In this document: positions 1 to 64,000 of the stretch, one piece after another
Numbering within the stretch: position 1 is the stretch's first letter
How the letters are laid out: every line of letters begins with the position of its first letter
NCBI RefSeq assembly: GCF_027579695.1
Contig: NC_083579.1
Span: 71,533,371 to 71,597,370 of the forward strand
Length of the DNA: 64,000 nt
DNA from: Neoarius graeffei
Lineage: Eukaryota; Chordata; Actinopteri; Siluriformes; Ariidae
Direction of reading: 5' to 3'
The notes under the pieces: generated by a model
The model's input: the letters and a program-made list of their open reading frames with translations, nothing else
What the model was told of the DNA's origin: nothing
Databases searched by the model: none
Program-made: the position numbers and the translations under genes

Positions 1-75
1 CGAGAGAATAACATCACCTAAGATAAACCCCAGCGTATGTAATGCTCCAGCTGTGACACAGGGTGAACTCGCACA

Positions 76-89
76 GGGTCCCACCCCAT
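76..89 (+). promoter_or_regulatory. Conserved V-leader upstream box (V1 copy)
   Basis: The 14-mer GGGTCCCACCCCAT lies 66 bp before the V1 leader ATG. It recurs at nearly the same distance before almost every other leader: 1391 (variant), 7380, 8381, 11522, 12521, 14593 (variant), 22340, 25045, 27738, 33227, 36178, 38705, 40757, 42817, 45187, 47242, 49777, 51831 and 59792 (start positions). A TGTGACRCA motif, similar to a CRE/AP-1 half site, sits 15-35 bp further upstream. Mammalian TCR beta V promoters carry a CRE-like decamer, so a promoter role is a reasonable inference; no expression evidence is visible. Confidence 0.5.
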
Positions 90-155
90 TGCTCAGTAAC
101 AGCCTGTTTCAGCACAGAGCCCGAGTTATTACAACTGCTACTGCATGTTGTCCTA

Positions 156-601
156 ATGATCATGATGCATTTGCAATTAACCCTGTTTATTCTGACAGTA
201 AACTGGTTTTCATGTATATGTAAGCTAAGAATCTGATTAATTCATCTTTATTGAGAACTTTTACAACAGCAATGTCAAACTCATTACATTTTTTAAAAAT
301 ATGCACAGGTATGCAGGTCATACAGGTCCATCAGGACACAAAGGACCTGGTTCTGTCCAAAGGATCATCGTTGAATATCTCCTGCTCTATAACTGGCATG
401 AGTAATCCAGACCTGTTCTGGTACCGCTGGAATGAAACAGCAGGGTTTACGCTGGTCTTCACCTCTCGAGGTGCTTTAATGATGGACCCAGTCAGTGAAG
501 GCCAGTTTAAATCAAGCAGACCTACAGACCTTCAGATGTTTCTGGAGTCTGATGGAGTGAGTGAGATCGGTTCTACAGTGTGGTACTGTGCAGCCAGACC
601 C
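156..601 (+). CDS. V1: antigen-receptor V segment (TRBV-like), intact
   Basis: Two exons: leader 156-219 and V exon 309-601, split after the first base of a codon, with donor GTAAGC and acceptor CACAG. The leader is hydrophobic (begins MIMMHLQLTLFILTVNW). The V domain has the first Cys in SCSIT, the core Trp in FWYRWNETAG and the second Cys in VWYCAARP, directly before a 23-RSS. CDR1 reads about TGMSNPD and CDR2 about SRGALMMDP. Subfamily B1, with V4 and V6 (VHQDTKDLVLSKG start). The product would be the membrane-distal V domain of a T-cell receptor chain after joining. Chain type is inferred from the CAA(S/R) end and the 23-RSS; gamma or another TCR chain is not excluded. Confidence 0.82.
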
Positions 602-640
602 CACAGCATCACAGTGTCATCACAGAGCTGTACAAAAACT
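602..640 (+). other. 23-RSS of V1
   Basis: Heptamer CACAGCA (602-608), 23-bp spacer, nonamer ACAAAAACT (632-640). A second, consensus heptamer CACAGTG starts 8 bp after the first one. Confidence 0.85.
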
Positions 641-1463
641 ACTAGAATTAGGACTCGTTTCAATTAATCACTTTTGCGAGCATTTTTCTTTGGCACCTTA
701 ACTGAGAAAAACATGACTGTTTTGAGAAACAGTGAGAAAGTGTAGGCTGAAGTTTCAAACTCAAAGATTCAACAGGAAGAAGGCAAACACAAAAGGAGAT
801 TCTCATGATGGTGGTGTTCGCTATCTGACAGTTTGTGTTTCCAAGTTACATAACAGTTCATTTTGCAAGTGAGATCAATTACATTAATCAATCTCAATTT
901 CATTCCGAAATTATTTCTCAGCCAAACAATTGCAATGAATTACATTATCCTGTTATACGATTAATCCCTGATGTGAGTGATGACAGTCAGAACTGTTGGG
1001 ACCAGCAGTGAACTTTTCACTCTTGAGAAAGACAGGGTCAAGGATTTGAGATCATTGCCCAGTTAAGATCAAAGTTTGAAGTACTGCCCCGTTTAGCTGT
1101 CCTCACAACATTTAATGAGGTTGCATTAAAGAAACTTGGCCTTTTTTGAATTTTTCATTCTTTGGTCAACAAACCAGTTTGATGTGAATCTGGAGGAGTG
1201 CTATGGATTATCATCCAACAATGGTACGGTTTAATCCTTCTGGCAAAGGGTGCAAGGCTTTACTCTAAAATATCCTGATTTCCATGATAACGAGTCATTA
1301 CGATGTTTCCAGGAACTCTTAAAGACCAAATGCTCTGATGTGTGATCTTATTTGCAATCCTCCTCCCCTGGTGCAGGTTGATGTAGTACAGGGTTCCACC
1401 CCATCACCAGTAACAGTCTATTTCAGCACGCAGCCAGTGCTACTGTATGTTACACTCTTTAAT
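641..1463 (+). other. V1-V2 intergenic, no gene seen
   Basis: AT-rich spacer without a credible gene. The first part (to about 950) matches the flank after V4. The last part resembles other V upstream regions, including a variant promoter box at 1391-1404. Confidence 0.6.
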
Positions 1464-1879
1464 ATGAAGCGTTTGTGTTTGATTCTGTGCACTCTGACAG
1501 TACAATGGCTTTTCACTGCATGTACGATTATCATATCATAAATTACATTTAGCTGTGAAATGATTTCATAGCGAATCTGAAATAATTCTTTGACACTATT
1601 GCAGGTCTGCAGCTTATACAAGTCCATCAAGAATCAGAGGACCTGGTTCTTTCACCTGGATCATCGCTGAAGATTTCCTGCTCTATAACTGGGACTAATA
1701 ACCCATATCTTTACTGGTACAGCTGGAATGAAACAGCAGGGTTCACACTGGTTTTCACTTCTCTGGGTACGAGGCTGATGAACCCGTCCAGTTACGGTCA
1801 GTTTAAGTCTAACAGACCTACAGACCTTCAGATCATTCTGGAGTCTGATGGAGTGAGTACAAAAACCACAAGTCATTAG
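1464..1879 (+). pseudogene. V2: truncated V segment pseudogene
   Basis: The leader exon 1464-1521 (MKRLCLILCTLTVQWLFTA, donor GTACGA) and the V exon from 1605 are open and carry the first Cys and core Trp (LYWYSWNETAG). The V exon stops being V-like at ESDGVS: the next about 70 bp, including WYC, the heptamer and most of the spacer, are missing, and the sequence joins straight to the nonamer ACAAAAACC. The frame then ends at TAG (1877-1879). With no second Cys and no heptamer it cannot give a normal receptor. The Gypsy element lies 33 bp downstream. The framework groups it loosely with subfamily A (V3, V5, V7, V8). Confidence 0.8.
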
Positions 1880-1912
1880 GATTGGGCTTCTCGAATCGAT
1901 AGTTTTGTATAT

Positions 1913-2228
1913 TGTGGCAGCGGGGGCGTGGTCAAGCACCGGTCTGTGACAGGAGGGCGGAGTCAGGGAAGGTAAGTGGCAGATTCACTTCACCTGAGAG
2001 CAATTAACCTGTGTTTGTGTGTCTTCCCAGGGACCGCGCCCTATTTAGGGAGGGAGAGCGAGAGCAGAGGAGATCTCTCCCGAACCAGACACCTGATGTG
2101 TGTGTGTGCGCGTGTGTCTGCGTTAAACCTATTGTGTTCCCTGAAAAGTGGAACAATAAAACTGTTTGTTGAACCTGATCTCTGTCCTGCCGTCCTCTGT
2201 GCTCCACCCACACCTAGGGAAAGCTACA
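1913..2228 (+). repeat. 5' LTR of the Gmr1-like element
   Basis: About 316 bp, TG...CA ends, with a TATA-like CCCTATTTAGGG region and an AATAAA signal. Related LTRs form the ends of the inverted units at 15272-15804 and 56254-57483. Confidence 0.8.
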
Positions 2229-2248
2229 GTGGTGCCGAAACCCGGGAA

Positions 2249-5200
2249 ATGGAGCACCAACCCAGCAGCCCCATGGAATCCTCCCCGTTCACCGACCTGG
2301 TCCACGCCCTCGCCACGGCTCAGCAAAGCCAGCACCAGGCGCTCGTCACACTCCGAAAGGAACAAGAGTGGCGCTTCGATGCCCTGGTGCTGGCCCAGCA
2401 AGAAGATCGCAAGGCGTTCCGGCGTCTCCTCGCGTCGGCGGGGCCCACCAGCGCTCCGGCCGCGGGCCCGTCTCCCCTCACCTTAACTAAGATGGGCCCG
2501 CAGGATGACCCCGAGGCTTTCTTCACATTATTCGAGCAGGTCTCTGAAGCCTCGGGGTGGCCGATGGAGCAGCGCGCGGCGCGCCTCCTCCCCCTCCTGA
2601 CGGGAGAGGCGCAGCTGGCTGCACTACAGCTCCCCGCCGATCGCCGGCTGGCCTACGCCGACCTTCGCCGGGCTGTCCTTCAGCGCGTGGGGCGCACGCC
2701 GGAGCAGCAGCGCCAGCGCTTCCGCGCGCTGCGGATGGAGGAAGTCGGCAGCCCGTTCGCGTTCGGCCAGCAGCTCCGGGACGCCTGCTGGCGGTGGCTG
2801 AGGGCCGAAGATCACGACGCCGAGGGAATCGTCGATCAGGTGGTACTGGAACAGTTCATCGCCCGCTTACCAGCAGGAGCCGCGGAGTGGGTCCAGTGCC
2901 ACCGCCCGGCGTCGCTGGATCAGGCAGTCGAGCTGGCGGAGGATCATCTGGCGGCTGTCTCGGCGGCAGGACAGCAGATGTCGACATCTCTTCTCTCCTC
3001 TTCTCTTTCTCTCTCTCTCTCCCCTCCTTCTGTGTCCCGTCCTCGCCCCATTCCCCCACCGCGGAGGCGGGGGCCGGCACCACCCCTGCCGGCCTGCCGC
3101 ACCCGCGGTGCCCTCCCGTTTCTCCCTTCTGTGTCTGTCTCTCCCCCACCTCAGGTGAGTGAGCCCCAGAGCACCGGTGCAGAGGGGAAGCCCGGGCCGG
3201 TTTGCTGGCGCTGCGGGGAACCGGACCACCTTCAACAGCAGTGCACAGCAATGGAAGTGGGCGCGGTGGTTCGGATCCCCGACGCGCCAGAGGCCGCCCT
3301 CGATCGGGCCGGAGCGTATCGCATACCGGTGAGTATCCAAGGGGCTACATATCAGGCATTGGTGGATTCTGGTTGTAATCAGACCTCAATTCGCCAAAGC
3401 CTGGTTCAAAACGAGGCATTGGGGGGAGCACAAGGGGTGAAGGTTTTGTGTGTGCACGGGGATGTTCACAGCTACCCTTTGGTGTCGGTCCATATTATTT
3501 TCAGAGGGGAAAAATTTATAGTGAAGGCGGCGGTTAATCCTCGCCTTACCCACTCGTTAATTTTGGGGACTGATTGGTTGGGATTTCGGGGTTTAATGAT
3601 GCGCCTAGTAGAGAGTGGGTCCTGCCAGTTGACAGGGGGAGGTCCCGGTGTCGTTTTGGCGGGAGCAGCTGTCGCGGAGCCGTCTACGTCATCTCCGCGT
3701 CAGGGTGAGGAGCCACCGGCTCCTCCTCTCTCTATTGGGGAATCCCTCGCGGATTTCCCATTAGAGCAGTCGCGAGACGAGACTCTGCGGCATGCGTTTG
3801 ACCAAGTGAGAGTAATCGATGGTCAAACGCTCCCGCCGAACGCCACCCCGTCCTTCCCCTACTTCGCGATTATGAAGGATAGGTTATACCGAGTGACGCA
3901 GGACACTCAAACTAAAGAGCGAGTCACGCAGCTTTTGATTCCAAAGAGCCGCCGGGAATTGGTATTCCAGGCGGCTCACTTTAATCCCATGGCTGGACAC
4001 TTAGGGCAGGATAAAACACTAGCCCGAATAATGGCCCGATTCTATTGGCCGGGGATTCGCGGCGATGTCCGTAGGTGGTGTACGGCATGCCGCGAATGCC
4101 AGTTAGTAAATCCAGCGGCCATTCCAAAAGCGCCATTGCGCCCTCTACCGTTAATCGAGACCCCGTTTGAAAGAATTGGGATGGATCTCGTCGGGCCATT
4201 AGATCGGTCAGCACGAGGGTACCGCTTTATATTAGTTCTAGTGGACTATGCAACGCGATACCCGGAAGCAGTGCCTCTGCGCAATATCTCAGCACGCAGT
4301 ATTGCAGAGGCACTCTTCCGCGTCATCTCCCGAGTTGGAATCCCGAAAGAGATTCTGACTGATCAAGGCACTACGTTTATGTCACGAACACTACGCAAAC
4401 TGTATGGGTTATTGGGGATTAAGCCGATCCGCACCAGTGTATATCACCCACAAACGGACGGTTTAGTAGAACGGTTCAACCGCACCCTCAAAAATATCAT
4501 TAAAAAATTCGTAAGTGAGGACGCACGTAATTGGGATAAGTGGCTCGAACCCTTGCTGTTCTCAGTGCGAGAGGTCCCTCAAGCCTCCACGGGGTTCTCC
4601 CCGTTCGAATTATTATATGGGCGTAAGCCGCGCGGCATCCTGGACGTGCTGCGGGAAAATTGGGAGGAGGGACCTTCACAAAGTAAGAATGAAATTCAGT
4701 ACGTTATGGACCTGCGCGCAAAACTCCACACGCTCACCCACCTAACTCAGGAGAATTTGCGGCAGGCCCAGGAACGGCAAGCCCGCCTGTACAACAAGGG
4801 TACGCGCCTTAGAGAGTTCACACCGGGAGATAAAGTACTCGTACTCTTGCCCACGTCGAACTCCAAATTAATCGCCAAGTGGCAAGGACCCTTTGAGGTC
4901 ACACGGCGAGTCGGGGACGTCGACTATGAGGTGAGGCGAACAGACAGGGGTGGGGCGCTACAGATTTACCACCTCAATCTGCTCAAACTCTGGAACGAGG
5001 AGGTCCCCGTGGCGTTGGTGTCGGTAGTTCCGGAGAAGGCGGAGCTGGGGCCGGAGGTTCAAAAAGGGAATTTGGCATCACGTACCTCTCCGGTCCCCTG
5101 TGGAGACCACCTCTCCCCGACCCAACTCACGGAGGTCGCCCAGTTGCAGGCCGAGTTTTCGGATGTGTTCTCGCCCCTGCCCGGTCGCACTAACCTCATA

Positions 5201-6493
5201 GAACACCACATAGAGACACCCCCGGGGGTGGTAGTGCGTAGCCGCCCTTATAGACTACCCGAACACAAAAAAAAGGTGGTTCGGGAAGAACTTCAGGCCA
5301 TGCTCGAAATGGGCATCGTCGAGGAGTCCCACAGCGACTGGAGCAGCCCGGTGGTCTTGGTTCCCAAGGCCGACGGCTCGGTCCGGTTCTGTGTGGACTA
5401 TAGAAAAGTCAACGCGGTGTCTAAATTCGACGCGTACCCAATGCCTCGTATTGATGAGCTGCTCGATCGACTAGGCACGGCTCGCTTTTACTCGACACTG
5501 GATTTAACGAAGGGATATTGGCAGATCCCCTTGACTCCATTATCCCGGGAGAAAACGGCCTTTTCCACACCGTTCGGCTTACACCAGTTCGTCACACTTC
5601 CGTTTGGGCTGTTTGGGGCGCCCGCTACGTTTCAGCGGCTGATGGACCGGGTCCTCCGGCCCCACGCCACCTATGCGGCCGCCTACCTGGACGACATTAT
5701 CGTTTATAGTAACGACTGGCAGCGGCACCTGCAACACCTGAGGGCCTTCCTTAGGTCGCTGAGATGGGCGGGACTCACGGCCAACCCAAAGAAGTGTGCG
5801 ATTGGGCGGGTGGAAGTACGGTATCTGGGCTTCCACTTGGGCAACGGGCAGGTGCGTCCCCAAATTAATAAGACAGCAGCGATTGCGGCCTGCCCGAGGC
5901 CCAAGACCAAAAAGGGGGTGAGACAGTTCCTGGGGCTGGCTGGCTACTATCGTAGGTTTATACCTAATTATTCGGACGTCACCAGCCCGCTGACTGACCT
6001 CACTAAAAAGGGGGCGCCAGATCCGGTCCAGTGGACGGAGCAGTGCCAGCGGGCTTTCTCTGAGGTAAAGGCTGCACTGTGTGGGGGGCCACTTTTACAC
6101 TCCCCTGACTTCTCTCTCCCTTTTATGTTACAGACGGATGCGTCGGACAGAGGGCTGGGGGCCGTTTTGTCCCAGCAGGTGGAGGGGGAGGATCGCCCGG
6201 TCCTATACATCAGCCGGAAGCTGTCAGTGCGTGAGGGGCGCTACAGCACGATTGAGAAGGAGTGCCTGGCGATCAAATGGGCAGTCCTCGCCCTCCGGTA
6301 CTACCTGCTGGGGCGCTCTTTCACCCTCTGTTCGGACCACGCGCCCCTCCAGTGGCTCCACCGCATGAAAGATGCCAACGCGCGGATCACCCGTTGGTAT
6401 CTGGCGCTCCAACCCTTTAATTTCAAGGTGGTCCACAGGCCGGGGGCGCAGATGGTCGTGGCGGACTTCCTCTCCCGTCAAGGAGAGACCTAA
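2249..6493 (+). CDS. Gag-pol polyprotein of the Gmr1-like Gypsy element
   Basis: One long frame of about 1,414 codons; the ATG just after the primer-binding-like site is the likely start. Parts in order: SCAN-like gag region, a CCHC zinc knuckle (about residue 319), an aspartic protease (about 371), an HHCC/rve integrase with a chromodomain-free tail (about 575-930), an RT with YLDDII (about 1145) and an RNase H (about 1295). Integrase before RT sets it apart from ordinary Ty3/Gypsy elements. It is GC-rich compared with the AT-rich V-region DNA around it, as expected of an inserted element. It looks whole as an open frame; whether it is expressed is unknown. Confidence 0.87.
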   Translation: MEHQPSSPMESSPFTDLVHALATAQQSQHQALVTLRKEQEWRFDALVLAQQEDRKAFRRLLASAGPTSAPAAGPSPLTLTKMGPQDDPEAFFTLFEQVSEASGWPMEQRAARLLPLLTGEAQLAALQLPADRRLAYADLRRAVLQRVGRTPEQQRQRFRALRMEEVGSPFAFGQQLRDACWRWLRAEDHDAEGIVDQVVLEQFIARLPAGAAEWVQCHRPASLDQAVELAEDHLAAVSAAGQQMSTSLLSSSLSLSLSPPSVSRPRPIPPPRRRGPAPPLPACRTRGALPFLPSVSVSPPPQVSEPQSTGAEGKPGPVCWRCGEPDHLQQQCTAMEVGAVVRIPDAPEAALDRAGAYRIPVSIQGATYQALVDSGCNQTSIRQSLVQNEALGGAQGVKVLCVHGDVHSYPLVSVHIIFRGEKFIVKAAVNPRLTHSLILGTDWLGFRGLMMRLVESGSCQLTGGGPGVVLAGAAVAEPSTSSPRQGEEPPAPPLSIGESLADFPLEQSRDETLRHAFDQVRVIDGQTLPPNATPSFPYFAIMKDRLYRVTQDTQTKERVTQLLIPKSRRELVFQAAHFNPMAGHLGQDKTLARIMARFYWPGIRGDVRRWCTACRECQLVNPAAIPKAPLRPLPLIETPFERIGMDLVGPLDRSARGYRFILVLVDYATRYPEAVPLRNISARSIAEALFRVISRVGIPKEILTDQGTTFMSRTLRKLYGLLGIKPIRTSVYHPQTDGLVERFNRTLKNIIKKFVSEDARNWDKWLEPLLFSVREVPQASTGFSPFELLYGRKPRGILDVLRENWEEGPSQSKNEIQYVMDLRAKLHTLTHLTQENLRQAQERQARLYNKGTRLREFTPGDKVLVLLPTSNSKLIAKWQGPFEVTRRVGDVDYEVRRTDRGGALQIYHLNLLKLWNEEVPVALVSVVPEKAELGPEVQKGNLASRTSPVPCGDHLSPTQLTEVAQLQAEFSDVFSPLPGRTNLIEHHIETPPGVVVRSRPYRLPEHKKKVVREELQAMLEMGIVEESHSDWSSPVVLVPKADGSVRFCVDYRKVNAVSKFDAYPMPRIDELLDRLGTARFYSTLDLTKGYWQIPLTPLSREKTAFSTPFGLHQFVTLPFGLFGAPATFQRLMDRVLRPHATYAAAYLDDIIVYSNDWQRHLQHLRAFLRSLRWAGLTANPKKCAIGRVEVRYLGFHLGNGQVRPQINKTAAIAACPRPKTKKGVRQFLGLAGYYRRFIPNYSDVTSPLTDLTKKGAPDPVQWTEQCQRAFSEVKAALCGGPLLHSPDFSLPFMLQTDASDRGLGAVLSQQVEGEDRPVLYISRKLSVREGRYSTIEKECLAIKWAVLALRYYLLGRSFTLCSDHAPLQWLHRMKDANARITRWYLALQPFNFKVVHRPGAQMVVADFLSRQGET

Positions 6494-6635
6494 CCAGACA
6501 CCTGATGTGTGTGTGTGCGTGTGTCTGCGTTAAACCTATTGTGTTCCCTGAAAAGTGGAACAATAAAACTGTTTGTTGAACCTGATCTCTGTCCTGCCGT
6601 CCTCTGTGCTCCACCCACACCTAGGGAAAGCTACA
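6492..6635 (+). repeat. 3' end repeat of the Gmr1-like element
   Basis: Matches the 3' part of the 5' LTR almost base for base, including AATAAA and the AGCTACA end, and is followed by the target duplication. Confidence 0.75.
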
Positions 6636-7451
6636 TATATATTTCACACTGTGGAGATAACATGACCTTCACTGAGTCAAGCACGGCTGTAGTTGATGCA
6701 GTCAAATGTTTGCTTCGTCAGTGAAGAATCTGTGAGTGTAATCTGAAGCATGAAGGTGAGCGAGTCAACAGGAAGCTGCAAACAATAAAACTGAAATTCT
6801 CTTTTTGTAACAGAGATGGTGGTGTTGGTTTACTCACAGCTTGTTTTTATTCCAGTGATGCTTGTTCTTTACTCTGATATATTTTCAATCACAAACTCAT
6901 GATATATTTTCTGTATTAAACATCACTAAAAATGCAAACTGTATCACAATTTCTTTTCTAAAAAAAGAGATGCTATTATTACCACTGTTTTTACTACTTT
7001 ATGAACAGATTATGGAATAAATGTTTCTACTTTACAGTAGTTTAAGGTGAAAAAAGTGAAATAAAAGGAATTTGAGAACATTTTGCTGTGAAGAACATGT
7101 TCAGATTCCCCAAACCACCGAACATGTTTCACTGGTGATCGTTCAGGAAACCTGGCCTTTGCATGTTTATGTGAATCTGCTGAAGTGCTTTGGATTATCA
7201 TCTCACAATGAACCAACAATGGTCTAGTTTTAATCGTGCAGATACAATTTGCTTTGAAATATCCTGATTTTCATGTTTACTGTCCTAGAAAGGTTTCCAG
7301 AAACTCTGAAACAGAAAATAGTCTGAGAAGTAATATACATATTCAATTCTCTACATGTGACACACATTGAGGAAGCACAGGGTCCCACCCCATAGCCAGT
7401 AACATCCATCTCCACACTTACCCACTGCTAATGTATGTTTCTCTCCTCAAC
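6636..7451 (+). other. V2-V3 intergenic, no gene seen
   Basis: The first 190 bp continue the V2 3' flank; the rest is the upstream region of V3, with the promoter box at 7380-7393. The same flank follows V4 and V6. Confidence 0.6.
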
Positions 7452-7903
7452 ATGAGGTGTTTGTGGTTGATTCTCTGCATTCTGACAGGACAATGGCTAC
7501 TGACTTCATGTAAGCTTATAATGTTGTCAATACTGCATTATTTAAAGCAGCTTTAGAACAACTCCAATAATTTCAAATAATCTTTCAAATAATACATTTC
7601 ATCATCGCAGGTCTGCAGGTCATACAGGTCCATCAGAACCCAGAGAACCTGATTCTATCTCCTGGATCATCACTGAGCATCTCCTGCTCTATAACTGGCA
7701 CTGATAATCCGTATCTTTACTGGTACCACTGGAATGAAACAGCAGGGTTCACACTGGTCTTTACTTCTGGAACTACTGGTTCAGTGAATCCTACCAGTGA
7801 GGGTCAGTTTAAAGCTCACAGACCAAAAGACCTTCAGATCATTCTGGAGTCTGATGGAGTGAGTGAGATCGGCTCTGCAGTGTGGTACTGTGCAGCCAGA
7901 CCC
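7452..7903 (+). CDS. V3: V segment, subfamily A, intact
   Basis: Leader exon 7452-7509 (MRCLWLILCILTGQWLLTS, donor GTAAGC) and V exon 7611-7903 after acceptor CGCAG. The mature part starts LQVIQVHQNPENLILSPG, with Cys in ISCSIT, Trp in LYWYHWNETAG and Cys in VWYCAARP. CDR1 is TGTDNPY, CDR2 about SGTTGSVNP and the FR3 variable site RPKDLQ. Subfamily A differs from B by its leader and by SPGSSLSIS in FR1. No defect is visible. Confidence 0.83.
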
Positions 7904-7942
7904 CACAGCATCACAGTGTCATCACAGAGCTGTACAAAAACC
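7904..7942 (+). other. 23-RSS of V3
   Basis: Heptamer CACAGCA (7904-7910), 23-bp spacer, nonamer ACAAAAACC (7934-7942). Confidence 0.85.
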
Positions 7943-8460
7943 ACAACATCTCATTCAGCTTGGGTTTTATGCTCAAATATACGGTTTGAAATACAGTTTT
8001 AAATTGTTCATCAGTACAATACCTTAACAGACACAAGCCTGACTGATCTATAAAGTCATGTTTGCTTTAATGAAATAATCGAAAGTTTTTGGAGTCTGCA
8101 TTTTGAATTTTCTTCGTTGTGATGTCACATTAAAGGTGAAAAAAAAGATCTGATATGACTGATGTTGGTTTAATTTTTTTACGTCATGAAAAGCTGCAAT
8201 TTTAAGAGTTGTGTGTAGACTTTTATATCCACTGTAGTGAAATGGAGTGTGTGTGTGTTTTCTAGGGGTGATATTATCCTGTCAATGTTTCCAGACACTT
8301 TAAAACGAGAGAAGAACATCACCTAAGATAAACCCCAGCGTATGTAATTCTCCAGCTGTGACGCAGGGTGAACTCGCACAGGGTCCCACCCCATTGCTCA
8401 GTAACAGCCTGTTTCAGCACAGAGCCCGAGTTACTACAACTGCTACTGCATGTTGTCCTA
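7943..8460 (+). other. V3-V4 intergenic, no gene seen
   Basis: A conserved 3' flank (TTGGGTTTTATGCTCAAATA) is followed by a short (GT)n run near 8250 and the V4 promoter box at 8381-8394. Confidence 0.55.
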
Positions 8461-8904
8461 ATGATCATGATGCGTTTGTAATTAACCCTGTTTATTGACA
8501 GTAAACTGGTTTTCATGTACATGTAAGCTAAGATTCTGATTAATTCATCTTTATTGAGAACTTTTACAACAGCAATGTCAAGCTCATTACATTTTTTTTA
8601 AATATGCACAGGTATGCAGGTCATACAGGTCCATCAGGACACAAAAGACCTGGTTCTGTCCAAAGGATCATCGTTGAAGAGCTCCTGCTCTATAACTGGC
8701 ACGAGTAGTCCAGACCTGTACTGGTACCACTGGAATGAAACAGCAGGGTTCACACTGGTCTTCACCTCTCAACGTGCTTTAATGATGGACCCAGCTAGCG
8801 AAGGCCAGTTTAAATCGAACAGACCTACAGACCTTCAGATGTTTCTGGAGTCTGATGGAGTGAGTGAGATCGGTTCTACAGTGTGGTACTGTGCAGCCAG
8901 ACCC
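8461..8904 (+). pseudogene. V4: V segment with broken leader
   Basis: The V exon 8612-8904 is intact (CDR1 TGTSSPD, CDR2 SQRALMMDP, VWYCAARP) and has a good RSS. The leader exon 8461-8522 is damaged: its seventh codon is TAA, and a 2-bp loss in the TTTATTCTGACAG stretch shifts the frame (62 bp instead of 64). V1 and V6 show the undamaged form. The V exon carries its own Met codon two bases after the splice site, but that would give no signal peptide. Probably a non-functional member of subfamily B1, still able to recombine. Confidence 0.75.
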
Positions 8905-8943
8905 CACAGCATCACAGTGTCATCACAGAGCTGTACAAAAACT
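8905..8943 (+). other. 23-RSS of V4
   Basis: CACAGCA (8905-8911), 23-bp spacer, ACAAAAACT (8935-8943). Confidence 0.83.
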
Positions 8944-9234
8944 ACTAGAATTAGGACTCGTTTCAATTAATCACTTTTGTGAGCATTTGTCTTTGGCACC
9001 TTAACTGAGAAAAACATGACTGTTTTGAGAAACAGTGAGAAAGAGTAGGCTGAAGTTTCAGACTGAAAGATTCAACAGGAAGAAGGCAAACACAAAAGGA
9101 AATTCTCATGATGTGGTGTTCGCTATCTGACAGTTTGTGTTTCCAAGTTACATAACAGTTCATTTTGCAAGTTAGATCAATTACATTAATCAATTTCAAT
9201 TGCATTCCATTCCATTCCATTCAGTAATTTATCC

Positions 9235-9252
9235 CAGAGCTGTACAAAACCC
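9235..9252 (+). pseudogene. Orphan RSS 3' half (V relic)
   Basis: The sequence CAGAGCTGT plus nonamer-like ACAAAACCC, with the same downstream flank as V2 and V6, lies about 300 bp after V4 and has no V exon in front of it. It is the 3' end of a lost V segment, or a by-product of unequal exchange between V copies. Confidence 0.6.
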
Positions 9253-9900
9253 ACAAGTCATTAGGATTGGGCTTCTCGAATAGATAGTTTTGTATATATT
9301 TCACATTGTCGAGATCACATGACCTTCACTGAGTCAAGCACGGCTGTAGTTGATGCAGTCAAATGTTTGCTTCATCAGTGAAGAATCTGTGAGTGTAATC
9401 TGAAGCATGAAGGTGAGCGAGTCAACAGGAAGCTGCAAACAATAAAACTGAAATTCTCTTTTTGTAACAGAGATGGTGGTGTTGGTTTACTCACAGCTTG
9501 TTTTTATTCCAGTGATGCTTGTTCTTTACTCCGATATATTTTCAATCAGAAACTCATGAAATATTTTCTGTATAAAACATCACTAAAAACTCAAACTGGA
9601 TTACAATTTATTTTCTAAAAAAAAGAGATGCTATTATCACCACTGTTTTTATTACTTTATGAACAGATTATGGAATAAATGTTTCTACTTTACAGTAGTT
9701 TAAGGTGAAAAAAATGAAATAAAAGGAATCTGAGAACATTTTGCTGTGAAGAACATGTTCAAATTTCCCAAACCACCGAAAATGTTTCACTGGTGATCGT
9801 TCAGCAAACCTGGCCTTTGCATGTTTATGTGAATCTGCTGAAGTGCTTTGGATTATCATCTCACAATGAACCAACAATGGTCTAGTTTTAATCGTGCATA
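9253..9900 (+). other. V5 far-upstream region, no gene seen
   Basis: Same flank as 6640-7240 (conserved through the CAATGAACCAACAATGG stretch), interrupted at its end by the Tc1 element. Confidence 0.6.
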
Positions 9901-9902
9901 TA

Positions 9903-11384
9903 CAGTGGGGCAAAAAAGTATTTAGTCAGTCACCAATTGTGCAAGTTCTCCCACTTAATAAAATGAGAGATGCCTGTCATTTTCATCATAGGTACACTTC
10001 AACTATGAGAGAGAAAATGAGAAAAAAAAATCCAGAAAATCACATTGTCTGATTTTTAAAGAATTTATTTGCAAATTATTGTGGAAAATAAGTATTTGGT
10101 CAATAACAAAAGTTCATCTCAATACTTTGTTATATACCCTTTGTTGGCAATGACAGAGGTCAAACGTTTTCTGTAAGTCTTCACAAGGTTTTCACACACT
10201 GTTGCTGGTATTTTGGCCCATTCCTCCATGCAGATCTCCTCTAGAGCAGTGATGTTTTGGGGCTGTCGCTGGGCAACACGGACTTTCAACTCCCTCCAAA
10301 GATTTTCTATGGGGTTGAGATCTGGAGACTGGCTAGGCCACTCCAGGACCTTGAAATGCTTCTTACGAAGCCACTCCTTTTTCATTCTTTCCTTTACATG
10401 GATCAGTCGTCCTGGTCCCTTTGCAGAAAAACAGCCCTAAAACATGATGTTTCCACCCCCATGCTTCACAGTAGGTATGGTGTTCTTTGGATGCAACTCA
10501 GCATTCTTTCTCCTCCAAACATGACAAGTTGAGTTTTTACCAAAAAGTTCTATTTTGGTTTCATCTGACCATATGACATTCTCCCAATCCTCTTCTGGAT
10601 CATCCAAATGCTCTCTAGCAAACTTCAGACGGGCCTGGACATGTACTGGCTTAAGCAGGGGGACACGTCTGGCACTGCAGGATTTGAGTCCCTGGTGGCG
10701 TAGTGTGTTACTGATGGTAGCCTTTGTTACTTTGGTCCCAGCTCTCTGCAGGTTATTCACTAGGTCACCCCGTGTGGTTCTGGGATTTTTGCTCACCATT
10801 CTTGTGATCATTTTGACCCCACGGGGTGAGATCTTGCGTGGAGCCCCAGATCGAGGGAGATTATCAGTGGTCTTGTATGTCTTCCATTTTCTAATAATTG
10901 CTCCCACAGTTGATTTCTTCACACCAAGCTGCTTACCTATTGCAGATTCAGTCTTCCCAGCCTGGTGCAGGTCTACAATTTTGTTTCTGGTGTCCTTTGA
11001 CAGCTCTTTGGTCTTGGCCATAGTGGAGTTTGGAGTGTGACTGTTTGAGGTTGTGGACAGGTGTCTTTTATACTGATAACGAGTTCAAACAGGTGCCATT
11101 AATACAGGTAACGAGTGGAGGACAGAGGAGCCTCTTAAAGAAGTTACAGGTCTGTGAGAGCCAGAAATCTTGCTTGTTTGTAGGTGACCAAATACTTATT
11201 TTACTGAGGAATTTACCAATTAATTCATTAAAAATCCTACAATGTGATTTCCTGGATTCTTTCCCCCCATTCTGTCTCTCATTGTTGAACTGTACCTATG
11301 ATGAAAATTACAGGCCTCTCTCATCTTTTTAAGTGGGAGAACTTGCACAATTGGTGGCTGACTAAATACTTTTTTGCCCCACTG
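9903..11384 (-). mobile_element. Tc1/mariner element, copy 1, defective
   Basis: It sits between duplicated TA dinucleotides (9901-9902 and 11385-11386) in a flank otherwise identical to 7225-7260. The inverted ends begin CAGTGGGGCAAAAAAGTATT. Length is about 1.48 kb. The transposase is on the minus strand and lacks an internal stretch. The insertion separates the V5 promoter region from DNA further upstream. Confidence 0.92.
10119..11021 (-). pseudogene. Tc1 transposase, internally deleted (copy 1)
   Basis: The N-terminal part (11021-10437, 194 codons) has the paired-like helix-turn-helix domains and the first catalytic Asp in VIWSDETK, then [10 protein letters not shown], where it meets a stop. 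The C-terminal part (10385-10119) starts near [10 protein letters not shown] and carries [18 protein letters not shown] with the catalytic Glu. The intervening 45 or so residues, which normally hold the second Asp (QDNDPKHT), are missing. No active enzyme can come from this copy. Confidence 0.85.
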
Positions 11385-11593
11385 TACAATTTGCTTTGAA
11401 CTATCCTGATTTTCATGTTTACTGTCCTAGAAAGGTTTCCAGAAACTCTGAAACAGAAAATAGTCTGAGAAGTAATGCACATATTCAATTCTCTACATGT
11501 GACACACATTGAGGAAGCACAGGGTCCCACCCCATAGCCAGTAACAACCATCTCCACACTTACCCACTGCTAATGTATGTTTCTCTCCTCAAC

Positions 11594-12046
11594 ATGAGGT
11601 GTTTGTGGTTGATTCTCTGCATTCTGACAGGACAATGGCTACTGACTTCATGTAAGCTTATAATGTCGTCAATACTGCATTATTTAAAGCAGCTTTAGAA
11701 TAACTCCAATAATTTCAAATAATCTTTCAAATAATACATTTTCATCATCGCAGGTCTGCAGGTCATACAGGCCCATCAGAACCCAGAGAACCTGATTGTT
11801 TCTCCTGGATCATCACTGAGCATCTCCTGCTCTATAACTGGCACTGATAATCCATATATTTACTGGTACCACTGGAATGAAACAGCAGGGTTCACACTGG
11901 TCTTTACTTCTTTGAGTACTGATTCAGTGACTCCTGCCAGTGAGGGTCAGTTTAAAGCTCACAGACCAAATTGGCTTCAGATCATTCTGGAGTCTGATGG
12001 AGTGAGTGAGATCGGCTCTGCAGTGTGGTACTGTGCAGCCAGACTC
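11594..12046 (+). pseudogene. V5: V segment with degenerate RSS
   Basis: Leader exon 11594-11651 and V exon 11754-12046 are open and normal (subfamily A; CDR1 TGTDNPY, CDR2 SLSTDSVTP, RPNWLQ, VWYCAARL). The signal after it is damaged: the heptamer reads TACAGCA, so the critical first C is lost, and the two other heptamer-like motifs seen in sister copies are altered too. Coding is intact, but RAG cutting should be very weak or absent, so it is an ORF-type segment rather than a full pseudogene. Confidence 0.72.
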
Positions 12047-12085
12047 TACAGCATCCTAGTGGCATTACAGAGCTGTACAAAAACC
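12047..12085 (+). other. Degenerate 23-RSS of V5
   Basis: TACAGCA (12047-12053), 23-bp spacer, intact nonamer ACAAAAACC (12077-12085). The first heptamer base is the one most needed for cleavage. Confidence 0.75.
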
Positions 12086-12600
12086 ACAACATCTCATTCA
12101 GCTTGGGTTTTATGCTCAAATATACGGTTTGAAATACAGTTTTAAATTGTTCATCAGTACAATACCTTAACAGACACAAGCCTGACTGATCTATAAAGTC
12201 ACGTTTGCTTTATTGAAATAATCAAAAGTTTTTGGAGTCTGCATTTTGAATTTTGTTAGTTGCGATGTCACTTTAAAGGTGAAAAAAGATCTGATATGAC
12301 TGATGTTGGTTTAATTTTTTACATCATGAAAAGCTGCAATTTTAAGAGTTGTGTGTAGACTTTTATATCCACTGTAGTGAAATGGAGTGTGTGTGTGTTT
12401 TCTATGGGTGATAATATCCTGTCAAGGTTTCCAGACACTTTAAAACGAGAGAAGAACATCACCTAAGATAAACCCCAGCGTATGTAATGCTCCAGCTGTG
12501 ACGCAGGGTGAACTCGCACAGGGTCCCACCCCATTGCTCAGTAACAGCCTGTTTCAGCACAGAGCCCGAGTTATTACAACTGCTACTGCATGTTGTCCTC
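12086..12600 (+). other. V5-V6 intergenic, no gene seen
   Basis: Near-copy of the V3-V4 spacer (7943-8460), with the promoter box at 12521-12534. Confidence 0.55.
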
Positions 12601-13047
12601 ATGATTATGATGCATTTGCAATTAACCCTGTTTATTCTGACAGTAAACTGGTTTTCATGTATATGTAAGCTAAGAATCTAATTAATTCATCATTATTGAG
12701 AACTTTGACAAGAGCAATGTCAAGCTCATTAAATTTTTTTTTTAATATGCACAGGTATGCAGGTCATACAGGTCCTTCAGGACACAAAGGACCTGGTTCT
12801 GTCCAAAGGATCATCGTTGAAGATCTACTGCTCTATAAATGGCACGAGTAATCCAGACCTGTTCTGATACCGCTGGAATGAAACAGCAGGGCTTACGCTG
12901 GTCTTCACCTCTCAAGGTGCTTTAATGATGGACCCAGTCAGTAAAGGCCAGTTTAAATCGAACAGACCTACAGACTTTCAGATGTTTCTGGAGTCTGATG
13001 GAGTGAGTGAGATCGGTTCTACAGTGTGGTACTGTGCAGCCAGACCC
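12601..13047 (+). pseudogene. V6: V pseudogene, stop at the core Trp
   Basis: The leader 12601-12664 is intact (MIMMHLQLTLF start). The V exon 12755-13047 belongs to subfamily B1 and is otherwise V1-like (NGTSNPD, RPTDFQ), but the codon for the core framework-2 Trp is TGA (12865-12867; sister copies have TGG). The RSS is intact, so a rearranged V6 would always be non-productive. Confidence 0.85.
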
Positions 13048-13086
13048 CACAGCATCACAGTGTCATCACAGAGCTGTACAAAAACC
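13048..13086 (+). other. 23-RSS of V6
   Basis: CACAGCA (13048-13054), 23-bp spacer, ACAAAAACC (13078-13086). Confidence 0.83.
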
Positions 13087-13383
13087 ACAAGTCATTAGGA
13101 TTGGGCTTCTCGAATAGATAGTTTTGTATATATTTCACGTTGTCGAGATCACATGACCTTCACTGAGTCAAGCACGGCTGTAGTTGATGCAGTCAAATGT
13201 TTGCTTCATCAGTGAAGAATCTGTGAGTGTAATCTGAAGCATGAAGGTGAGCGAGTCAACAGGAAGCTGCAAACAGTAAAACTGAAATTCTCTTTTTTTA
13301 ACAGAGATGGTGGTGTTGGTTTACTCACAGCTCATTTTTATTCCAGTGATGCTTGTTCTGTACTCTGATATATTTTCAATCAG

Positions 13384-13756
13384 GGAGGCACGGTGGTGTA
13401 GTGATTAGCGCTGTCGCCTCACAGCAAGAAGGTTCGGGTTCGAGCCCCGTGGCCGGCGAGGGCCCTTCTGTGCGGAGTTTGCATGTTCTCCCCGTGTCCG
13501 CATGGGTTTCCTCTGGGTGCTCCGGTTTCCCCCACAGTCCAAAGACATGCAGGTTAGGTTAACTGGTGACTCTAAATTGAGCGTAGGTGTGAATGTGAGT
13601 GTGAATGGTTGTCTGTGTCTATGTGTCAGCCCTGTGATGACCTGGCGACTTGTCCAGGGTGTACCCCGCCTTTCGCCCGTAGTCAGCTGGGATAGGCTCC
13701 AGCTTGCCTGCGACCCTGTAGAAGGATAAAGCGGCTAGAGATAATGAGATGAGATG
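13384..13756 (+). repeat. tRNA-derived SINE, copy 1
   Basis: Full-length, about 373 bp, with a target duplication ATATTTTCAATCAG on both sides. The head has pol III A-box and B-box sequences (TGGTGTAGTGA, GGTTCGAGCCC), and the tail ends in GATGAGATG repeats. It resembles the Mermaid-type SINEs reported from fish. Confidence 0.85.
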
Positions 13757-13779
13757 ATATTTTCAATCAGAAACTCATG

Positions 13780-14157
13780 TTGGGCGACACGGTGGTGTAG
13801 TGGTTAGTGCTGTCGCCTCACAGCAAGAAGGTCTGGGTTCGAGCCTTGTGGCCGGCGAGGACCTTTTTGTGCGGAGTTTGCATGTTCTCCCCGTGTCCGC
13901 ATGGGTTTCCTCTGGGTGCTCCGGTTTCCCCCACAGTCCAAAGACATGCTGGTTAGGTTAACTGGTGACTCTAAATTGACCGTAGGTGTGAATGTGAGTG
14001 TGAATGGTTGTCTGTGTCTATGTGTCAGCCCTGTGATGACCTGGCGACTTGTCCAGGGTGTACCCCGCCTTTCGCCCGTAGTCAGCTGGGATAGGCTCCA
14101 GCTTGCCTGCGACCCTGTAGATCAGGATAAAGCGGCTAGAGATAATGAGATGAGATG
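13780..14157 (+). repeat. tRNA-derived SINE, copy 2
   Basis: Full-length, flanked by AGAAACTCATG. Its target overlaps the right-hand target copy of SINE 1, so it landed after it, in the same orientation and only 23 bp downstream. Confidence 0.85.
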
Positions 14158-14664
14158 AGAAACTCATGATCTATTTTCTGTATAAAACATCATTTTCTAA
14201 AAAAAAGATATGCTATTATCAGCACTGTTTTTACTACTTTATGAACAGATTATGGAATAAATGTTTCTATTTTACAGTAGTTTAAGGTGAAAAAAGTGAA
14301 ATAAAAGGAATTTGAGAACATTTTGCTGTGAAGAACATGTTTCACTGGTGATCGTTCAGGAAACCTGGCCTTTGCATGTTTATGTGAATCTGCTGAAGTG
14401 CTTTGGATTATCATCTCACAATGAACCAACAATGGTCTAGTTTTAATCGTGCATATACAATTTGCTTTGAAATATCCTGATTTTCATGTTTACTGTCTTA
14501 GAAAGGTTTCCAGAAACTCTGAAACAGAAAATAGTCTGAGAAGTAATGCACATATTCAATTCTCTACATGTGACACACATTGAGGAAGCACAGGGTTCAA
14601 CCCCATAGCCAGAAGCAACCATCTCCACACTTACCCACTGCTAATGTATGTTTCTCTCCTCAAC
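14158..14664 (+). other. V7 upstream region, no gene seen
   Basis: Same upstream region as V3 and V5, with small deletions. The promoter box is a variant (14593-14606, GGGTTCAACCCCAT). Confidence 0.55.
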
Positions 14665-15117
14665 ATGAGGTGTTTGTGTTTGATTCTCTGCATTCTGACA
14701 GGACAATGGCTACTGACTTCATGTAAGCTTATAATGTTATCAATACTGCATTATTTAAAGCAGCTTTAGAACAACTCCAATAATTTCAAATAATCTTTCA
14801 AATAATACATTTTCATCATCGCAGGTCTGCAGGTCATACAGGTCCATCAGAACCCAGAGAACCTGATTCTTTCTCCTGGATCATCACTGAGCATCTCCTG
14901 CTCTATAACTGGTACGAACAACCCGTATCTTTACTGGTACCACTGGAATGAAACAGCAGGATTCACATTGATCTTCACCTCTCGAATTACTGGTTCAGTG
15001 AATCCAGCCAGTGAGGGTCAGTTTAAATCTCACAGACCTAAAGACCTTCAGATCATTCTGGAGTCTGATGGAGTGAGTGAGATCGGCTCTGCAGCGTGGT
15101 ACTGTGCAGCCAGACCC
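14665..15117 (+). CDS. V7: V segment, subfamily A, intact
   Basis: Leader exon 14665-14722 (MRCLCLILCILTGQWLLTS, donor GTAAGC) and V exon 14825-15117. CDR1 is TGTNNPY, CDR2 SRITGSVNP and the FR3 site RPKDLQ. Before the second Cys it reads SAAWYC, where all sister copies have AVWYC or TVWYC; the change is conservative and the frame is open. FTLIFTS replaces FTLVFTS. Confidence 0.8.
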
Positions 15118-15156
15118 CACAGCATCACAGTGTCATCACAGAGCTGTACAAAAACC
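15118..15156 (+). other. 23-RSS of V7
   Basis: CACAGCA (15118-15124), 23-bp spacer, ACAAAAACC (15148-15156). Confidence 0.83.
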
Positions 15157-15271
15157 AAAATGTCTCATTAAACTTGGGTTTCTCAAATGCACAGCTTTGT
15201 GTGCATTTTACATTATTGAGTCCACAGGACTATGACTGAATGAAGAAAAATTGTAATCGGTATAATCCTAT

Positions 15272-15561
15272 TGTGGCAGCAGGGGCGTGGTCAAGTGTCA
15301 GTCTGTGACCGGAGGGCGGAGTCAGGGAAGGTAAGTGGCAGAATCACTGCACCTGATATTGGTTAATCTGTGTTTGTGTGTCTTCTCCAGTGACCGCGCC
15401 CTATATAAGGAGAGAGAGAGCAGAGAAAGGGAGCTCTCTCCCCTGCCAGGCAACTGTAGTATGTTGAGCGGGGTGGGTGGAGCACAGAAGTATGGCAGGC
15501 CAGAACTGAGTTTGCAAAAACTCTTTATTTTCAGCTTTTCAGCTTCAAATACTACTCCCAG

Positions 15562-15619
<58 letters not shown>

Positions 15620-15804
15620 CAGTTGCCTGGCAGGGGAGAGAGCTCCCTTCCTCTGCTCTCTCTCTCCTTATATAGGGCGCGGTCACTGGGGAAGACACAC
15701 AAACACAGATTAACCAACATCAGGTGCAGTGATTCTGCCACTTACCTTCCCTGACTCCGCCCTCCGGTCACAGACCGACGCTTGACCACACCCCCGCTGC
15801 CACA
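15272..15804 (-). mobile_element. Inverted-LTR unit 1 (Gmr1-like fossil)
   Basis: Perfect inverted ends TGTGGCAGC...GCTGCCACA, with a 5-bp target duplication CCTAT (15267-15271, 15805-15809). On the minus strand it is a complete LTR of the Gmr1-like family (15804-15455), followed at once by an inverted copy of its own U3 part (15454-15272). A (CA)n run lies in the U5-proximal part. It is a non-coding fossil; the single target duplication shows that the whole palindrome was inserted as one unit. Confidence 0.8.
15563..15618 (+). repeat. (CA)n microsatellite
   Basis: About 28 CA units inside inverted-LTR unit 1. Confidence 0.9.
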
Positions 15805-15809
15805 CCTAT

Positions 15810-16032
15810 ATTTTCTTCAACAGTGAAAAATATATGAGTGCAGTCTTAAGATTCAGCGTCAGAGATTCAACAGGACGCAAACAATAAAACATGAAATTAT
15901 CATTTTGTAACAGAGATGATGATTATGTTGGTTTACTCATGTTTGTTCCAGTGATGCTTTTTCAAAGTTACTTGACCCCCCCCCTATAATCATTCACATC
16001 ACACAATTGTGATATTATTTCTCTCTAAAACA
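15810..16032 (+). other. Degraded V 3' flank
   Basis: Matches 6740-6860 at low identity (TCAACAGGA...GCAAACAATAAAAC, GTTTACTCA). It is a decayed V-array spacer with no gene. Confidence 0.5.
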
Positions 16033-16405
16033 TCTCATCTCATTATCTCTAGCCGCTTTATCCTGTTCTACAGGGTCGCAGGCAAGCTGGAGCCTATCCC
16101 AGCTGACTACGGGCGAAAGGCGGGGTACACCCTGGACAAGTCACCAGATCATCACAGGGCTGACACATAGACACAGACAACCATTCACACTCACATTCAC
16201 ACCTACGCTCAATTTAGAGTCACCAGTTAACCTAACCTGCATGTCTTTGGACTGTGGGGGAAACCGGAGCACCCAGAGGAAACACACGCAGACACGGGGA
16301 GAACATGCAAACTCTGCACAGAAAGGCCGTCGTTGGCCACGGGGCTCGAACCCGGACCTTCTTGCTGTGAGGCGACAGCGCTAACCGCTACACCACCGTG
16401 CCGCC
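16033..16405 (-). repeat. tRNA-derived SINE, copy 3
   Basis: Full-length and minus strand, with target duplication TCTCTAAAACA on both sides. The head lies at the right-hand end (CCACCGTGCCGCC). Confidence 0.87.
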
Positions 16406-16416
16406 TCTCTAAAACA

Positions 16417-16780
16417 TTTAAAACAAAATTAAACTGTCCTGTAATCACATTTTTTTCAGAAAAAAATGAAAGAAAAAGATGTTTGTGGTAACACTGATTT
16501 AGTACTTTATGAACAAATCATAGAACTAATCTTTTTGCTTACATTTTTGAGTTAAGAACAAATGTAAAGTAAAAGCAATCTGAGAACATCCTGCAGGTCC
16601 AGATTACATAAAACCACCTTCACTGACAATTCAAGAAACTTGGCCTTTGCAAATGTTTTATTCTTTGGTGAGCGAGCCTTGTTTATGTGAGTTTGTTGGA
16701 GTGCTTTGGATTATCATCCAAAAAAATGATAAGACAGTCAGTGCAGTTCAGTTCAGTTCAGTTCAGTTTTATTCGTCATG
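16417..16780 (+). other. Decayed V upstream region
   Basis: 16590-16725 aligns by eye with the V3/V5 upstream flank (AAACCACCTTCACTG, TTTGGATTATCATC). After it comes a GTTCA repeat and a TTTTATTCGTCATG stretch that belongs to another repeat. Confidence 0.5.
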
Positions 16781-17658
16781 TGTTAAAGGTTCTGACTGCA
16801 AAGTTGAATTCTGGGCAAAATGTTCTCTTTATATAGCTGTTGGAGTTTTGAGATGTTTCGCTGCTACACACACACTGTGTATCCTGTGTGCAAATGTTTT
16901 GCCAAGATAAAAAGCATCCTGCATTTTATGATTCTGGAGATTGCCGAAGCAAGTGACCAGCAATATCACATGACCACTGTGGGGCGTGTTTGTCCTACTT
17001 TTAACCAAAACAAGTCGGCGTGGGCAAACATGGTGGACTCGTCTCTCCCTCCAGCTAAAAGCCAGCAGAAAAGAAAAGGAAAGCCTGCATAGTGAGTACA
17101 ACTGCAAGATAGCGTTAGGTTAGATGACGTGTCATTTTTATGGATAGATAACTAAAGCTAGCGCTTTGTTATCTTAGCTTTAGAATGCATGGGCTCGACT
17201 CCATGGTCGCGAGTATGGAGTTATACACTGAACATTTTGATCTTACAGAGAAAGAAATGATAATGCAAAAGCAGTAACAGAGAAAATATATATTTGTCTT
17301 TTGTTTCACAGATCTATTTGCGAATGTCAACCACAAATTACATCCCTACGACTCAAAACTCTCTGAGGTCGATTCAGAGTCACAATGTTTTTCGCGCGTT
17401 GCCATCTTGGTGTGACGCAGTTCCATAGTTATGCTAGTTAGTTCAAGCTCCTCGCATTCGGCTGTTTCTGTAGGGCTGTACTGTTTACCTCAAGAGGGAG
17501 AAAAACGTCCCAAAACGGAGAAAAATGACCCTCAGGACATCAGAATGATCACATCTCATCCACATAACATTGTTCTTGTGAGACAGGAAAATGCCATGCA
17601 CTCTAAAAAAAAAAAAAAGTGAACATTTCAGATGACTTTGCAATCAGCACCTTTAACA
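16781..17658. mobile_element. Non-autonomous DNA element with TIRs
   Basis: The ends are inverted: TGTTAAAGGTTCTGACTGCA at left, and the complement of TGCAATCAGCACCTTTAACA at right, 878 bp apart. No transposase is seen; a 90-codon frame at 16820-17092 has no recognisable domain. The superfamily is not determined because a clear target duplication was not found. Confidence 0.6.
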
Positions 17659-18389
17659 CAAGGTCAACATTACAATGAAATGCGTTGAACGAGAGAAGAA
17701 ACAGAAACAAGTCTCTCAGCACTGGAGTCTGACAGAAGTTTAAAAGTATTGCAATATAAAAATTAAAAGTCATAAATATAAAATAGAAATCAAATAAAAA
17801 TAGAAAGAATTAAAAGTCATATCGAAGGGGAAGTATGTGCATGCATTGTCTCAGGTGGTGGGGGTGGTGGTGGGGGTGTACCACAAGCACCAGTCTTGCA
17901 CGTTGGTAAAACTGACACATGTGAGTACCAATAATTGCACATTATCGAAAGACAAATTAAGTACGAGTATCAATTACAGTTAGCATTATAGACAAAGTAA
18001 ACAGAGTTGGTTTAGTGTGGGAAGCATCACAGGCTGATGTGGGAGCAGCACCAAGCAGGATCGGCAGCGTCTCAAGAGAGTGGTGTGATCAGCTGAGCGT
18101 ACCAGCCGCACTGAGCTCCCTGACCAGAAGTGTATCTACAGCAAGTGGTGCTCAACTGATGCCAGAAAGATAGTGAAGGACCTCAGCTATCCGAACAATG
18201 AACTCTTCTGGAAGTGTTTCTGCTCCCTGAAGGCCAACACATACAGTAAGGAGGAGGTTCTTCCCACAGGCAATTTGGCCCCTCAACCAGGAAAACATCT
18301 ATAGGACTCAGCCTTGGACATGGTTGCACAGCACGACAACCCCTACATTCCTGTTAATAACACCAATATTACCTCATACGGTATTTATA
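17659..18389 (+). repeat. LINE-like 3' fragment and unidentified sequence
   Basis: 17660-18010 shows nothing recognisable apart from a GGTGGGGGTGG run (about 17855). 18020-18340 looks like the end of a LINE coding region (for example KDLSYPNNELFWKC and LLKANTYSK-like words) with frame breaks. It continues after the Tc1 copy at about 20002. The family is uncertain. Confidence 0.35.
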
Positions 18390-19999
18390 CAGTGGTGCTT
18401 GAAAGTTTGTGAACCCTTTAGAATTTTCTATATTTCTGCATAAATATGACCTAAAACATCATTGGATTTTCACACAAGTCCTAAAAGTAGATAAAGAGAA
18501 CCCAGTTAAACAAATGAGATAAAAATATTATACTTGGTCATTTATTTATTGAGGAAAATGATCCAATATTACATATCTGTGAGTGGCAAAAGTATGTGAA
18601 CCTTTGCGTTCAGTATCTGGTGTGACCCCCTTGTGCAGCAATAACTGCAACTAAACATTTCTGGTAACTGTTGATCAGTCCTGCACACTGGCTTGGAGGA
18701 ATTTTAGCCCATTCCTCCATACAGAACAGCTTCAACTCTGGGATGTTGATGGGTTTCCTCACATGAACTGCTCACTTCAGGTCCTTCCACAACATTTCGA
18801 TTGGATTAAGGTCAGGACTTTGACTTGGCCATTCCAAAACATTAACTTTATTCTTCTTTAACCATTCTTTGGTAGAACGACTTGTATGCTTAGGGTTGCT
18901 GTCTTGCTGCATGACTCACCTTCTCTTGAGATTTAGTTCATGGACAGATGTCCTGATATTTTCCTTTAGAATTTGCTGGTATAATTCAGAATTCCTTGTT
19001 CCAACAATGATGGCAAACCATCCTGGCCCAGATGCAGCAAAACAGGCCCAAACCATGATACTACCACCACCATGTTTCACAGAAGGGATAAGGTTCTTAT
19101 GTTGGAATGCAGTGCTTTCCTTTCTCCAAACATAACACTTCTCATTTAAACCAAAAAGTTCTATTTTGATCTCATTTGCCCACAAAACATTTTTCCAATA
19201 GCCTTCTGGCTTGTCCACATGATCTTTAGCAAACTGCAGATGAGCAGCAATGTTCTTTTTGGAGAGCAATGGCTTTCTCCTTGCAACCCTGCCATGCACA
19301 CCATTGTTGTTCAGTGTTCTCCTGATGGTGGACTCATGAACACTGGCTAATGTTAATGTGAGAGAGGTCTTCAGTTGCTTAGAAGTTACCTTGGGGTCCT
19401 TTGTGACCTCACCGACTATTACACACCTTGCTCATGGAGTGATCTTTGTTGGTCGACCACTCCTGGGGAGGGTAACAATGGTCTTGAATATCCTCCATTT
19501 GTACACAATCTGTCTGACTGTGGATTGGTGGAGTCCAAACTCTTTAGAGATGGTTTTGTAACCTTTTCCAGCCTGATGAGCATCAGCAACGCTTTTTCTG
19601 AGGTCCTCAGAAATCTCCTTTGTTCGTGTCATGATACACTTCCACAAACATGTGTTGTGAAGATCAGACTTTGATAGATCCCTGTTCTTTAAATAGAACA
19701 GGGTGCCCACTCACACCTGATTGTCATCCCATTGAATGAAAACACCTGACTCTAATTTCACCTTCAAATTCACTGCTAATCCTAGAGGTTCACATACTTT
19801 TGCCACTCACAGATCTGTAATATTGGATCATTTTCCTCAATAAATAAATGACCAAGTATAATATTTTTGTCTCATTTGTTTAACTGGGTTCTCTTTATCT
19901 ACTTTTAGGACTTGTGTGAAAATATGATGATGTTTTAGGTCATATTTATGCAGAAATATAGGAAATTCTAAAGGGTTCACAAACTTTCAAGCACCACTG
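18390..19999 (-). mobile_element. Tc1/mariner element, copy 2, defective
   Basis: Flanked by TA on each side (18388-18389, 20000-20001). The inverted ends begin CAGTGGTGCTTGAAAGTTTG. It is 1.61 kb long and from a different lineage than copy 1. The transposase is broken. Confidence 0.92.
18600..19710 (-). pseudogene. Tc1 transposase pseudogene (copy 2)
   Basis: The N-terminal DNA-binding part (19710-19432) contains MTRTKEISEDLRKSVADAHQ. The middle part (19299-18916) contains [20 protein letters not shown]. Both run into breaks. The usual WSDE motif reads WANE, so the first catalytic Asp is replaced by Asn. The C-terminal part, with QQDSNPKHT and [13 protein letters not shown], follows after a stop. 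The coding part is dead. Confidence 0.82.
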
Positions 20000-20001
20000 T
20001 A

Positions 20002-20247
20002 CATAATTATTTATTATATATTTTGGCAATTTCACTACAGCTACCTCAGCCTGATGTTGTACAGCATTGTATTGCACATACTGTACAACTGCACATTTAT
20101 GTGCTTTATTCCGCATATAGTCCATACTGTTGCTGCCATTTATCTTTTCTATCCTTTCTGTGTTTATATTTTTCCTTTTCTACTTGTATACAAGAAGAAG
20201 AACAAGCCAAGAAGCCTTTATTTGTCACACATACACTCAAGCACAGA
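20002..20247 (+). repeat. Composite interspersed repeat, left part
   Basis: A repeat with AAGAAGAAGAAC and TTTATTTGTCACA stretches. Its continuation is at 21738 after a nested element, since CAAGCACA...CACACAGTGAAAT joins naturally across it. It looks like a LINE/SINE tail common in fish genomes. Confidence 0.45.
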
Positions 20248-21737
20248 CTTAAAGGAGATTACGCAGAACCTTTATTTTTAAATACATTTCTGAGTGGATA
20301 GTATCTCCATTCTTGACTCTTGTATGCTGCATAAATGGGAACAAAATATACATTTTTGAGAGTTAAAATCGACCACAAAGTTGGCATTCAAGTTGCCCCG
20401 CTGAGCCAGCCAGCCCTGAGTGCGTGACGTCACAGCGGTAACTGGTTTTAAGGCCGAGGCCTTCGACAGCTATAGACCAAAGTCATATAAATAAAAATTT
20501 ATGTTGAAAGTAAGAAATACCGTTACCGACTTGCTCAACTAAGACTGATTTGACTTCATTGATTGTGGGTTGACTCTCATTAAAACAGGATGGGTGTTAT
20601 AACTTATGTAACCTACATGTACATGCATGCATTTTCACTGATAAAACGTAAAAGGCTCATTAAATAATCAGATGAACTGAGACAATCACGTTCTGAAGCA
20701 AATTAAATCATCTTATACCGGTAACTTAAACACACAATACAAGTTACATGGATTAATCTAAATGCAGGTAAACAACGAGTGTTTTTGTTGTTTTGTATCC
20801 AAATGAGAGTAGGAGCTTACCCATCTGTGTTATCGCTTCTTGAAGGCCGATCTTGTGGCTGATTGTTTTGAAACAATCTGACTTTCAGTTGTTCGTTCAT
20901 TTCTCCGTCCATTCGCTTCTTCCACGTAAGGGTGAGATATTGCTACTGAGGTAAGCATATCCAGCGGAGAAATCAGATGGCTGCTCCACTCATTCTCCAT
21001 TTTCTCCATACTGAGTACTCCGCCATTACTGCTCGGCTCAGGCAATTACTAAAACCCGGGACGGGACGTCACTGGTTTAAGCAACAACCGTGGGGAGGTC
21101 ACTGCCCGAGCAATAATATGTCCCGTCCCGGGTTTTAGCAACAACCCTCAGCTCACACTCCAGGAGAACTGGTGCAACTGAACTTACTTTCCCTTTTCTT
21201 ATAGTTTTCTTTTCCTTAAATTGTTGGTACTGCACCCTCTTTCAGTACAGGCTTATAGCCAATGCTCCTCAACAGATCAGAGGTCTCGTACGAATCTTCA
21301 GTAAAATGTGCAGAGCAGAGGAGAGATCACTTCGTAGGCATCCAACGTGCCCGTGAATTTCTCACAAAACGTGTCCAAATCTTTGCAGTTTGAACATTCT
21401 TGGGCCATGAATGCAACGTAAATCCACCTTCTGTTGTGTTGCTGCACCAGCCAAAAACACATCTACATGGCACGGCGATAAATTAGCTCAAAATGGAGGA
21501 TCGGCTTTGCAATCAGGTCTGTGTTTTAGTATAGCGGAAATGACGATGAGACCGATAGACTTCCTGCTGTGATGTCATGGATCTCAAGGTCATTCACTCA
21601 GACTGCTATCATTTTAATCGTAAAAGTTACTATATTAGATTTATTGTTAATGCTTAAAACTATTCCTATGCCATTCTTGAGGTTTCAGGCATTTATAAAT
21701 AAAAAGTGAGGCCATGGTTCTGCGTATATGCTTTAAG
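20248..21737. mobile_element. DNA transposon-like insert with TIRs
   Basis: The left end CTTAAAGGAGATTACGCAGA and the right end (complement CTTAAAGCATATACGCAGA) are inverted. The insert is 1,490 bp and splits the repeat on either side with a short duplication (about CACA). Inside are an internal inverted pair around CCCGGGACGGGAC (21052-21140) and a 71-codon minus-strand frame at 20830-21045 with no domain I recognise. It is probably non-autonomous. Confidence 0.6.
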
Positions 21738-22190
21738 CACACAGTGAAATTTAACCTCTGCATTTAACCCATCTGAAGCAGTGAACACACACATGCAGAC
21801 ACACATGAGCAATGATCACACGCACATGCTACAGCACCTGGGGAGCAGTTCTGGGTTAGGTGCCTTGCTCAAGGGCACTTCAGTCCAAACTCAGCCCAAG
21901 GCCGCCCCATGTTAACCTAACCTGCATGTCTTCGGACTGTGGGGGAAAGCGGAGCACCTGGAGGAAACCCACACAGACACGAGGAGAACATGCAAACTCT
22001 GCACAGAAAGGCTCCCGTCGGTTGCTGGGCTCAAACCCAAAACCTTCTTGCTGTGAGGCGACAGTGCTAACCACTAAACCACCGTACCGCCAAGTAAATT
22101 CTGGTTGATGTAAATTCTATTTTTAGGTCATGGACAGTTGTACTGTGTATGGTTGTGTGTGACCAATAAATTTGAATTTGTACTTAGTAC
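21738..22190 (-). repeat. Composite repeat, right part, with SINE head
   Basis: 21738-21910 continues the interrupted repeat. 21914-22093 matches the head half of the tRNA-derived SINE on the minus strand (copy 4, truncated and more diverged). An AATAAATTTGAATTTG tail follows, and V-array sequence resumes near 22190. Confidence 0.6.
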
Positions 22191-22411
22191 TCACTTGGCA
22201 CAGATATTTCCCTCTAAAATACCCGAAGGTTTATGGCTGCTGTCCCGAGAAGGATTAGCAGAACACTGAAACACAAAATGGCCTGCAAAGTTTTCTACAT
22301 ATTCAATTCTCCACACGTGACTCACATCAAGGAAGCACAGGGTCCCACCCCATAGCCAGTAACAACCATCTCCACACCTACCCACTGCTAATGTATGTTT
22401 CTCTCCTCAAC

Positions 22412-22862
22412 ATGAGGTGTTTGTGTTTGATTCTCTGCATTCTGACAGGACAATGGCTACTGACTTCATGTAAGCTTATAATGTTGTCAATATTGCATTA
22501 TTTAAAGCAGCTTCAAAACAACTACAATAATTTCAAATCTTTTAAATAATAAATTTATCATCATCGCAGGTCTGCAGGTCATACAGGTCCATCAGAACCC
22601 AGAGAACCTGATTCTTTCTCCTCGATCATCACTGAGCATCTCCTGCTCTATAACTGGCACAACAAATCCATATCTTTACTGGTACCACTGGAATGAGACA
22701 GCAGGGTTCACACTGGTCTTTACCTCTCTAGGTACGGGTTCAATGAATCCTAACAGTGAGGGTCAGTTTAAAGCTCACAGACCAAAAGACCTTCAGATCA
22801 TTCTGGAGTCTGATGAAGTGAGTGAGATCGGCTCTGCAGTGTGGTACTGTGCAGCCAGTCCC
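22412..22862 (+). CDS. V8: V segment, subfamily A, intact
   Basis: Leader exon 22412-22469 (MRCLCLILCILTGQWLLTS) and V exon 22570-22862 are open. CDR1 is TGTTNPY, CDR2 SLGTGSMNP, the FR3 site RPKDLQ, and the end VWYCAASP. Two departures from the family are SPRSSLS (Gly to Arg in FR1) and ESDEVSEIG (Gly to Glu). It is the last subfamily A member; from V9 on, all are B2. About 5.4 kb of inserted DNA separates its promoter region from the older array to the left. Confidence 0.8.
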
Positions 22863-22901
22863 CACAGCATCACAGTTTCATCACAGAGCTGTACAAAAAC
22901 C
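22863..22901 (+). other. 23-RSS of V8
   Basis: CACAGCA (22863-22869), 23-bp spacer, ACAAAAACC (22893-22901). The internal CACAGTG of sister copies reads CACAGTT here. Confidence 0.83.
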
Positions 22902-23400
22902 ACAACATCATCTTCAGCCTGGGTTTTATGCACAAATATACAGTATTATATATTGTTTTAAATAGTTCATCAGTACAATATGTTAACTTGTAGTGGTTTT
23001 ATTGATCTATAAAGTTATGTTTGCTTGATTGAAATATTCAAAAGCTATGGTTGTCTGCATTTTTTTCCAATTTATCTTTTTTCCCCATTATGTTTCTTAA
23101 AGTTTCTTAAATAATTGCTTGTCCAATAAAACAATAAAGAAAATAATAATCAGTATTTGTATTATTGTTGTTTACAGTATCATAGATACTGTCAAGCACG
23201 AGATTATTTCAGAGAAAAACTTTTTCAGCAAGAAAACAATTCAAAGCAGGCCTTCAGATTCATCAACCACAGAATCACAGTGTTAAGTAAACGTGTGTGT
23301 GTATGTGTTTGTTCGTTCTATGGGTGATAATATCCTGTCAAGGTTTCCAGGCACTTTGAAACGAGAGAAAAACATCACCTAAGATAAACCCCAGCGTATG
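22902..23400 (+). other. V8-V9 intergenic, no gene seen
   Basis: V 3' flank with several AATAAA-like words, leading to the V9 upstream region (GATAAACCCCAGCGTATGTA), where the Tc1 copy is inserted. Confidence 0.55.
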
Positions 23401-23402
23401 TA

Positions 23403-25008
23403 CAACCCCGATTCCAAAAAAGTTGGGACAAAGTACAAATTGTAAATAAAAACGGAATGCAATAATAATTTACAAATCTCAAAAACTGATATTGTATTCA
23501 CAATAGAACATAGACAACATATCAAATGTCGAAAGTGAGACATTTTGAAATTTCATGCCAAATATTGGCTCATTTGAAATTTCATGACAGCAACACATCT
23601 CAAAAAAGTTGGGACAGGGGCAATAAGAGGCTGGAAAAGTTAAAGGTACAAAAAAGGAACAGCTGGAGGACCAAATTGCAACTCATTAGGTCAATTGGCA
23701 ATATGTCATTAACATGACTGGGTATAAAAAGAGCATCTTGGAGTGGCAGCGGCTCTTAGAAGTAAAGATGGGAAGAGGATCACCAATCCCCCTAATTCTG
23801 CGCCGACAAATAGTGGAGCAATATCAGAAAGGAGTTCGACAGTGTAAAATTGCAAAGAGGTTGAACATATCATCATCTACAGTGCATAATATCATCAAAA
23901 GATTCAGAGAATCTGGAAGAATCTCTGTGCGTAAGGGTCAAGGCCGGAAAACCATACTGGGTGCCTGTGATCTTCGGGCCCTTAGACGGCACTGCATCAC
24001 ATACAGGCATGCTTCTGTATTGGAAATCACAAAATGGGCTCAGGAATATTTCCAGAGAACATTATCTGTGAACACAATTCACCGTGCCATCCGCCGTTGC
24101 CAGCTAAAACTCTATAGTTCAAAGAAGAAGCCGTATCTAAACATGATCCAGAAGCGCAGACGTCTTCTCTGGGCCAAGGCTCATTTAAAATGGACTGTGG
24201 CAAAGTGGAAAACTGTTCTGTGGTCAGACGAATCAAAATTTGAAGTTCTTTATGGAAATCAGGGACGCCGTGTCATTCGGACTAAAGAGGAGAAGGACGA
24301 CCCAAGTTGTTATCAGCGCTCAGTTCAGAAGCCTGCATCTCTGATGGTATGGGGTTGCATTAGTGCGTGTGGCATGGGCAGCTTACACATCTGGAAAGAC
24401 ACCATCCATGCTGAAAGGTCTATCCAGGTTCTAGAGCAACATATGCTCCCATCCAGATGACGTCTCTTTCAGGGAAGACCTTGAATTTTCCAACATGACA
24501 ATGCAAAACCACATACTGCATCAATTACAGCATCATGGCTGCGTAGAAGAAGGGTCCGGGTACTGAACTGGCCAGCCTGCAGTCCAGATCTTTCACCCAT
24601 AGAAAACATTTGGCACATCATAAAACGGAAGATACGACAAAAAAGACCTAAGACAGTTGAACAACTAGAATCCTACATTAGACAAGAATGGGTTAATATT
24701 CCTATCCCTAAACTTGAGCAACTTGTCTCCTCAGTCCCCAGACGTTTACACTGTTGTGAAGAGAAAAGGGGCTGTCTCACAGTGGTAAACATGGCCTTGT
24801 CCCAACTTTTTTGAGATGTGGTGTTGTCATGAAATTTATAATCACCTAATTTTTCTCTTTAAATGATACATTTTCTCAGTTTAAACATTTGATATGTCAT
24901 CTATGTTCTATTCTGAATAAAATATGGAATTTTGAAACTTCCACATCATTGCATTCCGTTTTTATTTACAATTTGTACTTTGTCCCAACTTTTTTGGAAT
25001 CGGGGTTG
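23403..25008 (+). mobile_element. Tc1/mariner element, copy 3, defective
   Basis: Flanked by TA (23401-23402, 25009-25010). The ends begin CAACCCCGATTCCAAAAAAG. It is 1.61 kb and inserted exactly within the conserved V upstream motif GCGTATGTAATTCTCC, about 120 bp before the V9 leader. Confidence 0.93.
23714..24813 (+). pseudogene. Tc1 transposase with two nonsense codons (copy 3)
   Basis: One continuous reading frame from [20 protein letters not shown] to PRRLHCCEEKRG is interrupted by two TGA codons (24458-24460 and about 24482). All three catalytic acids are visible: [18 protein letters not shown] and SPDLSPIENIW. The HTH part reads [20 protein letters not shown]. This is the best preserved transposase of the window but still not a complete protein. 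Confidence 0.85.
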
Positions 25009-25124
25009 TAATTCTCCAGCTGTGACGCAGGGTGAACTCGCACAGGGTCCCACCCCATTGCTCAGTAACAGCCTGTTTCAGCACAGAGCCCGAGTTACTA
25101 CAACTGCTACTGCATGTTGTCCTA

Positions 25125-25568
25125 ATGATCTTGATGCATTTGCATTTAGCTCTTTTTATTCTGACAGTACACTGGCTTTCAACTATATGTAAGCTAATAG
25201 TGTGATTAATTCAGCATTACTGAGAACTTTTAGAACAGCAATATCAAACTAATTACATTTTTTTTGGATTCACAGCCATGCAGCTCATACAGGTCCAACA
25301 GGACACAAAGGACCTGATTCTGTCCAAAGGATCAAAGCTGAAGGTCACCTGCTCTATAACTGGCATAAGTAGTCCAAACCTGTACTGGTACTACTGGAAT
25401 GAAACAGCAGGGTTCACACTGGTCTTCACCTCTACAGCTACTAATTCAGTGAATCCTACCAATTATGGTCAGTTTAAATCTCACAGACCTGAACAGCTTC
25501 AGATCATTCTGGAGTCTGATGGAGTGAGTGAGATCGGATCTGCAGTGTGGTACTGTGCAGCCAGTCCC
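25125..25568 (+). CDS. V9: V segment, subfamily B2, intact
   Basis: Leader exon 25125-25188 (MILMHLHLALFILTVHWLST) and V exon 25276-25568 after acceptor CACAG; the junction codon gives Ser. CDR1 is TGISSPN, FR2 reads WYYWNETAG, CDR2 STATNSVNP, and it has NYGQF where others have SEGQF. The FR3 site is RPEQLQ and the end VWYCAASP. First of the B2 group (MQ(L/V)IQVQQD start). The Tc1 insertion leaves its promoter box (25045-25058) untouched but removes more distal sequence. Confidence 0.82.
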
Positions 25569-25607
25569 CACAGCATCACAGTGTCATCACAGAGCTGTAC
25601 AAAAACC
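25569..25607 (+). other. 23-RSS of V9
   Basis: CACAGCA (25569-25575), 23-bp spacer, ACAAAAACC (25599-25607). Confidence 0.85.
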
Positions 25608-26035
25608 ACAACATCTTCTAAAGCTTGGGTTTTATGCTCAAATACACAGTATTATGTACCTTTTTAAATTGTTCATCAGTACAATACTTTAACTGATAGA
25701 GGTTTTTTGATCTATAAAGTCATGTTTGTTTGATTGAAATATACAAAGTTAGTGTCATCTGCATTTTTTCCCAATTAATCTTTTTTATTGTTTCTTAAAG
25801 TTTCTCAATTTCTTGCTTGTCCAATAAAACACTAAAGAAAATAATAATCAGTATTTGTATTACTGGTATTTACAGGATAACACACGCTGTCAAGCACAAG
25901 ATTATTTCAGAGAAAAACTTTTTAAGCAAGAAAATGATTCAAAGCAGGCCTTCAGATTCATCAACCACAGAATCACACCGTTAAGTAAAACCAGAGTGCA
26001 TCCTTGTGGGGAAAGTCCTATACACTACGTTGAGT

Positions 26036-27410
26036 GGATATAAAAAGTTTACACACCCTCTGTTAAAATTGGCGGCTTTTTAAATGTAGAAAATAATGTC
26101 AGATATTTTTCTACTTTAAATGTGATACAGCAATCAATGAAATTCAAGTACAAAACAAAAAAAGAAATGTTTTCAAAGAAATACCAATTACCTGGATGCA
26201 TAAGTGTGCACACCTTTATATAATGGGACATGTGACTGTCCTCAGAATTCACTAATCACATTCAAACTCCTGTTCAAAAGTAATTATCATCAACCTGTCA
26301 TCAATTAAGTGATTCTGTTGAACTCCAAATCAATATCAGCTGTTTCTGTCAGATTTTCTTGACATCTTCTTTGTTTCATTTGACTGCTGGAGCCAGGATT
26401 TACAAAGAATCTCATTGTTGAAAGTTATGACACAGGAGAAGAGTACAAAAAAAATTTCCAGCACCATGGAACGGAATGAAGGCCATCATCAAGAAGTGGA
26501 GAAAATGGAGCACCATAGTCACATTATCAAGAACAGGACCTCCCTCTAAAATTGATGACAAGACAAAAACCTATTGGGGATGCTGCCAAGAGAGCTTGGC
26601 AATGTTTAAAAAGGTGCAGGAATATATTGCAAGTACTTCTGTCTCTCTGCATGTGACAACGATCTCATATATTCTTCACATATCTAGGCTATGGAGTAGG
26701 GTGGCTAGACTGACGCTGTTTCTCACAATAAAGGAAAGCACCCAAGCCTGCCTAAATCACCCAAAGCCATATGGCAAAATGTGCTATGGTCTGATAAGAC
26801 CAAGGTAGAATACTGGCGGCATAATTCTGATATGTTTGGGGAAAAAACAAAACAAAAAAACAAAACACACAAGACAACACACCACCCAAAGAACATCATT
26901 TCCATGGTGAAGCATGGTGGTGGCAGCATCATGCTTTGGGGCTGCTTCACTTCAGCTGAGAATGAGGCTTTACTCAATATAGAGGAATCATGGTTCACTT
27001 CAAATACCAATCTGTCTTGGCAAACAAAACAAAACAAAAAACAGCCAGCCTCTGTTAGAGAGCTGAAGATGAAACAAATTCATTTTCCAGCATGATATCG
27101 ACCCATGCATGAATCCAAGTCAGCAAAGGAATGGCTTCAAAAGAAGATCAACATTTTGGAATGTTCTATTCAGAACCCTGATCAAAATCCAATCGATAAC
27201 ATGTGGAAGGACTTGAAGAAGGCTGGGCACATGAGATCTTCTCACACTTTAATCCATATGGAGCATTTTTGCAAGGAAGAGTGAAATAAATTTGCCAAAT
27301 CATGATGATTAAGTTGGTAGACTCTTAACCAAACAAGGCAGAGTGCTGTATTGTTCGCAAAAGGTGCTTTAACCAAGTATTACTTCAGGGGTGTGCACAC
27401 TTATGACAAT
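26036..27410 (+). mobile_element. Old Tc1 relic in V9-V10 spacer
   Basis: It starts near GTGGATATAAAAAGTTTACA and ends near GGGTGTGCACACTTATG. Broken transposase words such as [14 protein letters not shown] (about 26910) and NPIDNMWKDLK remain. Related relics lie in the spacers after V11, V12, V15, V17, V19, V20 and V21, so it was in the array before the V units duplicated. Confidence 0.78.
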
Positions 27411-27596
27411 TACTGTCAATTTTTTTCTTTTCCCCCAAAAAATTCTATTTGTATTTCAGTTGAATTTTGTTAGCTGCTATATCACATTAAAGGTGCAAAA
27501 TAATCTGATATGATTTATGTTGGTTCATTTTTTACATCATGAAAAGATGCAAAATTAATAGATGTGTGTCAACTTTGATATTCACTGTAGTGACAT

Positions 27597-27614
27597 AGAG
27601 AGAGAGAGAGAGAG
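27597..27614 (+). repeat. (GA)n run upstream of V10
   Basis: A short GA repeat after GTAGTGACAT. The same position is occupied by GA runs of different length at 36003-36050, 38556-38583, 45040-45053, 49612-49651 and 59640-59662. Confidence 0.85.
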
Positions 27615-27823
27615 TATTCTATGGGTGATAATATCCTGTCATGACTTCCAGACACTTTGAAACGAGAGAAAAACATCACCTGAGATAAACCCCAGCGTAT
27701 GTAATTCTCCAGCTGTGACGCAGGGTGAACTCGCACAGGGTCCCACCCCATTGCTCAGTAACAGTCTGTTTCAGCACAGAGTCCGAGTTACTACAACTGC
27801 TACTGCATGTTGTCCTAATAATC

Positions 27824-28253
27824 ATGATGCATTTGCATTTAGCTCTTTTTATTCTGATAGTACACTGGCTTTCAACTATATGTAAGCTAATAATGTGATT
27901 AATGCAGCATTACTGAGAACAACAATATCAAGCTAATTACATTTTTTTTTGTATCCACAGGTATGCAGCTCATACAGGTTCAACAGGACCCAAGGGACCT
28001 GGTTCTGTCCAAAGGATCATCGCTGAAGGTCACCTGCTCTATAACTGCCACAAGTATTCCAACCCTGTACTGGTACCACTGGAATGAAACAACAGGGTTC
28101 ACACTGGTCTTCATCTCTACAGCTACTGGTTCAGTGAATCCTGCCAGTGAGGGTCAGTTTAAATCTCACAGACCTGAACAGCTTCAGATCATTCTGGAGT
28201 CTGATGGAGTGAGTGAGATCGGATCTGCAGTGTGGTACTGTGCAGCCAGTCCC
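27824..28253 (+). CDS. V10: V segment, subfamily B2, intact
   Basis: The first two leader codons of other copies read ATA ATC here, so the start moves to the third (ATG at 27824); leader exon 27824-27881, V exon 27961-28253. CDR1 is TATSIPT, CDR2 STATGSVNP and the FR3 site RPEQLQ. The FR2 sequon is kept (WNETTGF). No stop or splice defect is visible. Confidence 0.82.
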
Positions 28254-28292
28254 CACAGCATCACAGTGTCATCACAGAGCTGTACAAAAACC
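28254..28292 (+). other. 23-RSS of V10
   Basis: CACAGCA (28254-28260), 23-bp spacer, ACAAAAACC (28284-28292). Confidence 0.85.
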
Positions 28293-28559
28293 ACAACATC
28301 TTCTTAAGCTTGGGTTTTATGCTCAAATATACAATTTTATCCTCCATTTTACTTTGGTTATCAGCACATGGCCTGAACTGATAGAAGCCTGACTGATCTC
28401 TGAAGTTAAAATTACACAAGTTTGTCCTTGGCTACAAAGGGCTAAGAATTTTTTTTCTTCTGTCAAGCACATAAAACAAACAATCCCCACCAGAATGCCT
28501 TGCTTGTTCAATAAAACAATAAAGAAAATAATAAATAATATTTACATAAATATACAAAT

Positions 28560-30503
28560 AGTCCGTGGGTCACCAAGGGGCTACAAAATGCCTGCAAAAA
28601 GAAAAATATATTATACAGACAATTCTTAAAGCATCGAACTATAGAGGCAGAGGAAAAATATAAAAAATATAAAAATAAATTAACTAATATTATAAGGATA
28701 TGTAAGAAAGACTATTATAATAAATTAGTGGAGAAAAACAAAAACAATATTAAAGGTATATGGACTGTACTAAATGGTATTGTGAGGAATGGATCCAAAA
28801 CTACAAATTACCCAGAGTATTACACTGAAAATGATAAGATCATAAATAATATGGAGGATGTGGTGAATGGTTTTAATCAATTCTTTGTAAATGTGGGACC
28901 AGATTTAGCGGCAAAAATAAAGGAACCTGAGACAACACAATGTGGGGACATAGAAGATATGGGGGACAGAAATCCAAGTACAATTTTTCTAACTGCAACT
29001 GATGAGGAAGAAATTATCCAAATTGTAAGAAAATGTAAAAACAAAACTTCTGCAGACTGGAATGATATAGACATGTTAACAGTAAAGACAGTTATTGAGG
29101 GAATTGTGAAACCACTCACCCACATCTGCAATTTATCTTTTCAATCAGGTACATTTCCAGACAAAATGAAAATTGCAATAGTGATACCATTGTTTAAAAA
29201 TGGAGATAGACACCATTTCACAAACTACAGGCCTGTTTCTTTACTCCCCCAATTCTCCAAAATACTCGAACAACTTTTTTCAGATAGACTGGACAAATTC
29301 ATTGAAAAACACAACCTACTTACAGACAGTCAATATGGATTCAGAACGGACAGATCAACATCGATGGCACTAATGGAACTAATAGAGGAAATCACAAAAT
29401 GTATAGACAATAAAAAAATAGCAATTGGAGTATTTGTGGACCTAAAAAAAGCATTTGATACTATTGATCATAGTATATTATTAAGTAAACTAGAAAAGTG
29501 TGGTGTTAGGGGAGTTGGGTGGAGTTGGCTGTCGAGCTATCTAAGAAACAGGCAACAGTTTGTGCAGATAAGTGACCATAAATCTGATTTCATGAACATT
29601 ACATGCGGGGTACCACAGGGGTCAATATTAGGTCCGAAATTATTCATAATATATATCAATGACATATGTACAATTTCGCAAGTACTGAAATTTGTTTTGT
29701 TTGCAGATGACACCAATATTTTTTGTTCCGGTGAGAATTTGCAGCAGACTTTAGAGATAATCACAACTGAAATAAATAAACTAAAACTATGGTTTGACAA
29801 AAATAAATTATCATTAAATCTAAGCAAAACAAAGATTATGTTGTTTGGGAGACACAAAATAGATTGTAATGTAGAATTGATAATAGACAATACTAAGATA
29901 GAAATGGTACAGGAAATTAAATTTCTTGGTGTGATTTTGGATCATAAAGTCTGCTGGAAACCTCATGTAGGATATGTACGAGCAAAACTGGCAAAGTGCT
30001 CGGCAATTCTGTGGAAAACAAAATATATTCTTGATTGTAAATCTTTGCATACTCTATATTACTCATTATTTTTGCCATATCTGACTTATTGTGTCGAAGT
30101 CTGGGGAAACACCTACAAAACCACTCTGCAGCCGATATGTACAATACAGAAAAGAGCAATAAGGACAATAAACAAAACAGGATACAGAGATCACACAAAC
30201 CCACTATTCATAAAATCAAACATGTTGAAATTTATGGATCTGGTCAAATTCAGAACAGCACAAATAATGTACAAAGCAAGAAATAATCTATTGACGAAAA
30301 ATATACAAGGAATGTTTAGTGAGAGAGAGGGGGAATATAATTTAAGGGGAGACCTAAATTTTAAAAAAACAAAGGTTCGAACAAATATGAAAAGCATGTG
30401 TGTATCGAGCTGTGGGGTGACTTTATGGAACAGACTGGAGACAGAAATAAAACAAAGTGCAAATATAAATCTGTTTAAAAAAAGGTACAAAAAATATTTT
30501 TAA
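28560..30503 (+). CDS. LINE ORF2 fragment: reverse transcriptase
   Basis: An open frame of about 648 codons without its N-terminal endonuclease; there is no true start, since the frame is open to the truncation point. RT blocks: IPLFKNGDRHHFTNYRPVSL, QYGFRTDRSTSMAL, VFVDLKKAFDTIDHSILL, GVPQGSILGPKLFIIYIND and the catalytic FADDTN (about 29700). A C-terminal region with WG..YK and RAIR motifs follows. The type is a Jockey/I/Rex-like non-LTR RT; the exact clade is not certain. An undamaged RT frame suggests a fairly recent insertion. Confidence 0.82.
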   Translation, partial: SPWVTKGLQNACKKKNILYRQFLKHRTIEAEEKYKKYKNKLTNIIRICKKDYYNKLVEKNKNNIKGIWTVLNGIVRNGSKTTNYPEYYTENDKIINNMEDVVNGFNQFFVNVGPDLAAKIKEPETTQCGDIEDMGDRNPSTIFLTATDEEEIIQIVRKCKNKTSADWNDIDMLTVKTVIEGIVKPLTHICNLSFQSGTFPDKMKIAIVIPLFKNGDRHHFTNYRPVSLLPQFSKILEQLFSDRLDKFIEKHNLLTDSQYGFRTDRSTSMALMELIEEITKCIDNKKIAIGVFVDLKKAFDTIDHSILLSKLEKCGVRGVGWSWLSSYLRNRQQFVQISDHKSDFMNITCGVPQGSILGPKLFIIYINDICTISQVLKFVLFADDTNIFCSGENLQQTLEIITTEINKLKLWFDKNKLSLNLSKTKIMLFGRHKIDCNVELIIDNTKIEMVQEIKFLGVILDHKVCWKPHVGYVRAKLAKCSAILWKTKYILDCKSLHTLYYSLFLPYLTYCVEVWGNTYKTTLQPICTIQKRAIRTINKTGYRDHTNPLFIKSNMLKFMDLVKFRTAQIMYKARNNLLTKNIQGMFSEREGEYNLRGDLNFKKTKVRTNMKSMCVSSCGVTLWNRLETEIKQSANINLFKKRYKKYF

Positions 30504-30751
30504 ACAAGTATATAGAAGAGGAAGTATGTTAACGGAGGATGATGAGGGATAAATAGAATAGGGTTGATTGTTATATTAGAACTAACTTAGTATATGGTAT
30601 ATATTTATTTATGGGGGTAGATATCTTCATATTTACAGGGATAGGTATGTAGTAGATATTTAATTTTGTAATTATATATTTATATAGATATTTATGAAGT
30701 GTATATATGGTATAAAGTATATATATATTTTTGTAATTATATATTTATATA

Positions 30752-31110
30752 GGGCGGCACGGTGGTGTAGTGGTTAGCGCTGTCGCCTCACAGCAAGAAG
30801 GTCCTGGGTTCGAGCCCTGGGGCCGGCGAGGGCCTTTCTGTGTGGAGTTTGCATGTTCTCCCCGTGTCCGCGTGGGTTTCCTCCGGGTGCTCCGGTTTCC
30901 CCCACAGTCCAAAGACATGCAGGTTAGGTTAACTGGTGACTCTAAATTGACCGTAGGTGTGAATGTGAGTGTGAATGGTTGTCTATGTGTCAGCCCTGTG
31001 ATGACCTGGCGACTTGTCCAGGGTGTACCCCGCCTTTCGCCCGTAGTCAGCTGGGATAGGCTCCAGCTTGCCTGCGACCCTGTAGAAGGATAAAGCGGCT
31101 AGAGATAATG
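30752..31110 (+). repeat. tRNA-derived SINE, copy 5, nested in the LINE
   Basis: Head to tail complete, but lacking a few bases in the GTCTGTGTCTATGTGTC part. Inserted in the LINE 3' UTR. Confidence 0.82.
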
Positions 31111-31197
31111 TGATGTGTGTGATGTGATGTGATGTGTATGTATGTATGTATATGTGTATATATGTGTGTGTATATATATAATATGTGTATGTATATA

Positions 31198-31205
<8 letters not shown>

Positions 31206-31256
<51 letters not shown>
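31206..31256 (+). repeat. (TA)n microsatellite
   Basis: About 25 TA units in the LINE 3' UTR, preceded by ATGTATGT-type repeats. Confidence 0.9.
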
Positions 31257-31258
<2 letters not shown>

Positions 31259-31599
31259 ATATGGTATGTAGTATATATTTATTTTTGTAATTATATATTT
31301 ATATGGATAATCATGAAGTGTATATATGGTATATATTTTATAGGTGTATTAATGTAGTTTGGATTTCGGGGTAGTTAAAAAGGGGTGGGAAATTAAAAAA
31401 AAAAAGTATTGTACTTCTTCCCACTCCTATTTCGAACAATGTGCGGTGTATTGTAATGTCTTAGCTCTTTATGTTATTTTATTTATTCTTTTTTTGTCAC
31501 TTTTTTCATTTTCTTTCTTTTGTATGTACAAATAGTTACATACATTTTTATACATGTTCGAAATAAATAAATTCATTAATTCATTCATACATTATTGTT

Positions 31600-31815
31600 T
31601 TAAGTATAAAAAGGATAGTGAAGACAGCCAGCAGGATCATTGGATCATTTGTGCCCCTCTCCCTTCCCTGATGGAGATCTACCAGAAGTGCTCCACCTGC
31701 AGGGCTATCTCCATCATTAAGGACCCTTACCACCACATCATCTCCCTCCTACCATCAGGGAAGAGGTACAGAAGCATCAGCTGCAGAACCAGCAGGATGC
31801 TAAACAGCTTCTTCC
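31600..31815 (+). repeat. L2-like LINE 3' coding fragment (V10 unit)
   Basis: Encodes a piece of RT C-terminus: LMEIYQKCSTCRAISIIKDP, then LLPSGKRYRSISCRTSRMLN. The same fragment recurs after V12, V15 and V17, where it is cut and joined to the Tc1 relic. Here it runs further (SFFPQTG). Confidence 0.7.
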
Positions 31816-31829
31816 CACAAACTGGAAGA

Positions 31830-33120
31830 ATAATAACAAATAAAAATCTGAAGTGTCATAAACTTTATTAGGTACTAGATTAAAATGGAGCAAAATGTCT
31901 CACTGTGTTCTCGGAGCCTAAAGTTAAAACATTGTTTGATTTCTAACACTGCAAAAATTGAAAACTGAATTTGAGGAGAAAATGAATTAATACGAGTGAA
32001 ATTATCTTGCTGCATGGACAGATATTTTTACTTGATAAGACATCCTAGAATAAACTGGTTGCAATCTAGAACTAGGTTTAATAATCTCAGAATTGGTGTC
32101 TTGTATTCTTCTAATAGGAAATGCTAGATCCTTTCAACTATTTTCAATATATTTTCACTTGCTAAAATATCATTTTTTGCAGTGAACAAGAAAATGATCC
32201 AAAGCAATCCTCAGATTAATTGATCATAAAATGAAATTTTTCGATTAAAGGTAGACTGCCTTTCAGATTTTCAAGTGTAGATTGTCAAAACAAATTTCCC
32301 TGACACACAATTAGTTTTGTTTAGAGGACCGAAAGCTACTGAATTCGAATCACAGACTTCCAATTTTATTAGTTTTTTTTAATCGAACAATTAATGAATT
32401 TAGAGCCACATGGCCCTAAATTCTCTATTTTTTCCTGCTTCACCATGACCCAATTCAAGATACTACATCATGCATCCCACATGCTGGGCTTTCCCCTTTC
32501 ACGCAAGGCATTGTGGGATATAAATTTGAAACAGGAGAGAAAAATGGAAAAATGCGAATGAAAGATGAAAGACAGACTACAGTAACGGAAAGTGAGAAGA
32601 AAAGACGTTATGTTACATGCAAAGGAAAGGAAATGCAAGACCAAACTAATAAATATCGGCGGTCAGCGAGCACCTCAGTGTGATCAGCTGTTCATTTAGC
32701 GACAGAATGATGTAACTGTTGGTGCACGGTCAAAGGTAAACCTGTAGATGGCAGTAATGTGACACTGGATACCAGCTGCTGTGAAACCCAAAAGAAGAAG
32801 AAGCAGGTAAACCTGCGTATGCGCACACGGACTTCCTCTGTCTGCCTGACTGTGCGAAGCAAGTGATTTCATGTACATTTTTTGTGATGGAATCCCCTCA
32901 AATTAAATAACTTTCCAGCCACAGAACGGTCTGTTTTTTTTTAAGATATTACAAAAATAAACATGTAACACAATGACCAAATTTCAGAGGGAATTAAATT
33001 TCACAGATTTTATGAAATCAAAAGGCCGTCTAGCTTTAAATCTTTGTGGGGAAAATATGAAGTTGAGTGGCCTGGAGAGGTGTTTCTTTTTCTGTGAGTG
33101 CTATCCTGGCTTGCAGATAC
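31830..33120 (+). other. S-type spacer before V11
   Basis: No gene. This 1.2-kb sequence is the same as the spacers after V13, V14, V16 and V18, and includes a transposon-like stretch (GCATTGTGGGATA), an AAGAAGAAG run and the CTCF-like motif at 32741. The short ORFs in it are not conserved between copies. Confidence 0.6.
32741..32755 (+). promoter_or_regulatory. CTCF-like motif
   Basis: CCTGTAGATGGCAGT matches 14 of 15 positions of the degenerate CTCF core CCASYAGRKGGCRSY. Repeated in the same orientation at 40282, 42339, 46767 and 51352. Confidence 0.4.
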
Positions 33121-33125
33121 TTTGA

Positions 33126-33181
33126 AACAAACAAACAAACAAACAAACAAACAAACAAACAAACAAACAAACAAACAAACA
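33126..33181 (+). repeat. (CAAA)n microsatellite
   Basis: About 14 units upstream of V11; short and diverged at the same place before V14, V15, V17 and V19. Confidence 0.9.
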
Positions 33182-33306
33182 TCACCTGAGATAAATTCCA
33201 GCTGTGACGCAGGGTGAACTCGCACAGGGTCCCACCCCATTGCTCAGTAACAGCCTGTTTCAGCACAGAACCCGAGTTACTACAACTGCTACTGCATGTT
33301 GTCCTA

Positions 33307-33749
33307 ATGATCATGATGCATTTGCATTTAGCTCTTTTTATTCTGATAGTACACTGGCTTTCAACTATCTGTAAGCTAACAATGTGATTAATTCAGCATT
33401 ACTGAGGACTTTTAGAACAGCAATATCAAGTTAATGACCTTTTTTTGTATCCACAGGTATGCAGCTCATACAGGTCCAACAGGACCCAAGGGACCTGGTT
33501 CTGTCCAAAGGATCAAAGCTGAAGGTCACCTGCTCTATAACCGGCATGAGTAATCCAGACCTGTACTGGTACCACTGGAATGAAACAGCAGGTTTCACAC
33601 TGGTCTTCACCTCTCGAGCCACTGGTTCAGTGAATCCTGCCAGTGAGGGTCAGTTTAAATCTCAGAGACCAAAAGACCTTCAGATCATTCTGGAGTCTGA
33701 TGGAGTGAGTGAGATCGGATCTGCAGTGTGGTACTGTGCAGCCAGTCCC
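33307..33749 (+). CDS. V11: V segment, subfamily B2, intact
   Basis: Leader exon 33307-33370 (ends TCAACTATCT, donor GTAAGC) and V exon 33457-33749. CDR1 TGMSNPD is the same as in V1 of subfamily B1, although the rest is B2. CDR2 SRATGSVNP and FR3 KSQRPKDLQ are shared with V12. The end is VWYCAASP. Such mixing points to sequence exchange between copies. Confidence 0.84.
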
Positions 33750-33788
33750 CACAGCATCACAGTGTCATCACAGAGCTGTACAAAAACC
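33750..33788 (+). other. 23-RSS of V11
   Basis: CACAGCA (33750-33756), 23-bp spacer, ACAAAAACC (33780-33788). Confidence 0.85.
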
Positions 33789-34211
33789 ACAACATCTTCT
33801 AAAGCTTGGGTTTTATGCTCAAATACACAGTATTATGTACCTTTTTAAATTGTTCATCAGTACAATACTTTAACTGATAGAGGTTTTTTGATCTATAAAG
33901 TCATGTTTGTTTGATTGAAATATACAAAGTTAGTGTCATCTGCATTTTTTCCCAATTAATCTTTTTTATTGTTTCTTAAAGTTTCTCAATTTCTTGCTTA
34001 TGCACTAAAACAATAAAGAAAATAATAATGAATATTTGTATTGTTGTTTACGGTATCATAGATGCTGTCAAGCACAAGATTATTTCAGAGAAAAAATTTT
34101 TAAGCAAGAAAATGATTGAAATCAGGCCTTCAGATTCATCAACCACAGAATCACACCGTTAAGTAAAACCAGAGTGCATCCTTGTGGGGAAAGTCCTATA
34201 CACTATGTTGA

Positions 34212-35815
34212 GTGGATATAAAAAGTTTACACACACCCTGTTAAAATTGGAGGTTTTTTGAATATAAAAAAAAAAAAATCATGTCAGATCTTTTTCTACC
34301 TCAAGTGTGATACAGCAATAAACAGTATTCAAGTAAGAAATGTTTTAGGAGAAAAATAATAGGAATAAAAATACAATAAGACATGCAGGTTAGGTTAACT
34401 GGTGACTCTAAATTGAGCGTAGGTGTGAATGTGAGTGTGAATGGTTGTCTGTGTCTATGTGTCAGCCCTGTGATGACCTGGCGACTTGTCCAGGGTGTAC
34501 CCCGCCTTTCGCCCGTAGTCAGCTGGGATAGGCTCCAGCTTGCCTGCGACCCTGTAGAACAGGATAAAGCGGCTAGAGATAATGAGATGACATGAAAATA
34601 CAATAACCTGGATGCATAAGTGTGCACACCTTTTTTTTCTAATGGGACATGTGACTGTCCTCAGAAATCACCAATCACATTCAAACTCATGTTCAAAAGT
34701 AATTATCATCAACCTGTGATCAATGAAGGGATTCTGATGAACTCCAGATCAAGATCAGTTGTTTCTGTAAGATTTTCTTGACATATTCTTTGTTTCATTT
34801 GACTGCTGGAGCCAGGATTTACAAAGAACTTACAAAATCTGGACAGGATCTCATTGTTGAAAGGTATGACACTAGAGAGGAGTACAAAAAAAAATTCCAG
34901 TACCATGGAACGGAATGAAGGCCATCATTAAGAAGTGGAGAAAACTGAGCACCACAGTCACATTATCAAGAACAGAACCTCCCTCTAAAATTGATGAAAA
35001 GACAAGACAAAAACCTATCGGGGACTCTGCCAAGAGAGCTTGGCAATGTTAAAAGAGATGGAGGAATATATTGCTAGTACTTCTCTATCTCTTCATGTGA
35101 GAACGATCTCATGTATTCTTCACATATCTAGGCTATGGAGTAGGGTGGCTCGACTGACGCTGTTTCTCACAATAAAGGAAAGCACCCAAGCCTGCCTAAA
35201 TCACCCAAAGCCATATGGCAAAATGTGCTATGGTCTGATTTTTTTTTTTTTTTTGGGGGGGGGACAAAACACACAAGACAACTCATCACCCAAGGACACC
35301 ATTTACATGGTGAAGCATAGTGGTGGCAGCATCATGCTGTGGGGTTGCTTCACTTCAGCTGAGATTGGGACTTTAATCAACATACAGGAATCATGGTTTG
35401 CTTCAAATACCAATCTGTCTTGGCAAAACAAAACAAAACAGGCAGCCTCTGTTAGAGAGCTGAAGATGAAACAAATTCATTTTCCAGCATGATATCGACC
35501 CAAGCATGAATGCAAGTCAGCAAAGGAATGGCTTCAAAAGAAGAAGATCCATATTTTGGAATGTTCTAGTCAGATCCCTGAGCAAAATCCAATTGATAAC
35601 ATGTGGAAGGACTTGAAGAAGGCTGGGCACACAAGATCTTCTCACACTTTGATACATATGGAGCATTTTTCCAAGGCAGAGTGAAATAAATTTGCCAAAT
35701 CATGATGATTAAGTTGGTAGACTCTTAACCAAACAAGGCAGAGTGCTGTATTGTAAGCTAAAGGTGCTTTAACCAAGTATTACTTCAGGGGTGTGCACAC
35801 TTATGCAAAACAGTT
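34212..35815 (+). mobile_element. Old Tc1 relic in V11-V12 spacer
   Basis: Same relic as 26036-27410, with its own SINE insertion and a T16-G9 tract (35239-35263). The coding frame is multiply broken. Confidence 0.75.
34380..34595 (+). repeat. tRNA-derived SINE, copy 6, 3' half
   Basis: 5'-truncated SINE within the Tc1 relic, flanked by an AAAATACAATAA duplication, so it was inserted in this truncated form. Confidence 0.8.
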
Positions 35816-36009
35816 ATTAAAAGTTTTTTCTTTTTTTCAAAAAAATTCTATTTGTATTTCAGTTGACTTTTGTTAGCTGCTATATCACATTAAAGGTGAA
35901 AAATAATCTGATATGATTGATGTTGGTTTCATTTTTTACATCATGAGAAGCTGCAAAATTAATAGATGTGTGTCGACTTTTATATTCACTGTAGTGACAT
36001 GGAGCGAGA

Positions 36010-36050
<41 letters not shown>

Positions 36051-36257
36051 TATGTGTTCTATGGGCGATAATATCCTGTCATGACTTCCAGACACTTTGA
36101 AACAAGAGAAAAACATCACCTGAGATAAACCCCTGCGTATGTAATTCTCCAGCTGTGACGCAGGGTGAACTCGCACAGGGTCCCACCCCATTGCTCAGTA
36201 ACAGCCTGTTTCAGCACAGAGCCCGAGTTACTACAACTGCTACTGCATGGTGTCCTA

Positions 36258-36701
36258 ATGATCATGATGCATTTGCATTTAGCTCTTTTTATTCTGACAG
36301 TAAACTGGCTTTCAACTATATGTAAGCTAACAATGTGATTAATTCAGCATTACTGAGAACTTTTAGAACAGCAATATCAAACTAATTAAATTTCTTTTTT
36401 TTTCACAGTCATGCAGCTCATACAGGTTCAACAGGACCCAAGGGACCTGGTTCTGTCCAAAGGATCACCGCTGAAGGTCACCTGCTCTATAACCGGCACG
36501 AGTACTCCAATGCTGTACTGGTACCACTGGAATGAAACAGCAGGTTTCACACTGGTCTTCACCTCTCGAGCCACTGGTTCAGTGAATCCTGCCAGTGAGG
36601 GTCAGTTTAAATCTCAGAGACCAAAAGACCTTCAGATCATTCTGGAGTCTGATGGAGTGAGTGAGATCGGATCTGCAGTGTGGTACTGTGCAGCCAGACC
36701 C
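36258..36701 (+). CDS. V12: V segment, subfamily B2, intact
   Basis: Leader exon 36258-36321 and V exon 36409-36701; the acceptor form CACAG|TC gives Phe at the junction. CDR1 is TGTSTPM, CDR2 SRATGSVNP, FR3 KSQRPKDLQ, and the end VWYCAARP (most B2 copies have CAASP). FR1 has SKGSPLKVTC. Past the RSS the frame stays open to codon 137 in the genomic DNA. Confidence 0.84.
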
Positions 36702-36740
36702 CACAGCATCACAGTGTCATCACAGAGCTGTACAAAAACC
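36702..36740 (+). other. 23-RSS of V12
   Basis: CACAGCA (36702-36708), 23-bp spacer, ACAAAAACC (36732-36740). Confidence 0.85.
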
Positions 36741-37005
36741 ACAACATCTTCTTCAGCCTGGGTTTTATGCTCAAATATACAATTTTATCCTCCATTTTAC
36801 TTTGGTTATCAGCACATGGCCTGAACTGATAGAAGCCTGACTGATCTCTAAAGTTAAAATTCCACAAGTTTGTCCTTGGCTATAAATGGCTAAGAATTTT
36901 TTTCTTCTGTCAAGCACATAAAACAAACAATCCCCACTAGAATTACTTGCTTGTTCAATTAAACAATAAAGAATATAATAAATAATATTTGCATTATTGT
37001 TTTAA

Positions 37006-38355
37006 AGTATAAAAAGGATAGTGAAGACAGCCAGCAGGATCATTGGATCATTCGTGCCCCTCTCCCTTACCTGATGGAGATCTACCAGAAGTGCTCCACC
37101 TGCAGGGCTATCTCCATCATTAAGGACCCTTACCACCACATCATCTCCCTCCTACCATCAGGGAAGAGGTACAGAAGCATCAGCTGCAGAACCAGCAGGA
37201 TGCTAAACAGCTTCAAATTGTTGAAAGGTATGACACAGGAGAGGAGTACAAAAAATTTCCAGCACCATGGAACTGAATGAAGGCCATCATCAAGAAGTGG
37301 AGAAAATGGAGCACCACAGTCACATTATCAAGAACAGGACCTCCCTCTAAAATTGATGAAAAGACAAGACAAAAACCTATCGGGGACGCTGCCAAGAGAG
37401 CTTGGCAATGTTAAAAGAGGTGGAGGAATATATTGCTAGTACTTCTCTATCTCTTCATGTGACAACGATCTCATGTATTCTTCACATATCTAGGCTATGG
37501 AGTAGGGTGGCTCGACTGACGCTGTTTCTCACAATAAAGGAAAGCACCCAAGTCTGCCTAAATCACCCAAAGCCATATGGCAAAATGTGCTATGGTCTGA
37601 TAAGAGGTAGAATGTAGTAGGCATAATTCTGATGTTTTTTTTTTTTTTGGGGGGGGGGGGGGGGACAAAACACACAAGACAATTCATCACCCAAAGAACA
37701 CCATTTCCATGGTGAAGGATGGTAGTGGCAGCCATATGGCAAAATGTGCTATGGTCTGATAAGACCAAGGTAGAATGTTGTAGGCATAATTCTGATATTT
37801 TTGAGGGGGAAAAAAACACACAAGACAACTCACCACTCAAAGAACACCATTTCCATGGTGAAGCATGGTGGTGGCAGCATCATGCTGTGGGGCTGCTTCA
37901 CTTCAGCTGAGAATGGGGCTTGAATCAATGTAGAGGAATCATGGTTCACTCCAAATACCAATCTATCTTGGCAAAACAAAACAGAACAAACCATCCAGCG
38001 TCTGTTAGAGAGCTGAAGATGAAACAAATTCATTTTCCAGCATGATATCGACCCAAGCATGAATCCAAGTCAGCAAAGGAATGGCTTCAAAAGAAGATCA
38101 ACATTTTGGAATCTTCCAGTCAGATCCCTGATCAAAATCCAACAGATAACATGTGGAAGGACTTGAAGAAGCCTGTGCATACGAGATCTTCTCACACTTT
38201 GATACATATGGAGCATTTTTGCAAGGAAGAGTGAAATAAATTTGCCAAATCATGATGATTAAGTTGGTAGACTCTTAACCAAACAAGGCAGAGTGCTGTA
38301 TTGTTCGCAAAAGGTGCTTTAACCAAGTATTACTTCAGGGGTGTGCACACTTACG
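37006..38355 (+). repeat. T-type spacer core: L2 fragment joined to Tc1 relic
   Basis: The L2-like fragment (37006-37215) stops at GCTAAACAGCTTC and joins directly to the middle of the Tc1 relic (AAATTGTTGAAAGG). The same junction occurs after V15 and V17. A stretch of about 160 bp (CCATATGGCAAAATGTGC...) is repeated in tandem at 37573 and 37733, as it is after V17 but not V15. A T14-G16 tract lies at 37635-37664. Confidence 0.75.
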
Positions 38356-38556
38356 AAAAACAGTTATTGTAAGTTATTTCTTTTTTCCCCCCAAAATTAT
38401 ATTTGTATTTCAGTTGAATTTTGTTAGCTGCTATATCACATTAAAGGTGAAAAATAATCTGATATGATTGATGTTGGTTTCATTTTTTACATCATGAGAA
38501 GCTGCAAAATTAATAGATGTGTGTCGACTTTTATATTCACTGTAGTGACATGGAGC

Positions 38557-38589
<33 letters not shown>

Positions 38590-38784
38590 GGGTGATAATA
38601 TCCTGTTATGACTTCCAGACACTTTGAAACGAGAGAAAAACATCACCTGAGATAAACCCCTGCGTATGTAATTCTCCAGCTGTGACGCAGGGTGAACTCA
38701 CACAGGGTCCCACCCCATTGCTCAGTAACAGCCTGTTTCAGCACAGAGCCCGAGTTACTACAACTGCTACTGCATGGTGTCCTA

Positions 38785-39228
38785 ATGATCATGATGCATT
38801 TGCATTTAGCTCTTTTTATTCTGACAGTACACTGGCTTTCAACTATCTATAAGCTAACAATGTGATTAATTCAGCATTACTGAGAACTTTTAGAACAGCG
38901 ATATCAAACTAATTACATTTTTTTTTTATTCACAGTCATGCAGGTCATACAGGTCCAACAGGACCCAAGGGACTTGGTTCTGTCCAAAGGATCATCGATG
39001 AAGGTCACCTGCTCTATAACTGCTACAGGTACTCCAAACCTGTACTGGTACCACTGGAATGAAACAGCAGGTTTCACACTGGTCTTCACCTCTCGAGCTA
39101 CTGGTTCAGTGAATCCTGCCAGTGAGGGTCAGTTTAAATCTCACAGACCTGAACAGCTTCAGATCATTCTGGAGTCTGATGGAGTGAGTGAGATCGGATC
39201 TGCAGTGTGGTACTGTGCAGCCAGTCCC
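38785..39228 (+). pseudogene. V13: V segment with mutated splice donor
   Basis: The leader (38785-38848) and V exon (38936-39228) are both open: CDR1 TATGTPN, CDR2 SRATGSVNP, FR3 site RPEQLQ, VWYCAASP. The donor after the leader reads ATAAGC (38849-38854), where V11 and V18, with the same exon end, have GTAAGC. Without a GT the leader should not splice normally, so V13 is probably not expressed even though it can still recombine. Confidence 0.7.
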
Positions 39229-39267
39229 CACAGCATCACAGTGTCATCACAGAGCTGTACAAAAACC
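39229..39267 (+). other. 23-RSS of V13
   Basis: CACAGCA (39229-39235), 23-bp spacer, ACAAAAACC (39259-39267). Confidence 0.85.
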
Positions 39268-39299
39268 ACAACATCTTCTTAAGCTTGGGTTTTATGCTC

Positions 39300-40700
39300 A
39301 AATATGTTTTATGTTTAATATCCTGTTTTACATTGTTGATCAGCTCATGGCCTTAATGGATAGAAGCCTAGCTGATCTGTGAATTCACATTTGCGATACT
39401 GAAAAAAGTTTTTGCTATCTGCATTTTCCTCCAATTAATGTGAATTTTTAAAAAAGTTTCTTAATATTAAAATTACACAAGTTTGTCCTTGGCTATAAAT
39501 GGCTAAGAATATATGTTTCTGTCAAACACATAAAATAAACAATCCCCACCAGAATTACTTGCTTGTCCAATACCATAATAAACTAAATAAAAAAAAAAAA
39601 ATTTTTGCATTATTTTTATTAAAGTATCATCAGCGTTATTAGGTACTAGATTATGATGAAACAAAATGGGTCACTGTGTTTTTGGAGCCGAAAGCTGGAA
39701 CACTGTTGGATTTTTAAAAAGAAAATGATCCAAAGCAGTCCTCAGATTAATTGATCATAAAATTAAATCTTTATATCGGATTAAAGGTAGACTGTCTTTC
39801 AGACTTTTCAAGTTTAGGTCCTATAAACAATTTTCCCTGACACCCAATTATTTTTGATTCATGGACTGAAAGGCACTGAATTCAAATCGCAGACTTCCAA
39901 TTTTATTAGTTTTTTTGAATAGAACAATTAATGAATTTAGAGCCATGCGGCCCTAAATTCTCTGTTATTTTTTCCTGCTTCACCATGACCCAATACAAGA
40001 TAGTACATCATGCATCCCGTGGTGGGCTTTCCCCATTTACGCAAGGCATTGTGGGATACAAATTTGAAACAGGAGAGAAAAATGGAGGATGTGATTGTGC
40101 GAATGAAATGTGAAAGACAACAATAAAGGAAAGCGAGAAGAAAAGATGATATGTTATATGTGAAAGAAAGGAAACGCAAGACCAAGCTAATAAATATGGG
40201 CGGTCAGCGAGCACCTCGGTGTGATCAGCTGTTCATTTAGCGACAGAATGATGGAACGGTCAGTGCACGGTCAAAGCTAAACCTGTAGATGGCAGTAATG
40301 CAACATTGGACACCAGCTACTGTAAAACCCAAAAGAAGAAGAAGAAGAAGAAGCAAGTAAACCTGCGCATGCGCACACGGACTTCCTCTGTCTGCTTGAC
40401 TGTGCGAGCGATTTCAGGTACATTATTTGTGATGGAATCCCCTCAAATTAAATAACTTTCCAGCCACAGAATGGCCTGGGTTTTTTTTTTGGAAGATATT
40501 ACAACAATAAACATGTATCACGATGACCAAATTTCAGCGGGAACTAAATTTCACTAATTTAATGAAATTGAAAGGCCGTCTTGCTTTAAATCCTTGTGGG
40601 GAAAATATGATATTTCATGGCCTGGAGAGGTTTATCTTTTTCTGTGTGTGCTATCCTGGCTTCCAGACATTTTGAAACAATCAAACAAATAAATAAACAA
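39300..40700 (+). other. S-type spacer V13-V14
   Basis: No gene; V exon to V exon distance 2,057 bp. Contains the transposon-like GCATTGTGGGATA stretch and the CTCF-like motif (40282-40296). Nearly identical to the spacers after V14, V16 and V18. Confidence 0.6.
40282..40296 (+). promoter_or_regulatory. CTCF-like motif
   Basis: Identical 15-mer to that at 32741. Confidence 0.4.
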
Positions 40701-40842
40701 ACAAATAAGAATCATCTGAGATAAATTCCAGCTGTGACGCAGGGTGAACTCGCACAGGGTCCCACCCCATTGCTCAGTAACAGCCTGTTTCAGCACAGAG
40801 CCCGAGTTACTACAACGGCTACTGCATGTTGTCCTAATAATC

Positions 40843-41285
40843 ATGATGCATTTGCATTTAGCTCTTTTTATTCTGATAGTACACTGGCTTTCAACTATAT
40901 GTAAGCTAACAATGTGATTAATTCAGCATTACTGAGGACTTTTAGAACAGCGATATCAAGCTAATTACTTAGACATTTTTTTGTATCCACAGGTATGCAG
41001 CTCATACAGGTCCAACAGGACCCAAGGGACCTGGTTCTGTCCAAAGGATCATCGATGAAGGTCACCTGCTCTATAACTGCTACAGGTATTCCAAACCTGT
41101 ACTGGTACCACTGGAATGAAACAGCAGGTTTCACACTGGTCTTCACCTCTCGAGCTACTGGTTCAGTGAATCCTGCCAGTGAGGGTCAGTTTAAATCTCA
41201 CAGACCTGAAAAGCTTCAGATCATTCTGGAGTCTGATGGAGTGAGTGAGATCGGATCTGCAGTGTGGTACTGTGCAGCCAGTCCC
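40843..41285 (+). CDS. V14: V segment, subfamily B2, intact
   Basis: The start is the ATG at 40843, since the earlier Met codon reads ATA; leader 40843-40900, V exon 40993-41285. CDR1 is TATGIPN, CDR2 SRATGSVNP and the FR3 site RPEKLQ. Nearly the same as V16, 4,430 bp downstream, which differs mainly in CDR2 (SLATGS) and the FR3 site (RPEQLQ). Confidence 0.84.
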
Positions 41286-41324
41286 CACAGCATCACAGTG
41301 TCATCACAGAGCTGTACAAAAACC
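41286..41324 (+). other. 23-RSS of V14
   Basis: CACAGCA (41286-41292), 23-bp spacer, ACAAAAACC (41316-41324). Confidence 0.85.
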
Positions 41325-41349
41325 ACAACATCTTCTTAAGCTTGGGTTT

Positions 41350-42780
41350 TATGCTCAAATATACAGTTTAATATCCTGTTTTACATTGTTGATCAGCTCA
41401 TGGCCTTAATGGATAGAAGCCTAGCTGATCTGTGAATTCACATTTGCGATACTGAAAAAAATCTATAAGTTTTTGCTATCTGCATTTTCCTCCAATTAAT
41501 GTGAATTTTTAAAAAGTTTCTTAATATTAAAATTACACATGTTTGTCCTTGGCTATAAATGGCTAAGAATATATGTTTCTGTCAAACACATAAAATAAAC
41601 AATCCCCACCAGAATTACTTGCTTGTCCAATAACATAATAAACTAAATAAAAAAAAAAAGTTTGCATTATTTTTATTCAAATATCATCAGCATTATTAGG
41701 TACTAGATTATGATGAAACAAAATGCGTAACTGTGTTTTTGGAGCCGAAAGCTGGAACACTGTTGGATTTTTAAAAAGAAAATGATCCAAAGCAGTCCTC
41801 AGATTAATTGATCATAAAATGAAATCTTTATATCGGATTAAAGGTAGCCTGTCTTTCAGACTTTTCAAGTTTAGGTCCTATAAACAATTTTCCCTGACAC
41901 ACAATTATTTTTGATTCATGGACTGAAAGGCACTGAATTCAAATCGCAGACTTCCAATTTTATTAGTTTTTTTGAATAGAACAATTAATGAATTTAGAGC
42001 CACACGGCCCTAAATTCTCTGTTATTTTTTCCTGCTTCACCATGACCCAATACAAGATAGTACATCATGCATCCCGTGGTGGGCTTTCCCCGTTTACGCA
42101 AAGCATTGTGGGATACAAATTTGAAACAGGAGAGAAAAATGGAGGATGTGATTGTGCGAATGAAATGTGAAAGACAACAATAACGGAAAGCGAGAAGAAA
42201 AGACGATATGTTATATGTGAAAGAAAGGAAACGCAAGACCAAGCTAATAAATATGGGCGGTCAGCGAGCACCTCGGTGTGATCAGCTGTTCATTTAGCGA
42301 CAGAATGATGGAACTGTCAGTGCACGCTCAAAGCTAAACCTGTAGATGGCAGTAATGCAACATTGGACACCAGCTACTGTAAAACCCAAAAGAAGAAGAA
42401 GAAGAAGAGCAGGTAAACCTGTGCATGCGCACACGGACTTCCTCTGTCTGCTTGACTGTGCGAGCGATTTCATGTACATTATTTGTGATGGAATCCCCTC
42501 AAATTAAATAACTTTCCAGCCACAGAATGGCCTGGGTTTTTTTTTTTTTTGGAAGATATTACAAAAATAAACATGTATCACGATGACCAAATTTCAGCGG
42601 GAACTAAATTTCACCAATTTAATGAAATTGAAAGGCCGTCTTGCTTTAAATCCTTGTGGGGAAAATATGATGTTTCATGGCCTGGAGAGGTTTTTCTTTT
42701 TCTGTGAGTGCTATCCTGGCTTCCAGACATTTTGAAGCAATCAAACAAATAAATAAACAAACAAATAAGCATCATCTGAG
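41350..42780 (+). other. S-type spacer V14-V15
   Basis: No gene. Copy of the S spacer, with V exon to V exon distance 2,055 bp and a CTCF-like motif at 42339-42353. Confidence 0.6.
42339..42353 (+). promoter_or_regulatory. CTCF-like motif
   Basis: Identical 15-mer to that at 32741. Confidence 0.4.
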
Positions 42781-42896
42781 ATAAATTCCAGCTGTGACGC
42801 AGGGTGAACTCGCACAGGGTCCCACCCCATTGCTCAGTAACAGCCTGTTTCAGCACAGAGCCCGAGTTACTACAACTGCTACTGCATGTTGTCCTC

Positions 42897-43340
42897 ATGA
42901 TCATGATGCATTTGCATTTAGCTCTTTTTATTCTGACAATAAACTGGCTTTCAACTATATGTAAGCTAACAATGTGATTAATTCAGCATTACTGAGAACT
43001 TTTAGAACAGCAATATCAAACTAATTACATATTTTTTTGATTCACAGTCATGCAGGTCATACAGGTTCAACAGGACCCAAGGGACCTGGTTCTGTCCAAA
43101 GGATCATCGCTGAAGGTCACCTGCTCTATAACCGGCACGAGTACTCCAACGCTGTACTGGTACCACTGGAATGAAACAGCAGGGTTCACACTGGTCTTCA
43201 TCTCGGTAACTACTGGTTCAGTGAATCCTGCCAGTGAGGGTCAGTTTAAATCTCACAGACCTGAACAGCTTCAGATCATTCTGGAGTCTGATGGAGTGAG
43301 TGAGATCGGATCTACAGTGTGGTACTGTGCAGCCAGTCCC
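42897..43340 (+). CDS. V15: V segment, subfamily B2, intact
   Basis: Leader exon 42897-42960 (with ILTINWLST, where others have ILTVHW) and V exon 43048-43340. CDR1 is TGTSTPT, CDR2 SVTTGSVNP, the FR3 site RPEQLQ, and the end STVWYCAASP, a B1-like Thr in a B2 copy. V17 is its partner in the next repeat unit, 4,428 bp downstream. Confidence 0.84.
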
Positions 43341-43379
43341 CACAGCATCACAGTGTCATCACAGAGCTGTACAAAAACC
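43341..43379 (+). other. 23-RSS of V15
   Basis: CACAGCA (43341-43347), 23-bp spacer, ACAAAAACC (43371-43379). Confidence 0.85.
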
Positions 43380-43631
43380 ACAACATCTTCTTCAGCCTGG
43401 GTTTTATGCTCAAATATACAATTTTATCCTCCATTTTACTTTGGTTATCAGCACATGGCCTGAACAGATAGAAGCCTGACTGATATCTGAAGTTAAAATT
43501 CCACAAGTTTGTCCTTGGCTATAAATGGCTAAGAATTTTTTTTCTTCTGTCAAGCACATAAAACAAACAATCCCCACCAGAATTACTTGCTTGTTCAATA
43601 AAACAATAATAAATAATATTTGAGTTATTGT

Positions 43632-44840
43632 TTTAAGTATAAAAAGGATAGTGAAGACAGCCAGCAGGATCATTGGATCATTAGTGCCCCTCTCCTTTCC
43701 CTGATGGAGATCTACCAGAAGTGCTCCACCTGCAGGGCTATCTCCATCATTAAGGACCCTTACCACCACATCTTCTCCCTCCTACCATCAGGGAAGAGGT
43801 ACAGAAGCATCAGCTGCAGAACCAGCAGGATGCTAAACAGCTTCAAATTGTTGAAAGGTATGACACAGGAGAGGAGTACAAAAAATTTCCAGCACCATGG
43901 AACTGAATGAAGGCCATCATCAAGAAGTGGAGAAAATGGAGCACCACAGTCACATTATCAAGAACAGGACCTCCCTCTAAAATTGATAAAAAGACAAGAC
44001 AAAAACCTATCGGGGACGTTGGCAAGAGAGCTTGGCAATGTTAAAAGAGGTGCAGGAATATATTGCTAGTATTTCTCTATCTCTTCATGTGACAACGATC
44101 TCATGTATTCTTCACATATCTAGGCTATGGAGTAGGGTGGCTCGACTGACGCTGTTTCTCACAATAAAGGAAAGCACCCAAGCCTGCCTAAATCACCCAA
44201 AGCCATATGGCAAAATGTGCTATGGTCTGATAAGACCAAGGTAGAATGTAGTAGGCATAATTCTGATTTTTTTTTTTTTTTGGGGGGGGGAACAAAACAC
44301 ACAAGACAATTCATCACCCAAAGAACACTATTTCCATGGTGAAGCATGGTGGTGGCAGCATCATGCTGTGGGGCTGCTTCACTTCAGCTGAGAATGGGGC
44401 TTGAATCAATGTAGAGGAATCATGGTTCACTCCAAATACCAATCTATCTTGGCAAAACAAAACAAAACAAAACAGCCAGCCTCTATTAGAGAGCTGAAGA
44501 TGAAACAAATTCATTTTCCAGCATGATATCGACCCAAGCATGAATCCAAGGCAGCAAAGGAATGGCTTCAAAAGAAGATCAACATTTTGGAATCTTCCAG
44601 TCAGATCCCTGATCAAAATCCAACAGATAACATGTGGAAGGACTTGAAGAAGCCTGTGCATACGAGATCTTCTCACACTTTGATACATATGGAGCATTTT
44701 TGCAAGGAAGAGTGAAATAAATTTGCCAAATCATGATGATTAAGTTGGTAGACTCTTAACCAAACAAGGCAGAGTGCTGTATTGTTCGCAAAAGGTGCTT
44801 TAACCAAGTATTACTTCAGGGGTGTGCACACTTATGCAAA
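43632..44840 (+). repeat. T-type spacer core after V15
   Basis: Same L2-Tc1 chimera as after V12, without the 160-bp internal tandem copy. A T15-G9 tract lies at 44267-44290. Confidence 0.72.
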
Positions 44841-45272
44841 ACAGTTATTGTAAGTTATATCTTTTTCTTTTTTCCCCCAAAATTATATTTGCATTTCAGT
44901 TGAATTTTGTTAGCTGCTATATCACATTAAAGGTGAAAAATAATCTGATATGATTGATGTTGGTTTCATTTTTTACATCATCAAAAGCTGCAAAATTAAT
45001 AGATGTGTGTCGACTTTGATATTCACTGTAGTGACATGGAGAGAGAGAGAGAGTGAGTGTATGTGTTCTATGGGTGATAATATCCTATCATGACTTCCAG
45101 ACACTTTGAAACGAGAGAAAAGCATCACCTGAGATAAACCCCAGCGTATGTAATTCTCCAGCTGTGACGCAGGGTGAACTCGCACAGGGTCCCACCCCAT
45201 TGCTCAGTAACAGCCTGTTTCAGTACAGAGCCCGAGTTACTACAACTGCTACTGCATGTTGTCCTAATAATC

Positions 45273-45715
45273 ATGATGCATTTGCATTTAGCTCTTTTTA
45301 TTCTGATAGTACACTGGCTTTCAACTATATGTAAGCTAACAATGTGATTAATTCAGCATTACTGAGGACTTTTAGAACAGCGATATCAAGCTAATTACTT
45401 AGACATTTTTTTGTATCCACAGGTATGCAGCTCATACAGGTCCAACAGGACCCAAGGGACCTGGTTCTGTCCAAAGGATCATCGATGAAGGTCACCTGCT
45501 CTATAACTGCTACAGGTATTCCAAACCTGTACTGGTACCACTGGAATGAAACAGCAGGTTTCACACTGGTCTTCACCTCTCTAGCTACTGGTTCAGTGAA
45601 TCCTGCCAGTGAGGGTCAGTTTAAATCTCACAGACCTGAACAGCTTCAGATCATTCTGGAGTCTGATGGAGTGAGTGAGATCGGATCTGCAGTGTGGTAC
45701 TGTGCAGCCAGTCCC
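45273..45715 (+). CDS. V16: V segment, subfamily B2, intact
   Basis: Leader exon 45273-45330 (start shifted to the third codon, as in V10, V14 and V18) and V exon 45423-45715. CDR1 is TATGIPN, CDR2 SLATGSVNP and the FR3 site RPEQLQ. Opens the second 4.4-kb module [V16-S-V17-T]. Confidence 0.84.
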
Positions 45716-45754
45716 CACAGCATCACAGTGTCATCACAGAGCTGTACAAAAACC
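45716..45754 (+). other. 23-RSS of V16
   Basis: CACAGCA (45716-45722), 23-bp spacer, ACAAAAACC (45746-45754). Confidence 0.85.
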
Positions 45755-45779
45755 ACAACATCTTCTTAAGCTTGGGTTT

Positions 45780-47210
45780 TATGCTCAAATATGTTTTATG
45801 TTTAATATCCTGTTTTACATTGTTGATCAGCTCATGGCCTTAATGGATAGAAGCCTAGCTGATCTGTGAATTCACATTTGCGATACTGAAAAAAGTTTTT
45901 GCTATCTGCATTTTCCTCCAATTAATGTGAATTTTTAAAAAAGTTTCTTAATATTAAAATTATACAAGTTTGTCCTTGGCTATAAATGGCTAAGAATATA
46001 TGTTTCTGTCAAACACATAAAATAAACAATCCCCACCAGAATTACTTGCTTGTCCAATACCATAATAAACTAAATAAAAAAAAAAAAAATTGCATTATTT
46101 TTATTAAAGTATCATCAGCGTTATTAGGTACTAGATTATGATGAAACAAAATGGGTCACTGTGTTTTTGGAGCCGAAAGCTGGAACACTGTTGGATTTTT
46201 AAAAAGAAAATGATCCAAAGCAGTCCTCAGATTAATTGATCATAAAATTAAATTTTTATATTGGATTAAAGGTAGACTGTCTTTCAGACTTTTCAAGTTT
46301 AGGTCCTATAAACAATTTTCCCTGACACCCAATTATTTTTGATTCATGGACTGAAAGGCACTGAATTCAAATCGCAGACTTCCAATTTTATTAGTTTTTT
46401 TGAATAGAACAATTAATGAATTTAGAGCCATGCGGCCCTAAATTCTCTGTTATTTTTTCCTGCTTCACCATGACCCAATACAAGATAGTACATCATGCAT
46501 CCCGTGGTGGGCTTTCCCCATTTACGCAAGGCATTGTGGGATACAAATTTGAAACAGGAGAGAAAAATGGAGGATGTGATTGTGCGAATGAAATGTGAAA
46601 GACAACAATAAAGGAAAACGAGAAGAAAAGATGATATGTTATATGTGAAAGAAAGGAAACGCAAGACCAAGCTAATAAATATGGGCGGTCAGCGAGCACC
46701 TTGGTGTGATCAGCTGTTCATTTAGCGACAGAATGATGGAACGGTCAGTGCACGGTCAAAGCTAAACCTGTAGATGGCAGTAATGCAACATTGGACACCA
46801 GCTACTGTAAAACCCAAAAGAAGAAGAAGAAGAAGAGCAGGTAAACCTGTGCATGCGCACACGGACTTCCTCTGTCTGCTTGACTGTGCGAGCGATTTCA
46901 GGTACATTATTTGTGATGGAATCCCCTCAAATTAAATAAATTTCCAGCCACAGAATGGCCTGGGTTTTTTTTTTTGGAAGATATTACAAAAATAAACATG
47001 TATCACGATGACCAAATTTCAGCGGGAACTAAATTTCACCAATTTAATGAAATTGAAAGGCCGTCTTGCTTTAAATCCTTGTGGGGAAAATATGATGTTT
47101 CATGGCCTGGAGAGGTTTTTCTTTTTCTGTGAGTGCTATCCTGGCTTCCAGACATTTTGAAACAATCAAACAAATAAATAAACAAACAAATAAGCATCAT
47201 CTGAGATAAA
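45780..47210 (+). other. S-type spacer V16-V17
   Basis: No gene. Nearly identical to the V13-V14 spacer, down to the GTTTTATGTTTAATATCC start; CTCF-like motif at 46767-46781. Confidence 0.6.
46767..46781 (+). promoter_or_regulatory. CTCF-like motif
   Basis: Identical 15-mer to that at 32741. Confidence 0.4.
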
Positions 47211-47321
47211 TTCCAGCTGTGACGCAGGGTGAACTCGCACAGGGTCCCACCCCATTGCTCAGTAACAGCCTGTTTCAGCACAGAGCTCGAGTTACTACAA
47301 CTGCTACTGCATGTTGTCCTA

Positions 47322-47768
47322 ATGATCATGATGCATTTGCATTTAGCTCTTTTTATTCTGACAATAAACTGGCTTTCAACTATATGTAAGCTAACAATGT
47401 GATTAATTCAGCATTACTGAGAACTTTTAGAACAGCGATATCAAACTAATTACATATTTTTTTTTTTATTCACAGTCATGCAGCTCATACAGGTTCAACA
47501 GGACCCGAGGGACCTGGTTCTGTCCAAAGGATCATCGATGAAGGTCACCTGCTCTATAACCGGCACGAGTACTCCAATGCTGTACTGGTACCACTGGAAT
47601 GAAACAGCAGGGTTCACACTGGTCTTCATCTCGGTAACTACTGGTTCAGTGAATCCTGCCAGTGAGGGTCAGTTTAAATCTCACAGACCTGATTGGCTTC
47701 AGATCATTCTGGAATCTGATGGAGTGAGTGAGATCGGATCTGCAGTGTGGTACTGTGCAGCCAGTCCC
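47322..47768 (+). CDS. V17: V segment, subfamily B2, intact
   Basis: Leader exon 47322-47385 and V exon 47476-47768. CDR1 TGTSTPM is that of V12, CDR2 SVTTGSVNP is that of V15, and the FR3 site RPDWLQ is that of V19 and V20, so each variable block matches a different neighbour. No defect is visible. Confidence 0.84.
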
Positions 47769-47807
47769 CACAGCATCACAGTGTCATCACAGAGCTGTAC
47801 AAAAACC
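47769..47807 (+). other. 23-RSS of V17
   Basis: CACAGCA (47769-47775), 23-bp spacer, ACAAAAACC (47799-47807). Confidence 0.85.
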
Positions 47808-48061
47808 ACAACATCTTCTTCAGCCTGGGTTTTATGCTCAAATATACAATTTTATCCTCCATTTTACTTTGGTTATCAGCACATGGCCTGAACTGATAGA
47901 AGCCTGACTGATCTCTGAAGTTAAAATTCCACAAGTTTGTCCTTGGCTATAAATGGCTAAGAATTTTTTTTCTTCTGTCAAGCACATAAAACAAACAATC
48001 CCCAGCAGAATTACTTGCTTGTTCAATAAAACAATAATAAATAATATTTGCGTTATTGTTT

Positions 48062-49410
48062 TAAGTATAAAAAGGATAGTGAAGACAGCCAGCAGGATCA
48101 TTGGATCATTTGTGCCCCTCTCTCTTCCCTGATGGAGATCTACCAGAAGTGCTCCACCTGCAGGGCGATCTCCATCATTAAGGACCCTTACCACCACATC
48201 ATCTCCCTCCTACCATCAGGGAAGAGGTACAGAAGCATCAGCTGCAGAACCAGCAGGATGCTAAACAGCTTCAAATTGTTGAAAGGTATGATACAGGAGA
48301 GGAGTATAAAAAATTTCCAGCACCACAGAATGGAATGAAGGCCATCATCAAGAAGTGGAGAAAATGGAGCACCACAGTCACATTATCAAGAACAGGACCT
48401 CCCTCTAAAATTGATAAAAAGACAAGACAAAAACCTATCGGGGACGTTGGCAAGAGAGCTTGGCAATGTTAAAAGAGGTGCAGGAATATATTGCTAGTAT
48501 TTCTCTATCTCTTCATGTGACAACGATCTCATGTATTCTTCACATATCTAGGCTATGGAGTAGGGTGGCTCGACTGACGCTGTTTCTCACAATAAAGGAA
48601 AGCACCCAAGTCTGCCTAAATCACCCAAAGCCATATGGCAAAATGTGCTATGGTCTGATAAGACCAAGGTAGAATGTAGTAGGCATAATTCTGATTTTTT
48701 TTTTTTGGGGGGGGGGACAAAACACACAAGACAATTCATCACCCAAAGAACACCATTTCCATGGTGAAGCATGGTAGTGGCAGCCATATGGCAAAATGTG
48801 CTATGGTCTGATAAGACCAAGGTAGAATGTTGTAGGCATAATTCTGATATGTTTGAGGGGAAAAAAAACACACAAGACAACTCACCACCCAAAGAACACC
48901 ATTTCCATGGTGAAGCATGGTGGTGGCAGCATCATGCTGTGGGGCTGCTTCACTTCAGCTGAGAATGGGGCTTGAATCAATGTAGAGGAATCATGGTTCA
49001 CTCCAAATACCAATCTATCTTGGCAAAACAAAACAAAACAAACCATCCAGCGCCTGTTAGAGAGCTGAAGATGAAACAAATTCATTTTCCAGCATGATAT
49101 CGACCCACGTATGAATCCAAGTCAGCAAAGGAATGGCTTCAAAAGAAGATCAAAATTTTGGAATCTTCCAGTCAGATCCCTGATCAAAATCCAACAGATA
49201 ACATGTGGAAGGACTTGAAGAAACCTGTGCATACGAGATCTTCTCACACTTTGATACATATGGAGCATTTTTGCAAGGAAGAGTGAAATAAATTTGCCAA
49301 ATCATGATGATTAAGTTGGTAGACTCTTGACCAAACAAGGCAGAGTGCTGTATTGTTCGCAAAAGGTGCTTTAACCAAGTATTACTTCAGGGGTGTGCAC
49401 ACTTATGCAA
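48062..49410 (+). repeat. T-type spacer core after V17
   Basis: L2-Tc1 chimera, with the 160-bp internal tandem copy also seen after V12 (here from about 48640 and 48785) and a T12-G10 tract (48695-48716). Confidence 0.72.
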
Positions 49411-49606
49411 AACAGTTATTGTAAGTTATTTCTTTTTCTTTTTTCCCCCCAAAATTATATTTGCATTTCAGTTGAATTTTGTTAGCTGCTATATCACATT
49501 AAAGGTGAAAAATAATCTGATATGATTGATGTTGGTTTCATTTTTTACATCATGAAAAGCTGCAAAATTAATAGATGTGTGTCGACTTTTATATTCACTG
49601 TAGTGA

Positions 49607-49653
<47 letters not shown>

Positions 49654-49862
49654 TGTTCTATGGGTGATAATATCCTATCATGACTTCCAGACACTTTGAA
49701 ACGAGAGAAAAACATCACCTGAGATAAACTCCAGCGTATGTAATTCTCTAGCTGTGACGCAGGGTGAACTCGCACAGGGTCCCACCCCATTGCTCAGTAA
49801 CAGCCTGTTTCAGCACAGAGCTCGAGTTACTACAACTGCTACTGCATGTTGTCCTAATAATC

Positions 49863-50301
49863 ATGATGCATTTGCATTTAGCTCTTTTTATTCTGATAGT
49901 ACACTGGCTTTCAACTATCTGTAAGCTAACAATGTGATTAATTCAGCATTACTGAGAACTTTTAGAACAGCGATATCAAACTAATTACATTTTTTTTTTT
50001 ATTCACAGTCATGCAGGTCATACAGGTTCAACAGGACCCAAGGGACCTGGTTCTGTCCAAAGGATCATCGATGAAGGTCACCTGCTCTATAACTGCCACA
50101 GGTACTCCAAACCTGTACTGGTACCACTGGAATGAAACAGCAGGTTTCACACTGGTCTTCACCTCTCTAACTACTGGTTCAGTGAATCCTTCCAGTGAGG
50201 GTCAGTTTAAATCTCACAGACCTGAAAAGCTTCAGATCATTCTGGAGTCTGATGGAGTGAGTGAGATCGGATCTGCAGTGTGGTACTGTGCAGCCAGTCC
50301 C
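49863..50301 (+). CDS. V18: V segment, subfamily B2, intact
   Basis: Leader exon 49863-49920 (ends TCAACTATCT with a proper GTAAGC donor, unlike V13) and V exon 50009-50301. CDR1 TATGTPN is shared with V13. CDR2 is SLTTGSVNPSS and the FR3 site RPEKLQ is shared with V14. Opens the third module [V18-S-V19]. Confidence 0.84.
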
Positions 50302-50340
50302 CACAGCATCACAGTGTCATCACAGAGCTGTACAAAAACC
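50302..50340 (+). other. 23-RSS of V18
   Basis: CACAGCA (50302-50308), 23-bp spacer, ACAAAAACC (50332-50340). Confidence 0.85.
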
Positions 50341-50365
50341 ACAACATCTTCTTAAGCTTGGGTTT

Positions 50366-51800
50366 TATGCTCAAATATGTTTTATGTTTAATATCCTGTT
50401 TTACATTGTTGATCAGCTCATGGCCTTAATGGATAGAAGCCTAGCTGATCTGTGAATTCACATTTGCGATACTGAAAAAATCTATAAGTTTTTGCTATCT
50501 GCATTTTCCTCCAATTAATGTGAATTTTTTAAAAAGTTTCTTAATATTAAAATTACACAAGTTTGTCCTTGGCTATAAATGGCTAAGAATATGTTTCTGT
50601 CAAACACATAAAATAAACAATCCCCACCAGAATTACTTGCTTGTCCAATAACATAATAAACTAAATAAAAAAAAATTTTGCATTATTTTTATTAAAGTAT
50701 CAACAGCGTTATTAGGTACTAGATTATGATGAAACAAAATGGGTCACTGTGTTCTCGGAGCCTAAAGCTGGAACACTGTTGGATTTTTAAAAAGAAAATG
50801 ATCCAAAGCAGTCCTCAGATTAACTGATCATAAAATGAAATCTTTATATCGGATTAAAGGTAGACTGTCTTTCAGACTTTTCAAGTTTAGGTCCTATAAA
50901 CAATTTTCCCTGACACCCAATTATTTTTGATTCATGGACTGAAAGGCACTGAATTCAAATCGCAGACTTCCAATTTTATTAGTTTTTTTGAATAGAACAA
51001 TTAATGAATTTAGAGCCACACGGCCCTAAATTCTCTGTTATTTTTTCCTGCTTCACCATGACCCAATACAAGATAGTACATCATGCATCCCGTGGTGGGC
51101 TTTCCCCGTTTACGCAAAGCATTGTGGGATACAAATTTGAAACAGGAGAGAAAAATGGAGGATGTGATTGTGCGAATGAAATGTGAAAGACAACAATAAC
51201 GGAAAGCGAGAAGAAAAGATATGTTATATGTGAAAGAAAGGAAACGCAAGACCAAGCTAATAAATATGGGCGGTCAGCGAGCACCTCGGTGTGATCAGCT
51301 GTTCATTTAGCGACAGAATGATGGAACGGTCAGTGCACGGTCAAAGCTAAACCTGTAGATGGCAGTAATGCAACACTGGAAACCAGCTACTGTAAAACCC
51401 AAAAGAAGAAGAAGAAGAAGAAGCAAGTAAACCTGCGCATGCGCACACGGACTTCCTCTGTCTGCTTGACTGTGCGAGCGATTTCAGGTACATTATTTGT
51501 GATGGAATCCCCTCAAATTAAATAACTTTCCAGCCACAGAATGGCCTGGGTTTTTTTTTTTTTTTGAAGATATTACAAAAATAAACATGTATCACGATGA
51601 CCAAATTTCAGCGGGAACTAAATTTCACCGATTTAATGAAATTGAAAGGCCGTCTTGCTTTAAATCCTTGTGGGGAAAATATGATGTTTCATGGCCTGGA
51701 GAGGTTTTTCTTTTTCTGTGAGTGCTATCCTGGCTTCCAGACATTTTGAAACAATCAAACAAATAAATAAACAAACAAATAAGCATCATCTGAGATAAAT
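50366..51800 (+). other. S-type spacer V18-V19
   Basis: No gene; the last complete S spacer, with a CTCF-like motif at 51352-51366. Confidence 0.6.
51352..51366 (+). promoter_or_regulatory. CTCF-like motif
   Basis: Identical 15-mer to that at 32741. Confidence 0.4.
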
Positions 51801-51910
51801 TCCAGCTGTGACGCAGGGTGAACTCGCACAGGGTCCCACCCCATTGCTCAGTAACAGCCTGTTTCAGCACAGAGCCCGAGTTACTACAACTGCTACTGCA
51901 TGTTGTCCTC

Positions 51911-52357
51911 ATGATCATGATGCATTTGCATTTAGCTCTTTTTATTCTGATAGTACACTGGCTTTCAACTATATGTAAGCTAACAATGTGATTAATTCGG
52001 CATTACTGAGAACTTTTACAACAGCAATATCAAGCTAATTACCTTTTTTTTTTTCTATCCACAGGTATGCAGCTCATACAGGTCCAACAGGACAAACGGG
52101 ACCTGGTTCTGTCCAAAAGATCATCGCTGAAGATCACCTGCTCTATAACCGGCACTACTAACCCATATCTTTACTGGTACCATTGGAATGAAACATCAGG
52201 GTTCACACTGGTCTTCACCTCTACATTTACTGGTTCAGTGACTCCTGCCAGTGAGGGTCAGTTTAAATCTCACAGACCTGATTGGCTTCAGATCATTCTG
52301 GAGTCTGATGGAGTGAGTGAGATCGGATCTGCAGTGTGGTACTGTGCAGCCAGTCCC
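51911..52357 (+). CDS. V19: V segment, subfamily B2, intact, divergent
   Basis: Leader exon 51911-51974 and V exon 52065-52357. FR1 QQDKRDLVLSKRSSLKITC has Lys and Arg changes. CDR1 TGTTNPY is that of subfamily A copy V8. CDR2 is STFTGSVTP, and FR2 reads WNETSGF. The FR3 site is RPDWLQ. The most diverged intact B2 copy, with A-like CDR1. Confidence 0.83.
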
Positions 52358-52396
52358 CACAGCATCACAGTGTCATCACAGAGCTGTACAAAAACC
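52358..52396 (+). other. 23-RSS of V19
   Basis: CACAGCA (52358-52364), 23-bp spacer, ACAAAAACC (52388-52396). Confidence 0.85.
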
Positions 52397-52821
52397 ACAT
52401 CATCTTCTAAAGCTTGGGTTTTATGCTCAAATACACAGTATGATATCCCTTTTTAAATTGTTCATCAGCACAATAGTTTAACTGATAGAGGTTTTTTTTG
52501 ATCTATCAAGTCTTGTTTGCTTTATTGAAATATCCAAAGTTAGTGTCATCTGCATTTATCCCAATTAATCTTTTGTTTTTTTCTTAAAGTTTCTCAATTA
52601 CTTGCTTGTGCACTAAAACAATAAAGAAAATAAGACTGAATATCTGCATTATTGTTGTTTACGGTATCATAGACGCTGTCAACCACGAGATTATTTCAGA
52701 GAAAAACTTTTTAAGCAAGAAAATGATTGAAAGCAGGCCTTCAGATTCATCAACCACAGAATCACACCGTTAAGTAAAACCTGAGTGCATCCTTGTGGAG
52801 AAAGTCCTATACATTATCTAG

Positions 52822-53780
52822 AGTGGATATAAAAAGTTTACACACCCTGTTAAAATTGGAGGGTTTTTTTTAATGTAAAAAAATAAAAAAATAATAAATT
52901 CATGTCAGATCATTTTCTACCTCAAATGTGATACAGCAATAAACAGGATTCAATTAAGAAATGTTTTAGGAGAAAAATAATAAGAATAAAAATACAATAA
53001 CCTGGATGCACAAGTGTGCACACCTTTTTTTTTCTAATGGGACATGTGACTGTCCTCAGAATTCACCAATCACATTCAAACTCATGTTCAAAAGTAATTA
53101 TCATCAACCTGTGATCAATGAAGGGATTCTGATGAACTCCAGATCAAGATCAGCTGTTTCCGTAAGATTTTCTTGACATCTTCTTTGTTTCATTTGACTG
53201 CTGGAGCCAGGATTTACAAAGAACTTACAAAATCTGGACAGGATCTCATTGTTGAAAGGTATGACACAGGAGAGGAGTACAAAAAAAAATTCCAGCACCG
53301 GAATGGAATGAAGGCCATCATCAAAAACTTTGACTTGACTCAATATAGATAAATCATGGTTCGCTTCCAATACCAATCTGTCTTGGCAAAACAGAACAAA
53401 ACAAAACAGCCAGCCTCTGTTAGAGAGCTGAAGATGAAACAAATTCATTTTCCAGCATGATATCAACCCAAGCATGAATCCAAGTCAGCAAAGGAATGGC
53501 TTCAAAAGAAGAAGATCAACATTTTGGAATCTTCCAGTTAGATCCCTGATCAAAATCCAATCGATAACATGTGGAAGGACTTGAAGAAGGCTGGGCATAC
53601 GAGATCTTCTCACACTTTGATACATATGGAGCATTTTTGCAAGGAAGAGTGAAATAAATTTGCCAAATCATGATGATTAAGTTGGTAGACTCTTAACCAA
53701 ACAAGGCAGACTGCTGTATTGTAAGCTAAAGGTGCTTTAACCAAGTATTACTTCAGGGGTGTGCACACTTATGCAAAACA
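52822..53780 (+). mobile_element. Old Tc1 relic, shortened, after V19
   Basis: Same relic as after V9 and V11, with its middle part (including the HGGGS region) lost. Both end regions are recognisable. Confidence 0.7.
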
Positions 53781-53976
53781 GTTATTAAAAGTTTTTTCTT
53801 TTTCTTTTTTCCCCCCAAAATTCTATTTGTATTTCAGTTGAATTTTGTTAGCTGCTATATCACATTAAAGGTGAAAAATAATCTGATATGATTGATGTTG
53901 GTTTCATTTTTTACATCATGAAAAGCTGCAAAATTAATAGATGTGTGTCGACTTTTATATTCACTGTAGTGACATG

Positions 53977-55029
53977 AGAACAAAAACGGACTTTTGCGTT
54001 TTTGTTTCAGACCGTCCCCGTGTAAAGTGGGCCTCAAATCCGATCTTTTCGCCCATATGTGACCTGTATCCGATCTTTTATTGACAATATGAACGACACA
54101 GATCCGATTTTTTTAAATCCGGCCCAGGCCGTTTGGATATGTGGTGCTAATTCCGATTCCTATCCGCTCTTTTCATATGCGACTTCAGTCTGAACCGCCA
54201 GGTCGCATTCATCCGACTTACACGTCATCAACAAGCCACAAACGTCACTATTCTGCGCTGAAGTAGGCGGCGGGTCTCTCAAAAAAGTTACAACAACATG
54301 GCGCATAATCACGGGCGCAGATAGAGGGTGGGACGAGTCATATTTAAATTCACCTCGCTCGGTCCCCCCACTTATAGGGAGGAAAAAACGTCTATGCTGT
54401 CTTTCTTTGCATAAGGCAAACCTCACGGAAAAATCAAAAGACTAATTACCATTCGGTTTATTGAGGTGCACAGCAGTGTATACATAGTTGCAACAACTCA
54501 CATAAAACAAAGACTGATATTCGGTTGGTTGAGCTGCGCAGACTGCACAGGTTGCGAGCTCGAGCTTGGTTGCTATGGTTACTAACAACAAGTTTGACAG
54601 GCATATCGGGGTTGGTTTGCTGGCAGCTTTGTCCCCCCCCCAGTTTTTTGTCCCCCCCCCCAGTTCAAAAAACGTATCTGCGCCCCTGCGCATGACATCA
54701 ATGCGAGGGACGCTTCGGGCTGTGAAGGTTCTGAATCTTCTCAATGGAAGGACGCAGAGGTTAGGGAGCTGATTTCCATTTGGGGGGATACAGCTATTCA
54801 AGCTAGATTGGATGGGTCATACCGCAACCGGGCGGTTTTACTTCCGTAAACACTGGCCATGCTCACTGCGTGTGACGTCGTCGTATCCTGCAGTGCGCAT
54901 GCGGAACACTTTTAGGTCGCTTTTCGTTCATACTGAGGATCACATACAAGTCGCATATATTTGTTAATGTGAACGACCTCACAAAAAAATCGGAATTGAG
55001 CATTAAGCCTTGCAGTGTGAACGTAGCGT
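53977..55029. mobile_element. Non-autonomous DNA element with a nested insert
   Basis: It interrupts the V20 upstream flank between GTAGTGACATG and GTATGTGTTCTATGGG, which adjoin, apart from a GA run, in sister copies. It carries many CCGATCTTTT / GTGAACGAC words, arranged partly as inverted repeats, typical of a MITE-like element. No coding frame. The superfamily is not determined. Confidence 0.55.
54314..54687. mobile_element. Short TIR element nested in the MITE-like insert
   Basis: Inverted ends GGGCGCAGAT and ATCTGCGCCC, with a possible GCGCAT duplication outside. Holds a repeated C-run (CCCCCCCCAGTT twice, about 54630-54665). No transposase domain seen. Confidence 0.45.
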
Positions 55030-55124
55030 ATGTGTTCTATGGGTGATAATATCCTGTCATGACTTCCAGACACTTTGAAACGAGAGAAAAACATCACCTG
55101 AGATAAACCCCAGCGTATGTAATT

Positions 55125-56158
55125 CAGACCCTCCAGGATGTTGTGATTTGCAACTTCAACGCAAATTCAACCAATCCCCGCGAATTCAGGGCGGTGTTGC
55201 AATTATATCCAATCACTGCAACTTTCCCGCAAATTTGACCAATCGTTGGCGTCGTCTTGAGGTGACGTCGACAAACTACCTTCCGCCTTACTTCCGTGTA
55301 TACGTTCAAGAAAAGCAGCATGTGTGCAGTGTTGCCAGATTGGGCGGTTTTAAGTGCATTTTGGCGTGTTTTTTTTTTTTTTAACATATTTTGAGCTGGA
55401 AAACGTCAGCAGTATATGGCAACACTGCATGTTGTTTAAATTCTGTTACTGAAAGTGTGTTATGTTTACAGTGAAGGACTGTGTGCACTTTACATTATTT
55501 TTTACTTAATACAAGAAATTAATGGATGCCAACATTTTTGCCAAAATGTTATTTTATTTTCCATTGTTTAGGCAGCTTCAGCATCATACTGTGAGATTCT
55601 GTTCAAATTGTTTTTTTCTTCTATGAAGCCTGAGCCATTTATTTTATTAGTTTATAATTATTGTTTAATTTAGTCTTCAGGAGAGACTGCCTGCACACAG
55701 TACTAGTATTAATAGTTTTTTTTTCTTACATGAAAGCTGAGGCATTTATATTATATTTTAAGGTAACTTCATGTTGTGCTGTGAGGTTCTCTGCACTTTA
55801 ACTTTTGAACCAACAGGTGCATTTGGATAAGTAAAGCCTATTTTTCTGCATTTTTGTAGTCCTGGTAATCTTTTATATTGGTAAAGTTGTTTATAGGACC
55901 ATTTCTCAGTGTCTTTGTTTTTTTAATCAATAGTTTTTCAGTAATAACTTAATATTTAAAATATCACTCAATTTTAATCACAAAAAGAGAAAATCGCAAC
56001 AATTTCTCGCAAATTTCACTTCTTCCTGCAATGAAATCACAACAAAAACCTACAAAACACCACAACTTTCATCGCAATTTTTTGGAAAACCCCCTGCAAC
56101 ATCAGACATTTTAGCCAGCAACAATCACAACAAAGGCCTGCGGAATCCTGGGGGGACT
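55125..56158. mobile_element. hAT-like non-autonomous element
   Basis: The left end CAGACCCTCCAGGAT and the right end (complement CAGTCCCCCCAGGAT) are inverted and begin CAG, as in many hAT elements. No transposase remains. It replaced the V20 promoter region and the first part of the V20 leader. Confidence 0.6.
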
Positions 56159-56174
56159 GAATGGTATGTCCTTC

Positions 56175-57812
56175 ACTACACTGGCTTTCAACTATATGTA
56201 AGCTAACAATGTGATTCATTCAGCATTACTGAGGACTTTTAGAACAGCAATATTATGGCAGCGGGGTCGTGGTCAAGCGTCGGTCTGTGACCGGAGGGTG
56301 GAGTCAGGGAAGGTAAGTGGCAGAATCACTGCACCTGATGTTAATTAATGTGTTTGTGTGTCTTCCCCAGTGACCGCACCTTATTTAAGGAGAGAGAGCG
56401 GAGAGGCAAGAAGAGGTTGTCTGCTGTCCTACCATCGGGACAGCCGCCAAATGGTCCTCCACCAGCTCGATTGCCTGATCCAGTGACGCCGGGCGGTGGC
56501 ACTGGATCCACTCTGCGGTTCCTGCTGGTAAGCGCGCGATGAACTGCTCCAGTACTGCCTGGTCGATGATTCCCTTGGTGTCGCGGTTGTCGGCCCTCAA
56601 TCACCGCCAGCAGGCGTCCCGGAGTTGCTGGCCAAACGCGAACGGCCGGCCGACTTCCTCCAAGCGCAAAGCGCGGAAGTGCTGTCGTTGTTGCTCGGGG
56701 GTGCGCCCCACACGCTGGAGGACAGCCCGGCAAAGGTCCGCGTAGGCCGGTCAGCGGGGAGCTGTAGCGCAGCCAGCTGCGCCTCTCCCGTTAGAAGGGG
56801 GAGGAGGCGCGCTGCGTGCTGTTCCACCGGCCACCCCGAGGTCTCTGCTACCTGCTCAAAGAGCGTGAGAAAGGCCTCGGGGTCGTCCTGCGGGCCCATC
56901 TTCATTAGGGTGAGGTGTGAAGGGCCCGCGGCAGTGGAGTTGGTGGACCCCGCCGACGCGAGGAGGTACTGGAACGGCTGTCAATCTTCCTGCTGAGCCA
57001 ACACCAGGGCCTCGAACTGTTGTTCCTGCTCCTTCCGGAAGGCGACTAGCGCCTGGTGCTGGCTTTGCTGGGCCGTGGCAAGTGCGTGGACCAGGTCGGC
57101 GAAAGGGGAGGACTCCATAGGGCTGTTCTGCTTCTGCGCTCCAAGCTCCCGGGTTTCGGCACCACTGTGGCAGTTCGTATGAATGGGCGGAGCACAGAAG
57201 ACGGCAGGACAGAGCTAAGGTTGGTAAACCTTTTTATTTTCAATGCTTTTCAGTGGTCTCTCACTTAATAACACACAGATGCACGCACACACAACCGGCG
57301 TCTGGTTCGGGGGAGAGCTCCCTCTGCTCTCTCTCTCTCTCTCTCTCCTTAAATAGGGCGCGGTCACTGGGGAAGACACACAAACACATTAATTAACATC
57401 AGGTGCAGTGATTCTGCCACTTACCTTCCCTGACTCTGCCCTCCAGTCACAGACCGCCGCTTGACCACGCCCCCGCTGCCACAGATATCAAGTTAATTAC
57501 CTTTTTTTTTTGTATCCACAGGTATGCAGCTCATACAGGTCCAACAGGACCCAAGGGACCTGGTTCTGTCCAAAGGCTCATCGCTGAAGGTCACCTGCTC
57601 GATAACCAGCACGAGTAATCCAAACCTATACTGGTACCACTGGAATGAAACAGCAGGGTTCACACTGGTCTTCACCTCAAGCCACTGGTTCAGTGAATCC
57701 TGCCAGTGAGGGTCAGTTTAAATCTCACAGACCTGATTGGCTTCAGATCATTCTGGAGTCTGATGGAGTGAGTGAGATCGGATCTGCAGTGTGGTACTGT
57801 GCAGCCAGTCCC
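56175..57812 (+). pseudogene. V20: V pseudogene with several hits
   Basis: Only the end of the leader remains (CACTGGCTTTCAACTATAT then GTAAGC, about 56179-56202); its start and promoter are gone at the hAT-like insertion. An inverted-LTR unit sits in the intron, 33 bp before the V exon. The V exon 57522-57812 has CDR1 TSTSNPN but loses 2 bp in CDR2 (CACCTCAAGCC where others have CACCTCTCGAGCC), which shifts the frame to a stop. The FR3 site is RPDWLQ, read in the other frame. The RSS spacer is also 2 bp short. Confidence 0.85.
56254..57483 (-). mobile_element. Inverted-LTR unit 2 (Gmr1-like fossil)
   Basis: On the minus strand: an LTR (about 57483-57170), a piece of the 5' internal region and gag (about 57170-56400), then an inverted U3 segment (about 56400-56254). 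The ends are inverted (TATGGCAGC / GCTGCCACA), and the target duplication is AATAT/GATAT. It is a broken, coding-dead fossil with several breaks and the same plan as unit 1 at 15272-15804. Confidence 0.78.
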
Positions 57813-57849
57813 CACAGCATCAGTGTCATCACAGAGCTGTACAAAAACC
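57813..57849 (+). other. RSS of V20, 21-bp spacer
   Basis: CACAGCA (57813-57819), a spacer of only 21 bp, ACAAAAACC (57841-57849). Off the 23-bp rule by 2, so cutting should be reduced. Confidence 0.78.
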
Positions 57850-58271
57850 ACATCTTCTTAAGCTTGGGTTTTATGCTCAAATACACAGTATTGTATACCT
57901 TTTTTAAATTGCTCATCAGTACAATACTTTAACTGATAGAGGTTTTATAGATCTATAAAGTCACATGTTTGCTTTATTGAAATATTCAAAAGTTAGTGTC
58001 ATCTGCATTTTTCCCAATTTATCTTTTTTCATTCTTTCTTAAAGTTTCTTCAATAATTGCTTGTCCAATAAAGCAATAAGGAAAATGTACACAATATTTG
58101 TATTGTTGTTTAAAGTATCATACACGCTGTCAAGCACGAGATTATTTCAGAGAAACTCTTTAAGCAAGAAAATGATTGAAAGCAGGCCTTCAGATTCATC
58201 AACCACAGAATCACACCGTTAAGTAAAACCAGAGTGCATCATTGTGGGGAAAGTCCTATACACTGCGTAGA

Positions 58272-59440
58272 ATGGATATAAAAAGTTTACACACCCCCTG
58301 TTAAAATTGGAGGGTTTTTTTAATGTAAAGAAATCATGTCAGATCTTTTTCTACCTTAAATGTGATATAGAAATCAACAAAATTCAAGTACAAAAAAAAA
58401 AAAAAAGTTTTAGGAGGAAAAAATATACAATAACCTGGATGCATAAGTGTGCGCACCTTTTTCTAATGGGACATGCGACTGTCCTCAGAATTCACCAATC
58501 ACATTCAAACTCATGTTCAAAAGTAATTATCATCAACCTGTGATCAGTGAAGTGATTCTGATGAACTCCAGATCAAGATCAGCTGTTTCTGTAAGATTTT
58601 CTTGACATATTCTTTGTTTCATTTGTCACATTATCAAGAACAGGACCTCCCTCTGAAATTGATGAAAAGACAAGAGCTTGGCAATGTTAAAAGAGGTGCA
58701 GGAATATATTGCTAGTACTTCTCTATCTCTTCATGTGAGAACGATCTCATATATTCTTCACATATCTAGGCTATGGAGTAGGGTGGCTCGACTGACGCTG
58801 TTTCTCACAATAAAGGAAAGCACCCAAGCCTGCCTAAATCACCCAAAGCCATATGGCAAAATGTGCTATGGTCTGATTTTTTTTTGGGGGGGGAGGGACA
58901 AAACACACAAGACAACTCATCACCCAAAGGACACCATTTCCATGGTGAAGCATGGTGGTGGTAGCATCATGCTGTGGGGCTGCTTCACTTCAGCTGAGAT
59001 TGGGACTTTAATCAACAGACAGGAATCATGGTTTGCTTCAAATACCAATCTGTCTTGGCAAAACAAAACAGGCAGCCTCTGTTAGAGAGCTGAAGATGAA
59101 ACAAATCCATTTACCAGCATGATATCGACCCAAGCATGAATCGAAGTCAGCAAAGGAATGGCTTCAAAAGAAGATGATCAACATTTTGGAATGTTCCAGT
59201 CAGATCCCTGATCAAAATCCAATCGATAACATGTCGAAGGACTTGAAGAAGGCTGGGCACACGAGATCTTCTCACACTTTGATACATATGGAGCATTTTT
59301 GCAAGGAAGAGTGAAATAAATTTGCCAAATCATGATGATTAAGTTGGTAGACTCTTAACCAAACAAGGCAGAGTGCTGTATTGTAAGCTAAAGGTGCTTT
59401 AACCAAGTATTACTTCAGGGGTGTGCACACTTATGCAAAA
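58272..59440 (+). mobile_element. Old Tc1 relic after V20
   Basis: Same relic family as after V9, with part of the 5' coding region missing and a T9-G8 tract near 58878. Confidence 0.72.
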
Positions 59441-59871
59441 CAGTTATTAAAATTTTTTTCTTTTTCTTTTTTTTCCAAAAAAATTCTATTTGTATTTCAG
59501 TTGAATTTTGTTAGCTGCTATATCACATTAAAGGTGAAAAATAATCTGATATGATTTAAGTTGGTTTCATTTTTTACATCATGAAAAGCTGCAAATTTAA
59601 TAGATGTGTGTCGACTTTTATATTCTGTAGTGACATGGGGAGAGAGAGAGAGAGAGAGAGAGTGTGTGTGTTCCATGGGTGATAATATCCTGTCATGACT
59701 TCCAGACACTTTGAAACGAGAGAAAAACATCACCTGAGATAAACCCCAGCGTATGTAATTCTCCAGCTGTGACGCAGGGTGAACTCGCACAGGGTCCCAC
59801 CCCATTGCTCAGTAACAGCCTGTTTCAGCACAGAGCCTGAGTTACTACAACTGCTACTGCATGTTGTCCTA

Positions 59872-59935
59872 ATGATCATGGTGCATTTGCATTTAGCTCT
59901 TTTTATTCTGATAGTACACTGGCTTTCAACTATAT
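59872..59935 (+). pseudogene. V21: orphan leader exon
   Basis: A normal B2 leader (MIMVHLHLALFILIVHWLST, donor GTAAGC) with its promoter box at 59792-59805. The intron runs only to about 59988, where a truncated SINE begins, and after that comes Tc1 relic. No V exon or RSS follows in the window, so the V exon was deleted. It is the last V trace to the right. Confidence 0.8.
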
Positions 59936-59988
59936 GTAAGCTAACAGTGTGATTAATTCAGCATTACTGAGAACTTTTAGAACAGCAA

Positions 59989-60116
59989 TCTCATCTCATT
60001 ATCTGTAGCCGCTTTATCCTGTTCTACAGGGTCGCAGGCAAGCTGGAGCCTATCCCAGCTGACTACGGGCAAAAGGCGGGGTACACCCTGGACAAGTCAC
60101 CAGGTCATCACAGGGC
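59989..60116 (-). repeat. tRNA-derived SINE, copy 7, 3' part
   Basis: Minus strand, starting TCTCATCTCATTATCTGTAG. The head is missing and the sequence passes directly into Tc1 relic, so this marks a deletion junction. Confidence 0.78.
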
Positions 60117-60995
60117 TATATGGAGTTTTTTTAATGTTAAAAAAAAAAAATCACGTCAGATCAATTTCTACCTCAAATGTGATACAGCAATAAACAGGAT
60201 TCAAGTAAGAAGTGTTTCAGGAGAAACATAATAATAATAAAAATACAATAACCTGGAAGCATAAGTGTGCACACCTTTTTTTTTTTTTTATAATGGGACA
60301 TGTGACTGTCCTCCGAAATCACCAATCACATTCAAACTCATGTTCAAAAGTAATTATGATTAACCTGTCATCAGTGAAATGATTCTGATGAACTCCAAAT
60401 CAAGATCAGCTGTTTCTGTAAGATTTTCTTAACATCTTCTTTGTTTCATTTGACTGCTGGAGCCAGGATTTACAAAGAACTTACAAAATCTGTATAGAAT
60501 CTCATTGTTGAAAGGTAGAGGAGTACAAAAAATTTTCCAGCACCATGGAATGGAATGAAGGCCATCATTAAGAAGTGGAGAAAATTGAGCACCACAGTGA
60601 CATGATCAAGAACAGGACCTCCCTCTAAAATTGATGAAAAGACAAGACAAAAACCTATCAGGGACGCTGCCAAGAGAGCTTGGCAATGTTAAAAGAGGTG
60701 CAGGAATATATTGCTAGTACTTCTGTCTCTCTGCATGTGACAACAATCTCTCGTATTCTTTATATATCTAGTCGACAGAGTAGGGTGGCTCGACTGACTC
60801 TGTTTCTCTTCTATTTTTAGACATGTTTACTTCTTTTTTGATTCAGGAGCTTGGTAGCAAATTTGAATTTCCCTCCGGGGATTAATAAAATAATTCTGAT
60901 TCTGATTTTTCACAATAAAAGAAAGTACCCAAGCCTGCCTAATTCACCCAAAGCCATATGGCAAAATGTGCTATGGTCTGATAAGACCAAGGTAG
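60117..60995 (+). mobile_element. Old Tc1 relic after V21, interrupted
   Basis: Part of the same relic family, ending near CTGATAAGACCAAGGTAG. Split at 60809-60909 by a LINE tail. Confidence 0.65.
60809..60909 (+). repeat. LINE 3' tail insertion
   Basis: About 100 bp with TTCCCTCCGGGGATTAATAA and an ATTCTG repeat tail, a pattern of L2/Rex-type LINE ends. Confidence 0.55.
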
Positions 60996-61194
60996 TGTAG
61001 GTACAACAGCGCCACAGTCCCGCATAAGAACTACAGATCCCATCAACTGTGGGTGGTAAAAGAGAGCAACTGGACTTGCTTGAAGATTCTTGAAGACGTT
61101 TCACCTCTCATCCGGAAGGCTTCTTCAGTTCTGTCTGACTAGTAGGGAGTATCAGGTATTTATCCTCTCATGGATTAAAAGCTCATCTACGGTG
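60996..61194 (+). repeat. Interspersed repeat, left part
   Basis: Contains GACGTTTCACCTCTCATCC, a stretch common in fish repeats. It continues at 63185 after the nested element. Confidence 0.45.
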
Positions 61195-61481
61195 CATACC
61201 TGTCAACTTTGAGGTTTGAAAAAAAGGGATATTTCCCAGATTTTTAACTCAAAATAAGGGAAAATTTCGGAAAGTCAAACTTTCCGAAAATTTCGGAAAG
61301 TCGGTAATCGAACTGACTTTTCTTCACAAAATTAAATTCGTCCTGCCATTTGGGCAAGTAGCGGCAATACACCTTTTTTGATTTTGCCTCACTCCTTTCT
61401 TTATTCAGGTGACCAGACACAGGTGCCCTGTGTCTGGTCGGAGTTTTATCGCACCGCTCCTGTGAAGGACGGCCCCATGAG

Positions 61482-61770
61482 GACAGTTGAGGGTTACACC
61501 TGTTAAAACTGTTAATATTATGGTCAGGCTGTCTGTTGTTGCCCAAATGAGGATGGGTTCCCTTTTGAGTCTGGTTCCTCTCGAGGTTTCTTCCTCATGT
61601 CGTCTGAGGGAGTTTTTCCTTGCCACCGTCACCACAGGCTTGCTCATTGGGGATAGATTAGGGATAAAATTAGCTCATGTTTTAAGTCGTTCAAATTCTG
61701 TAAAGCTGCTTTGCGACAATGTTTATTGTTAAAAGTGCTATACAAATAAACTTGATTTGATTTGATATTC
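61482..61770 (+). repeat. LINE 3' tail
   Basis: Contains CTCGAGGTTTCTTCCTCATG and ACAAATAAACTTGATTTGAT, a widespread fish LINE/SINE tail type. Confidence 0.5.
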
Positions 61771-61813
61771 ATGTCTCTAGTCTCGCCGTCTACTGAAACT
61801 CGCTGCCTGAGGA

Positions 61814-62825
61814 CAGTGCTTGAAGTGGAAAAAAAGAAGTGCAGGAACCCTGATTTTCTGACAATGCCATTCCGGTCATTCAAATAAGTTCAAATTTTTT
61901 AACTGAAAATTTCAGTTTTTGTATTGCCGTCACGCATTTTGCAAAACTTGGCTCATAAGGACAATGCTCTACTCTTTTCATCTGTTGTTGTGCTACAGTA
62001 TTTGTTGCTTGAACAGATGTGTTTTCACAATGACTCTCTGAGATATTATTTTTGAACGAAGTGGCTTGGTTTGTAGACAGCTGGAGTAAAAACAAATCAG
62101 AACTAAGAACCACAACCATATTGTCAAGTTGTGGATGATTTTCCCCAGTTTTGTGCCCCAACTTCAAAAGAGCTTTGATCACACAAGGAACACTCAGTTT
62201 TTCCCCTTTTTTGTTTTTTATTGAAGTTCAAAGGTGATGAAGGGGTTGATTAGGGCTTGATTAGGTTGATAACCTTAAGAACAACAGAAAAACATTGCAT
62301 CATTTTAAGTTTAAACTAATAAAAACAAGTCATCACAACATTACTTTAAGTTTCAAAAATAAAAAAAATGAGTAATTAGTGCACGTATTGCACTAAAAGA
62401 AAAGCAAAAGAAGGTTTAACACCTTTAAGTTTACTAATCACATACAAACACCTTTAAGTTTAACTAAGTTCACTAATCACCAAACCGCTCTCACGGTGCG
62501 CTCACTGGATGCGACCCAGCGCACGGAAAGGACGCGGCCAATAACAAGAAGGCGCTGCTCAACGCGCTGCGCACAGCTGCTCAGCTCGCGCTGATTTTTT
62601 GGCGAAGCGTGATAAAGGCTGTACAGCTTGTCGAAGAAGATCTTAAAGTTGTTCATGCCATTGATCTGCTTTAAAACATCCCCAACTGCTAATTCAAGCC
62701 TGTGGTTGAGGCAGTGCCAGACAAACAAATGGGGAAACTTCGCACACAACTGCGCTGCCACTCCGGTGAAAATAAAGAAGTGCAGGAACGCAGTTCCGGT
62801 GCGTTCCGGCCCACTTCAAGCCCTG
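61814..62825 (-). mobile_element. Nested hAT element
   Basis: Ends CAGTGCTTGAAGTGG and CCACTTCAAGCCCTG, with the 8-bp duplication CCTGAGGA (61806-61813, 62826-62833). It holds a transposase fragment on the minus strand. Confidence 0.8.
62477..62761 (-). pseudogene. hAT transposase fragment
   Basis: About 95 codons: FPHLFVWHCLNHRLELAVGD, then FFDKLYSLYHASPKNQREL and VIGRVLSVRWVASSERTVRA. The WHC.NHRLEL and RW..S words are typical of hAT / KIAA1586-like transposases. The rest of the enzyme is absent from this copy. Confidence 0.72.
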
Positions 62826-63184
62826 CCTGAGGAAAGAATTACGACTATCTTTTAGTTTTGTGAGAGGTTCCGAGCAGTGACCTTGGTCAGACTAGCGCTA
62901 TGGTTCTGACAGTCTTCTTCACAGACATGCAATTAAAATCAATGTGTAATTACTAGACTGCCACCTGCTGTACTGGAGAGGGCGGGGACGTGAATTCATG
63001 GCCCGACTTCCTGCTGTAAACTCCTGTCAGAGGCGCGTCATGAATTCTGGACCTACCGACTTTTTTATATTGTGAAAATACGGGATATTTTCGGGAAAAT
63101 AAAAAAACGGGAAGACAGCGGGAAATAAGTCAAAATAAGGGATTTCCCGGGAAAAACGGGAGGGTTGACAGGTATGCTACGGTG

Positions 63185-63410
63185 TCGTTAAGTCATCCTG
63201 TTGGTGTGGGTCACTGGGGGCTGGATGTGAACGGCCTCGAGAGTCGTTAGGGTGATCAATGGATTGCCCGTTAAGGTGATCAATGGAATGCTGATTCTCT
63301 CTGTCCTCTTGTGAGTCACTGAAAACAGCTGGGTTTTGGTGTGCATTCAGGCCCTGTCCACACGGCAACGGATTCAGGTGAATCTGATAAAATTTTTTAT
63401 CGTTTCGGCT
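63185..63410 (+). other. Right part of interrupted repeat and start of a MITE
   Basis: 63185-63340 continues the repeat left at 61194. From about 63347 (GGCCCTGTCCACACGGCAAC) a MITE-like sequence begins, which is split by the SINE. Confidence 0.45.
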
Positions 63411-63802
63411 GGGCGGCACGGTGGTGTAGTGGTTAGCGCTGTCGCCTCACAGCAAGAAGGTCCGGGTTCGAGCCCCATGGCCGGCGAGGGCCTTTCTGTG
63501 TGGAGTTTGCATGTTCTCCCCGTGTCCGCGTGGGTTTCCTCCGGGTGCTCCGGTTTCCCCCCACAGTCCAAAGACATGCAGGTTAGGTTAACTGGTGACT
63601 CTAAATTGACCGTAGGTGTGAATGTGAGTGTGAATGGTTGTCTGTGTCTATGTGTCAGCCCTGTGATGACCTGGCGACGTCCGGGGTGTACCCCGCCTTT
63701 CGCCCGTAGTCAGCTGGGATAGGATCCAGCTTGCCTGCGACCCTGTAGAACAGGATAAAGCGGCTACAGATAATGAGATGAGATGAGATGAGATGAGATG
63801 AG
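63411..63802 (+). repeat. tRNA-derived SINE, copy 8
   Basis: Full-length with a long (GAGAT)n tail, flanked by ATCGTTTCGGC (63399-63409 and 63803-63813). Confidence 0.88.
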
Positions 63803-63813
63803 ATCGTTTCGGC

Positions 63814-64000
63814 CTGGTGTCCACATGGCACCGGCGTTTTGGGTGCCCCACAACGATATTTTTTGAGAACGGGTCCCAGAGTGGAAAAATCTGGCAACGG
63901 CGCCATTGCAAAGTTGTCTGGATGAGTAGAACGGATTTGTTTACGATGACGTCACAACCACATGACTAGAACAAGCAGCACTCTCGCTGTTTTGTATGAA
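63814..64000 (+). other. MITE-like sequence running off the window
   Basis: Continues the element begun at about 63347 (GTCCACATGGCACCGG, GAACGGGTCCC). Non-coding; its end is outside the window. Confidence 0.45.

Follow-up and report, generated by a model that had tools for sequence, protein, structure and literature searches.

An inverted TRBV cluster 3' of TRBC in the TCR beta locus of Neoarius graeffei

The 64-kb stretch of Neoarius graeffei DNA analyzed here (positions 71,533,371 to 71,597,370 of NC_083579.1; hereafter the window) covers the central part of a TRBV cluster located 3' of TRBC in inverted orientation. Judged from its sequence, the array very probably represents the 3' inverted TRBV cluster of the TCR beta locus, of the TRBV30 kind and presumably used via inversion. 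An earlier note on this DNA had named beta as its best guess for the chain. The array is linked on one contig to TRBD, TRBJ and TRBC, which settles the open chain question in favor of TCR beta.

Our tblastn search of the window resulted in 20 V exons, all on the + strand (Table 1), in agreement with the single orientation described earlier, and blastn added a 21st unit of which only leader and partial intron are present. The previous count of 21 V segments holds if this relic is included, while the number of V exons is 20. Fourteen of these look intact, with in-frame leader, GT donor, open V exon and 23-RSS, and exactly this number of usable segments had been proposed. Since six units are defective, the statement that each unit comprises leader, intron, V exon and 23-RSS was too strong. 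The TRBV features of a leader exon, a short phase-1 intron, and a V exon with Cys-Trp-Cys were found in 14 out of 20 cases in the window and in 23 out of 28 in the whole array. The description as TCR V segments of a single family in transposon-rich DNA was confirmed, as was the lack of D, J and C segments in the window: 4 J motif matches included none with a passable 12-RSS, and a genome search with the TRBC exon gave no match inside the window. Three members were compared with Pfam V-set and scored 12.9-23.1 bits, short of the 26-bit threshold; the Pfam search did not name the chain. At the FR2 position after WYx, where Gln is usual, Trp is found in all 23 usable segments of the array, and an N-glycan motif is located at this site in 22 of them.

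Table 1. TRBV units and relics of the window (all positions are window positions).
Feature	V segment	Position	Strand
Inverted TRBV unit, apparently usable (leader, intron, V exon, 23-RSS)	305	156..640	+
TRBV pseudogene, lacking the RSS and the 3' end of FR3	1601	1601..1858	+
Inverted TRBV unit, apparently usable	7607	7452..7942	+
TRBV pseudogene, leader with stop codons; V exon and RSS intact	8608	8608..8943	+
TRBV unit, heptamer broken (TACAGCA)	11750	11594..12085	+
TRBV pseudogene, FR2 stop codon	12751	12601..13086	+
Inverted TRBV unit, apparently usable	14821	14665..15156	+
Inverted TRBV unit, apparently usable	22566	22412..22901	+
Inverted TRBV unit, apparently usable	25272	25125..25607	+
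Inverted TRBV unit, apparently usable	27957	27824..28292	+
Inverted TRBV unit, apparently usable	33453	33307..33788	+
Inverted TRBV unit, apparently usable	36405	36258..36740	+
TRBV, leader splice donor GT changed to AT; V exon and RSS intact	38932	38932..39267	+
Inverted TRBV unit, apparently usable	40989	40843..41324	+
Inverted TRBV unit, apparently usable	43044	42897..43379	+
Inverted TRBV unit, apparently usable	45419	45273..45754	+
Inverted TRBV unit, apparently usable	47472	47322..47807	+
Inverted TRBV unit, apparently usable	50005	49863..50340	+
Inverted TRBV unit, apparently usable	52061	51911..52396	+
Leader of frameshifted TRBV 57518, ~1.2 kb apart, separated by insertion		56174..56253	+
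TRBV pseudogene, frameshift and shortened RSS spacer	57518	57485..57857	+
TRBV relic, leader only (21st unit)		59839..59993	+

The pattern CACAGC-N24-ACAAAAACY matched exactly 17 times on the + strand of the window and not once on the - strand, with 0 matches expected from 100 shuffles. The heptamer of the array is CACAGCA and not CACAGTG, i.e. two positions are changed, and therefore a strict CACAGTG scan of the window recovered none of the array RSSs. In the conventional V segments the heptamer was CACAGTG in 31 out of 31 cases, the search itself favoring CACAGTG. In all 23 usable inverted V segments the 23-RSS deviates from a single pattern by no more than two changes, and the complete signal follows after CAA[SR]. 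Given the CACAGCA heptamer, recombination of the inverted set may be poorer.

A genome search with the inverted family yielded 31 matches, all on the + strand of the same contig (C11:71524585-71623263), and none outside this region at E 0.001. Over ~98 kb the cluster comprises 28 full-length V exons, of which 23 are apparently usable and 5 are broken; with five further units that are fragments it amounts to 33 units. It sits between TRBC and a papilin-like gene. Searching the flanks for D, J and C segments with 12-RSS, as the earlier note had suggested, revealed one TRBD, 34 J-like segments and three TRBC exons (C11:71631009, 71637676 and 71645235) 33-60 kb past the window on the opposite strand, followed by conventional TRBV. 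The minus-strand order is conventional TRBV, one TRBD, ~30 TRBJ, TRBC1 and twice J-J-C2, after which the inverted V segments follow on the + strand. The TRBD is flanked by a 12-RSS and a 23-RSS and has the same sequence as the TRBD published for catfish and zebrafish (PMC8656973). By a lenient score 27 of the 34 J-like segments have a 12-RSS, and 140 out of 150 scored matches of conventional TRBV are on the minus strand of C11. The TRBC exon corresponds to a C1-set domain; the best of its 87 genome matches after the three TRBC exons had E 9e-5. Among the 60 of 6,022 PDB matches listed for this exon nearly all were TCR beta chains, the highest score being that of a multi-domain IgA heavy chain. 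A PDB profile of conventional TRBV was set aside as chain evidence, antibodies having swamped its matches.

According to the catfish locus as published, N. graeffei and channel catfish have in common the order V-D-J(many)-C1-J2-C2-[inverted V], an identical TRBD, and papilin at one end (PMC8656973). Nine TRBV and one remnant are described there 3' of TRBC2 in opposite orientation. In contrast, N. graeffei has 28 full-length V exons in this place, its J-J-C2 block is doubled and its locus is much longer; the comparison covers locus order, TRBD and papilin. In mammals a single inverted TRBV is reported after the last D-J-C cluster (PMC10464911). Among the many amniotes with 3'-inverted TRBV, tuatara has five and skink one (PMC11754216), and the newt has inverted TRBV clusters that are mostly expressed (PMC12698447) and therefore must rearrange by inversion. 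In these animals the inverted V segments lie 3' of or among TRBC units, and those of N. graeffei likewise lie 3' of TRBC. The expansion had been considered unusual for teleost TCR loci; this view is not supported, TRBV families of teleosts being commonly expanded to large size. Trout shows such expansions from few subgroups, with 130 TRBV genes given for TRB2 (PMC10464911), and catfish TRB subgroups reach 15-16 members (PMC8656973). Trout differs in that entire V-D-J-C loci are in opposite orientation (PMC10464911), whereas N. graeffei has a V-only cluster behind TRBC. Since inverted 3' TRBV have been published for catfish, tuatara, newt and amniotes and teleost expansions are normal, the array is a large example and not a new system.

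By sequence scores the nearest solved relative of the inverted array is human TRBV30, with which the trees agree only moderately. A profile of the inverted V segments scored 48.4 bits against the Mel5 and 5xov beta chains versus ~38.5 bits for clearly different one-V-domain chains, and Mel5 is a TRBV30 chain (PMC5887915). With the proximal V (89603) alone, TRBV30 chains at 46.6-46.9 bits were top among one-V-domain chains and under four multi-domain chains. Against 27 references, whose human and mouse V sequences were not drawn from database records, 11 out of 11 inverted members tested ranked human TRBV30 first, with TRAV9-2 or TRAV24 as runners-up after TRBV30/31 for most queries; the bias to inverted over conventional fish V was +33.8 bits for mouse TRBV31 and +24.2 bits for human TRBV30, the next being +7.1. 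We take human TRBV30 and mouse TRBV31 to be the names of the inverted 3' TRBV gene. Like them, the array is located 3' of TRBC in inverted orientation, although each of them is one gene. In the phylogeny, the inverted family and TRBV30 grouped with only moderate support of 84/70 (93/89 with five long or odd rows removed), and a long branch of 1.77 leads to the inverted family. AU tests rejected none of the rival groupings tried, i.e. the inverted family with conventional TRBV (p 0.45), with conventional plus TRBV20/29 (p 0.39), with other human TRBV (p 0.15) or with TRAV/TRDV1 (p 0.53; here the constrained tree even exceeded the unconstrained one by 0.45 log units), and TRBV30 with other human TRBV (p 0.30). 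These tests and the long branch would also be in line with a fish TRBV family that was inverted in its own lineage and resembles TRBV30 by convergence or chance, as would the Atlantic cod TRB genes, which are described as all forward (PMC13149839). We consider such an independent origin unlikely: the reciprocal scores pick out TRBV30 and TRBV31, TRBV30 is the top match among one-V-domain PDB chains, and inverted V segments occupy the same relative place in catfish (PMC8656973) and many amniotes (PMC11754216). That the inverted 3' TRBV is ancestral to bony vertebrates, being one gene (TRBV30) in mammals and a second pool of ~23 usable V segments here, is plausible, at a little short of an even chance.

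The array lies behind TRBC in opposite orientation, and its V segments are therefore probably usable only by flipping a piece of the chromosome, as the geometry demands inversion. In thymocytes RAG would bring together a V 23-RSS and the 12-RSS located upstream of TRBD (or a J). Resolution of the break as an inversion of ~34-133 kb would then align D-J-C with V and retain the intervening DNA on the chromosome, resulting in a V-D-J-C beta chain. The cluster may have started from a TRBV30-like gene near TRBC and presumably grew as blocks of one or two V segments were duplicated in tandem, with transposon relics carried along. Transposons are present in the array DNA, and a 3.6-kb block is repeated in it at 97.5% identity. 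Both would also be expected of a relic cluster that scarcely rearranges, its weak CACAGCA heptamer and inverted position making it a poor RAG target, and that owes its copy number to transposon-driven duplication only. The broken and fragmentary units and the CACAGTG of the conventional segments point in the same direction, as does the largest subgroup, whose 13 segments show modest constraint (dN/dS 0.71, framework 0.68). Nevertheless, we regard a relic as distinctly improbable. Pooled over the 23 usable inverted V segments, dN/dS is 0.54 in the framework and 0.83 in CDR1/2, all 23 retain leader, donor, open frame and 23-RSS, and the newt counterparts are mostly expressed (PMC12698447).

An assembly artefact with collapsed or misoriented repeat copies is very improbable. 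A J-J-C block of 6,669 bp occurs twice with one mismatch between the copies, which would fit such an artefact and may be a haplotype duplicate, but the usable V copies differ (71.9-99.3% identity), one strand is kept throughout the cluster, and catfish shows the same order (PMC8656973). That the segments belong to some other chain (TRA/TRD/TRG), or are germline genes of the NITR type merely adjoining TRB, is scarcely credible in spite of the TRAV runners-up and of the TRAV grouping that the AU test did not reject, as the array is located inside the TRB locus between TRBC and the papilin-like gene, as in catfish (PMC8656973), and carries complete 23-RSS after CAA[SR].

With a 3' inverted TRBV cluster as the favored reading, the locus provides a natural experiment of two V pools that differ in their heptamers, one presumably joined by deletion and the other by inversion alone. 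The effect of orientation and RSS on beta-chain usage could be revealed by repertoire sequencing. If the inverted TRBV is indeed ancestral and forms a second pool in N. graeffei, a sizeable share of the beta repertoire would arise via inversion and have an RSS type (CACAGCA) and a framework of its own. In addition, the published idea that 3'-inverted TRBV derive from one old inversion gains a data point from fish, which comes with reciprocal sequence evidence.

The array of V segments on the + strand belongs to the TRB locus, where it sits 3' of TRBC and is inverted. This follows from the order and strands of the flanking genes, which we examined across 200 kb on the right of the window and 60 kb on its left. 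The beta chain, which the earlier note had only guessed, is established by linkage to TRBC, TRBJ and TRBD. The three C exons were assigned to TRBC because they encode a C1-set domain and TCR beta chains made up nearly all of the 60 PDB matches listed. By a lenient score, used without a shuffled control, 27 of the 34 J-like segments carry a 12-RSS; the 34 include at least one doubtful segment (120840). On the other side, the Kunitz and PLAC exons would fit a papilin gene ending just ahead of the array, judging from the two domains and by comparison with the catfish locus, which is flanked by papilin and has two J before C2 (PMC8656973). A J-J-C2 block of 6,669 bp occurs in two tandem copies with one mismatch (97372-110707, right flank), the second copy being either of very recent origin or a duplicate created in assembly.

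Features of the array and its flanks (window coordinates, negative to the left of the window and above 64000 to the right, except where C11, the contig of the window, is named)
Feature	Position	Strand	Location or basis
Kunitz exon	C11:71479523	+	left flank
PLAC exon	C11:71518941	+	left flank
Usable V left of window	-8785, -6766, -4728, -3246, -693	+	unit check
Leader of unit 57518, separated from V exon	56174-56253	+	blastn with whole units
Leader-only relic	59839-59993	+	blastn with whole units
Usable V right of window	72927, 80998, 83394, 89603	+	unit check
TRBC exon	97959-97663	minus	right flank
J pair before this TRBC	101309, 100745	minus	right flank
TRBC exon	104626-104330	minus	right flank
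J pair before this TRBC	107976, 107412	minus	right flank
TRBC exon	112173-111868	minus	right flank
30 J-like segments	123801-115647	minus	right flank
TRBD, gggacagggggc	124199	minus	5' side 12-RSS, 3' side 23-RSS
Conventional TRBV	from 148515 onward	minus	right flank

Inside the window, which covers C11:71533371-71597370, tblastn located 20 V exons, every one on the + strand, which together with the leader-only relic account for the 21 units counted previously. A leader with GT donor, an acceptor, an open V exon and a 23-RSS were all present in 14 of the 20 units; this agrees with the 14 usable segments proposed from the sequence, but not with the description of each unit as complete. The whole array spans -8785 to 89893 and comprises 28 full-length V exons (5 left of, 19 in and 4 right of the window), of which 23 are apparently usable (5, 14 and 4). 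Five further units are fragmentary: those at -7543, -5497, -2040 and 1601, and the leader relic.

A search of the 2.34 Gb genome with one inverted member (150 of 157 candidates scored) gave 32 rows among the matches listed. These were 31 on the + strand of C11, corresponding to 30 exons with one split over two rows, and a weak conventional TRBV. In the search for conventional TRBV, 150 of 1,225 candidates were scored, some rows being pieces of one exon; among the matches listed, 140 lay on the minus strand of C11 (71682065-72471466) and the 10 others were weak (C29, C21, C8 and C1). Other immune-type loci were also observed. Among the matches listed, 94 of 150 V-set rows scored fell on the minus strand at C22:6.39-8.96 Mb (L001), where an IGL-like V (-) and an IgL-like C exon (+) face opposite ways; this is probably a light-chain cluster array, and a very large one. 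Further repeated sets of V-set or C1-type rows at C29:49.35-49.87 Mb, C2:102.7-103.9 Mb and C8:7.4-8.9 Mb are probably more IG/TR or V-set gene families.

The array RSS reads CACAGCA, 23 bases and ACAAAAAC[CT]; this pattern has 17 matches in the window, all on the + strand, with 0 expected. In 16 of these 17 matches the spacer contains a perfect heptamer CACAGTG, 15 bases ahead of the nonamer (e.g. 7904-7942). Since the 12-RSS on the 5' side of TRBD faces right, as does the V 23-RSS, a V-to-TRBD coding joint would require inversion of the intervening DNA, a stretch of about 34 kb if the nearest V is used and 133 kb if the farthest is. On this geometry, rather than on observation, we infer use of the array by inversion.

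The residue after WYx in FR2, usually Gln in TRV, is Trp in all 23 usable V, and 22 of them carry the N-glycosylation motif WNx[ST] at this site, the exception being 89603. Pooled dN/dS of the usable segments was 0.61 (framework 0.54, CDR1/2 0.83), with subgroup values of 0.45 (5 segments), 0.57 (4) and 0.71 (13), indicating some constraint on the frame, which is weak in the largest subgroup. Identity among these segments ranges from 71.9% to 99.3%, the lower end being 78.5% without 89603. The block 40804-44359 is repeated at 45234-48784 (97.5%), and two-V blocks are repeated elsewhere; such recurring blocks indicate that the array grew by tandem duplication, transposon relics included. A block upstream of the leader, common to most of 17 aligned units (present in 89603, absent from -8785), may hold the promoter. 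Among the transposon-like sequences are an LTR retrotransposon-like element (1976-6635; gag-pol-like open frame of 1,505 aa, 130-nt direct repeats, 99%), a diverged reverse piece (56397-57125; 83-84%) in the gap that parts the leader of unit 57518 from its V exon, and a 654-aa open frame for a LINE-like reverse transcriptase (28539-30503) directly after TRBV 27957.

Common descent of the inverted set with human TRBV30 and mouse TRBV31, the single mammalian V genes at the inverted 3' place, is likely on sequence comparison. The best PDB match of one inverted member was 5xov/3hg1, both with the same V segment; Mel5 (3hg1) is TRAV12/TRBV30 (PMC5887915). A nine-sequence profile scored this V at 48.4 bits among PDB chains, outranked in total score by one fused alpha-beta chain through its two domains, and followed by two further fused chains (43-44 bits), engineered chains (40.5-40.6, one labelled Mel5) and clearly different one-V-domain chains (up to about 38.5). 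Against 27 human and mouse V references, 11 of the 23 usable inverted members were tested, and all 11 ranked human TRBV30 first. In reciprocal queries, run against fish V of which 11 were inverted and 27 conventional, TRBV31 favoured the inverted set by 33.8 bits, TRBV30 by 24.2 and the next reference by 7.1. The grouping received 84/70 in a tree of 52 rows and 93/89 in one of 47, five long or odd rows having been dropped. Five rival groupings were put to AU tests and none was rejected; the tree in which the inverted set was held with TRAV had a slightly better score than the free tree. Within the inverted set, the first branch is 89603, the V closest to TRBC (88/80, 52-row tree).

Published TRB loci provide several parallels. 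In catfish, nine TRBV plus a remnant lie 3' of TRBC2 and have the opposite orientation, and the TRBD is identical to that of zebrafish (PMC8656973). The 3'-inverted TRBV of squamates form one clade with low bootstrap, tuatara has five, and one old inversion has been proposed, stated also for salmonids and some amphibians (PMC11754216). Newt has three inverted TRBV clusters with the majority of genes expressed (PMC12698447); in cod every TRB gene is forward (PMC13149839), and trout has 188 TRBV (PMC10464911). The portions of the TRB literature cited here, which include no survey, give no larger inverted cluster, and we do not claim record size. The N. graeffei array is a large example of an ordinary kind and is well explained.
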